Positions 1 to 38,956 of a stretch of 38,956 nucleotides of DNA are shown here, one piece after another; position 1 is the first letter of the stretch, and each line of letters begins with the position of its first letter. The position numbers and the translations under genes were made by a program. The notes under the pieces were generated by a model. The model searched no databases, was not told the origin of the DNA, and worked only from the letters and a program-made list of their open reading frames with translations. Location: NCBI GenBank assembly GCA_025353485.1, contig JANXQO010000068.1:1-38956 (forward strand). Reading direction: 5' to 3'. The stretch is from Chitinophagales bacterium. Lineage in GTDB: Bacteria; Bacteroidota; Bacteroidia; Chitinophagales; Chitinophagaceae.

Positions 1-2
1 AT

Positions 3-101
3 AGATTAGTTCATCAATCAGTTCGTGTCGAACTTAAAGGAGAATCTCTCAGAAAAAACAAAAAGGAAAACACAACAGAAGTAGTAGAAAAAAATATTTA
101 A
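3..101 (+). pseudogene. C-terminal fragment of an IstB-type IS21 helper ATPase, cut by the window edge
   Basis: An open frame enters from the left edge and stops at 99-101. The roughly 32 residues include RVELKGESLRKNKKE, which resembles the basic C-terminus of IstB, the AAA+ helper protein of IS21 transposons (usually close to R-I-E-L-x-G-E-S-x-R-K). The ATPase core would lie outside the window, so activity cannot be judged. The IS21-like terminal repeats just downstream support the call. Identity rests on a short motif. Confidence 0.6.
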
Positions 102-250
102 TCAACATAGACTAAAATAATCCTACGTTTGAAAAACAAAAGCAACTAGTTCTTTACAAATTTTTAGGCCTGAAATGGTCCTTTTATTAAGGGGTGTTCT
201 TAGGGGGTCAGTTTGCCGTGGCGGAGAGGGGTCAGTTTTGCCGGTATTTA
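102..250. mobile_element. Putative right end of an IS21-family element
   Basis: Two near-identical direct copies of GGGGTCAGTTT(T)GCCG occur at about 204-218 and 228-243, separated by a short GC-rich spacer. Multiple terminal transposase-binding repeats are typical of IS21 ends, and Bacteroidota copies often carry GGGGTCAGTTT. The outer boundary and target duplication cannot be set because the left end is outside the window. Confidence 0.55.
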
Positions 251-362
251 CTATCTCAGTAATAAATGACTAATTATGTATAAAGCAATATACGGATTTA
301 GCAAAAGATAACTATAGCAGTTTTACAGACACAACTACAAAACTTCAACGAAAGGTAATTAA

Positions 363-584
363 TCAGATTTTATCATTTTAAAAATAATTTGGTTAGGTGA
401 TTTTCAAAATCCAGACTATATAATTAAAGACAAAAATCTAAGAAATAGATTAGAACCTTATACAGATAATTTCTGTTTCCCTGCTTGCAGTCAGAATAAT
501 ATTATGTTTCAAATAAAAAAAAGGTATGGTTTAAAAGAAGATATTTACAATTGGAACTATATCGTTATTAAAAACGCAAAGTAG
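363..584 (+). pseudogene. Orphan coding remnant without a start codon
   Basis: The frame is open for about 73 codons from just after a TAA at 360-362 to a TAG at 582-584, but has no ATG near its beginning. The translation looks protein-like (for example IIWLGDFQNPDYIIKDKN and ACSQNNIMFQIKKRYG). I do not recognise the family. Its position next to an IS end suggests the 3' part of a gene destroyed by insertion or deletion. The 246-362 stretch before it holds only stop-interrupted frames. It could also be a chance open frame. Confidence 0.3.
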
Positions 585-619
585 TTTATCTGTAAAAAAT
601 TACACACAAAATTTCATAA

Positions 620-677
620 GAAGCAAAGCCGCAAAGATATTTTCTTAGCGGCTTTTTTACCTTTGCACCTTTACGTG
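620..677. repeat. Family C repeat (CGCAAAG type) containing a terminator-like hairpin
   Basis: AAGCCGC (626-632) pairs with GCGGCTT (648-654) and is followed by a T run, so it can act as a rho-independent terminator on the plus strand. The right half, TTAGCGGCTTT then CTTTGCACCTTTACGTG, closely matches the right half of the foldback at 34812-34887 (TTAGCGTCTTT then CTTTGCGCCTTTGCGTG). It is therefore a decayed copy of a dispersed repeat as well as a possible terminator. Confidence 0.5.
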
Positions 678-710
678 AAAATATCACTCCCTCCTTTATA
701 TTTTGTACCT

Positions 711-718
711 TATTTTTG
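711..718 (+). promoter_or_regulatory. Bacteroidota -7 box for the membrane protein at 734
   Basis: TATTTTTG fits the Bacteroidota -7 consensus TAnnTTTG and lies 16 bases before the ATG at 734, implying a very short leader. No convincing -33 TTTG is seen. It supports ATG 734 over the upstream in-frame TTG at 716. Confidence 0.4.
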
Positions 719-733
719 TACAAACCTTTAATC

Positions 734-1195
734 ATGCAGGTAATTTTAGTTCTTCATAATCTAATGCGCTGGGCTGTTTTATTGTTTGGACTATGGACAT
801 TATTTTCAGCCATGTCCGGAATAGTTAGCAAAAGAAATTATACAGCTGCAGATAGCAGGAGTAATTTCTTTTTTATGCTTAGCTGCGACATTCAGTTACT
901 AATCGGCCTGGTATTATATTTTACAAATGGGTGGTCAGAAAGGTTAAAAGATCTTGGCAATAATATGAAAGATGCTAACAATCGCTTCTTTACAATGGAG
1001 CATAGCCTGCTGATGATTATAGCATTAATATTAGTTCATGTAGGCAGGGTGTCAGTAAAAAAAGCAGTAACACCTGCGGCAAAACATAAACGCACTTTAT
1101 TATTTTTTGGAATAGCCATTGTATTGATATTAGCTGCCATACCATGGCCTTTTAGAGAAGCAATTGCAAGGCCATTATTAAGGTGGTTTAATTAG
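734..1195 (+). CDS. Predicted four-helix integral membrane protein, cytochrome b-like
   Basis: A 153-residue hydrophobic protein with about four membrane segments (roughly residues 3-25, 46-65, 90-110 and 122-142). It begins MQVILVLHNLMRWAVLLFG. Histidines lie in or near membrane segments (HNLMRW, EHSLLM, HVGR) and could bind haem. Similar short Bacteroidota proteins are often labelled cytochrome B, but the haem role is an inference and no partner is visible. ATG 734 was chosen because a TAnnTTTG box ends 15 bases upstream. It lies 19 bp before surE in the same direction, so the two may share a transcript. Confidence 0.6.
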   Translation: MQVILVLHNLMRWAVLLFGLWTLFSAMSGIVSKRNYTAADSRSNFFFMLSCDIQLLIGLVLYFTNGWSERLKDLGNNMKDANNRFFTMEHSLLMIIALILVHVGRVSVKKAVTPAAKHKRTLLFFGIAIVLILAAIPWPFREAIARPLLRWFN

Positions 1196-1214
1196 TTATA
1201 TAATTTAGAAATGA

Positions 1215-2006
1215 ATGAGTGAAGAGAAAACAATTCCCATCATACTTATTACAAACGATGATGGCATTACAGCGCCGGGAATAAGAAATTTAGTGGAAGC
1301 TGTAAGAGAACTTGGACAGGTTGTAGTAGTTGCACCTGATAAACCACAGAGCGGTATGGGGCATGCAATAACCATAGGTGTTCCGCTGCGGCTTAATAAA
1401 GTGGAAGACATGTTTGATGGGGTAGAAACCTGGCAAACCAGCGGCACACCTGTTGATTGTGTAAAACTTGCGGTTGATAAAATTTTACACCGCAAACCGG
1501 ATATTTGTTTAAGCGGTATTAATCATGGTGCCAATCATTCCATCAACGTTATTTACAGTGGCACTATGAGTGCAGCCATGGAAGCTAGTATTGAAAGCAT
1601 TCCCAGCATTGGTTTTTCATTGCTCGATTATCGTTTTGAAGCAGACTTTACCGCAGCAAAATTCTATGTCCATAAAATTGTAGAGAGTCTTTTAAAAACA
1701 AAAATGGATAAACATCTTTTACTCAATGTAAATTTTCCTGCAGTTCCAACTGAAGAAATAAAGGGAATAAAAATTTGCAAACAGGCATATGCAAAATATG
1801 ATGAGGACTTTGATGAACGTCTGGATCCTCATGGTAAAAAATATTATTGGCTTACCGGCGAATTTGTAAATTTTGATAAAGGTGATGATACCGATGTATG
1901 GGCTTTGCAAAATAATTATGTAAGTGTTGTTCCTGTACAATTCGATCTTACTAATTATGCATTAAAAAAACAACTCGAAAAAAACTGGAAGATAAATGAT
2001 ATTTAA
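1215..2006 (+). CDS. surE: 5'/3'-nucleotidase SurE
   Basis: 263 residues, a usual SurE length. It carries the metal-binding ITNDDGI near residue 15 (D15, D16), the S46 region in PQSGMGH, TSGTP near 76-79, SGINHGAN at 100-107 and YSGTMSAAMEA near 114-124; together these form the SurE active site. The family hydrolyses nucleoside 5'- or 3'-monophosphates in a metal-dependent way in the cytoplasm. An overlapping ATG at 1211 stops after three codons, so ATG 1215 is the start. The gene precedes a small membrane protein and lpxB, a frequent surE-lpxB pairing in Bacteroidota. Confidence 0.95.
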   Translation: MSEEKTIPIILITNDDGITAPGIRNLVEAVRELGQVVVVAPDKPQSGMGHAITIGVPLRLNKVEDMFDGVETWQTSGTPVDCVKLAVDKILHRKPDICLSGINHGANHSINVIYSGTMSAAMEASIESIPSIGFSLLDYRFEADFTAAKFYVHKIVESLLKTKMDKHLLLNVNFPAVPTEEIKGIKICKQAYAKYDEDFDERLDPHGKKYYWLTGEFVNFDKGDDTDVWALQNNYVSVVPVQFDLTNYALKKQLEKNWKINDI

Positions 2007-2289
2007 AAAAGACAATTTCGTTTTTGGATTAACCCTTGGTTTCATTGCACCGGCGTTTGGATTTTTGTTGTATAAGTTTGTAAAATTTCCTGGTCTTACC
2101 CTTAAAGAAATGTTTCAGTGGATAAAACTTAACCCAAATCTCATTACCGTTTTTATCAGCGTATCATTATTTGCCAACGCAGCATTGTTTACTGTTTACA
2201 TTAACGGTCACCGCGATAAAACGGCAAAAGGAATTTTTGTTCTCACCATTATTTATGCAGTAATTGCAATGTTGTTTAAATATTTATAA
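1996..2289 (+). CDS. Small hypothetical membrane protein between surE and lpxB
   Basis: 97 residues with three likely membrane helices (about 8-27, 48-68 and 77-96) and a charged segment NGHRDKTAKG in the last loop. Its ATG lies inside the last codons of surE (11-base overlap), which implies translational coupling. I do not recognise a named domain. Its place in a surE-lpxB operon suggests an envelope-linked role, but that is only context. Confidence 0.75.
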   Translation: MIFKKDNFVFGLTLGFIAPAFGFLLYKFVKFPGLTLKEMFQWIKLNPNLITVFISVSLFANAALFTVYINGHRDKTAKGIFVLTIIYAVIAMLFKYL

Positions 2290-2390
2290 GAAATTTTTTA
2301 GCCAACATCAAACCTTTGGGCATCATCGTTGTGTCACTCACTTGTACCGCATACCTTTATGCAGCAAATTATTTTTAATTTTAAAAGTCG

Positions 2391-2418
2391 CTTTCCCCTT
2401 GGGAAAGGTTAGGTGAGG
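2391..2418. repeat. Family A C-rich/G-rich palindrome directly before lpxB
   Basis: CTTTCCC (2391-2397) and GGGAAAG (2401-2407) form a hairpin with a three-base loop, followed by GTTAGGTGAGG immediately before the lpxB ATG. The layout matches the C-rich/G-rich palindromes elsewhere in this window. A hairpin this close to the start could affect lpxB translation. Confidence 0.5.
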
Positions 2419-2419
2419 T

Positions 2420-3562
2420 ATGAAATATTATATTATAGCAGGCGAGGCATCAGGAGACCTGCATGGCAGCAATCTTATCAAAGAATTAAAAAAGCTTGAC
2501 ACTGCAGCAGACATCAGGGCATGGGGCGGAGATAAAATGCAGGCCCTGGGAATCAAGCTTGTAAAGCATCACAAGGATCTTGCCTTTATGGGCTTTGCCG
2601 AAGTAATAAAAAATCTTCCAACCATAATTAAGAATTTGAATTATTGTAAGCAGGATATTTTAAACTACCATCCTGATGAGCTCGTTCTTATTGACTATCC
2701 CGGTTTTAATTTGCGGCTTGTAAAATGGGCTAAGGAAAATAATTTGAAAGTTATTTTTTATATCTCTCCCCAGGTATGGGCATGGAAAGAAAGCAGGGTA
2801 AGTCTTATAAAAAATTATGTTGACAAGATGATCGTCATCTTACCATTTGAAAAAGAGTTTTACAAAAAATTTAATTATGATGTGGAGTATGTCGGACATC
2901 CGTTAGTAAAAGTTGTAGAAGACTATAAACTGCAAAATCAGTTATCGGTTACTAATTACAAGTTACCGGCAACCGGCAACCGGCAACCGGCAACTGGCAA
3001 CATCATTGCCCTATTACCCGGCAGCCGTAAGCAGGAGATAAAAAGAAAACTCCCTGTTATGTTAGAAACATCAAAACATTTTCCTGAATATAATTTTATT
3101 GTTGCCAAAGCTCCGGGAATTACGGATGAGTTTTACAATACGTTTTTGGCTCCTTATAAAAATGTAAGTGCAGTTGCTGATCAAACCTATTCAATATTAA
3201 TACGCTCAAAAGCAGCATTGGTAACATCCGGCACAGCTACTCTGGAAACTGCCTTATTTGAAGTGCCTGAAATTGTTTGCTATAAAGCCGGCGAACTTTC
3301 TTACCAAATTGCAAGGCGGTTAATAAAGTTGAAATTTATCAGCCTGGTAAATCTTATTATGAATAAAGAAGTGGTAAAAGAACTTATTCAAAATGATCTT
3401 ACAGTTGAAAATAGTAAACACGAATTACACGAATTGCTAACGAACCCCACAAGACAAGAACAGATCAAAAATGATTACAGAGATCTGAAAAATTTATTAA
3501 GCCAGGGAGGAAATGCTTCAGCAAATGCAGCTAAAATTATTTATGATTTCACTAAAGTGTGA
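2420..3562 (+). CDS. lpxB: Lipid-A-disaccharide synthase LpxB
   Basis: A 380-residue GT19 glycosyltransferase that joins UDP-2,3-diacylglucosamine and lipid X to make the lipid A disaccharide at the inner membrane. Seen: GEASGDLHG (8-16), SPQVWAWKESR near 116, EYVGHPLVK near 158, LLPGSRKQEI and TSGTATLETAL, in LpxB order. Just before LLPGSRKQEI, residues of about 174-194 (QLSVTNYKLPATGNRQPATG) are low-complexity and encoded by nine heptamer units. They are a probable insertion, since other LpxB proteins have a short link here. Transcribed with surE and the small membrane protein. Confidence 0.93.
   Translation: MKYYIIAGEASGDLHGSNLIKELKKLDTAADIRAWGGDKMQALGIKLVKHHKDLAFMGFAEVIKNLPTIIKNLNYCKQDILNYHPDELVLIDYPGFNLRLVKWAKENNLKVIFYISPQVWAWKESRVSLIKNYVDKMIVILPFEKEFYKKFNYDVEYVGHPLVKVVEDYKLQNQLSVTNYKLPATGNRQPATGNIIALLPGSRKQEIKRKLPVMLETSKHFPEYNFIVAKAPGITDEFYNTFLAPYKNVSAVADQTYSILIRSKAALVTSGTATLETALFEVPEIVCYKAGELSYQIARRLIKLKFISLVNLIMNKEVVKELIQNDLTVENSKHELHELLTNPTRQEQIKNDYRDLKNLLSQGGNASANAAKIIYDFTKV
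2940..3002 (+). repeat. Family B heptamer array inside lpxB (nine units, 63 bp)
   Basis: Read in sevens from 2940, the sequence is AGTTATC, GGTTACT, AATTACA, AGTTACC, GGCAACC, GGCAACC, GGCAACC, GGCAACT, GGCAACA. Nine units make 63 bp, exactly 21 codons, so the frame is kept. The three perfect units in the middle would allow slippage, and a change of one unit would shift the lpxB frame. Confidence 0.85.
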
Positions 3563-3578
3563 GGCCATTAAAATGGCC
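3563..3578. terminator. Hairpin between convergent lpxB and the small DUF6728-like gene
   Basis: GGCCAT (3563-3568) and ATGGCC (3573-3578) form a hairpin immediately after the lpxB stop. There is no clear T run, so intrinsic termination is uncertain. It could serve either direction. Confidence 0.35.
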
Positions 3579-3591
3579 AGACACCTTAGTT

Positions 3592-3756
3592 TTATCTTCT
3601 TAAAAGTTTAATCACTATGATTATCAAAGCGAGTAAAAATAAAAGTATTGAAAGACGGTTGATCCCATGCATATAACCGATCCATTTGGTATGCGGACGA
3701 TCAGGGTTCTTCTTCTTTATGTATAAATATTCTGCTATTTGCCGCCACACTCCCAT
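3592..3756 (-). CDS. Small single-span membrane protein, DUF6728-like
   Basis: A 54-residue frame starting MGVWRQIAEYLYIKKKNPDR, followed by a middle MHGINRLSI and a hydrophobic tail of about 16 residues ending KLLRR. The N-terminal amphipathic part, the NPDRP motif, MHGINR and a single C-terminal helix match my memory of the small Bacteroidota DUF6728 family; function is unknown. It is below a usual length cut-off and easily missed. It converges with lpxB and diverges from msrB. Low-level coding quality (charged N-terminus, positive-inside tail) supports it as real. Confidence 0.65.
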   Translation of the reverse strand: MGVWRQIAEYLYIKKKNPDRPHTKWIGYMHGINRLSILLFLLALIIIVIKLLRR

Positions 3757-3842
3757 TGTAATTGTTTTAAGTTATCCTTAACCAATATGTAAAACCAAAG
3801 AAAAAAAATCGCCGTAAATTACTTAAATAAAAAATACATAAA

Positions 3843-4316
3843 ATGAAAATTATTTTAGCAGCTTTCACTTTCCTCCTTCTTGCAGGTTCAAGCTGTGCAC
3901 AAAAAAATAAAAAAATGGAAAATTTCGCCGTTGTTAAAACAGATGCCGAATGGAAAAAGCAGTTAACACCTGAACAATTTGCAGTTGCCCGCAAAGCAGG
4001 AACTGAAAATCCTTTCTCCGGAAAATTTTGGGATAATCATGAAAAAGGAATTTATAAGTGTGCGAGTTGCGGACAGGAACTATTTTTATCCGATACAAAA
4101 TTTGAAAGCGGAACAGGATGGCCAAGTTTTTATCAACCAATAAAAAAACAAAACGTTTTGGAAAAAACTGACAAAACTTTTGGTATGGCAAGAACAGAAG
4201 TGCTTTGCAGCCGTTGCGGTGCTCACTTAGGCCATGTATTTGACGATGGTCCGAAACCTACTGGGTTACGCTATTGTATGAATTCAGCGTCTATGGATTT
4301 TACAAAAACAAAATAA
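3843..4316 (+). CDS. msrB: Exported peptide-methionine (R)-S-oxide reductase MsrB
   Basis: 157 residues. The N-terminus ([20 protein letters not shown]) is a signal peptide; C18 could be lipidated, or signal peptidase I could cut after A19. The mature part has the two zinc pairs C73/C76 (CASCG) and C122/C125 (CSRCG), substrate-pocket [10 protein letters not shown] and the catalytic C145 in RYCMNSASM. MsrB reduces the R-epimer of methionine sulfoxide. The signal sequence places this copy outside the cytoplasm. It is followed convergently by a secreted peroxiredoxin and then by a molybdopterin enzyme pair, which suggests an envelope oxidative-damage repair group. Confidence 0.92.
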
Positions 4317-4328
4317 GTTTATAAATTC

Positions 4329-4910
4329 TTATAGATGATCCAGTATATCTTTTATGCTGGATCTTTTTCTATAATCAATATCAAAAAAGCGGTAAATGAT
4401 CCTGCCCTTTTTATTAACTACATAAACAGCAGGTACGGGCAGCGTTGCACCGTTGTTTCCGTTTGCTTTTAAAAAATCAATACCATAACCTTTATATTTT
4501 TCAACAGTTTTATCATCAACTTTAAAAGCAACTTTGTAGTCGTTCATAATTTTTAATCCAGCATCATATAAAATAGAATAAGAGGCTTTTGTTTTCTCAA
4601 TTGTTTTTGAAATATTCTCAGGCAATTCAGGAGTTATAGCAAAAACAGTTGCGCCTTTTTCCTTAATTAATCCAATCGAATCTTCCAGTTGCTTTAATTC
4701 TTTATTGCAATACGGGCACCATTGTCCGCGGTAAAATATCAGGACTACGTTTCCCTTTTTTAATTGTTTTTCCAGGTTTATCTTTTCACCTTTTTGATCA
4801 GTAGCTGTAAAATTGGGGGCATGGTCATTTACATCTAATCCCACAGGGAATGTTTGGGCTTGTAATTTTACACTGCTGGTAATAATTAAAAAGAATAATA
4901 ATTTTTTCAT
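4329..4910 (-). CDS. Secreted AhpC/TSA-type peroxiredoxin-like protein
   Basis: 193 residues: a signal peptide (about 1-19, MKKLLFFLIITSSVKLQAQT), then a thioredoxin-fold redoxin domain. The active-site segment FYRGQWCPYCNKEL (C65 and C68) is a peroxidatic-type CxxC, and VFAITPELPENISKT fits the peroxiredoxin-like AhpC/TSA family. It probably reduces peroxides or acts as a thiol oxidoreductase in the periplasm. It converges with msrB with a 12-bp gap and diverges from the cytochrome gene. The promoter-like TAGTTTTGC lies 14 bases before the ATG. Confidence 0.85.
   Translation of the reverse strand: MKKLLFFLIITSSVKLQAQTFPVGLDVNDHAPNFTATDQKGEKINLEKQLKKGNVVLIFYRGQWCPYCNKELKQLEDSIGLIKEKGATVFAITPELPENISKTIEKTKASYSILYDAGLKIMNDYKVAFKVDDKTVEKYKGYGIDFLKANGNNGATLPVPAVYVVNKKGRIIYRFFDIDYRKRSSIKDILDHL
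4337..4368 (+). terminator. msrB terminator embedded in the 3' end of the convergent peroxiredoxin gene
   Basis: GATCCAG (4337-4343) pairs with CTGGATC (4357-4363), followed by TTTTT (4364-4368). It is oriented to stop plus-strand transcripts from msrB, which ends at 4316. The whole structure lies within the last codons of the opposing gene. Confidence 0.6.
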
Positions 4911-4923
4911 GAAATAACTTTCA

Positions 4924-4932
4924 GCAAAACTA
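4924..4932 (-). promoter_or_regulatory. -7 box for the peroxiredoxin gene
   Basis: On the minus strand TAGTTTTGC matches TAnnTTTG followed by C, 14 bases before the ATG at 4910. The -33 element is not clear. Confidence 0.4.
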
Positions 4933-5047
4933 CTTTTTAATAGTTAAATAGATTTAGTAAAGTGATTTCAATCTGGATATTTACTCATTTCGTATCTTAC
5001 AATATCTATCTTTTTGATTTAATAAATTTGTTTATTAAATTGTTGTG

Positions 5048-5761
5048 ATGAAAACAATTGTAAAAAAACATCCGCTTGCAATACGCTGGTTTCATTGGAT
5101 AAATTTTCCGGTGTTGGCTGTAATGATTTGGAGTGGATTATTAATTTACTGGGCTAACGATATTTACAGGGTTGGCTGGGGTGATAAAACAGTTCTTAAA
5201 TTTTTTCCCGATTCATTTAATAAAGCACTCAACATCCCCTTCAGGCTGGCAGAGGGTATGAGCCTGCATTTCTTCTTCATGTGGTTCTTTGCCATAAATG
5301 GCTTTTTATATGTTTTATATTTATTTATTTCAGGAGAATGGAGATTGATCTTCCCCAATAAAAAATCTTTAAAAGAATCATGGCAGGTTGTGCTGCACGA
5401 TCTTCACATAAAGAAAAGAATGCCACCGCAAAAAAAATATAATGCGGCGCAACGCATTGCTTATACAGGTGTAATTTTTATGGGTATAGGTTCTTTGTTA
5501 ACAGGATTAGCCATTTATAAACCTGTTCAGTTTAATTTTTTATGCAACTTACTTGGCGGTTATGAATGGGCAAGAGCAGAACATTTTATTCTCACAATTC
5601 TTTTTACTTTATTTTTTCTTGTGCATATCATTCAGGTAATAATTGCAGGATGGAATAATTTCAGGGGAATAGTTACAGGTTTTGAAGTGAAACCCCCTAC
5701 GCCCCCGCCAGTTGGCGAAGGAACTATGGAAGTTCATCCTCTTAATGAATTAAAAAAATAA
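5048..5761 (+). CDS. Cytochrome b561-type membrane subunit paired with a molybdopterin enzyme
   Basis: 237 residues with four to five membrane segments and histidines placed as haem ligands: H8 and H16 in KKHPLAIRWFHWINF, H in SLHFFFMW, and two in AEHFILTILF and LVHIIQV. It likely carries electrons from the quinone pool to the periplasmic molybdenum enzyme encoded next; the stop and next start overlap by one base (TAATG). ATG 5048 was preferred to the GTG at 5045; TAAATTTG at 5023-5030 is a possible -7 box. The C-terminal tail after GFEV (PPTPPPVGEG) is encoded by a family A repeat, so the last 20 or so residues are probably not ancestral. Confidence 0.85.
   Translation: MKTIVKKHPLAIRWFHWINFPVLAVMIWSGLLIYWANDIYRVGWGDKTVLKFFPDSFNKALNIPFRLAEGMSLHFFFMWFFAINGFLYVLYLFISGEWRLIFPNKKSLKESWQVVLHDLHIKKRMPPQKKYNAAQRIAYTGVIFMGIGSLLTGLAIYKPVQFNFLCNLLGGYEWARAEHFILTILFTLFFLVHIIQVIIAGWNNFRGIVTGFEVKPPTPPPVGEGTMEVHPLNELKK
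5692..5725 (+). repeat. Family A palindromic repeat coding the tail of the cytochrome b protein
   Basis: A C-rich stretch (ACCCCCTACGCCCCCGCCA) is followed by a G-rich partner, with CGCCA/TGGCG arms at 5706-5710 and 5713-5717. It is translated in frame as PPTPPPVGEG. The peptide is very similar in style to [10 protein letters not shown], encoded by the same repeat type inside thyA. Confidence 0.65.
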
Positions 5762-6513
5762 TGACTGAAAAAGAAACAATAATTTCAGAAAAACAATTGA
5801 GAAAGAAAACAATAATTTCTTTTTCAGTTTTTATTGTGATGTTAGTACTTGCTGTAGTTGCATGGAAATGGCTTCACAAACAACCTGATGCAGATGGTGC
5901 TTTAAAACCTTTGCGTACAGTGTTAAATAATAATGAAAGAATTTTTTCAAATTTTTTCAGCAATAATCATCTTGCCAAAACATTTCCTGTTGGCGCTACT
6001 GTACATAAAGTAAGGGTGAATGGCAGCGAAGGTATGAGCCCGGATTTTGATGCTTCCAAATGGAAATTACAGGTAATAAAAAGTGCAGGAGATACTTTAT
6101 TTGTAACCCTTGATGAAATAAAAGCATTACCAAAAACAGAAATAGTTTTTGATTTTAAATGTATTGAGGGCTGGAGCCAGATAACACATTGGGGCGGTGT
6201 AAAGTTTTCTGATTTTGCAAAAAAATATAATCTCACTTCGCAAACACAAATGAATTATGTTGGTTTGATTACGCCTGATAAAGGTTATTATGTAGGGATA
6301 GACATGCCCGCTATCCTGCACCCACAAACACTCTTATGTTACGAAATGAACGGGAAATCATTGCCAATGAATCAGGGTTATCCCTTGCGATTAATCATTC
6401 CGGTTAAATATGGTATTAAGCATTTAAAAAGGATTGGGAGTATTTTCTTTAGTAATGAGCGTCCCGCTGATTACTGGTACGAAAGAGGATATGATTATTA
6501 TTCAGGGTTATGA
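5761..6513 (+). CDS. Membrane-anchored molybdopterin-dependent oxidoreductase (sulfite oxidase / MsrP fold)
   Basis: 250 residues. One N-terminal membrane anchor (about 18-38) is followed by a sulfite-oxidase-type Moco domain. The likely molybdenum thiolate ligand is C134 in DFKCIEGWSQITHWGGVKF, and the C-terminal signature GYPLRLIIPVKYGIKHLKRI fits the family. The best-known relative, MsrP (YedY), repairs periplasmic methionine sulfoxide with the haem protein MsrQ; here the partner is a b561-type cytochrome. The msrB gene nearby makes a repair role plausible, but the substrate is not shown by sequence. A canonical twin-arginine motif is not visible (QLRKKTIISF), which is odd for an exported Moco enzyme. 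Its 3' end overlaps the convergent LOG gene by 16 bases. Confidence 0.85.
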   Translation: MTEKETIISEKQLRKKTIISFSVFIVMLVLAVVAWKWLHKQPDADGALKPLRTVLNNNERIFSNFFSNNHLAKTFPVGATVHKVRVNGSEGMSPDFDASKWKLQVIKSAGDTLFVTLDEIKALPKTEIVFDFKCIEGWSQITHWGGVKFSDFAKKYNLTSQTQMNYVGLITPDKGYYVGIDMPAILHPQTLLCYEMNGKSLPMNQGYPLRLIIPVKYGIKHLKRIGSIFFSNERPADYWYERGYDYYSGL

Positions 6514-7277
6514 TCGTTAGAAAAAGGAAGTATTGATGAAACTTTTTGTAATCCTTTTTCAAAAAAGCCCCAGAAAGGTTTTGGTTGTTTTGCATATTGC
6601 AGTTTAAAACCAACAATGCTTTTTTCTTTTATATAATTAATAGCTTCTTCTATTGAATCTGTAACCAAATACAAACTTGGATCATTGGCAGAAATAGTTC
6701 CTTCTTTCATCATCCTTTCGTTATGTGCAAGCAGTTCTTTATGATATTCCTTATCAAAAATGATTATAGGAAATTTTTCTATTTTTTTTGTTTGAACTAA
6801 TGTGATTGCTTCAAAAAATTCATCCAGTGTTCCGAAACCGCCGGGCATTACAACAAATGCATAAGAGTATTTTACCAGTAAAACTTTTCTTACAAAGAAA
6901 AATTTCATGTTCACCCATTTATCAAGGTATGGATTTGGATGTTGTTCGATTGGCAATACAATATTGCAACCCACACTTCTGCCTCCAACTTCTTTTGCGC
7001 CACGGTTTGCAGCTTCCATTATTCCCGGGCCGCCACCGGTAATTATTGTAAAGCCAAGCTTGGCAATCCTGCCGGCAAGTTTTCTTGTTTGCTCATAATA
7101 AGGATGATCTTCTTTAAAACGTGCAGAACCGAATATTGTAACACAAGGCCCAACAAAGTGTAATGCTCTGAAGCCTTTTATAAATTCAAAAAAAACACTA
7201 ATGATATATTTAAAATCGTACCACCGGCTTTGAGGACCTTCTAAAAATTTTATTTCGCTTTTCGTTTCGCTTTTCAT
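6498..7277 (-). CDS. LOG family protein (TIGR00730-type Rossmann fold)
   Basis: 259 residues. GGGPGIMEAANRGA (81-94) and PGGFGTLDEFFE (145-156) are the two hallmark motifs of the lysine decarboxylase-like/LOG family. Characterised members release the base from nucleoside 5'-monophosphates (cytokinin-activating phosphoribohydrolases) or other nucleotides; the physiological substrate here is unknown. The protein is longer than the minimal LOG, with an N-terminal extension of about 40 residues and a C-terminal extension. It is convergent with the molybdopterin enzyme and lies downstream, on the same strand, of the fused E1 gene (124-bp gap). Confidence 0.88.
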   Translation of the reverse strand: MKSETKSEIKFLEGPQSRWYDFKYIISVFFEFIKGFRALHFVGPCVTIFGSARFKEDHPYYEQTRKLAGRIAKLGFTIITGGGPGIMEAANRGAKEVGGRSVGCNIVLPIEQHPNPYLDKWVNMKFFFVRKVLLVKYSYAFVVMPGGFGTLDEFFEAITLVQTKKIEKFPIIIFDKEYHKELLAHNERMMKEGTISANDPSLYLVTDSIEEAINYIKEKSIVGFKLQYAKQPKPFWGFFEKGLQKVSSILPFSNDHNPE

Positions 7278-7401
7278 TGTCTTTTATTATTTCTGAACGC
7301 TGATTGGGGGAGATTAAAAAGAGTATAAGAATAAAATATTACAATAGGTATTAATCTTTTTAATCAAACAAATCTACCTAAATGGTGGTTCAGACAATTC
7401 A

Positions 7402-9468
7402 TCAATAATCAAGCAAGGTTTTTAGAAGGGCACTAACTTTTTCAGGATTAGGTAACATTGCTTTTTCCAACCCTATATTCATTGGAACTGCAGGTAAATT
7501 TAATGCTCCCAAAACTTCAACAGGCGCATCTAAAAATCTAAAACACTCTTTTGAAATTCTCCCAGCAAGCGCTTCTGCAAATGAATTGTTTTGTTGCTCT
7601 TCAGTTAGTACCAAACACTTTCCGTGTTTTTTTACTGAAGAAAAAATTAATGCTTCATCTAAAGGAAACAAAGTTCTCAGGTCAACAATTTCAATTTGTT
7701 CTTTAAAATTTTTGGCTGCTGCTTTAGCCCAGTACACTCCCATTCCATACGTTATTATGCAGGCTGTTTCGCCGCTTTTTATTTTATCATCTGAGGCATG
7801 CAAAACAATATTTGCTTTGCCCAATGGTAAGATATAATCTTTTGCAGGCTCTATTGATTTTGCTTCTTCAGTGCCGGGAACTTTACTCCAGTACAATCCT
7901 TTATGCTCCAGCATAATTACAGGATTGGGATCGAGGAAGGCGGCCTTCATTAATCCCTTCATATCAGCAGCATTTGAAGGGTAAATAATTTTGATTCCTT
8001 TGATAGAAAGCAATGTTGTTTCAACACAGCCACTATGATAAGGGCCACCGCCGCCATAAGCGCCAACGGGAACACGAATAACTGTTTGAACAGGAAATTT
8101 TCCGCAGCTTAAATAACAGCTCTTGGAAATTTCTGTAACCAGTTGATTTATTCCCGGGTAAATATAATCACCGAACTGAACCTCAACAATTGGTTTTAAA
8201 CCAACCGCACACATACCCACTGTGGAACCGATAATGTATGCTTCCTGTATGGCAGTATTAAAAACCCGATGGTCACCAAATTGTTCTGCAAGTGTAGCAG
8301 CTTCCCTAAAAACCCCACCCAGCCTGCGCCCTACGTCCTGACCATACAATACTGCTTCCGGATATTCTTCCATTATTTCTCTTATGGCAAAGAGGGCCGC
8401 ATCAACCATTATTATTTTTTCTCTTCCCAAAGGAGTTCGTTCGCCATTTTCTTCAGTAACAGGAGTTGGAACAAAAATGTGTTCTGCAACTTTTAAAGGG
8501 TCGGGTTCAGGTGCATTGGTAGCTAGTAAAAATTGTTTCTCAACTTCTTCTTTTGTTTCGTCTTCAATTTTCTTTAGCTCCTCTTTTGAGATTCCAATAT
8601 CAATTAATTTTTTGAGAAGTTTTGGATTGGGATCATCTATAAAATGTTTATCAAGATCTTCCTGTGTTCTGTAAAATTCTTTTCTTACACCACTGGTATG
8701 ATGGCCAAGCAGCGGCACTTTCGCATGAACTAAAAATGGTTTGCGATGGTCTCTTACTTCTTTCACAACATTTTTCATTACCTCATAACTCTGTAAAAAA
8801 TCACTGCCATCAATACTTAAACGCTGCAAGCCTTTAAAACCTTTTGCAAATTGAGAAGCGTTCATTGTTCGTGCCTCTTCTGCGGTTACGCTGATGCCCC
8901 AGTTATTATCCTGTACCAAATAAATTATGGGCAATTGTTTTAAAACTGCAAATTGAAATGCTTCACTTACTTCGCCTTCTGTAACGCTTGCATCGCCGAG
9001 AGAACAAACAACTACAGGTGGCTCTCCATCATCACCATTTCTATAAAGAGAAGATTTTATATTCTCCAAAAATTGAATGCCTTGTGCAATCCCCGTTGTT
9101 GGAATTGCCTGCATACCTGTTGCGCTGCTTTGATGAATGATTTGCGGGTTATCATCTCCACGATAATTTGGATGAGAATAATATTCACGACCCCCGGTAA
9201 AAATATCATCTCCTTTTGCAAGCAACTGTAACATCAACTCATAAGGGGTAAAGCCCAAACCTAATAACATGCTTTCATCGCGATAGTAGGGACTAATATA
9301 GTCGCAGGGCAACAGGTTAAATGCGGTTGCTAACTGAATAGCCTCATGCCCGCGGGAGGTTGAATGAACGTATTTACATATCTGCCTGTTAGCTTCGTAA
9401 GTATCTGCCATTGCTTTTGCAGTACACATCAGGCGGTAAGCTTTTAAAAGAATTTCCGAACCAATCAT
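7402..9468 (-). CDS. Fused alpha/beta E1 of a 2-oxoacid dehydrogenase (branched-chain/pyruvate type)
   Basis: 688 residues combining both E1 chains. The alpha half (1 to about 340) has the thiamine diphosphate motif GDASVTEGE (158-166) through DNNW (187-190) and the RGHEA and HHTSGVRKEFYR segments. The beta half starts near REKIIMVDAALFAI and has LYGQDVGRRLGGVFREA, QEAYIIGSTVGMCAVGLKPI and the transketolase C-terminal domain. It decarboxylates a 2-oxoacid and passes the acyl group to an E2 lipoyl arm; branched-chain oxoacids are the best guess. No E2/E3 lies beside it. ATG 9468 is preceded by TAATTTCG, a weak -7 box. The linker between halves is charged and flexible. Confidence 0.9.
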   Translation of the reverse strand: MIGSEILLKAYRLMCTAKAMADTYEANRQICKYVHSTSRGHEAIQLATAFNLLPCDYISPYYRDESMLLGLGFTPYELMLQLLAKGDDIFTGGREYYSHPNYRGDDNPQIIHQSSATGMQAIPTTGIAQGIQFLENIKSSLYRNGDDGEPPVVVCSLGDASVTEGEVSEAFQFAVLKQLPIIYLVQDNNWGISVTAEEARTMNASQFAKGFKGLQRLSIDGSDFLQSYEVMKNVVKEVRDHRKPFLVHAKVPLLGHHTSGVRKEFYRTQEDLDKHFIDDPNPKLLKKLIDIGISKEELKKIEDETKEEVEKQFLLATNAPEPDPLKVAEHIFVPTPVTEENGERTPLGREKIIMVDAALFAIREIMEEYPEAVLYGQDVGRRLGGVFREAATLAEQFGDHRVFNTAIQEAYIIGSTVGMCAVGLKPIVEVQFGDYIYPGINQLVTEISKSCYLSCGKFPVQTVIRVPVGAYGGGGPYHSGCVETTLLSIKGIKIIYPSNAADMKGLMKAAFLDPNPVIMLEHKGLYWSKVPGTEEAKSIEPAKDYILPLGKANIVLHASDDKIKSGETACIITYGMGVYWAKAAAKNFKEQIEIVDLRTLFPLDEALIFSSVKKHGKCLVLTEEQQNNSFAEALAGRISKECFRFLDAPVEVLGALNLPAVPMNIGLEKAMLPNPEKVSALLKTLLDY

Positions 9469-9525
9469 GGCAACGAAATTACGGGAAGAAGTGTGAGAAG
9501 CTATAGGATTAACTCTTAATTTTCT

Positions 9526-9533
9526 TAACTTTG
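9526..9533 (+). promoter_or_regulatory. -7 box for the first toxin-antitoxin operon
   Basis: TAACTTTG matches TAnnTTTG and lies 7 bases before the ATG at 9541, implying a nearly leaderless transcript. Confidence 0.4.
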
Positions 9534-9540
9534 AAACACC

Positions 9541-9747
9541 ATGAAAGTATTACTAGATATAAAAGATAATAAAGTTGTACACCTGATAGAAGTGCTGAAA
9601 GGACTTTCCTATGTAAAGACTAAACCACTTGCTGATGAAAAGAGTTTGCGGATGGAAGAAATAAAAGAAGCCGTTGAATATCTTAAGCTGGTACGTAAAG
9701 GGAACCTCAAAGCCCGTCCTGCTAAAGAACTGTTAGATGAACTATAA
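9541..9747 (+). CDS. Antitoxin-like protein of a degraded RelE-type module
   Basis: 68 residues (MKVLLDIKDNKVVHLIEVLK to ARPAKELLDEL), acidic and helix-rich with a C-terminal PAKELLDEL typical of Bacteroidota antitoxins that precede RelE/ParE toxins. The next frame begins at 9737, inside this gene (11-base overlap), a coupling typical of type II toxin-antitoxin pairs. That downstream toxin is cut short, so this antitoxin is now an orphan unless it cross-neutralises the toxin at 10043. Family assignment rests on size, context and overlap. Confidence 0.6.
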   Translation: MKVLLDIKDNKVVHLIEVLKGLSYVKTKPLADEKSLRMEEIKEAVEYLKLVRKGNLKARPAKELLDEL

Positions 9748-9838
9748 TGTTCTTTCCATACCGCCATTTGATAAGCAACTTAAACGACTGGTAAAAAAAA
9801 CTAAAATATTTCAATATGAATACTGCCAAATCTGTTGA
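9737..9838 (+). pseudogene. Truncated RelE/ParE-like toxin (N-terminal remnant)
   Basis: The frame begins MNYNVLSIPPFDKQLKRLVKK, which looks like the start of a Bacteroidota RelE/ParE-family toxin (IPPFDKQLKRLxKK is a usual opening). The likeness stops after about 21 residues, and the frame ends at 9836-9838 after 33. The rest of the toxin (60-80 residues) is absent, and a second module's antitoxin begins at 9816. A deletion that joined two toxin-antitoxin modules is the simplest reading. Confidence 0.55.
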
Positions 9839-10046
9839 TAAAGAAATTACAGAATACCTATGCCTGCTAAATCCCCGACAAAAAAAAACAGTGCTTTCCG
9901 TTGTAAAAAACTTTGCCGAAGAGCAGAAAGACTGGTGGGATGAAATTAGTAAAGAACAACAGTTGGCAATTGATGAATCTCTTGCGGAAATGAAGGCAGG
10001 CAAACTCACACCTCATGCTGAAGTGCTGAAAAAGTATTGCAAATGA
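9816..10046 (+). CDS. Antitoxin of an intact type II toxin-antitoxin pair
   Basis: 76 residues, acidic and helical (KSVDKEITEYLCLLNPRQ ... KDWWDEISKEQQLAIDESL ... HAEVLKKYCK). The segment WWDEISKEQQLAIDESLAEMKAGKLTPHAEV matches the pattern of small antitoxins ending in L-x-P-H-x-E-V that precede ParE/RelE toxins in Bacteroidota. Its stop overlaps the toxin start as ATGA (10043-10046). It probably binds and neutralises the toxin and represses the operon. Confidence 0.7.
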   Translation: MNTAKSVDKEITEYLCLLNPRQKKTVLSVVKNFAEEQKDWWDEISKEQQLAIDESLAEMKAGKLTPHAEVLKKYCK

Positions 10047-10351
10047 ATGAAATAACCAGCATTCAATGGACTGACAAGGCTAAATTTACTTTCAACAACA
10101 TTATACTTTACCTGCAAAAGGAATGGACTGAAAAGGAGGTTTTCAAATTTATCAGTCGCACTAATGAAGTGTTAGATACATTAAAACGTTATCCTGAAAT
10201 GTGCCGTTCTTCTCAAAGAAGAAAAAATGTAAGGATAGCAATTCTTGATAAACATACTCAAATGATTTATCATTTTAAATCCCGCAAAAGACAATTAGAA
10301 ATTTTATTATTCTGGAATCCTAAACAAAACCCTGATAAATTTAAATATTAA
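10043..10351 (+). CDS. RelE/ParE-family toxin
   Basis: 102 residues from ATG 10043; the TTG at 10037 only adds two residues. It has the layout of the ParE/RelE superfamily: an N-terminal IQWTDKAKFTFNNIILYL helix, EVFKFISRTNEVLDTLKRYPEM, basic strand SQRRKNVRIAILDKHTQMIYHF and C-terminal RQLEILLFWNPKQNP, a typical 'DxRxNP'-like end. Members either block gyrase (ParE) or cut mRNA on ribosomes (RelE); the sequence does not decide between them. Coupled to its antitoxin by an ATGA overlap. Confidence 0.75.
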   Translation: MNEITSIQWTDKAKFTFNNIILYLQKEWTEKEVFKFISRTNEVLDTLKRYPEMCRSSQRRKNVRIAILDKHTQMIYHFKSRKRQLEILLFWNPKQNPDKFKY

Positions 10352-10506
10352 TAAGTTTTTGCCGTTGGTCGGAGACTATATGGTGGCTCTTACTGGTGCT
10401 GGTTATGCTTGGGTTAACGGGTGGACGAATACCTACTAAGGCAAGGAAATTAAATTACACTAGTTTGATTGAAGTTTCAAGAGATTCTGCTAAGTCAGAA
10501 AATGAA
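10352..10506. other. Spacer with a short open frame but no supported gene
   Basis: The 155 bases between the toxin and the lipoprotein hold a 19-residue frame at 10380-10439 (MVALTGAGYAWVNGWTNTY). It is unusually rich in G, W and Y and might be the end of a lost gene. There is too little to call it. Confidence 0.2.
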
Positions 10507-10908
10507 TTATTGTCTTGAGAAAGTTGTGATTTCAATCGGATAGGTTCCTGACGGTGTTGATATTACTAATGTTTTACAATCAAAACTTTTTACGGTAGCT
10601 ATGCTTCCATCTATAGTCATTGAATTTCCCTTTAAACTCCAAGTTCCATTAGGACGAGTACCACAAACTAATACTCCATCTGTCCACGTGTATTTGCCAT
10701 CATATTTTAAAGTAAGAATGTCATCCCTATCACAGGGTTGCTCTCTAGCTAATTCATCAATTACTGGACTATTAGCTGTAGCTTGATAAGTGTCTGCAGT
10801 TCTAATATAGGCTCCTACAATTGTCGTTGATGATAAAGTGCAATTACTATTGCTATCACTCTTTTTGCAACTGGATGAAAATAATAAAGTTACTAAGGGT
10901 AAAATCAT
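10507..10908 (-). CDS. Small lipocalin-like lipoprotein with an unusual start
   Basis: About 133 residues from ATG 10908. LLFSSSCKK is a lipobox-type end of a signal peptide, so the protein is probably lipid-anchored. The mature part has paired strands and GTWSLKGNSMTIDG, as in small Bacteroidota lipocalin-like proteins; ligand unknown. Reading upstream in frame gives TTG (10911), ACA, AAA, AAA, ATA (10923-10921). With ATA as start the N-terminus would be the normal basic signal sequence (M)KKTLMILPLVTLLF. Either ATA or TTG starts translation, or an ATG has mutated. It faces the XRE regulator across a perfect palindrome. Confidence 0.6.
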   Translation of the reverse strand: MILPLVTLLFSSSCKKSDSNSNCTLSSTTIVGAYIRTADTYQATANSPVIDELAREQPCDRDDILTLKYDGKYTWTDGVLVCGTRPNGTWSLKGNSMTIDGSIATVKSFDCKTLVISTPSGTYPIEITTFSRQ

Positions 10909-10965
10909 CAATGTTTTTTTTATAAAAATAATTTTAGTAGTTTTTGATAAAGCTAAATAAAATCT

Positions 10966-10989
10966 ATTGTAAACCTATTAGTTTACAAT
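10966..10989. promoter_or_regulatory. Perfect inverted repeat, candidate operator for the XRE regulator
   Basis: ATTGTAAAC (10966-10974) and GTTTACAAT (10981-10989) are exact reverse complements with a six-base spacer. The site lies between the divergent lipoprotein and XRE genes, 26 bases before the XRE ATG. The 9+6+9 geometry suits a dimeric HTH repressor. A T-rich flank follows, so a hairpin role is possible but less likely in a divergent spacer. Confidence 0.6.
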
Positions 10990-11015
10990 AAATTTTTTAA
11001 TTTGGTCAACCTTGC

Positions 11016-11252
11016 ATGCCTCATTTAGAGGCAATGTCTAAAGATGTTTATCTTAAAAAATTGGGTAAAAACATAACTCGTTTAAGAGAACTCTCTGGTA
11101 TTAGCCAAACTGAATTAGCCTTGCGGTGTGATAAAGACAGGCAAAGTTTAAATCGCTTAGAAAAGGGAAGAATTAATCCATCTATTTTTTATCTTTTGGA
11201 AATCGCTACAGAATTGAAAGTGCATGTAAAAGAATTAATTGATTTTGAATAA
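11016..11252 (+). CDS. XRE-family HTH transcriptional regulator
   Basis: 78 residues, essentially a single HTH_3 domain: LGKNITRLRELSGISQTELA, then CDKDRQSLNRLEKGRINPS and FYLLEIATELKVHVKEL, matching the five-helix Cro/C1 fold, with recognition helix near DRQSLNRLE. The start may be ATG 11016 or ATG 11034 (MSKDVYLKK), the latter giving a more typical N-terminus. The upstream perfect palindrome suggests autoregulation and control of the divergent lipoprotein. It resembles orphan Bacteroidota regulators in accessory regions. Confidence 0.85.
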   Translation: MPHLEAMSKDVYLKKLGKNITRLRELSGISQTELALRCDKDRQSLNRLEKGRINPSIFYLLEIATELKVHVKELIDFE

Positions 11253-11257
11253 TTTTT

Positions 11258-11499
11258 CTACTTTACTTTACCAACTCTTCTTCCTTCTAAAATTTTGTAA
11301 AATGAACGGCTTCTTATTTCATCGAGGGTGAGGCCAGTTATGAGTGCTTCTTCTTTAGTAATGGCGCCGCAGTTCATGGCTTTGAGAAAGAAGTTAAGCA
11401 AGCCCTGACCTGTGGCCGCATCGTCGAAAATGTCACCTGTTAGTGTAGATATTGCGGCACGGTCAACAAAAGTTTTTTGGTTTATGAATTTTGCAAAAT
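11258..11499 (-). pseudogene. C-terminal remnant of an unrecognised protein
   Basis: On the minus strand a frame ending at TAG (11260-11258) reads for about 80 codons: AKFINQKTFVDRAAISTLTG, then GQGLLNFFLKAMNCGAITKE, then EALITGLTLDEIRSRSFYKI and LEGRRVGKVK. It is regular and protein-like but has no ATG at its beginning and runs back into the rpsT terminator. I do not recognise the family. The rest of the 11253-11549 interval holds only the terminator. Confidence 0.45.
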
Positions 11500-11527
11500 A
11501 AAAAAGCGTCCCGGTTAAAGACGCTTT
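11499..11527 (-). terminator. Intrinsic terminator of rpsT
   Basis: AAAGCGTC (11503-11510) pairs with GACGCTTT (11520-11527). On the minus strand the hairpin is followed by a T run (A-rich at 11499-11505 on plus), about 22 bases after the rpsT stop. Confidence 0.75.
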
Positions 11528-11549
11528 TTTTATAAGAAATAAATATTTT

Positions 11550-11807
11550 TTATTTGGCTAAAGCGTTCACATTTCTTGTGAGCTTTCTTTTAAGATTTGC
11601 CGCTTTATTTTTATGGATTATTCCACGCTTTGCCAATTTATCAATCATTGATGCTACCAGAGGTAGTTTTTCTGATGCACCTTCTTTTGTATCAATTACT
11701 TTCAGATCGCGAATTGCATTACGGGTTGTTTTACCATAATAGCGGTTACGCTCTCTGCGTTTAGTTGATTGTCTTACATCTTTTTTGGTAGCTGCGTGAT
11801 TAGCCAT
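11550..11807 (-). CDS. rpsT: 30S ribosomal protein S20
   Basis: 85 residues beginning MANHAATKKDVRQSTKRRER, with NRYYGKTTRNAIRDLK and the C-terminal GIIHKNKAANLKRKLTRNVN typical of S20, which binds 16S rRNA early in 30S assembly. It is monocistronic: a strong -7 box upstream and a clear terminator downstream. It diverges from sucA. Confidence 0.97.
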   Translation of the reverse strand: MANHAATKKDVRQSTKRRERNRYYGKTTRNAIRDLKVIDTKEGASEKLPLVASMIDKLAKRGIIHKNKAANLKRKLTRNVNALAK

Positions 11808-11827
11808 GAAAATTTATTTTTTGGGTG

Positions 11828-11836
11828 GCAAAGATA
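11828..11836 (-). promoter_or_regulatory. -7 box of rpsT
   Basis: On the minus strand TATCTTTGC is an exact TAnnTTTG match followed by C, 20 bases before the rpsT ATG. It is one of the clearest promoter motifs in the window. Confidence 0.5.
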
Positions 11837-11941
11837 GGGATTCTTCACAATAAAAAGCTCTCTCTTATCAATCTTTTTACCATAGTCAGGAGTTTTATAG
11901 TCATTTTTAATGTTGCGAAAAACCGATATTTGCACATATTT

Positions 11942-14722
11942 ATGAAAGATTTCTCTTACATCACTAATTCTCATCCCGCTTACATTGAAAATCTTTATGC
12001 AGATTTTGTAAAGAATCCTGAAACTGTTGATCCTGACATTCGTAAATTTTTTGAGGGATTTGATTTTGCTGTCAACTCAGGAAGAGCAAATGCTAATGGA
12101 AGCAATAGGCTTCCATTAGTGGATACCGGGATTGCAAAAAGTGAAGTCTTTTCTGATGATGCTGCAATAAATTGGAGAAAAGAATTAGGTGCATACCGGA
12201 TGATACTTGGATATCGCAATAAAGGCCACCTGATTGCAAAAACAAACCCGATCCGTCCACGCAAAGACCGGGGCGCTAATCTTGATCCTGCTTTTTTTGG
12301 TTTTACAGAAGAAGATATGGATAAAAATTTACAGGCAGGTAACCTGATCGGGATAGGCACAACAACACTTCGGAACATCATTAAGCATCTTCAGAAATGC
12401 TACGCCCATCATGTAGGTATTGAATTTAAATACATCAGTGATCAAAAAAAAATTGATTGGTTAACTAATGAAATAGAAAAGAATTTTTCAAATCCTGTTT
12501 CATTGGAAAAAAAGAAAAGAATTTTAGAAAAATTGAATCAGGGTGTGATGTTTGAAAAATTCCTTCACACAAAATATATCGGACAAAAAAGATTTTCACT
12601 GGAAGGCGGTGAAACTACAATACCTGCACTGGATGCAATCATTAATACTGCTGCTGATTATAACGTACAGGAAATGGTGATTGGCATGGCTCACCGCGGT
12701 AGGTTGAATATTCTGGCAAATATCCTGGGTAAAACATACGAGCAAATTTTCAGTGAATTTGAAGGAACTGCTAAGGTGGATCAAACAATGGGGACCGGCG
12801 ATGTAAAATATCATCTTGGATTTGGAAGTGAAGTAACAACAATGAACGGTAAATCCATCCATCTGAAATTAATGCCGAATCCATCCCACCTGGAAGCAGT
12901 GGATCCTGTGGTTGTGGGATTTGCAAGAGCAAAGGCTGACGTGTTGTATGAAAGTAACTTTAATAAAATCTTACCAATATTAATTCACGGTGATGCATCA
13001 CTGGCAGGGGAAGGTGTAGTGTATGAAGTTTTGCAGATGAGTGCTTTAAAAGGCTACTATACCGGCGGCACCATTCATTTTGTAATCAACAACCAGATAG
13101 GTTTTACAACAGATTTTGATGATGCCAGAAGTTCTGACTATTGCACATCTCTGGCTGCAGCCATACAAGCTCCTGCGATGCATATAAATGGTGATGATCC
13201 GGAAGCAGTAGTAAAGTGTGTTGAAATGGCAACACATTACCGGCAGGAATTTAATTCAGATATTTTTATTGATATGGTATGTTATCGCCGTCACGGCCAC
13301 AATGAAGGTGATGATCCCAAGTTTACACAACCTCATTTGTATGCATTAATAGACAAGCATGCAAATCCCAGGGAAGTGTATGTAAACTATTTGCTGCAAA
13401 ATGGTGAACCTGATGCACAGGAGCTGGCGAAAGAAATGGAAAAAAAATTCTGGAGCGATCTGCAGGAACGGCTTGATGAAGTAAAGCAAAATCCGTTGCC
13501 GTATACTTACCAACAGCCTGAAATATGGTGGAGAAATTTACGCAAGGCAACAGAGGCGGATTTCAATCAATCACCCGTGACAGCAATCAACACAGATAAT
13601 TTTAAAAAAATATTTGATGCAATGATGAAATGGCCCGATGATTTTAAGCCGTTGCGAAAAGTGGAAAAGATTATCCAGGACAAAATAAAGTTATTTGATA
13701 AAGAACAAAAGGTAGATTGGGCAACAGGCGAACTCCTGTCTTATGGAAGTTTGTTGTTGGATGGAAATGATGTACGTATGAGCGGACAGGATGTACAGCG
13801 TGGCACTTTCTCACATCGTCATGCTGTTTTAAGAGATGATAATAATGATAAAGCCTATAACAGACTGAATAATATTTTGGATGCAAAAGCTAAATTCAGA
13901 ATTTATAATTCGCTGTTAAGTGAATTTGGTGTATTGGGATTTGAATATGGTTATGGATTAGCAAATCCTAATGCTTTAGTATTGTGGGAAGCACAATTTG
14001 GTGATTTTGGTAACGAAGCACAAACAATTATTGATCAGTTTATTTCATCTGGTGAGCAAAAATGGAATCGCATGAACGGGCTGGTGATGCTATTACCCCA
14101 TGGTTACGAAGGACAGGGACCGGAGCATAGCAGCGCAAGAATGGAAAGATTTTTACAAATGTGTGCCGAGCTTAATATGGTGATTGTAAATATTACTACA
14201 GCAGCAAATTATTTTCATGCAATGCGCAGGCAAATTGCATGGCCATTTAGAAAACCTTTGATCGTTTTTTCACCAAAAGCAAATCTTCGTCACCCCGGTA
14301 GTTACAGTCATATTGATGAATTTACATCCGGAGGATTTAAAGAATTAATGGATGATAATTTTATAAAAGACCCATCTGCAGTAAAAAAAGTTTTGTTCTG
14401 CAGTGGTAAAATTTATTTTGATCTTGCAGAAAAACAACAAAAAGAAAACAGGCAGGATGTGGCCATCATCAGGCTGGAACAAATCTATCCATTACCATTA
14501 AAGCAATTGGAAGATTTGTATAAAAAATACAGTAAAGCAATTTTGTTTTGGGTGCAGGAAGAACCTTTAAACATGGGAGCAGCCTCCTTCTTATTAATGA
14601 ATTTAAAAAGCATTAATTATGGAGTGATAGGCCGCCAGCCAAGCGCTTCAACTGCTACGGGCTATTCAAAAGTTCATGCACAGGAACAGGCTGAAATAAT
14701 TGAAACAGCTTTTAGTGTTTAA
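11942..14722 (+). CDS. sucA: 2-oxoglutarate dehydrogenase E1
   Basis: 926 residues from ATG 11942; an in-frame extension to 11825 only runs through the rpsT promoter region. The N-terminus (SYITNSHPAYIENLYADFVK) is the E2-binding segment of OGDH E1. Also present: AHRGRLNILANILGK, NPSHLEAVDPVVVG, the thiamine diphosphate motif from HGDASLAGEG (about 349) to INNQIGFTT (about 382), GTFSHRHAVL, and PHGYEGQGPEHSSARMERFL. It decarboxylates 2-oxoglutarate in the TCA cycle and transfers succinyl to the lipoyl arm of SucB, encoded 81 bp downstream. GATATTTGC just before the ATG is a near-consensus -7 box. Confidence 0.96.
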   Translation: MKDFSYITNSHPAYIENLYADFVKNPETVDPDIRKFFEGFDFAVNSGRANANGSNRLPLVDTGIAKSEVFSDDAAINWRKELGAYRMILGYRNKGHLIAKTNPIRPRKDRGANLDPAFFGFTEEDMDKNLQAGNLIGIGTTTLRNIIKHLQKCYAHHVGIEFKYISDQKKIDWLTNEIEKNFSNPVSLEKKKRILEKLNQGVMFEKFLHTKYIGQKRFSLEGGETTIPALDAIINTAADYNVQEMVIGMAHRGRLNILANILGKTYEQIFSEFEGTAKVDQTMGTGDVKYHLGFGSEVTTMNGKSIHLKLMPNPSHLEAVDPVVVGFARAKADVLYESNFNKILPILIHGDASLAGEGVVYEVLQMSALKGYYTGGTIHFVINNQIGFTTDFDDARSSDYCTSLAAAIQAPAMHINGDDPEAVVKCVEMATHYRQEFNSDIFIDMVCYRRHGHNEGDDPKFTQPHLYALIDKHANPREVYVNYLLQNGEPDAQELAKEMEKKFWSDLQERLDEVKQNPLPYTYQQPEIWWRNLRKATEADFNQSPVTAINTDNFKKIFDAMMKWPDDFKPLRKVEKIIQDKIKLFDKEQKVDWATGELLSYGSLLLDGNDVRMSGQDVQRGTFSHRHAVLRDDNNDKAYNRLNNILDAKAKFRIYNSLLSEFGVLGFEYGYGLANPNALVLWEAQFGDFGNEAQTIIDQFISSGEQKWNRMNGLVMLLPHGYEGQGPEHSSARMERFLQMCAELNMVIVNITTAANYFHAMRRQIAWPFRKPLIVFSPKANLRHPGSYSHIDEFTSGGFKELMDDNFIKDPSAVKKVLFCSGKIYFDLAEKQQKENRQDVAIIRLEQIYPLPLKQLEDLYKKYSKAILFWVQEEPLNMGAASFLLMNLKSINYGVIGRQPSASTATGYSKVHAQEQAEIIETAFSV

Positions 14723-14758
14723 AAATAAATCTTGATAAAATTTCAAATAAATACCAAC

Positions 14759-14786
14759 CATAATTCATAACGCATAATTCATAACT
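14759..14786 (+). repeat. Family B heptamer array in the sucA-sucB spacer (four units)
   Basis: Read in sevens from 14759: CATAATT, CATAACG, CATAATT, CATAACT. Four units, 28 bp, the same length as the arrays in sucB and the RsmB-like gene. Confidence 0.75.
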
Positions 14787-14803
14787 TCGACAAAACCCCA
14801 TCA

Positions 14804-16054
14804 ATGGCAATAGAAATAAAAGTTCCTTCTGTGGGTGAAAGCATTACTGAAGTAACCCTTGTAAAATGGTTAAGGCAAAATGGTGATTATGTCGAAAGAG
14901 ATGAGGTGATTGCCGAGCTGGAAAGTGAAAAAGCTACATTTGAGATTAATGCACAACAGGCCGGAATTTTAACCACAGTTGCCAACGAAGGTGACACATT
15001 AAAGATCGGTGATGTTGCCTGCCGGATAGACGATTCCGCTGCCCGTCCTGAAAAGCCTGCAGAGAAAAAGACTGAACAAAAAGCTGAAGGGAAAAAAGCA
15101 GAATCTAAAAAGAGTGAACAATCAAAAGAAAAAGAAATTTCAACATCGAACATCGAACATCGAACATCGGACATTAAAGCAACACCTGTAGCTGCCGCAA
15201 TTTTAGCTGATAAAAAAGTAGATATAAAAAATATTACTCCAAGCGGATCTAATGGAAAGATATTAAAGCATGATGTGCTTGACGCTTTATTAAATCCGGG
15301 CAGAAGCATTGGCCATCCTATGTTTAGCAGGGATGATAAGCCTGAGAAGATGAGCAATCTGCGCAAAACAATAAGCAGGAGATTGGTAGAAGCAAAAAAC
15401 ACAACAGCCATGCTTACCACTTTTAATGAAGTGGACATGAGCGCAATAATGGATCTGCGAACTAAGTACAAGGAAGTGTTTAAAAAACAACATGAAACCA
15501 ATCTTGGCTTCATGAGTTTTTTTACAAAAGCTATTTGTTTTGGTTTGCAGGAATGGCCAACTGTAAATGCAATGATAGATGGAGAAAATATTATTCATCA
15601 TAATTATTGTGATATATCCATTGCTGTTTCTGCCCCAAAAGGTTTGGTAGTACCCGTAATAAGAAACGCTGAAAGCCTTAGTATGGCTGAGATTGAGAAG
15701 AAGGTTGTTGAACTGGCAACCAAGGCAAAAGAAAATAAACTCACGATTGAAGAAATGACCGGAGGAACTTTTACAATTACCAATGGAGGCGTTTTTGGTT
15801 CATTGATGAGCACACCTATAATAAATATTCCGCAGTCTGCTATTTTAGGGATGCACAAAATACTGGAGAGGCCTGTTGCTATTAACGGCCAGGTTGTAAT
15901 TAAACCTATGATGTATTTAGCGCTTAGTTATGATCACAGGATTATTGATGGTCGTGAATCTGTAAGTTTTTTAGTAAGAGTAAAAGAAATGCTGGAAAAT
16001 CCTGAACAATTGCTTTTTGGTCAAGATCCGATGAAAGCGTTGCTGGAATTATAA
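14804..16054 (+). CDS. sucB: Dihydrolipoyl succinyltransferase (2-oxoglutarate dehydrogenase E2)
   Basis: 416 residues. One lipoyl domain (1-76; lipoylated K43 in [11 protein letters not shown]), a Lys/Glu-rich linker (about 82-125), a peripheral subunit-binding domain (about 128-162, [16 protein letters not shown]), a second linker, and a catalytic domain ending [17 protein letters not shown] with the HxxxDG active site. It transfers succinyl to CoA in the OGDH complex. It follows sucA; E3 is not in the window. The first linker contains a family B heptamer array (residues 114-123). Confidence 0.96.
15144..15171 (+). repeat. Family B heptamer array in the sucB linker (four units)
   Basis: CATCGAA three times, then CATCGGA. 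It is translated in frame as [10 protein letters not shown] within the flexible linker between the lipoyl and subunit-binding domains. Confidence 0.8.
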
Positions 16055-16061
16055 GGTATCT

Positions 16062-16079
16062 GTCCACTGTGCAGTGGAC
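16062..16079. terminator. Hairpin after sucB
   Basis: GTCCACT (16062-16068) and AGTGGAC (16073-16079) form a perfect stem with a GTGC loop 7 bases after the sucB stop. There is no T run, so it may instead be a 3'-end stabiliser or a short repeat. Confidence 0.4.
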
Positions 16080-16119
16080 TAACACCTGCCATGGCTTGCC
16101 TCCACACAAGCATTAAAAT

Positions 16120-17295
16120 ATGAGCGTCTTTCATTCACATTTAAATTCCGCTATTGCCATTCTAAAATCATACAATGGCAATGAACCATTTCATCTTTAT
16201 GTAAAAAAATATTTCTCTGCCAACAAAAAATTTGGATCAAGAGATAGAAAACAGGTCACTTCTCTCTGCTACAATTATTTTCGTTTAGGCAATGCAGTTA
16301 AAAATTTTTCTGTTGAAGAAAGGATAGCGCTTGCAACATTTTTATGTGAGACTAAATCATCTGATTTTTTAAAAACTATAAAGCCTGAATGGAATGATCT
16401 GGCAGAGGAACCAATTAAAGAAAAACTTTCTATTGTCTTTCCACAATTTTCTATTCAAAATATTTTTCCTTATAAAGATGAATTAAGCGAAGGCATTGAT
16501 GCGGAAAAATTCAACGCATCATTTTTAATTCAGCCTGATCTTTTTTTAAGAGTCCGTCCTGGTAATAATAAAAGAGTAACTGGAAAGCTTGCAGGAGCAG
16601 GGATTTCGTACAAATTAATAAATGAAAATTGTATAGTACTTCCCAATTCATCAAAAATAAATGATGTATTGGAATTGGATAAGGAAGCAGTAGTGCAGGA
16701 TTATAATTCGCAAAGAGTTGCTGAGTTTATTCAATTAAAAACTACAAACCACAAACTACAAACCTCCGTATGGGATTGTTGTGCAGCCAGCGGTGGTAAA
16801 TCAATTATGGCGTACGACATTAATCCAAATATTGAATTAACGGTAAGTGATAAAAGGGAACCTATTTTAGAGAATTTGAAAAAACGTTTTGCAAAAGCGG
16901 GCATAAAAAAATATCATTCATTTGTTGCAGACCTTTCAAACAATCAGGCCGCTTTCAGTGCCCAGGCGGTAAAATTCGATCTTATTATTTGTGATGCTCC
17001 CTGCACGGGTTCAGGAACATGGGCAAGAACTCCTGAGCAATTATTTTATTTTAAAAAAGATTTGATTGAAAAATATGCAGGTCTGCAAAATAAAATTTTA
17101 GAAAATATTATTCCGCATATAAAACCCGGAGGCCATCTGTTATATATTACCTGCTCGGTTTTTAAAAAAGAAAATGAAGAGGTTGTGACCTATGTAACAG
17201 AAAAATTGAATTTGCGATTACAAAGAATGGAAATATTAAAAGGCTATGAAATGAAAGCTGATACTATGTTTGCGGCATTATTTATTGCTGCGTAA
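16120..17295 (+). CDS. RsmB/NOP-family SAM-dependent RNA cytosine-5 methyltransferase
   Basis: 391 residues. An N-terminal NusB-like/RNA-binding region is followed by the methyltransferase core: WDCCAASGGKSIMAYD (SAM motif I), SDKRE, the catalytic motifs DAPCTGSGTW and YITCSVFKKENEEV. The two cysteines (PC and TC) are those used by m5C methyltransferases of rRNA or tRNA; the exact target is not evident. Residues 207-216 (KTTNHKLQTS), just before motif I, come from a heptamer array. The gene is convergent with the T9SS protease. Confidence 0.88.
   Translation: MSVFHSHLNSAIAILKSYNGNEPFHLYVKKYFSANKKFGSRDRKQVTSLCYNYFRLGNAVKNFSVEERIALATFLCETKSSDFLKTIKPEWNDLAEEPIKEKLSIVFPQFSIQNIFPYKDELSEGIDAEKFNASFLIQPDLFLRVRPGNNKRVTGKLAGAGISYKLINENCIVLPNSSKINDVLELDKEAVVQDYNSQRVAEFIQLKTTNHKLQTSVWDCCAASGGKSIMAYDINPNIELTVSDKREPILENLKKRFAKAGIKKYHSFVADLSNNQAAFSAQAVKFDLIICDAPCTGSGTWARTPEQLFYFKKDLIEKYAGLQNKILENIIPHIKPGGHLLYITCSVFKKENEEVVTYVTEKLNLRLQRMEILKGYEMKADTMFAALFIAA
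16739..16766 (+). repeat. Family B heptamer array inside the RsmB-like gene (four units)
   Basis: AAACTAC, AAACCAC, AAACTAC, AAACCTC. It lies in frame directly before SAM motif I, at a place where related enzymes have a short loop. Confidence 0.8.
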
Positions 17296-17342
17296 TTGTT
17301 TTTATATTTTATCAGGAGCAGGTCGCTTTCAGCGCCCCCACC

Positions 17343-19040
17343 TTACTGCGCCACAATCCTGATGTTTCCTTTTTCCAAAATATTACTATGGTGTAAAGTA
17401 TAAATTCCTTTTGTAAGCGGCTGCAAATTGTCAAAAGAAATAAATTGAGCTTGTCCCTGTTGTGTGGTTACCTTTTTAGTTAAATATAATTTTCCATCAG
17501 CGCCATATAATTTAAAAGTTTCTGTTCCTGAATATTTTGGCTTTATCAATAATGCAAAATTTCCTTTGAAGGGATTAGGATATGCCTTTATCCAATCGTT
17601 ACCTAAAATAATATTAACCTTTAATAATACGCTTTGTTGAAAAAGATCATCGTATGCTTTATGAAAATTTGGAATGCCATAGCCGATGCGGTCATTTGGC
17701 GTTGTATAAATACTGCTGCTGCGTTTTACAGCCTCAATAATTTGCATGTTGGTAAATTCAGGAAATGCCTGCCATAAACAGGTAATAAGCCCTGCTAAGT
17801 TTGGTGTTGCAAAAGAAGTTCCATTACCAAAAGCAGGCTGGTTATTTAAATTTGCAAATGCTGTTCCCTCCCCTACAGAAGCCACTGTTGGTTTTATTCG
17901 TCCATCGCTTGCGGGGCCATAACTGCTGAAGTTTGCAACAACTCCGGATGTATTTACAGCACCAACAGTTACTATGCTGTCCGCATCAGCCGGCGTGGCA
18001 ATAAAATGCCATGATTTGTTGCCATCATTACCGGCTGCTACAACAGATATAATTCCTTTTTTTGCCGCCATTGCATTGGCTCTTGCAATGATGGTTATCT
18101 TGCCATTCATATCAGCATAAGTGTGATTAAAAACAGGATTATCAAATGTAGAGTAGCCAAGCGAAGTTGAAAAAACATCAACGCCGATACTATCTGCACG
18201 TTCTGCTGCAGCTGCCCAATTCTGTTCTTCTATCGGGTATTCTGTCGCAACATCTTCTGTACGGTACAAATAAAATTTCGCTTTGGGGCAACTGCCTACA
18301 AATTGCCCCGGCCAGTTACCTGCAATAATAGAAAAGCAAAACATACCATGTGGATCATCTTCATTTACACTTGTTTCATTTTGTACAAAATCATAAGTCT
18401 CCACAATCTGGTTATTATTTCTTACACTGTCAAAAGCTGTTACGGTTAAATAATTTCTGTAGCCTCCATCAAACATAGCCAACAGCATTCCCTCTCCTTT
18501 AAAACCATTGTTGTGTAAAAATTCTCCTTCATGAATATGTATCTGCGCAAATGAATTTCCATAATTTAAAACATCACCGTTTGTTTTTGCAATTTGTGTA
18601 ACCGATGTTGTTTGAGAAATTTCTTCGTTAAATTTATTTCGGGTAATAATAATTTCTTTGTTTGCCTGTTGCAATCTCATTACAGCATTGGAAGAAATTA
18701 CAAAAGGGAAACTGTTGATCTTTGCCAAAGCCGCTGCATCAGTGGTTTGTATGCAAACCTCATTAAGCCATTTTGATTTATTAAGAATGGTTACGTTGCC
18801 TGCAAGCTTTATACTATCAAGATATCCTGGTGTAATGGGAAGATCAGTTGAGTCAATAGAAATGTTTTGCCTTACTCTTCTTTGAATTGCCCTGGTAGAT
18901 AAATATTGACCGGGATTATTTATACTGAAAGGAGTTGCTGCCTTATCCTTAAATCTTATAATATATTTTGAGAATTGTGCAGTTGAAGAAAAACCAAAAA
19001 GTAAAACGATTACAGAAAGAAGAAGTAAAAGTTTTTTCAT
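17343..19040 (-). CDS. Secreted S8 (subtilisin-like) serine protease with T9SS C-terminal domain
   Basis: 565 residues from ATG 19040; the open frame extends to 19151 but the signal peptide MKKLLLLLSVIVLLFGFSST marks the real start. A pro-region (about 22-125) precedes the catalytic domain with D191 (MFDGGY), H231 (DPHGMF), oxyanion-region AAGNDG near 335 and S409 (NGTSFATPN). The last ~85 residues (KAYPNPFKGNF ... GIYTLHHSN) are a type A T9SS sorting domain, so the enzyme should be exported through the outer membrane. It is the last gene of an mnmA-lipoprotein-protease run (26-bp gap). Confidence 0.92.
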   Translation of the reverse strand: MKKLLLLLSVIVLLFGFSSTAQFSKYIIRFKDKAATPFSINNPGQYLSTRAIQRRVRQNISIDSTDLPITPGYLDSIKLAGNVTILNKSKWLNEVCIQTTDAAALAKINSFPFVISSNAVMRLQQANKEIIITRNKFNEEISQTTSVTQIAKTNGDVLNYGNSFAQIHIHEGEFLHNNGFKGEGMLLAMFDGGYRNYLTVTAFDSVRNNNQIVETYDFVQNETSVNEDDPHGMFCFSIIAGNWPGQFVGSCPKAKFYLYRTEDVATEYPIEEQNWAAAAERADSIGVDVFSTSLGYSTFDNPVFNHTYADMNGKITIIARANAMAAKKGIISVVAAGNDGNKSWHFIATPADADSIVTVGAVNTSGVVANFSSYGPASDGRIKPTVASVGEGTAFANLNNQPAFGNGTSFATPNLAGLITCLWQAFPEFTNMQIIEAVKRSSSIYTTPNDRIGYGIPNFHKAYDDLFQQSVLLKVNIILGNDWIKAYPNPFKGNFALLIKPKYSGTETFKLYGADGKLYLTKKVTTQQGQAQFISFDNLQPLTKGIYTLHHSNILEKGNIRIVAQ

Positions 19041-19066
19041 GTGAAAATGTATAAATTCTGCTAATC

Positions 19067-19807
19067 TTAATTGTGCCCTGTCATTGTAAGTTTTACACCA
19101 TAGCCAACATAAAAAGCCTGCCTGCCTGGTTGTGCGCCCTGAAATTCCCAATGCAAAAATTCCTTATAAACCAGCCCGATATTTTTTCCATACTTTTCTA
19201 CACTGTAATTTTTTTCTGCATATTGTGTTCCGGGCAACTTTGGATCCAGTCCTAAAAATTCGTCTCTCTGGCTAACTTTAATTGTATTGTCAAGTGGAAA
19301 CCGTCCAACTGTTAGTGGAAGATTTACACTATCGTAAGTGTAATCCCAATCATCTAAATACTTTGTTGCAGAGTTTAAGGAATAGGTATCAATGAAACTA
19401 TTTCCTTTCCACGTATAACCTTCTTTTATGGGCAATTTCAATTTTTGAAAACGTAAATTATTCTCTACGAATTCTATAGTTGTGGCGGTTTGTATAGCCA
19501 TAAATGTATTGTTGGCACTCCATGCCTGGCTTGCATCTTTACGAATGTAACGTACTATGCGGTAGGCCGGACGGCCCAGGTTATCTGTTATTAATGTTTC
19601 TGTTGAATCTTTAACCTGGTATTTTATAATTGTATCTTTTTGCCCAAAATTTATGTATACTGTTGAATCTAAATTATAGGTAATGTATTTGCCGGGTTGC
19701 AAAGGAAAATAATCGCTTAAAGAGGCTGTAGTAAAAAGCTCGTTTTCTTTTTTACACGCAGTTAGTAAAGTGATGAACAATAAGGCCAGACCAAAATATT
19801 TTTTCAT
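19067..19807 (-). CDS. Conserved hypothetical lipoprotein
   Basis: 246 residues with a lipobox LLTACKK (C18) after a short signal peptide. The mature part is rich in Tyr, Thr and Lys and predicted mostly beta (PLQPGKYITYNLDSTVYINF, PAYRIVRYIR, YAEKNYSVEKYGKNIGLVYK). I recognise the general pattern of Bacteroidota lipoproteins starting 'YFPLQPGKYITYxLDS' but no function. It lies 32 bp after mnmA and 26 bp before the protease, so it is probably co-transcribed with both. Confidence 0.75.
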   Translation of the reverse strand: MKKYFGLALLFITLLTACKKENELFTTASLSDYFPLQPGKYITYNLDSTVYINFGQKDTIIKYQVKDSTETLITDNLGRPAYRIVRYIRKDASQAWSANNTFMAIQTATTIEFVENNLRFQKLKLPIKEGYTWKGNSFIDTYSLNSATKYLDDWDYTYDSVNLPLTVGRFPLDNTIKVSQRDEFLGLDPKLPGTQYAEKNYSVEKYGKNIGLVYKEFLHWEFQGAQPGRQAFYVGYGVKLTMTGHN

Positions 19808-19839
19808 TGTATTTAATTAGGGGCAATGTTAAGATGTAA

Positions 19840-20949
19840 TTAAAAATCAAACTGCTCTTGTCTTTGGATTATTCCACCGCCAATTACATCATCACCTTCA
19901 TAAAAAACCGCACTTTGGCCTGGAGCAATTCCCTTTACATCTTCATAAAAACGAACATTTATACCTTTTTCGTATGTGTGAAGAGTTGATAATGCACCTT
20001 TATCTTTATACCTGATTTTTGTAATCACTTCCATTGCATCAGTAACCCCATCATATTTTATCCAGTTAATACCGGCAACCTTCATTTCATTTTTATTAAG
20101 ATCATCTTCTTCACCCAATACAATGGTATTGCTTTCAGGAATAATTTCAGTTACAAATGCAGGTTTACCCAGCGCAATATCCAAACCTTTTCTTTGCCCT
20201 ATTGTATAAAAAGGATAGCCTTTATGATTGCCTAATATCTTTCCGTTTTTATCAACAAAATATCCGCCATCAACTTTTGCTTGCAAACCTTCCACATTTC
20301 TTTTTAAAAATCCGCGATAATCATTATCAGGAACAAAACAAATTTCGTAGCTCTCACTTTTTTTAGCCAATTCGGGATATCCAAAGTCATTTGCCATTTG
20401 CCGAATCGCTGATTTGCGATAAGTGCCCAAAGGCAATAATGTTCTGCTCAGCAGATCCTGTTGCAACCCCCACAGTACATAGCTTTGGTCTTTGGTTTCA
20501 TCAATACCTTTTCTTATAAAGTATCTTCCGTTGGTGTGCTGATGAATTTGTGCGTAGTGGCCTGTAGCAATAAAATCACAACCCAAAGCGTCGGCACGTT
20601 TTAATAATGCACGCCACTTTATATGCGTGTTACACATCACACAGGGGTTAGGAGTGCGGCCGGCCATATATTCTTCTACAAAATTTTCAATAACAAAATC
20701 GCCAAACTCTTCTCTTATGTCTAAAATAAAATGCGGGAATCCATGCTGAACAGCTGCTTGCCTGGCATCATTAAAGCTATCAAGGTTGCAGCAACCGGTT
20801 TCTTTTTTTGATGTGCCGCCGCTGGTTGCATAATCCCACGTTTTCATGGTAATACCTATTACTTCATAACCCTCATGATGAAGCATAAGCGCAGCCACGG
20901 TACTATCAATACCGCCACTCATTGCCATTAAAACTTTTCCTTTACTCAT
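19840..20949 (-). CDS. mnmA: tRNA-specific 2-thiouridylase MnmA
   Basis: 369 residues from ATG 20949. It has the PP-loop MSGGIDSTVAALML, the first active-site cysteine C106 in NPCVMCNTHIKW, GHYAQI, and the second C204 in YEICFVPDNDYRGFL, followed by the C-terminal beta domain. It adds the 2-thio group to U34 of Lys/Glu/Gln tRNAs. The open frame continues upstream to 21027 but that part is repeat sequence. A perfect TATCTTTGC box lies 15 bases before the ATG. It heads a minus-strand operon with the lipoprotein and protease. Confidence 0.95.
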   Translation of the reverse strand: MSKGKVLMAMSGGIDSTVAALMLHHEGYEVIGITMKTWDYATSGGTSKKETGCCNLDSFNDARQAAVQHGFPHFILDIREEFGDFVIENFVEEYMAGRTPNPCVMCNTHIKWRALLKRADALGCDFIATGHYAQIHQHTNGRYFIRKGIDETKDQSYVLWGLQQDLLSRTLLPLGTYRKSAIRQMANDFGYPELAKKSESYEICFVPDNDYRGFLKRNVEGLQAKVDGGYFVDKNGKILGNHKGYPFYTIGQRKGLDIALGKPAFVTEIIPESNTIVLGEEDDLNKNEMKVAGINWIKYDGVTDAMEVITKIRYKDKGALSTLHTYEKGINVRFYEDVKGIAPGQSAVFYEGDDVIGGGIIQRQEQFDF

Positions 20950-20963
20950 AAAAAAAACAATCT

Positions 20964-20972
20964 GCAAAGATA
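20964..20972 (-). promoter_or_regulatory. -7 box of mnmA
   Basis: On the minus strand TATCTTTGC exactly fits TAnnTTTG plus C, and it settles the start at 20949 rather than 21027. Confidence 0.5.
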
Positions 20973-20975
20973 AGT

Positions 20976-21078
20976 TAATGCTACTAAGGCACAAAGGTTC
21001 TAAGTAACACAAAAAATTTCTCTGCAAGTTTCAAATTTCTCTTTGTAAACCTTTCTGTTTTTGTGCCTTTGTGGCAAG
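20976..21078. repeat. Family C foldback-like spacer between mnmA and the M23 gene
   Basis: GGCACAAAGG (20988-20997) on the left and TTGTGCCTTTGTGGC (21061-21075) on the right are inverted and rich in the CACAAAGG variant of the CGCAAAGG motif. The interval separates two same-strand genes and otherwise has no coding content. Confidence 0.5.
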
Positions 21079-21081
21079 TGT

Positions 21082-22428
21082 CTATAATTCATTTTTTGGT
21101 ATCCATCCTTCTGTATTTTCCTTATCAATAATAAAATAGAAATCTTTAAATATTGCCAGCAGATTTATTTTTTCTCCTGGAGCTAAAACCTTTTTTTGTA
21201 CTCCCGATAAATCGGGCGAAGAAAGAAGATTTAGTGATTTTTTTATCGTTAAATGTTTTAATGGTTTTACAACAGAAGATAAGAATGTGTTGATTACAAA
21301 TCCCTTTTTTCCATCCGATAATATAACTCTGTAAAAAATTCCTGTACCGGCTTCCGGCCGCAGTAATGTATTTTCTTCAAGCACAATAAAATTTGTACCA
21401 GTAGTAATCTGGTCAAAATAAAACTTTGCATTTTTGATACTTCGCATCCATGTATTTAAATTGGCTAATGGCACAGATAATTTTGCAGGCTCTTTATAAT
21501 CATTCTTTACAAAATACAACGGATCAATTGCTCCGCTGTTTGTATAAATACCAAAATGTAAATGGGATACTGTAAATTTTGCATTACCGGTATTACCTGT
21601 TAAACCCAGTATATCACCGCTTTTCACACGTTGTCCTTCTTTGGCAATTTGAGAATCAAGATGAGCATAATATAAACTGTAAGAGGCATTTTCAGGTTTC
21701 ATAAAAATTACTTTACCTCCCAATGCATTTTCATTTACTCTTGTTATAATTCCATTTGCACATGCAACTGCATATGAATGTTTCAGGGCAAGAATATCAA
21801 TGCCTTCATGTTTTCTTTCTCCGTTATCTCTTCCTGTTCCAAATAAGCTTATTATAGTGCTTTTTACATTTTGCGGAATTGGAAATGCCAGCGATGGACC
21901 GGCAGTAATCGTAAGTGTATATTCTCCATTTTTAAATAATTCAGGTTGTATTCTTACAATAAAGTTTGTGTCTTCAATAACAGGATATTCTAAGGAGAGT
22001 TTAACTGTATCTGCAGCTGCTAAAAATGCAGGAGTTTTATTTTCTGAAGAAGGATATGGTTGCCAGAGATCAACATAGATTGCAAAATTTTCTGAAGATT
22101 TTTTCTGAAGAGAAATATGTAGCTGCTGTCCGGGCTTTGCAGGGAAACGAAAACCAATTCCATTGGCACGGTCATCAGCAAAATATCCTGTTTCGCAGTA
22201 GGGTAAAGAAATATCTAAGGGATTGCTAAGGGTTATGGCTGCTGCTTTTAGCCAGGCCTTTTCTGGTGAATTTTCTTTTATGCCTGTATTTTTTATTTTT
22301 TTTTCGTACTGTTCATGAGGCGTTTTTTTGCTAAACAAACCCGGTCCGTGAGAAGAGCATGCATAAAAAAGTATAAAAAGTAAAAATGGTAAATAAAGAA
22401 AAAAAGTAAACCGCGTTTTATTTTGCAT
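21082..22428 (-). CDS. M23-family (LytM-type) metallopeptidase lipoprotein with SH3-like tail
   Basis: 448 residues from ATG 22428 (a TTG at 22437 would add three). Lipobox-type C24 (FYACSS). A beta-rich N-terminal region is followed by the LytM core: RKHEGIDIL near 205 (HxxxD zinc ligands), YYAHLDSQ and SHLHFGIY near 290. The C-terminal ~150 residues contain SH3-like strands (LLRPEAGTGIFYRV, EGWIP). It could cleave peptidoglycan cross-links or act as an inactive cell-wall regulator; the zinc ligands are present, so activity is likely. CCCGATTTATCGGG, a family D palindrome, is coded in the C-terminal part (around 21204-21217). Confidence 0.88.
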   Translation of the reverse strand: MQNKTRFTFFLYLPFLLFILFYACSSHGPGLFSKKTPHEQYEKKIKNTGIKENSPEKAWLKAAAITLSNPLDISLPYCETGYFADDRANGIGFRFPAKPGQQLHISLQKKSSENFAIYVDLWQPYPSSENKTPAFLAAADTVKLSLEYPVIEDTNFIVRIQPELFKNGEYTLTITAGPSLAFPIPQNVKSTIISLFGTGRDNGERKHEGIDILALKHSYAVACANGIITRVNENALGGKVIFMKPENASYSLYYAHLDSQIAKEGQRVKSGDILGLTGNTGNAKFTVSHLHFGIYTNSGAIDPLYFVKNDYKEPAKLSVPLANLNTWMRSIKNAKFYFDQITTGTNFIVLEENTLLRPEAGTGIFYRVILSDGKKGFVINTFLSSVVKPLKHLTIKKSLNLLSSPDLSGVQKKVLAPGEKINLLAIFKDFYFIIDKENTEGWIPKNEL

Positions 22429-22548
22429 AGGAATCAATTGCTCAAATTTACACCAGCTATTCTTAAAAAAAATCTAATAAAATTTTTTAAGTAAGGTGTA
22501 AATCCAATCTACCTCTTTTCTTCATAATCTTTTTAATCTATCCAAATC

Positions 22549-23400
22549 ATGGCTCAGAATATTTATCTTGCACTCATGCAGCAATATCTTGATTTATTAC
22601 AATATATTTTTAAAAGCGGTACTGATAAAAGTGACAGAACAGGTACAGGAACACGGAGTGTATTTGGATATCAAATGCGTTTTGATCTTGCCAAAGGATT
22701 CCCTTTAGTCACCACAAAAAAACTGCATCTTAAGAGTATAATTTACGAACTGTTGTGGTTTTTAAAAGGCGATACCAACACAAAATATTTAAAAGAAAAT
22801 GGAGTTCGTATTTGGGATGACTGGGCAGATGAGAATGGGGACCTTGGCCCTGTGTATGGAAAACAGTGGCGCTGTTGGCAGGGATCAGATGGAAAAGTGG
22901 TTGATCAAATTTCAGAATTAGTTCAACAGATAAAAACAAATCCTGACAGCCGCAGATTAATTGTAAGTGCATGGAATGTTGCAGAACTATCAGAAATGAA
23001 ATTAATGCCATGTCATTGTCTGTTCCAATTTTATACCACACCCCCGGCCCCTCTCCAAAAGGGAGAGGGGAGAAGAAAGCTTAGTTGTCAGCTTTATCAA
23101 CGAAGTGCTGATGTATTTTTAGGTGTTCCATTTAATATTGCTTCGTATGTTTTGCTTACTTTAATGATAGCGCAGGTTTGTGATCTTGAACCCGGAGAGT
23201 TTGTTCATTCATTTGGTGATGTGCATTTATACAATAATCATTTTGATCAGGCAGAATTGCAGTTAACAAGAACACCGTTTGCATTACCACAAATGAAAAT
23301 TAATCCTGGGATAAAAAATATTTTTGATTTTAAATTTGAAGATTTTGAATTAGTAAATTATCATAGTCATCCGGCAATAAAAGCTCCGGTTGCTGTTTAA
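22549..23400 (+). CDS. thyA: Thymidylate synthase with an internal repeat-coded insertion
   Basis: 283 residues; dUMP plus methylene-THF to d[28 protein letters not shown], the catalytic C155 in [31 protein letters not shown] and GDVHLYNNH are all present. The family usually starts at the equivalent of M10 (ATG 22576, [12 protein letters not shown]), so either start is possible. Between QFY and [10 protein letters not shown], residues 163-176 ([14 protein letters not shown]) replace the usual four or so residues and are encoded by a palindromic repeat. The 9-bp spacing to folA implies one transcript. Confidence 0.95.
23035..23076 (+). repeat. Family A palindromic repeat inside thyA
   Basis: CCCCTCTCC (23048-23056) and GGAGAGGGG (23062-23070) form a perfect 9-bp stem with a five-base loop, preceded by ACACCCCCGG. 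It is translated in frame as [14 protein letters not shown] in a surface strand turn next to the active-site cysteine segment. Confidence 0.85.
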
Positions 23401-23409
23401 AATATTCTT

Positions 23410-23928
23410 ATGGTTATATCACATCTTGTTGCGGCATCAGAAAATAATGTTATTGGTAATAACAATCAAATCCCCTGGCATTTGCCCAACGATCTTAAGT
23501 TCTTTAAAAATAAATCATGGGGAATGCCGGTGATAATGGGCCGTAACACGTATGAATCTTTAGATAAGCCTTTGCCCGGCAGAATAAATATTGTTATCAC
23601 ATCAAAAAATAATTGGCAAAGAGATGATGTAACTGTTGCCCACAGCATTGATGAAGCAGTTACCAAAGCCTGCGAATCTGATTGTAATGAACTTTTTATA
23701 ATTGGGGGGGGAGAGATATTCAAACAATCAATGGATATTGTAAACCGCATCTATCTTACACGGGTACATACTACAATTGATGGCGACATATTTTATCCTG
23801 AATTTGATGAAAGCAAATGGAAATTAATTTCAGAAGATCCGCATCCTGCAGATGAAAAGCATCAGTTTGCATATACCTTTCAGCTTTGGGAAAAACCCCA
23901 CCAAACCTCCCCTGAAGGGGAGGCTTAA
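23410..23928 (+). CDS. folA: Dihydrofolate reductase
   Basis: 172 residues: LVAASENNVIGNNNQIPWHL, LPNDLKFFK (acidic active-site D), IMGRNTYESL, PLPGRINIVIT, and FIIGGGEIFKQ, in DHFR order. It regenerates tetrahydrofolate consumed by ThyA, encoded directly upstream. The natural end is likely near TFQLWEK; the last residues (PHQTSPEGEA) and the stop come from a family A repeat. A run of seven G's in the FIIGGGEIF segment is a potential slippage site. Confidence 0.95.
   Translation: MVISHLVAASENNVIGNNNQIPWHLPNDLKFFKNKSWGMPVIMGRNTYESLDKPLPGRINIVITSKNNWQRDDVTVAHSIDEAVTKACESDCNELFIIGGGEIFKQSMDIVNRIYLTRVHTTIDGDIFYPEFDESKWKLISEDPHPADEKHQFAYTFQLWEKPHQTSPEGEA
23895..23927 (+). repeat. Family A palindromic repeat coding the folA tail and stop
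   Basis: CCTCCCC (23906-23912) and GGGGAGG (23917-23923) form a perfect stem with a TGAA loop, followed by CTTAA that holds the TAA stop. Confidence 0.8.
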
Positions 23929-23935
23929 AAAATTT

Positions 23936-24730
23936 ATGTACACACGTTTCCAGTTAGCTAAAAAATACCTTCATTATTATGTTAACGCTTCTAATGGAAA
24001 AGGCTATGGCATTCATTCTCCCTTTGTATATGATTTTATTAAAAATGTTCTGAATGATAAAAAAAATTATCAGTGCTACGGGCAGATAGAAAAATTAAGA
24101 CGGCAATTATTGCAGGATAAAAAAGTTATAGAAGTGGAAGACTTTGGCGCAGGTTCATTGGCTGTACCATTCAGGCAAAAAAAAGTTAGTGATATTACCA
24201 GGTCATTTTTAAAATCGAAAAAATTTGCCCGGTTATTATTTAGAATCGTAAACCATTATAAACCTAAAACAATTATAGAACTGGGTACGTCATTGGGAGT
24301 TACATCCGCTTATCTTGGTGCAAATAAAACTTCAGAAGTATTTACCCTGGAAGGATCTAAAAATGTAGCTGCAATAGCAGAGAATAATTTTAAAAAACTG
24401 GATTTACAAAATATAAAAGCGGTACTGGGAAATTTTGATGATACATTACCACAAGTATTATCACAGCTTCAAAAATTTGATTTGGTTTTTGTTGATGGTA
24501 ATCATCGCAAATCCCCTGTACTAAACTACTTTCAGCAATTATTACAAAAATCTACTGATCACTCCATTTTTATTTTTGATGACATACACTGGAGTGTAGA
24601 AATGGAAGAAGCATGGAAAGAAATTCAGCAACATCCTTCAGTAACATTAACAATTGATCTTTTTTTTATCGGCCTTGTTTTTTTTAAAAAAGATTTTAGG
24701 GCAAAACAACATTTTGTAATAAGGTTTTAA
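23936..24730 (+). CDS. Class I SAM-dependent methyltransferase (O-methyltransferase-like)
   Basis: 264 residues from ATG 23936; the open frame runs back into folA but only through repeat sequence. IIELGTSLGVTSAYLG is SAM motif I, VFTLEGSKNVAAIAENNF the acidic motif II loop, and FDLVFVDGNHRKSPVLNYF the post-I/motif IV region of the catechol O-methyltransferase-like family. The N-terminus (YGIHSPFVYDF) is typical of a Bacteroidota subgroup of unknown substrate. It lies 7 bp after folA and may be co-transcribed with thyA-folA. Confidence 0.8.
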   Translation: MYTRFQLAKKYLHYYVNASNGKGYGIHSPFVYDFIKNVLNDKKNYQCYGQIEKLRRQLLQDKKVIEVEDFGAGSLAVPFRQKKVSDITRSFLKSKKFARLLFRIVNHYKPKTIIELGTSLGVTSAYLGANKTSEVFTLEGSKNVAAIAENNFKKLDLQNIKAVLGNFDDTLPQVLSQLQKFDLVFVDGNHRKSPVLNYFQQLLQKSTDHSIFIFDDIHWSVEMEEAWKEIQQHPSVTLTIDLFFIGLVFFKKDFRAKQHFVIRF

Positions 24731-24763
24731 ATTTTCAATATCTTACGGCCATATTTTGTTACT

Positions 24764-25888
24764 ATGATAATCGGGGTATTAAAAGAACCATCACCTGAAA
24801 CCAGAGTCTCCTTATTGCCGGAACATTTAGCTACGATAAAAAAATGGGATGTTGATATTGCTGTTGAAAACAATGCAGGTATTAGCGCTTTAGCCACTAA
24901 CGAAAAGTATATCGAAGCAGGAGCAAAGATTGTAAGTCGCGAAGAAGTTTTACAAACCGCTGATATTATTTTATCCATTAATATTTTTCCGGAAGGGCAA
25001 ACTTCGGCTCTAAAATCAAAAGCTCTTCTTGGTAATTACCAGGCGCTGTTTAATGCCGCTGTTATAAAAAATTTGAGTGATAAAGGAATTACAGTTTTTA
25101 GCATTGATATGATACCCCGTACAACCAGGGCGCAAAGCATGGATGTGCTAAGCAGCCAGGCAAATATTGCAGGATACAAAGCGGTATTGCTTGCCGCTAA
25201 TTTATTTCCGAAATATTTTCCCATGTTTATGACTGCAGCAGGCAGCATTCCACCGGCAAAAATTTTGATATTAGGTGCAGGCGTTGCAGGATTACAGGCC
25301 ATTGCAACTGCAAGGAGGTTGGGAGCTGTTGTAGAAGTATTTGATACAAGGCCTGCAGTTAAAGAAGAAGTGATGAGCCTTGGAGGAAAATTTGTAGAAG
25401 TGGAAGGTGCTGCTGATGCAAGCAAAGCCGGAGGCTATGCGGTTGAACAATCAGAAGAATTTTTACAAAAACAAAAAGCAAAAATTGCAGAGAGTGTTGC
25501 CAAGGCGGATATTGTAATTACCACTGCGCAGATACCGGGTAAAAAAGCGCCGGTATTAATTACCACTGCAATGATTGAGAATATGAAAAATGGATCAATA
25601 ATTATTGATCTTGCTGCTGCAACAGGTGGAAATACAGAACTTACAAAAAATGCAGAAAGTATTTCACACAACGGCGTTACAATTGTAGGCAATTCTAACC
25701 TGCCTTCTACAATGCCTTACGATGCCAGTAAATTATATGGAAAGAATATTTTAAATTTTTTGCAATTGATAATTAATAAAGAAGGAAAATTAAATTTGAA
25801 TTTTGAGGATGATCTTGTGAAGGGAACCTGTATTGCACACGATGGAAAAATAACGAATGAAAGAGTTGCTGGATTATTGGCCCCCTAA
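24764..25888 (+). CDS. pntAA: NAD(P) transhydrogenase subunit alpha, NAD-binding part
   Basis: 374 residues. GVLKEPSPETRVSLLPEH at the N-terminus, RTTRAQSMDVLSSQANIAGY, the Rossmann motif LGAGVAGLQAIATARRLGA and VEVFDTRPA match domain I of proton-translocating transhydrogenase, which couples hydride transfer between NAD(H) and NADP(H) to the proton gradient. RAQSMD separates it from alanine dehydrogenase. Domain II is encoded separately downstream, as in split transhydrogenases. The stop codon (TAA in CCCCCTAAAT) lies inside a family A repeat, so the final AP residues are repeat-derived. Confidence 0.94.
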   Translation: MIIGVLKEPSPETRVSLLPEHLATIKKWDVDIAVENNAGISALATNEKYIEAGAKIVSREEVLQTADIILSINIFPEGQTSALKSKALLGNYQALFNAAVIKNLSDKGITVFSIDMIPRTTRAQSMDVLSSQANIAGYKAVLLAANLFPKYFPMFMTAAGSIPPAKILILGAGVAGLQAIATARRLGAVVEVFDTRPAVKEEVMSLGGKFVEVEGAADASKAGGYAVEQSEEFLQKQKAKIAESVAKADIVITTAQIPGKKAPVLITTAMIENMKNGSIIIDLAAATGGNTELTKNAESISHNGVTIVGNSNLPSTMPYDASKLYGKNILNFLQLIINKEGKLNLNFEDDLVKGTCIAHDGKITNERVAGLLAP

Positions 25889-26030
25889 ATCTCCCGAAGG
25901 GGGACTTTTGAAAGGCTATAATAATTGTATGATCTTAAAAAATATAGAAAGTAAATGTTGACAAAAAACATTTTTTAATAATTTATAAACTTAAAAATAG
26001 TCCTGAAGTTTCGGGATTTGGAGGGGCTTA
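25879..26030. repeat. MITE-like foldback between pntAA and pntAB with family A ends
   Basis: The left end (25879-25910) reads CCCCCTAAATCTCCCGAAGG and the right end (26001-26030), when reversed, reads AAGCCCCTCCAAATCCCGAA. Imperfect terminal inverted copies therefore enclose about 90 AT-rich bases, including a small AATGTT/AACATT hairpin. The left end overlaps the pntAA stop and the right end finishes 4 bases before the pntAB ATG. No coding frame is inside. Confidence 0.65.
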
Positions 26031-26034
26031 ATTT

Positions 26035-26355
26035 ATGCAAAACATTCTTCAATGGATAACCAATAATCAACAAACGATATACATTGTTATCCTGATGATA
26101 TTTGTTGGGATAGAAGTTATCGGCAGAGTGCCAAGTGTATTGCATACACCGCTAATGAGTGGTGCGAATGCCATACACGGAGTAGTTATCATCGGTGCGA
26201 TCATTGTAATGGGCAAAGCAGAAACAGATAATTATTTAGCATTGATCCTCGGTTTTCTTGCAGTAATATTAGGAACACTGAATGTTGTTGGAGGTTTTGT
26301 TGTTACTGATAGAATGCTGGAGATGTTTAGTTCTAAGAAAAATTCTAAAAAATAA
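26035..26355 (+). CDS. pntAB: NAD(P) transhydrogenase subunit alpha, membrane part
   Basis: 106 residues with three to four membrane helices; HTPLMSGANAIHGVVIIGAI is the conserved transmembrane motif of domain II alpha and FLAVILGTLNVVGGFVVTDRML ends the unit. It forms the proton channel with PntB. The final KKNSKK and stop overlap the left end of the four-helix-bundle cassette, so the tail may be acquired. Confidence 0.93.
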   Translation: MQNILQWITNNQQTIYIVILMIFVGIEVIGRVPSVLHTPLMSGANAIHGVVIIGAIIVMGKAETDNYLALILGFLAVILGTLNVVGGFVVTDRMLEMFSSKKNSKK

Positions 26356-26799
26356 CTCCTAAATTCTAAATGAGCGAAGAAAGAAAAATTCTAAAAAATA
26401 AACTCTAAATTTTAAAATGAGTGAAGAAAAAAAATATGATCTGGAAGAAAGAACAGAAAGATTTTCATTAAGAGTTAGAGATTTGTGCAGGTTGTTAAAA
26501 CAGGACATCATTAATGAGAATACATAATTCAATTAATAAGAGCAGCAGGTTCAGTAGGAGCAAATTATATAGAGGCAAATGATAAATTAGGAGAAAAAGA
26601 TTTAAGGTTTAGAATAAGGATAAGTAAAAAAGAAGCGAAAGAAACAAAGTATTGGTTAAAACATATCATGACTTATGATGTTATTGAGCTGGAAGAACAA
26701 CGATTAATATTATTACAGGAGGCTGATGAGTTAATGAAAATATTTGCTGCAATTCTTAGAAAACTAGGAGATTAATTTTTAGAATTTAGAGTTTTTATT
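26341..26799. mobile_element. Inverted-repeat-flanked cassette with a four-helix-bundle gene, inserted in the pnt operon
   Basis: Left: AACTCTAAATTTTAAAA (26401-26417), just before the ATG. Right: TTTTTAGAATTTAGAGTTTT (26776-26795), just after the stop, whose reverse complement begins AAAACTCTAAATTCTAAAAA. The two ends are imperfect inverted repeats enclosing exactly one frame. On the left the end is duplicated: 26341-26386 and 26387-26434 are direct copies that each include ATGAG(C/T)GAAGAA. The cassette fills the whole pntAB-pntB spacer. Confidence 0.65.
26417..26775 (+). pseudogene. Four-helix bundle (S23/IVS-type) protein, frameshifted
   Basis: The first frame reads MSEEKKYDLEERTERFSLRV ... 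LKQDIIN and then stops. Shifting by one base near 26513-26517 restores EYIIQLIRAAGSVGANYIEA, then KEAKETKYWLKHIMTYDVIE and a regular stop at 26773-26775. RAAGSVGANYIEA and KEAKETKYWL are hallmarks of the four-helix bundle family first known from 23S rRNA intervening sequences. One missing base explains the break, either a real mutation or an assembly error. Full length would be about 119 residues. Its cellular role is unknown; related proteins are small, basic and helical. Confidence 0.85.
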
Positions 26800-28230
26800 A
26801 TGGACTTAAATCTATTAACGATATGTTATTTGATTGGCTCGGTAACTTTTATACTAGGATTAAAAATGTTATCTAATCCTGCAACGGCACGAAGAGGAAA
26901 TTTAATTGCTGCAGCCGGCATGCTCATTGCAATTGGTGGAACAATATTTTTATATCGCAATACTGAAACAGGCGATCATCTTCATAATTATGCATGGATA
27001 TTCGGTGGATTATTAATTGGCGGTGTTATAGGAACTTTAGCCGCACGAAAAGTAAAAATGACTGCCATGCCGGAGATGGTAAGTTTATTTAACGGCATGG
27101 GTGGCGCCTGTGCTGCTCTTATTTCTTTGGTTGAGTTCAACCATCTTTCCAGAGAACTTTATAGTAATTACAGTGCTGAGTATATAAGCAGTATTCAGCC
27201 AACAGTTTTAATTATTGTATTAGGTCTTATTATTGGTTCGGTTTCTTTTGCAGGCAGTATAATCGCCTGGGGAAAATTAAATGGTAAGGTGAAAGATTTT
27301 AGTTTCACCGGACAGAATATTCTTAATCTTATAATATTGGCTGTTGCACTTGGTGCCGGTGCATTTTTGGTAATTCACCCTGAACATAATTTTTTGTTGT
27401 ACGCAATTCTTGCATTGGCATTAACGTACGGAGTGCTGTTTGTTATGCCCATTGGCGGTGCAGATATGCCTGTGGTAATATCTCTTTTAAATTCTTTTAC
27501 AGGAGTTGCTGCGGCTTGCGGTGGGTTTTTGTATAATAACAAAGTAATGCTAACCGGGGGAATATTAGTTGGCGCTGCAGGTACCCTTCTTACAATTTTG
27601 ATGTGCAAGGCAATGAACAGAAGTTTAATAAATGTATTGGTAGGTTCCTTTGGAGGCAGCAATAATTCTGCTTCCATTTCCGGTGGAAAGGACCAGGGCA
27701 ATTATAAAGAAATATCATTGAGCGATGCGGCTATGTTGATGAGCTATGCAACTAAAGTGATGATAGTTCCCGGCTATGGACTGGCTGTAGCGCAGGCACA
27801 GCATGCCTGTCATGAACTTGAAAAAGTGCTGACGGAAAAAGGTGTTGAAGTAAATTATGCCATACATCCTGTTGCAGGCAGAATGCCGGGCCACATGAAT
27901 GTATTACTTGCAGAAGCTGATGTGAGTTATGAAAAATTAGAAGACATGGAACAGGCTAATGATGAATTTAAAACCACCGATGTTGTGCTGATACTGGGCG
28001 CTAATGACGTAGTAAATCCTGCTGCTAAAAATGATCCTGATTCTCCCATATACGGTATGCCTATTTTAGAAGTGGAACTGGCAAAAAATATTATTGTAAA
28101 CAAAAGAAGTATGAAGCCCGGTTATGCAGGAATAGAAAATGATCTTTTTTTTCAGCCAAAAACCTCTATGCTTTTTGGTGATGCAAAAAAAGTATTGCAG
28201 GATTTGTTGAATGAGGTTAAAAATGTATAG
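26800..28230 (+). CDS. pntB: NAD(P) transhydrogenase subunit beta
   Basis: 476 residues. An N-terminal membrane domain of about eight to nine helices (LGLKMLSNPATARRGN, MPEMVSLFNGMGGACAALIS) is followed by the NADP-binding domain III: VMIVPGYGLAVAQAQHAC, HPVAGRMPGHMNVLLAEA, LGANDVVNPAAKNDP and VNKRSMKPGYAGIEN. It carries the NADP site and most of the proton channel. A cassette of about 450 bp separates it from pntAB. Its stop TAG is directly followed by a family A repeat. Confidence 0.96.
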   Translation: MDLNLLTICYLIGSVTFILGLKMLSNPATARRGNLIAAAGMLIAIGGTIFLYRNTETGDHLHNYAWIFGGLLIGGVIGTLAARKVKMTAMPEMVSLFNGMGGACAALISLVEFNHLSRELYSNYSAEYISSIQPTVLIIVLGLIIGSVSFAGSIIAWGKLNGKVKDFSFTGQNILNLIILAVALGAGAFLVIHPEHNFLLYAILALALTYGVLFVMPIGGADMPVVISLLNSFTGVAAACGGFLYNNKVMLTGGILVGAAGTLLTILMCKAMNRSLINVLVGSFGGSNNSASISGGKDQGNYKEISLSDAAMLMSYATKVMIVPGYGLAVAQAQHACHELEKVLTEKGVEVNYAIHPVAGRMPGHMNVLLAEADVSYEKLEDMEQANDEFKTTDVVLILGANDVVNPAAKNDPDSPIYGMPILEVELAKNIIVNKRSMKPGYAGIENDLFFQPKTSMLFGDAKKVLQDLLNEVKNV

Positions 28231-28270
28231 CCCACTCTAAATCTCCCCCAACAGGGGAGACTTCCGAAGT
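28228..28270 (+). repeat. Family A repeat abutting the pntB stop codon
   Basis: TAGCCCACTCTAAATCTCCC starts at the pntB stop and is followed by CCAACAGGGGAGACTTCCGA, giving a CTCCCC/GGGGAG stem. It is nearly the same sequence as the copy at the pntAA stop (CCCCCTAAATCTCCC). Confidence 0.8.
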
Positions 28271-28289
28271 TTTAAAAGAATGGCAATGG

Positions 28290-28400
28290 ATGCCATTTTA
28301 TGAAAGATTATTTCTTTATGCTTTTTGTAACTTTCATTTGATGAAACTTATTATGGAAAAGCAAGAATCACTTGCAACAAAAGAGCTAAAGAATGGATAA
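28290..28400 (+). pseudogene. Short orphan frame after pntB
   Basis: 36 residues (MPFYERLFLYAFCNFHLMKL to ELKNG). The frame stays open upstream through EVLKEWQW into the repeat. It looks like the C-terminal end of a longer protein, but I cannot name it. It may be a remnant brought in or left behind with the repeat. Confidence 0.25.
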
Positions 28401-28402
28401 AT

Positions 28403-28430
28403 AAAAAGCCCCTCCGATATCGAAAGGGCC
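28403..28430 (-). terminator. Terminator of the DUF1573 operon
   Basis: On the minus strand GCCCTTTCGAT and ATCGGAGGGGC form an imperfect stem centred on ATATCG-type symmetry and are followed by TTTTTAT. It lies about 20 bases after the stop of the minus-strand DUF1573 gene. Confidence 0.55.
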
Positions 28431-28451
28431 TGGTCTGTAATAATTTTTATC

Positions 28452-28997
28452 CTAAGATTTTACTGTATTTTTTTCTATAACCTTCTTGCCTTTCTTAATC
28501 TTTACTTTTGTGGTGGTGCCGGTTGTTTTATTTTCTGTCTTTACTTTATCATCTTTCACTTTTACTGATGTTTTATCATCTGTTGTTTTGTTGGCGGCAG
28601 CCCATGTGTCATAAGCAGCAGGCTCCATTACTTCACCTGCAAGATTGATCTGTTTTATTTCATCAACACCGGCAAATTTTACGGTTAGTGTTTTATGAAT
28701 TCCTCCAATTGAAGAAGCATTATAAGTTGCTTTGATAATGCCTGTTTGCCCTGGTGCAATAGGTGATTTTGTATAATCAGAAATAGTACATCCGCAGGTT
28801 GGATTAGCTGCTTCAATTATCAAAGGTTCCTTGCTAATATTGGTAACTACAAAAGTTGCTGTAGCAGGAACACTTTGCTTTATTTTTCCAAAGTCAAAAG
28901 TTTCTGTGCTTAATTTAGCCACATCAGCTGCTTTCTTTTGTGCAAAAACTGCAGTTGCAAAAGTAAAAGCCATCAAAGAGAATAATAATTTTTTCAT
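28452..28997 (-). CDS. Secreted DUF1573 protein
   Basis: 181 residues from ATG 28997; the in-frame extension to 29090 is rejected because MKKLLFSLMAFTFATAVFAQ is a clear signal peptide. One DUF1573 Ig-like domain: TETFDFGKIKQSVPATATFV, NPTCGCTISDYTKSPIAPGQ and GIIKATYNASSIGG. The Cys-Gly-Cys segment is a family feature. The tail is Lys/Thr-rich (KTENKTTGTTTKVKIKKGKK) and low-complexity. Function of the family is unknown. It follows a paralogue by 26 bp. Confidence 0.85.
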   Translation of the reverse strand: MKKLLFSLMAFTFATAVFAQKKAADVAKLSTETFDFGKIKQSVPATATFVVTNISKEPLIIEAANPTCGCTISDYTKSPIAPGQTGIIKATYNASSIGGIHKTLTVKFAGVDEIKQINLAGEVMEPAAYDTWAAANKTTDDKTSVKVKDDKVKTENKTTGTTTKVKIKKGKKVIEKNTVKS

Positions 28998-29023
28998 TTT
29001 AAGAGGAGTTTTATAGTTTAAAT

Positions 29024-29539
29024 TTAGTATTGATTTTTTAAAGTTCCTAATCCGGAATTTTCCGGGGCAGAAGTGGTAGGTGTTTTCCATACATCACCCT
29101 TTATATTGATTTGTTTTGTTTGCTTTCCGTTGTATGTAACGGTAATAAATTTTGTAAAGGGTCCGTCGTTCATGGCATTGTACCCCACGGTTATTTTAGA
29201 TGTTGCGCCGACAGGTATTGCATCTTTGCTCCATTCCGGTGTAGTACAACCGCAACTTGCCTGTACATTATCTAAAACCAAAGGCGTTGTGCCTGTATTT
29301 GTATAAGTAAAAACGTGGGTTACCGGTTTGCCTTGAGGAATTTTGCCAAAATCGTATTCAGTTTCTTTTAAAGAGATAACTTCGGGAGCAGGTTCAATTG
29401 ATTTATTTTTTGAATCTTCAGGTTTTTTTATCGTATCCTGTACATTCTCCTTTGCATTAGGTGGTAATGTAAGATTTGTTTGTGCACTTGCTACATAAGT
29501 AAACAACAAAGCGCAATAAAGAGTAAATATTTTTTTCAA
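29024..29539 (-). CDS. Secreted DUF1573 protein (paralogue)
   Basis: 171 residues: signal peptide (MKKIFTLYCALLFTYVASAQ), an acidic linker, then DUF1573: KETEYDFGKIPQGKPVTHVF, NVQASCGCTTPEWSKDAIPV and KITVGYNAMNDG. It shares the order of motifs with the gene immediately downstream and probably arose from it by tandem duplication. An exact TATCTTTG box lies 20 bases upstream of the start, so this gene likely heads a two-gene operon. Confidence 0.87.
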   Translation of the reverse strand: MKKIFTLYCALLFTYVASAQTNLTLPPNAKENVQDTIKKPEDSKNKSIEPAPEVISLKETEYDFGKIPQGKPVTHVFTYTNTGTTPLVLDNVQASCGCTTPEWSKDAIPVGATSKITVGYNAMNDGPFTKFITVTYNGKQTKQINIKGDVWKTPTTSAPENSGLGTLKNQY

Positions 29540-29559
29540 TGCTTTTTTATTAGGAATTT

Positions 29560-29567
29560 CAAAGATA
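29560..29567 (-). promoter_or_regulatory. -7 box of the DUF1573 operon
   Basis: On the minus strand TATCTTTG, an exact TAnnTTTG match, lies 20 bases before the ATG at 29539. Confidence 0.45.
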
Positions 29568-29638
29568 CAAAAACGAATTTAATGGCTCTAAATTGTGAAC
29601 AGGTTATCAGATTTTTAACAATCATCAGCCATTATTAA

Positions 29639-29646
29639 TATTTTTG
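29639..29646 (+). promoter_or_regulatory. -7 box of the second fused E1 gene
   Basis: TATTTTTG followed by C lies 5 bases before the ATG at 29652, suggesting a leaderless or nearly leaderless mRNA. Confidence 0.4.
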
Positions 29647-29651
29647 CTAGT

Positions 29652-32021
29652 ATGCATACAGTTGACATCACTAAAGCTTCACTTGAAAAATTATCTTTTG
29701 ATACTTTTAGAGAAGAAATTTTAAGAGATTATCGTGTGGTTTGTGAGAGCCGGGAAGCCAGTTTATTAGGGCGTAAAGAAGTATTGACAGGCAAAGCGAA
29801 ATTTGGGATTTTTGGCGATGGAAAAGAAGTTGCCCAGGTTGCTATGGCAAAGTTTTTCAACAATGGTGATTTTCGTGCCGGTTACTACCGTGATCAAACT
29901 TTTATGTTTGCTGCAGGCCTCTCAACTGTTGAACAATTCTTTTCACAATTATTTTCTGATCCTGATTTAAATCATGATCCTTTTAGTGCAGGCAGGCAAA
30001 TGAATTCACACTTTGCTACAAAGTTTGTTGATGAGAGCGGGGAATGGCTTGACCTCGCAAATAAAAAAAATGTATCAGCAGATATTGCACCCACTGCCGG
30101 GCAAATGCCAAGAGCTTTGGGGCTGGCATTCGCATCAAAATTATTCAGAAATGAAAAAACATTCCGGGAGTTTACAAATTTAAGTGACAATGGAAATGAG
30201 ATATGTTTTTGCACCATTGGTGATGCATCCACTTCCGAAGGACATTTTTGGGAAACAATTAATGCAGCAGGAGTACTGCAGGTTCCCCTTGCAGTTTTTG
30301 TATGGGATGATGGTTATGGAATATCTGTTCCTAAAAAATATCAAACTACTAAAGAATCTGTTTCAAAAGCATTGCAAGGTTTTCAGAAAGAAGAAAATAC
30401 TAATGGCATAACTATTTACAAACTAAAGGGATGGGATTATGCCGGTATGTGCGAAGTGCTGGAAAGTGCAATTAAAGAAATGCGGAAAACCCATATTCCT
30501 GCGTTATTTCATGTGGAGGAGATAACACAGCCACAGGGACATTCAACCTCAGGCAGCCATGAGCGGTATAAGGAGCAGGGACGTTTGGAGTGGGAGAAAA
30601 AATGGGATTGTATAAAACAAATGAAAGAATGGATACTCACCAATGCACTTGCCGAACAAGATGAATTGGAACAGATTGAAATAGAATCAAAAGAATTTGT
30701 AAGAGAAAGTAAAAAAAATGCATGGGAAAAATATAATGATCCCATAAAACAGCAGGTTAATAAATGTGTTGAGATGTTGAGTAGTTTAGAAGTTGAGAAG
30801 CCTGAGATAAAAAAAATCGCAGATGAATTATCCCCTAACAGAGAACCGCAGAGAAGAGATGTAATGAAAGCTTTAGCAGCGGCTATTGAACTAGTAACAA
30901 ATAACCAGCAACTCGTAACTTATTACTCACAACTTACAACAGAAAACGCAGCGCTTTTTAACAGCCACTTATACAACGAAGGACCAAAATCAGCACTAAA
31001 AGTTGCAGAGATAAAACCTTATTTTAAAAATGATGCACCAACAGTAAATGGATACGAAGTGTTGAACAGATATTTTGATGAGCTGTTTGCTGCCAATAAA
31101 AAAGTAATTGCATTTGGCGAAGATCTTGGCTTTATCGGCGACGTTAACCAGGGCTTTAGCGGCCTGCAAAAAAAATATGGAGACAACAAAATTTTTGATA
31201 CCGGTATAAGAGAACTTACCATCATGGGGCAGGGGATAGGCCTGGCTTTACGGGGATTGCGGCCTATTGCTGAAATTCAATATCTTGATTATTTATTATA
31301 CGGATTGCAGCCTTTGAGTGATGATGTGGCAACCACTCATTTTAGAACAAAAGGCCAGCAAAGTTGCCCGCTGATTGTTCGTACACGGGGGCACCGGCTG
31401 GAAGGTATATGGCACAGCGGCTCACCAATGGGGATGACAATAAATGCATTGCATGGAATGTTTGTTTGTGTTCCGCGTAATATGGTGCAGGCTGTTGGTA
31501 TGTACAATACTTTACTACAGGGAAATGATCCTGCAATAATTGTTGAATGCCTTAATGGTTATCGTTTAAAAGAAAAACTTCCATCTAATTTAATTGAATA
31601 TACCATACCGCTAGGAGTGCCTGAAATTATAAAAGAGGGAATTGATATTACTATGGTAACGTATGGTTCCACTGCACGCATTGTTCAGGAGGCTGCAGAA
31701 ATTTTAGATACCTTAAAAATAAGCTGCGAGATTATTGATGTACAAACTTTATTACCTTTTGATATCAGCCACAAAATTCTTGCGTCATTAAAAAAGACAA
31801 ATCGTATTGTATTTATTGATGAAGATGTACCCGGAGGAGCCACAGCATTTATGTTTAATAAAGTGATGGAAGAACAGGGGGGGTATAAATATCTTGATGT
31901 TTCTCCAAGAACAATAACAGGAAAAGCACACCGTCCTTCTTATGGTACTGATGGAGATTATTTTAGCAAACCCAATGTAGAAGATGTTATCAGGGTAGTG
32001 AAAGAGATGATGGCGGAATAA
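29652..32021 (+). CDS. Second fused alpha/beta 2-oxoacid dehydrogenase E1
   Basis: 789 residues. The alpha half has GYYRDQTFMFAAGL, SADIAPTAGQMPRALG and the thiamine diphosphate motif GDASTSEGHF (190-199) to FVWDDGYGISVP (216-227). The usual Asn-Asn (QNN) at the metal site is Asp-Asp here. The beta half (from about 460) has FGEDLGFIGDVNQGF, DTGIRELTIMGQGIGLALRG and EIQYLDYLLYGLQPL. It belongs to the 2-oxoacid dehydrogenase E1 superfamily but differs from the E1 at 7402; substrate unknown. The linker between halves (413-433) is made of nine heptamer units. Confidence 0.88.
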   Translation: MHTVDITKASLEKLSFDTFREEILRDYRVVCESREASLLGRKEVLTGKAKFGIFGDGKEVAQVAMAKFFNNGDFRAGYYRDQTFMFAAGLSTVEQFFSQLFSDPDLNHDPFSAGRQMNSHFATKFVDESGEWLDLANKKNVSADIAPTAGQMPRALGLAFASKLFRNEKTFREFTNLSDNGNEICFCTIGDASTSEGHFWETINAAGVLQVPLAVFVWDDGYGISVPKKYQTTKESVSKALQGFQKEENTNGITIYKLKGWDYAGMCEVLESAIKEMRKTHIPALFHVEEITQPQGHSTSGSHERYKEQGRLEWEKKWDCIKQMKEWILTNALAEQDELEQIEIESKEFVRESKKNAWEKYNDPIKQQVNKCVEMLSSLEVEKPEIKKIADELSPNREPQRRDVMKALAAAIELVTNNQQLVTYYSQLTTENAALFNSHLYNEGPKSALKVAEIKPYFKNDAPTVNGYEVLNRYFDELFAANKKVIAFGEDLGFIGDVNQGFSGLQKKYGDNKIFDTGIRELTIMGQGIGLALRGLRPIAEIQYLDYLLYGLQPLSDDVATTHFRTKGQQSCPLIVRTRGHRLEGIWHSGSPMGMTINALHGMFVCVPRNMVQAVGMYNTLLQGNDPAIIVECLNGYRLKEKLPSNLIEYTIPLGVPEIIKEGIDITMVTYGSTARIVQEAAEILDTLKISCEIIDVQTLLPFDISHKILASLKKTNRIVFIDEDVPGGATAFMFNKVMEEQGGYKYLDVSPRTITGKAHRPSYGTDGDYFSKPNVEDVIRVVKEMMAE
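30889..30951 (+). repeat. Family B heptamer array in the E1 inter-domain linker (nine units, 63 bp)
   Basis: Read in sevens from 30889: AACTAGT, AACAAAT, AACCAGC, AACTCGT, AACTTAT, TACTCAC, AACTTAC, AACAGAA, AACGCAG. AAC or TAC opens every unit. Nine units equal 21 codons, the same length as the array in lpxB. The sequence is diverged, so the array is old or was never perfect. Confidence 0.75.
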
Positions 32022-32030
32022 AACAAATCG

Positions 32031-32165
32031 GCAATAAGCAATAAGCAATAGCAATACGAAATTGGAATAGAATCCCTAACATTAAGAAATGGCAGCAAGG
32101 AATGTAAACAATCCCGACAAATATTAATCACCAATTTGCTTATTGCCTATTGTCAATTGCTTATT
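32031..32165. repeat. Heptamer arrays as inverted arms in the E1-phzF spacer
   Basis: Left arm: GCAATAA, GCAATAA, GCAATA(-), GCAATAC (32031-32057). Right arm: GCTTATT, GCCTATT, GTCAATT, GCTTATT (32138-32165; four units, 28 bp). The arms are complementary (AATAAGC against GCTTATT) with about 80 bases between them, so a long hairpin can form just after the E1 gene; the right arm ends in a T run. Confidence 0.7.
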
Positions 32166-32172
32166 TTTTTAT

Positions 32173-32958
32173 ATGACTCTTTACCAAATAGACGCATTTA
32201 CAGATAAGCTTTTTAAAGGAAATCCTGCTGCAGTAATTCCATTGGATTATTGGATTGATGAAGAGCTGATGCAGAATATTGCAATGGAAAATAATCTTGC
32301 TGAGACTGCTTTTATTTGTCCGGCAAAGAGTGGGGATGCAGACTTTGAAATAAGATGGTTTACACCTGTTTGTGAAATTGATCTTTGTGGCCATGCTACA
32401 TTAGCATCTGCCTATGTACTTTTTAATATGTTGGGTTATCATAAGAAAGAAATTAAATTAAGCTGCAAAAGCGGCATATTAAAAGTGAAGAAGAAAGGCG
32501 AATTTATCCTGATGGATTTCCCATCATGGAAGCCAGAAAGATTTAATACTTATCCTGTAGAATTGCAGAAGGCATTGGGCGGCGTAGAAATAGTTGGGGT
32601 TTATAAACACAGGGACCTGCTGGTGGAATTAATGAATGAAGAAGCCGTAAAAAAATGTGTTCCTGATTTTGCTTTGATAAATAAAACGGGTTATAAAATT
32701 ATAATTACAGCTCCCGGAAAAGAAGTTGATTTTGTTTCGAGATTTTTTGCTCCCACAGTTGGCGTTAATGAAGATCCCGTTACGGGCTCTGCTCATTCAC
32801 AACTCATTCCTTTCTGGTCAGATAAATTAGGGAAAGAAAAATTATTGGCACACCAGTTATCGCAGCGGGGTGGTGTACTTATGTGTGAGCAAAATAGTGA
32901 CAGGGTAAAGATGGGGGGCAACTGTGTTTTTTATATGAAAGGTGAAATTGCCGTGTAG
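32173..32958 (+). CDS. PhzF-family isomerase/epimerase-like protein
   Basis: 261 residues from ATG 32173 (an earlier in-frame ATG at 32143 lies in repeat sequence). MTLYQIDAFTDKLFKGNPAA is the classic opening; NNLAETAFI contains the catalytic glutamate, then EIRWFTPVCEIDLCGHATLA and NEDPVTGSAHSQLIPFW. The fold is shared with diaminopimelate epimerase. PhzF itself acts in phenazine synthesis, but most members are of unknown substrate and no phenazine genes are here. The TAG stop is followed by CCCCCTCC, a family A beginning. Confidence 0.9.
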   Translation: MTLYQIDAFTDKLFKGNPAAVIPLDYWIDEELMQNIAMENNLAETAFICPAKSGDADFEIRWFTPVCEIDLCGHATLASAYVLFNMLGYHKKEIKLSCKSGILKVKKKGEFILMDFPSWKPERFNTYPVELQKALGGVEIVGVYKHRDLLVELMNEEAVKKCVPDFALINKTGYKIIITAPGKEVDFVSRFFAPTVGVNEDPVTGSAHSQLIPFWSDKLGKEKLLAHQLSQRGGVLMCEQNSDRVKMGGNCVFYMKGEIAV

Positions 32959-32990
32959 CCCCCTCCAGGTTTCAGCCTTTAAGGAAGATT
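32956..32990 (+). repeat. Partial family A repeat after the phzF-like stop
   Basis: TAGCCCCCTCCAGGTTTCAG begins at the stop codon and continues CCTTTAAGGAAG. The C-rich half fits the other copies; the G-rich half is decayed. Confidence 0.45.
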
Positions 32991-33015
32991 TACGGAATGA
33001 AATAATAATTGATAG

Positions 33016-33315
33016 ATGCTTTCAAAAAAAGAAAAAAAATTTATAAGAGATTGGGAGTTCCAAAAGGAAGGTCCTAAATGGAAATATTACCTGCAATATA
33101 TTATTGCATGGAGTACTGTTTTATTCCTCTCCCTTTTCTTTTTACTTAAACTTATAATGAATGATAGAAGCATGGGAGGGTGGACAAGTTTTTACATTGT
33201 TGCTCCTGTATCTGTTGCAATGGCTACCATAATAACACATCTTGTTTATCAGACCAACGAAAAAAAACTACAACAGATTACACAAAGAGAAGAAAACATG
33301 TTGAGTGAAAATTAG
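33016..33315 (+). CDS. Small hypothetical protein with two membrane segments
   Basis: 99 residues: a basic N-terminus (MLSKKEKKFIRDWEFQKEGP), two likely membrane helices (about 25-47 and 57-78), and a charged C-terminal helix with a short coiled-coil look (NEKKLQQITQREENML). I do not recognise a named family. It lies 57 bp after the PhzF-like gene on the same strand, but a repeat lies between them. Function unknown. Confidence 0.65.
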   Translation: MLSKKEKKFIRDWEFQKEGPKWKYYLQYIIAWSTVLFLSLFFLLKLIMNDRSMGGWTSFYIVAPVSVAMATIITHLVYQTNEKKLQQITQREENMLSEN

Positions 33316-33426
33316 TATCATCCCGGCAAAGCAAAGTATATAAATGCAGGGAATGTTCCTCTTACTGCTAACTCATAATATACAAACGTTTATTTCCCTA
33401 AGCTGCCTTATATTGGGTTAAAATAA

Positions 33427-33510
33427 GTATCGCAAAGTGCACAAAGGGAACGCAAAGGTCGCAGAGATAAGTTTGCGTTCTTTGCGAATGCTCAGCGTTC
33501 TTTGCGATAC
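33427..33510. repeat. Family C foldback with 11-bp perfect terminal inverted repeats
   Basis: GTATCGCAAAG (33427-33437) and CTTTGCGATAC (33500-33510) are exact reverse complements at the ends of an 84-bp unit. Inner motifs ACGCAAAGG and GTTTGCGTTC extend the pairing. There is no coding content; the 33316-33594 spacer otherwise holds only the family D palindrome at 33548. Confidence 0.75.
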
Positions 33511-33547
33511 TAAAAAAATGTAGAGTAATGATATACTGTACAAGAGT

Positions 33548-33567
33548 GCTCCGATAGCTATCGGAGC
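33548..33567. repeat. Perfect 20-bp palindrome (family D)
   Basis: GCTCCGATAGCTATCGGAGC is its own reverse complement. It lies 28 bases before the YcsG-like ATG. Related ATCGG palindromes occur in the window at about 21204-21217 (coded in the M23 gene) and 28413-28422. Confidence 0.75.
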
Positions 33568-33594
33568 CAATAAAGCTTAATAGCAGTACAAAAG

Positions 33595-34806
33595 ATGGCT
33601 ACAAAAAAACAAAACAAATTCAAATTCTTTGGCAGAAGCTCTGCTGTTTTGGGCGCTGCATTTTTAATGGCTAACTCTTCCATCGGTCCGGGGTTCCTTA
33701 CACAAACAACTGTGTTTACGCAACAACTAATGACAAGCTTCGGCTTTGTAATATTGGTTTCTGTATTGCTGGATATCGGCGCACAATTAAACACATGGCG
33801 CATACTTACCATCAGCGAATTAAGAGCGCAGGATCTTGCCAATAAATTATTGCCAGGCTTAGGTTTTTTTTTAATGATGCTGGTTGTCATCGGCGGCTTT
33901 GCATTCAACATCGGCAACATTGCTGGTTGCGGATTAGGCGTGAATGTATTGACAGGCTTATCATTTCAGCAGGGCGCCATCATCAGTTGTGTTATTGCAC
34001 TAATATTATTTTGGGTAAGAGAGATAGGCAAGATGCTGGATGTTCTCACACCTTTTTTAGGAATAATAAAAATTGCACTCACACTCATCATTGCATTTCT
34101 TGCACATCCTCCATTAGCACAAGCAGTGCACCATACATTCATTCCCGAAAAAATAAGCACCGCTGCAATAGTGACTATTGTAGGCGGAACTGTCGGCGGA
34201 TACATTACTTTTTCAGGAGCTCACCGTTTGCTTGATGCAGGGATAAAAGGAAAAGAAAGTATTCCAATTGTAAACAGAAGTGCAATAAGTGGTGTTCTCA
34301 TTTCTGCATTAATGCGGTTCATTCTTTTTGCTGCGGTGGTTGGTGTATTGTCTCATGGCGCAGTGTTGGATAATGATAATCCTGCAGGAAGTATTTTTAA
34401 ATCGGCAGCAGGGCAAATTGGATTTAAAATTTTTGGTGTGGTATTATGGAGTGCAGCAATCTCTTCGGTAATTGGCGCATCATATACCTCTGTTTCTTTT
34501 TTCAAAACATTTCATCCAATGTTTGTAAAATACGAGAGATGGTTCATTTCTCTTTTTATTATTATCACTACCATCATCTTTGTATTTATTGGCAAGCCAA
34601 GGCAGTTATTAATTTTAGCAGGCGCTGTTAATGGCTTGATTCTGCCGATTGCATTGGCTGTTATATTAATTGCTGCCACACAAAAGCGTTTGATGAAAGG
34701 CTATCAGCATCCGCTGTGGATGCAGCTTTCAGGATGGGTTGTTGTTGTTGCAATGAGTTGGATGGGATATTTGGCTGTGCAGGATATGTGGGGGAAATTG
34801 TTTTAG
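33595..34806 (+). CDS. Nramp-superfamily transporter of the YcsG type
   Basis: 403 residues with about 11 membrane helices. IGPGFLTQTTVFTQQLMTSF corresponds to Nramp helix 1, but the metal-binding DPGN is absent (the site reads FTQQ). The helix 6 region reads GGYITFSGAHRLLD instead of the usual A-M-P-H. B. subtilis ycsG has the same relation to pxpA (ycsF) and pxpBC (kipIA), and the convergent neighbours here are pxpA, pxpC and pxpB. The protein is therefore more likely to carry 5-oxoproline or another organic substrate than Mn/Fe, but this is an inference. Confidence 0.82.
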   Translation: MATKKQNKFKFFGRSSAVLGAAFLMANSSIGPGFLTQTTVFTQQLMTSFGFVILVSVLLDIGAQLNTWRILTISELRAQDLANKLLPGLGFFLMMLVVIGGFAFNIGNIAGCGLGVNVLTGLSFQQGAIISCVIALILFWVREIGKMLDVLTPFLGIIKIALTLIIAFLAHPPLAQAVHHTFIPEKISTAAIVTIVGGTVGGYITFSGAHRLLDAGIKGKESIPIVNRSAISGVLISALMRFILFAAVVGVLSHGAVLDNDNPAGSIFKSAAGQIGFKIFGVVLWSAAISSVIGASYTSVSFFKTFHPMFVKYERWFISLFIIITTIIFVFIGKPRQLLILAGAVNGLILPIALAVILIAATQKRLMKGYQHPLWMQLSGWVVVVAMSWMGYLAVQDMWGKLF

Positions 34807-34811
34807 GGTTT

Positions 34812-34887
34812 CACGCAAAGGCGCTAAATAAAATTAAGAAAAGGCGCAATGAACTTAGCGTCTTTATTTTCTTTGCGCCTTTGCGTG
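34812..34887. repeat. Family C foldback with 13-bp perfect terminal inverted repeats, overlapping the pxpA end
   Basis: CACGCAAAGGCGC (34812-34824) and GCGCCTTTGCGTG (34875-34887) are exact reverse complements bounding a 76-bp unit. The right arm lies inside pxpA and is translated on the minus strand as the C-terminal HAKAQRK and stop. The unit separates the convergent ycsG-like and pxpA genes and may act as a bidirectional terminator. Confidence 0.85.
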
Positions 34888-35595
34888 CAATAAACCGCTT
34901 ATTGCTTTCGCAAACTCTACCGCATTTTTCCCATCACCATGAATACAAATTGTGTCTGAAACAATTGCTATTTCTTTTCCTGAAATTGTTTTTACTTTTC
35001 CATGTTTCGTCATCATTAAAACCTGTTGTATGGCCTTATCAGTATTTTCTATCAAAGCATTTGGTTGCGATCGTGGTGTAAGACTTCCATCATCCTGATA
35101 GGTGCGGTCAGCAAAAACTTCACTTGCTGTTTTTAATTTAATTGCGTTTGCTTCGATAATTAAAAAGCTGTTGCTTAACCCAAATAAAATTAAATTTTTG
35201 TCACAGTCATTTACGGCTTTTGCAATTGCCTGCGCTAACAGTTTATCTTTTGCCGCCATATTATACAAAGCTCCATGCGGCTTTATATGATGTAATGCTG
35301 CATTGTTATTTTCAGCAATTTTTTGTAAAAGATGTATTTGTTTAGATACTAATTCGTAAACTTCCTGCGGTGAATTTTTAATTTCTGTTCTGCCAAAATT
35401 TTCTTTGTCTAAAAAAGATGGGTGTGCTCCGATATTCACTTTATATTTTTGTGCAAGCAAAATTGTTTGGCGTATTGTTTCTTCATCACCTGCATGATAG
35501 CCACAGGCAATGTTTGCAGAGGTGATGTAAGGCATTATCAATTCATCATTGCCTATGCCTTCCCCCATATCACAATTAAGATCACAAAGTAACAT
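34864..35595 (-). CDS. pxpA: 5-oxoprolinase subunit A (LamB/YcsF family)
   Basis: 243 residues: LLCDLNCDMGEGIGNDELIM, SANIACGYHAGDE, GAHPSFLDKENFGRTEI, HHIKPHGALYNMAA, EVFADRTYQDDGSLTPRSQP and DTICIHGDGKNAVEFAK are all LamB/YcsF signatures. With PxpB and PxpC it opens 5-oxoproline to glutamate at the cost of ATP. The final HAKAQRK is repeat-derived. It is the last gene of a pxpB-pxpC-pxpA run (27-bp spacer to pxpC). Confidence 0.94.
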   Translation of the reverse strand: MLLCDLNCDMGEGIGNDELIMPYITSANIACGYHAGDEETIRQTILLAQKYKVNIGAHPSFLDKENFGRTEIKNSPQEVYELVSKQIHLLQKIAENNNAALHHIKPHGALYNMAAKDKLLAQAIAKAVNDCDKNLILFGLSNSFLIIEANAIKLKTASEVFADRTYQDDGSLTPRSQPNALIENTDKAIQQVLMMTKHGKVKTISGKEIAIVSDTICIHGDGKNAVEFAKAISGLLHAKAQRK

Positions 35596-35608
35596 TCAAT
35601 TTATTTAA

Positions 35609-35641
35609 AACTCCTGGAGGGTTCAAAACCCTCCAGGAGTT
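35609..35641. repeat. Perfect 15-bp stem hairpin spanning the pxpC stop codon
   Basis: AACTCCTGGAGGGTT (35609-35623) and AACCCTCCAGGAGTT (35627-35641) are exact reverse complements with a three-base loop. On the minus strand it codes the last residues STPGGF of pxpC, and the stop TGA falls in the loop. It sits in the pxpC-pxpA junction. Confidence 0.9.
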
Positions 35642-36627
35642 GAGATGTTGGACAATAATTTTTCTATTTTAAATTTAGATGCAGTTTGCATTTGCTGTAA
35701 GCCTCTTTGTTGTTGAATAAGTTCCTGTTCTGCAATAGCAAGTTCAACAGAAGAAAATTTTATTTCATTCCCCGGATTACATTGGGCAAGCATTGAAAGA
35801 TCAGCGCTGATAACATGTCCTATCCTTGGATAACCGCCTGTAGTTTGATGATCAGCCATCAATACTATCAATTGCCCGTCCGGTAATAACTGTATGGTTC
35901 CAAATGTTAGACCGGAAGATATCAATTGTATTTCCTCTTTTACTTTCAATGCATCTCCTTGTAAGCGATAGCCCATCCTGTTTGAATTATTTAAAATTTT
36001 GTAATTGCTTTCTGCAAAAATCTTTATAGCATCATCAGTAAGCCAATCCCATTCACTTCCTTTTATAAATCTTATTTCTTTTTTTGATGTAAAGGTTTCA
36101 CTTGCTTTCCATGGCAGCAATTCAAAATCTTTTTCTGCTGCTAAGTATTTGCAGTCAAAATTATTTTTAAAATTCAGAATGTCTCCTTTTTTTAAAGCCC
36201 TTCCCTTAAAACCTCCTGCACCTGCAACAAGATTAGTGCTATAACTGTTTAACCATTTATCAAGATCAGGATCATGCAGAATTGTTATACAACAACGGGC
36301 TCCTGACAGCATTTTTTCAAATTGTAATACAGTATTTTCATTTATCGCAATTGGCTGGTTATTTAAAATTTTTTTGTGATTGATCGTTGGCGAAAAATCT
36401 GCACCTGTGATACAAATGATGGTTTCTTTTTGAAATAATATTATGGGTGCAGGAAAGTGTATCTCAATAACAGGTGAATTAAAATCCTTGCCCAATAAAG
36501 CATTGCCTGATTGTGAAGAAAAGCGATCCATTGCACCTCCGGGATTTATCCCGAGATGCTGATATCCATACCTGCCCTGGTCCTGGATAGTATCTAACAA
36601 ACCTGATTTAATTATTTGTAAGCTCAT
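35623..36627 (-). CDS. pxpC: 5-oxoprolinase subunit C (KipA/allophanate hydrolase subunit 2 family)
   Basis: 334 residues: MSLQIIKSGLLDTIQDQGRY, HLGINPGGAMDRFSSQSGNA, ALLGKDFNSPVIEI, ITGADFSP, AGAGGFKGRALKKGD, SNRMGYRLQGDAL, GTIQLLPDGQLIVLMADHQT and GGYPRIGHVISADL are family hallmarks. It forms the catalytic unit with PxpB. The start overlaps the end of pxpB by 20 bases. The C-terminal STPGGF is coded by a perfect hairpin. Confidence 0.94.
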   Translation of the reverse strand: MSLQIIKSGLLDTIQDQGRYGYQHLGINPGGAMDRFSSQSGNALLGKDFNSPVIEIHFPAPIILFQKETIICITGADFSPTINHKKILNNQPIAINENTVLQFEKMLSGARCCITILHDPDLDKWLNSYSTNLVAGAGGFKGRALKKGDILNFKNNFDCKYLAAEKDFELLPWKASETFTSKKEIRFIKGSEWDWLTDDAIKIFAESNYKILNNSNRMGYRLQGDALKVKEEIQLISSGLTFGTIQLLPDGQLIVLMADHQTTGGYPRIGHVISADLSMLAQCNPGNEIKFSSVELAIAEQELIQQQRGLQQMQTASKFKIEKLLSNISTPGGF

Positions 36628-37315
36628 CTTCTGTTATTGAATAAAATTCTATTTCATCGCCTAGCTGTAATAAAACCGGGTCGTTCTTCTCTTTGTCAAA
36701 TATTTTTTGAGGAGTTTTTCCAATAATTTGCCATCCGCCGGGAGAATCAAATGGATAAATACCCGTTTGCCTTCCCGCAATTCCTATAGAGCCTGCTTCT
36801 ACAATTGTGCGTGGTTGTGCTCTACGTGGCATTGCAATCCGTTCATCTACTTCTCCCATATATGCAAAGCCGGGTAAAAAACCTATCATGTAAACCCTGT
36901 ATTTTTTTGCTGTATGTAAATGAATAATTTCATCCACAGATATTTTTTTTTCTTTTGAGATATCGTTTATATCCAACGCATATTTTTCAGAATAGCACAC
37001 AGGGATTTTTATTTTTCGTGATGAAAGAGAAGAAATTTCTATATCTTCAAAAAGTATATTTTTAATTTGATCCGTAACTATTTCCAAATAAGTTTTGTTA
37101 ACCGGGCTTTTGTTTTTTATAATTAACAAATCATAAAAAATAACCAACGAACTGTATGCGGGAACAATATCTTTAACAAATGGAAACGATTTTTTTTGTA
37201 ATTCATGAAACAGGCGTAATACTTTCCTGTTAAGAGTTTCATCAATTTTATTTTCAAAATTTAATAATATTGCGGAGTCACCCAAAGGTGAAATTGTTAA
37301 CTCATTCAAATTCAT
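36608..37315 (-). CDS. pxpB: 5-oxoprolinase subunit B (KipI family)
   Basis: 235 residues from ATG 37315 (a TTG start at 37333 adds six). ISPLGDSAILLNFEN at the N-terminus and YMIGFLPGFAYMGEVDERIA, MPRRAQPRTIVEAGSIGIAG and TGIYPFDSPGGWQIIGKTP at the C-terminus define the KipI/PxpB family. In B. subtilis the homologue KipI also inhibits the kinase KinA; no such role is implied here. First gene of the pxpB-pxpC-pxpA run, divergent from the caspase-like gene. Confidence 0.94.
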   Translation of the reverse strand: MNLNELTISPLGDSAILLNFENKIDETLNRKVLRLFHELQKKSFPFVKDIVPAYSSLVIFYDLLIIKNKSPVNKTYLEIVTDQIKNILFEDIEISSLSSRKIKIPVCYSEKYALDINDISKEKKISVDEIIHLHTAKKYRVYMIGFLPGFAYMGEVDERIAMPRRAQPRTIVEAGSIGIAGRQTGIYPFDSPGGWQIIGKTPQKIFDKEKNDPVLLQLGDEIEFYSITEDELTNN

Positions 37316-37435
37316 TTTATGAAAGTAAGCCAATTAAATATGGATTGTTAAATGCAAAAAAATAGTTGAAAAAAAAATACTTTATCTATTATGTTTGGAT
37401 CGCCAACTTACAAAAATGCTAAAAATTAAAAATAT

Positions 37436-38956
37436 ATGAGATTAAATTTTTTACTTTTTTTTTTGCATTTATTTGTTTACACGCCGCAGCCCAGGATCCC
37501 AATAAATCGCCTTAATTGTTGCCATTGGCAAATACCCCGTTACCTCTGATTGGCCCGAACTTAGTTCTGCAAATGATGTTCCCCTCATTAAAGGCGCTTT
37601 AAAAGGACAGGGATTTAAAGATGAAAATATTACAGTACTAAAAGATCAACAGGCAACGCTTGCAGGGATGACAAATGCTTTTGATAAATATCTGATTCAA
37701 AAAGCAAAAAAGGGTGATATTGTTGTGTTTCACTTTTCGGGCCATGGCGAGCAGATAGAAGATGATAATGGAGATGAAGGCGATGGCCTGGATGAGGCAT
37801 TGGTTTCTTATGATGCTCTTCAGGAGTATAAAGCCGGGGCTCCAATAAAGCATTTTAGGGATGACCTGTTAGCACAAAAAATAAAAGAATTGAGAACTGT
37901 ACTTGGCCCAACAGGAAATTTATTGGTGATAATTGATGCATGCCATTCAGGAACAATGACCCGTGGATTAGGAGTTAAGCGTGGCACAAATAAAATTTAT
38001 GCAAGCCCTGAATATTTTAAAAAATTAAAAATTAAAAAATTTACAACCGGCGATAATGATTATGGTGTTGTTGAAGATGGAAATGATCTTGCACCGATGG
38101 CTGCATATTTTGCATCAGCACCTGATCAATGTAATTCAGAAGTTGTATTGCCTGATAAAAAAGGAGTAGGCTCGCTCTCACTGGCATTCAGCAAAGCATT
38201 GGAAAAAATTGAGAAAGGAGATAAAAATACAACCTACCAGGGTTTGTTTGATGATATAAAGGTAGAAATGGGAACTTTAGTGCCGGGGCAAACACCTCAA
38301 GCAGAAGGAACATTGAACAAAGTTATTTTCGGTGGTAAAATGGTATCAAAGCCTGTGTATTATTCAGCCGATGCAGATAGCATAGAAATGAATGGAACTG
38401 TACAAATTAAGGTGGGAAAAATTTATGGAATCTTTGAAGGCACAACAGTAAAATTGTATAAACCTGATACACGCCTTGCTGATACTTTAAATGTTGCCCC
38501 CTTGGCTACCGGAACGGTTACTTACGCAGATCAATATTATTCTAAAATAAAATTAGATAAGCCTGTTTCAAAAGATCAAATAAAAAGAGCATGGATATAT
38601 CTTGATAAAATAAATTATGGAGAATTGGCTGTTCAGGTACAACTTAAAATTGCTGATCAGGATAGCAAAAAAATATATCAATCTTTTTTTAAAGATATTC
38701 CACAGGCCTCTTTGGTTAATGATGGTGGCATTCTTTTTGTGGAGTCTGGCATGGATAACTATTCACCCGATTCGATTTATATTGTTACCCCTCAGGAAAT
38801 AGTAATATGGAAAACATCTAAAAATATTCAGCAAAGTTTAATGGCAGATAGCTTCCAGATAAAAATTGCTGATTATGCACTTGCCAGGTATTTAAAAAAT
38901 CTTACACTTACCAATTCTGATTATCAGGTTTTATTTGAAATTGTTCCGCTAAAATG
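37436..38956 (+). pseudogene. Secreted caspase-like (peptidase C14) protein, frameshifted twice and cut by the window edge
   Basis: From ATG 37436 the frame gives MRLNFLLFF and goes out of phase at a run of ten T's (37455-37464). An eleventh T would continue as a signal peptide (FAFICLHAAAQDPNKS). A second missing base near 37507-37508 is needed to enter the long body frame: ALIVAIGKYPVTSDWPELSS, LKDQQATLAGM, FSGHGEQIEDDNGDEGDGLD (catalytic His at 37743) and LVIIDACHSGTM (catalytic Cys at 37941). The body is open from 37506 to the edge, about 480 codons, followed by beta-rich sequence after the protease domain. The dyad is intact. Either the gene is decaying, the T run is phase-variable, or the assembly has errors. 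Confidence 0.8.

Follow-up and report, generated by a model that had tools for sequence, protein, structure and literature searches.

A stretch of 38,956 nucleotides from a Chitinophagales bacterium (GCA_025353485.1, contig JANXQO010000068.1, positions 1-38,956; hereafter the window) contains runs of seven-base units, several of them inside conserved genes. This raises the question of whether these runs are genuine tandem arrays and, if so, how such sequences come to lie in frame in loops of conserved enzymes. An earlier note had pointed out arrays at six places, and period-7 sequence is indeed visible at all six when they are read in sevens. Most of them were also picked up by TRF or autocorrelation; the array in the fused E1 gene is weak on its own (autocorrelation 12.4, and no report from TRF), but the same place in the orthologue of genome G015 scores 39.0. 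The arrays and their arms are as follows:

2937..2967, minus strand: lpxB loop, first arm; degenerate GTTAYCG-type heptamers, which are the AAC unit in reverse orientation (orientation by inspection)
2968..3002, plus strand: lpxB loop, second arm; GGCAACC/GGCAACT heptamers encoding ATGNRQPATGN; TRF period 7 at 2965-3001, score 67
14759..14786, plus strand: sucA-sucB spacer array; CATAATT/CATAACG, two 14-bp units; TRF period 14 (two heptamers), score 54
15142..15174, plus strand: sucB linker array; AACATCG, encoding 12 residues; TRF period 7, score 59
16733..16766, plus strand: linker array of the RsmB-like gene; AAACYAC, encoding QLKTTNHKLQT; TRF period 7 at 16739-16764
30889..30951, plus strand: fused E1 array; degenerate AACTNNN in the linker joining the two halves
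32026..32056, plus strand: E1-phzF spacer, forward arm; GCAATAA heptamers; TRF 32031-32056, score 45; autocorrelation 13.6
32136..32165, minus strand: E1-phzF spacer, inverted partner arm; TTGCCTA-type; weak TRF match, score 32

In each of the four genes (lpxB, sucB, RsmB-like and fused E1) the array leaves the frame open, as had been claimed. The proposed linker or loop positions also hold for the arrays that were placed relative to domain matches: that of sucB sits between the Biotin_lipoyl and E3_binding Pfam matches (4-75 and 124-159), that of E1 between the E1_dh and Transket_pyr matches, and that of the RsmB-like gene immediately before the methyltransferase domain match. Within lpxB the units change along the array from the GTTAYCG type to the CGGCAAC type, which by inspection is an inverted arrangement. 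The two arms of the E1-phzF spacer form an inverted match with a score of 15.5 and a gap of 85.

Period and Length of the Arrays

A genome-wide scan covered 1.43 Mb of the source genome (sampled GC 35%; eight contigs of the sample were masked over more than half their length). At scores of at least 12, 14, and 20, it returned 81, 52, and 19 period-7 segments, against 5, 2, and 0 in one shuffle. Over the same 1.43 Mb, each of the periods 3-21 except 7, 14, and 21 gave at most 21 segments at a score of at least 12, and at a score of at least 14 the maximum for periods 3-20 besides 7 and 14 was eight. The window alone holds six segments of period 7 and four of period 14, while every other period from 2 to 30 has at most two. 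The tandem heptamer arrays are real, period 7 and its harmonics 14 and 21 standing far above shuffled sequence, and the suggestion that they belong to a genome-wide family akin to the heptanucleotide repeats of other phyla was supported.

The array set used below consists of the 68 arrays with a score of at least 13. They contain three (5 arrays), four (23), five (19), six (12), seven (5), eight (2), or nine units (2), which is a single broad peak at four to six units. The earlier note had proposed fixed sizes of 28 and 63 bp, that is peaks at four and nine units; this had to be abandoned when the units were counted, as exactly 28 bp was found in 1/68 arrays and exactly 63 bp in 1/68. In the table of array lengths three genes are merged under the label "?", while the site-sharing count names them apart. 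At a coding density of 0.88, 23 of the 68 arrays lie inside genes and 45 are non-coding or at gene edges. Summed over three frames, genic arrays have 1.04 stops per array on the sense strand and 2.43 on the antisense strand, and non-genic arrays 2.92 per strand.

Unit Words and Dialects

That units differ between arrays, as first supposed, is true only in part. The arrays fall into 40 unit classes, the commonest being AAACTAC with 12 arrays, and yet the same unit recurs in 94 pairs of arrays, where 4.9 would be expected and 2000 draws gave no more than 16. An AAC core is present in 38 of the 68 units, with 15.9 expected. The words are lineage-specific dialects: three consecutive AAACTAC units matched 42 times in G000, 33 in G008, 2 in G019, and 0 in G003 (controls 4, 1, 0, and 4), while GCAATNN matched 80 times in G019, 39 in G003, 15 in G000, and 3 in G008 (controls 0), all counts being of overlapping matches on both strands. 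Inverted partners within 200 bp were found for 12 of 69 arrays (2.1 expected) and direct partners for 2 (1.2 expected). Inverted paired arms are also found in stretches of G023, and waaA of G015 has such arms in frame.

Differences between units are concentrated at particular phases (z 6.05), and copying of two-unit blocks could also cause such clustering. Variation by transitions only, an idea prompted by the word AACYSRY, was dropped in view of the 167 transitions and 182 transversions counted between adjacent units of the 68 arrays, a spectrum with no unusual feature. A likeness to integron core sites was also considered; by eye the units did not match the consensus.

Arrays at Orthologous Sites

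Nineteen genic arrays were compared with other genomes, namely the 23 with a score of at least 13 minus five (two in L031, one in L044, one in L063, and L030 13486, which shares its loop with L030 13441), plus the E1 array. As some genes were not found in some genomes, this gave 34 of 38 possible sister cells and 53 more distant ones; sucB of G023 was dropped, having no aligned residues. The first batch of stretches was chosen partly on contigs with a pattern match. A period-7 array is present in 21/34 comparisons with the two sister species, against 16/1163 control windows, and in 6/53 with more distant genomes, against 6/1842. In 18 of the 27 array-bearing comparisons, sisters and distant genomes together, the unit differs by at least two bases.

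The residues at array sites mostly differ in the orthologues, where there is often another heptamer array. The finding that would have spoken against the earlier note, the same residues without repeats, was thus not what was seen; similar residues are retained in the E1 linker of G008, where the period scores lower (9.8). The RsmB-like site carries AAATCAG/AAATCTC in G015 and an ACATCNN array in G003. The E1 site of G015 has AACTCAC units and is 21 bp longer, which counts for a model where frame is preserved by gain or loss of units.

The notion that each array is an insertion holds only in part, several arrays replacing a loop at unchanged length. Loop length is often the same; the gltX loop has 28 residues in 9/9 genomes and four different arrays, and pyrD and pdxJ in G003 are also length-neutral. 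In lpxB, arrays are found in G015 and G008 and none in G019, G016, G003, G007, G001, and G023. Among 78 LpxB loops (81 loci, three without a loop match) six have an array, the units being of four or more kinds, and long loops without an array exist: within the region compared, G019 has 35 residues and G023 has 41. No array with a score of at least 10 was found in the 7/7 sucB orthologues scored, and the L033 site has an array in 0/2 sisters. These unshared sites and the long array-free LpxB loops count against slippage and turnover. As for the spacers, the alignments show a shorter related run in the sucA-sucB spacer of G015 that is absent from G008, and no E1-phzF array was seen in G008.

Sister arrays might also share their register. 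The best shift was uniquely zero in 7/14 left-anchored and 3/14 right-anchored sister comparisons, with about two expected by chance, and in 0 (left) and 2 (right) of six comparisons with more distant genomes; this is suggestive only.

Origin of the Arrays

On balance, the arrays are best regarded as a Bacteroidota relative of the STRR and TAACTGA heptamers, arising by recurrent seven-base slippage or template switching out of a pool of words peculiar to the lineage and persisting in spacers and in loops that tolerate them. They are dispersed, degenerate heptanucleotide tandem arrays of the STRR or long-simple-sequence-repeat type, often with AAC at the core of the unit, and would be written again and again as replication or repair misaligns by seven bases, whether by slippage, slip-and-realign, or template switching, inverted copies included. 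The unit would be drawn from a pool of words that varies by lineage. Selection would then act as the filter, leaving most arrays in spacers and, among genic ones, those in permissive loops and linkers. An array within a loop may turn over as a block or give way to another, which would be why sister species have different units at one site. Since 7 is coprime to 3, a stop-free heptamer array is translated into the same cycle of seven residues whichever frame is read, and gain or loss of three units (21 bp) preserves the frame. Local slippage alone is insufficient, as units are common to unlinked loci and dialects are lineage-specific, and a spreading step has to be postulated. The length-neutral arrays of gltX, pyrD, and pdxJ in G003 likewise speak against slippage alone.

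The roughly sixfold enrichment of inverted partners, the paired arms of G023 and of waaA in G015, and the expansion of families in some lineages only are what would be expected if the arrays had been left behind by, or formed the arms of, a small transposable hairpin of the REP/MITE type, with heptamers as ends and an unknown transposase. Such an origin is unlikely, however, because array lengths are continuous, most arrays are unpaired by the inverted-partner test, orthologous sites differ in unit, and constant ends were not noticed.

More doubtful still is an active heptamer-writing process in Chitinophagaceae, and perhaps in more Bacteroidota, that would overwrite short pieces of DNA, protein loops included, with a lineage vocabulary, often at the same length and in frame, by means of a dedicated polymerase or template. 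In its specific form, in which a polymerase would fill gaps by copying a seven-base template, internal or of RNA, the idea is improbable. Gap filling of this kind would explain length-neutral replacement, as in the four gltX arrays, and the genome-wide dialects together, but the diversity of classes within one genome does not fit one template, and we know of no such enzyme or template. On the broader idea of an active writing process, whole loops of core enzymes would be rewritten, in frame, from one sister species to the next.

Equally improbable is that the arrays are binding sites for an RNA- or DNA-binding protein, with the genic copies as by-products. MacGregor (2015; PMC4679880) has proposed a protein-binding role for TAACTGA repeats that precede start codons, and here the AAC core, the phase-clustered variation, and the two thirds of arrays that are non-coding or at gene edges would suit it. 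Against it are the numerous unrelated units, the mixed contexts with no apparent fixed distance to start codons (gene calls are rough), the fact that neither window spacer array was seen in G008, and the phase clustering expected from block copying as well. Chance periodicity of AT-rich loops in which N, Q, K, and T abound, to which the low GC content might lend itself, is refuted by the shuffled sequence and the control windows.

The different words that sister species often have at the same loop point to a fast, little-studied rewriting of protein loops. The mutational route indicated is one where loops of conserved enzymes would be swapped block-wise, not by single substitutions, and safely for the frame by arithmetic. 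If this is general in Bacteroidota, protein alignments would be affected and new loop sequence supplied, and why seven is favored as repeat length would become testable across species with different dialects.

Relation to Known Repeats

The cyanobacterial STRR sequences are seven-base tandem units in several families. The present arrays are alike in both respects, in genome-wide enrichment of period 7 (52 against 2), and in having the same word at unlinked loci (94 against 4.9), while the STRR words probably differ. To our knowledge, a change of unit between orthologous coding loops has not been reported. Rickettsia palindromic elements are short, palindromic DNA of conserved sequence lying in frame inside conserved genes; in-frame survival is alike, whereas here it concerns heptamers in tandem, the sequence of which changes. 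Phase-variation contingency repeats are also tandem in genes, but here frames are open, housekeeping hosts are included, and an on/off switch is not expected.

Long simple sequence repeats with units of 5-11 nt, heptanucleotides being the commonest class in most genomes, were described by Mrazek et al. (2007), for which polymerase slippage was proposed, with multiples of three likeliest in coding regions (as summarized in PMC4679880). Compared with that summary, a third of the heptamer arrays here are genic.

The claim that no Bacteroidota family had been described was too strong. According to MacGregor (2015; PMC4679880), tandem TAACTGA heptamers, in two to many copies, are found in five Bacteroidetes, some with other heptamers alongside, and close relatives may lack them. 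They are mostly intergenic, mostly forward and just upstream of start codons, with some in ORFs and the genic cases mostly at protein ends; the word is fixed and its relatives are rare in the main genome. The rotated word AACTGAT is found here in a mixed array, and in other Bacteroidota. In both pattern searches the control, itself a period-7 pattern, matched as well, 17 times against 15 for the pattern in the search that gave the mixed array. Set against what the paper describes, the present arrays have many words in place of one, degenerate units, a third of their number in genes, in internal loops, and words that differ between orthologous sites.

Heptamer Arrays in the Window and in the Genome

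Period-7 sequence is found at all six sites named in an earlier note, which were inspected in sevens and by Tandem Repeats Finder. lpxB, sucB, and the sucA-sucB spacer show it strongly, the RsmB-like gene moderately, and the fused E1 gene and the E1-phzF spacer weakly. When the window was scanned for periods 2 to 30, period 7 gave six segments and period 14 four, while every other period gave at most two. Positions 26335-26435 hold 2.2 copies (89%) of a 46-bp unit; this is not a heptamer array.

The assembly holding the window (G000) is 3.82 Mb in 189 contigs, and the closest relatives of its LpxB are from Chitinophagaceae and Ferruginibacter MAGs (84, 79, 69, and 68% identity). The genome scan took in 101 stretches, the window among them, totalling 1.43 Mb of letters, with eight contigs masked. 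The first batch was partly picked from contigs with a pattern match and array densities are therefore somewhat biased, while the contrast between periods should be free of this bias. At period-7 scores of 12, 14, and 20 there were 81, 52, and 19 segments; a single first-order shuffle gave 5, 2, and 0. The harmonics gave 58, 32, and 6 (period 14) and 32, 10, and 2 (period 21) at the same scores, and the remaining periods from 3 to 20 at most 21 segments at score 12. A genome-wide heptamer family is confirmed. The size classes of 28 and 63 bp (four or nine units) proposed earlier are not seen among the array lengths, which form a single peak at 4-6 units, and the claim of fixed sizes is refuted. 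One 31-bp array is found twice, 1.6 kb apart (L033:5267-5302 and L033:6878-6908), with one copy genic and the other in a spacer; it was possibly copied along with a tandem paralogue.

Placement in Genes

Genes were called by a purpose-made simple hexamer caller (1320 genes, coding fraction 0.878). Among 68 arrays with scores of at least 13, 23 lie within genes; the other 45 occupy spacers or gene edges, against an expectation of about 12%. For 22 of the 23 genic arrays the host gene reaches a coding score of 60 or more, and sense-strand stops are fewer in genic arrays. The exact consensus AAACTAC occurs in four genic arrays, all read on the AA strand; stops occur on the opposite one. For purely arithmetical reasons, a heptamer array free of stops encodes an identical seven-residue cycle in all three frames, such as NYKLQTT from AACTACA or ATGNRQP from AACCGGC, and these cycles are seen in peptides of unrelated genes. 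The genic arrays of the window do lie in linkers or loops, as had been suggested: those of sucB and E1 between Pfam matches, that of the RsmB-like gene just on the N-terminal side of one, and that of LpxB in the loop flanked by GHPL and LLPGSR.

The Same Sites in Orthologues

Searches for LpxB, SucB, the RsmB-like protein, and E1 covered 38 relatives, up to 30 loci being taken per search. Another 13 array-bearing proteins were searched in the sister species G008 and G015, and eight of these also in six further genomes. The names gltX, waaA, cysS, pdxJ, pyrD, selU, and PDH-E2 were assigned by reading the sequences, not by search. In 21 of 34 comparisons with the sisters, the orthologous site holds an array (at least 10 on the period-7 score used throughout), as against 16 of 1163 other windows of the same proteins; for more distant genomes the numbers are 6 of 53 and 6 of 1842. 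With units compared on the same strand at their best rotation, they differ by at least two bases in 18 of the 27 array-bearing comparisons and by 0 or 1 in nine, e.g., in pdxJ and pyrD between sisters.

The gltX units are GGTTACC in G000, AGTTGNC in G015, GTTTCAC in G008, and CAATGGG in the relative G003; the region is 28 residues long in these four and in five genomes without a clear array, among which gltX of G016 resembles a decayed array. In pyrD, AAACTAC is found in the three sisters and ACTCACC in G023, which belongs to another genus within the family, with no array in G016, G003, G007, or G001. The RsmB-like units are AAACYAC (G000), AAATCWS (G015), and ACATCNN (G003). Arrays of at least four unit kinds were seen in 6 of the 78 LpxB loops read, the window included, a count in which the L076 and L077 arrays are the same as those of G015 and G008 and may come from identical assemblies. 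As counter-examples, none of seven sucB orthologues had an array at that site, nor did either sister at the L033 site.

Whether an array is an insertion in its host protein, as the earlier note asked, has a divided answer. The waaA region is 24 to 29 residues without an array and 30 to 47 with one, E1 of G015 exceeds that of G000 by 21 bp, and pdxJ has six extra residues in G000 and G008. The compared LpxB region has 38 (G000), 40 (G015), and 27 (G008) residues with an array and 25 in four genomes without, yet 35 in G019 and 41 in G023, also array-free. The arrays of gltX and pyrD are length-neutral (28 residues in pyrD, against 28 or 26 where no array is present), and so is that of pdxJ in G003, whose 24 residues match the genomes lacking an array. 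The arrays are therefore not simply insertions, and some replace a loop.

Shared Words, Dialects, and Inverted Partners

Identical units occur in 94 array pairs compared to 4.9 expected from random genomic heptamers, and AAC is found within 38 of 68 units (15.9 expected). Counted as overlapping pattern matches rather than arrays, three AAACTAC units (at most two mismatches) give 42 in G000, 33 in G008, one in G007, and none in G003 or G016, with any in 10 of 20 genomes. GCAATNN arrays give 80 matches in G019, 39 in G003, 20 in G007, 4 in G015, and 3 in G008 (any in 12 of 20; controls zero). Inverted partner arms occur within 200 bp more often than expected (12 of 69 compared to 2.1, some pairs being counted from both sides), while direct partner arms are not enriched (2 compared to 1.2). 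At the site corresponding to the L030:2132 array, the waaA-like gene of G015 (L349) carries an in-frame element in which ACGTSAA units run forward, followed by a spacer and then by TTCACGT units in inverted orientation; this conserved gene contains the two arms of a hairpin.

Other Possible In-Frame Elements

Conserved genes also contain, in frame, the 21-bp near-palindrome CCTGCCTGNCNGNCAGGCAGG, which encodes ACLPDRQG, LPVRQAG, and LPAGQAG:

Occurrences of the near-palindrome CCTGCCTGNCNGNCAGGCAGG
L247:1823, lpxB of G015
L190:2115, RsmB-like gene of G003
L361:1657, PDH-E2-like gene of G015

It is found in 6 of 20 genomes of the genus, at 19 places in G015 and five in G000. Next to the heptamer arrays, CCTGCCTGNCNGNCAGGCAGG appears to be a second kind of in-frame element, palindromic in the style of the Rickettsia palindromic elements, which also lie in frame. 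TPNPSPEERG or TPNPSPKERG in the LpxB loop of L109, L110, and L104 looks like one more inserted element. SFPPSGDRG and PLRCFSSSGDEK, in linkers of sucB of G015 (L218) and lpxB of G023 (L259) where G000 has heptamer arrays, are insertion-like.

Spread among Relatives

At congener loci of the four window genes (257 kb), period 7 gave 11 segments, period 14 nine, and period 15 five. In G023 there were five period-7 segments at score 14 in 100 kb, and one for all other periods from 5 to 16 together. Loci of the four window genes in other families of the order (142 kb) gave one period-7 segment, not above periods 11, 13, and 14, and among 80 named LpxB loci all eight period-7 segments are within the nearest 16 (L076-L091). 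Three AACYSRY units were found in 91 of 395 sampled Bacteroidota genomes, and arrays of this kind are thus patchy over the phylum.

Possible Mechanism and Published Heptamer Repeats

While the description of the arrays is held firmly, we give the following writing mechanism about an even chance. Slippage or template switching in steps of seven bases would give the period and growth in whole units, and added realignment would change arrays block-wise. The shared words and lineage dialects would require an extra spreading step, e.g., template switching among arrays at separate loci. Selection would then clear arrays that have stops or lie in structured regions.

No report of differing heptamer arrays at orthologous protein loops was found in the literature covered, most subscription journals being outside it. 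The nearest published system found is the TAACTGA repeats, which are reported to occur in Beggiatoaceae, Cyanobacteria, and five Bacteroidetes, mostly in intergenic regions (MacGregor, 2015; PMC4679880). That report also gives heptamers as, in most genomes, the commonest type of long simple repeat, and connects them to slippage (Mrazek et al., 2007, as cited in PMC4679880). Genic TAACTGA cases are mostly at protein ends, and some Bacteroidetes have further heptamers beside TAACTGA (PMC4679880).
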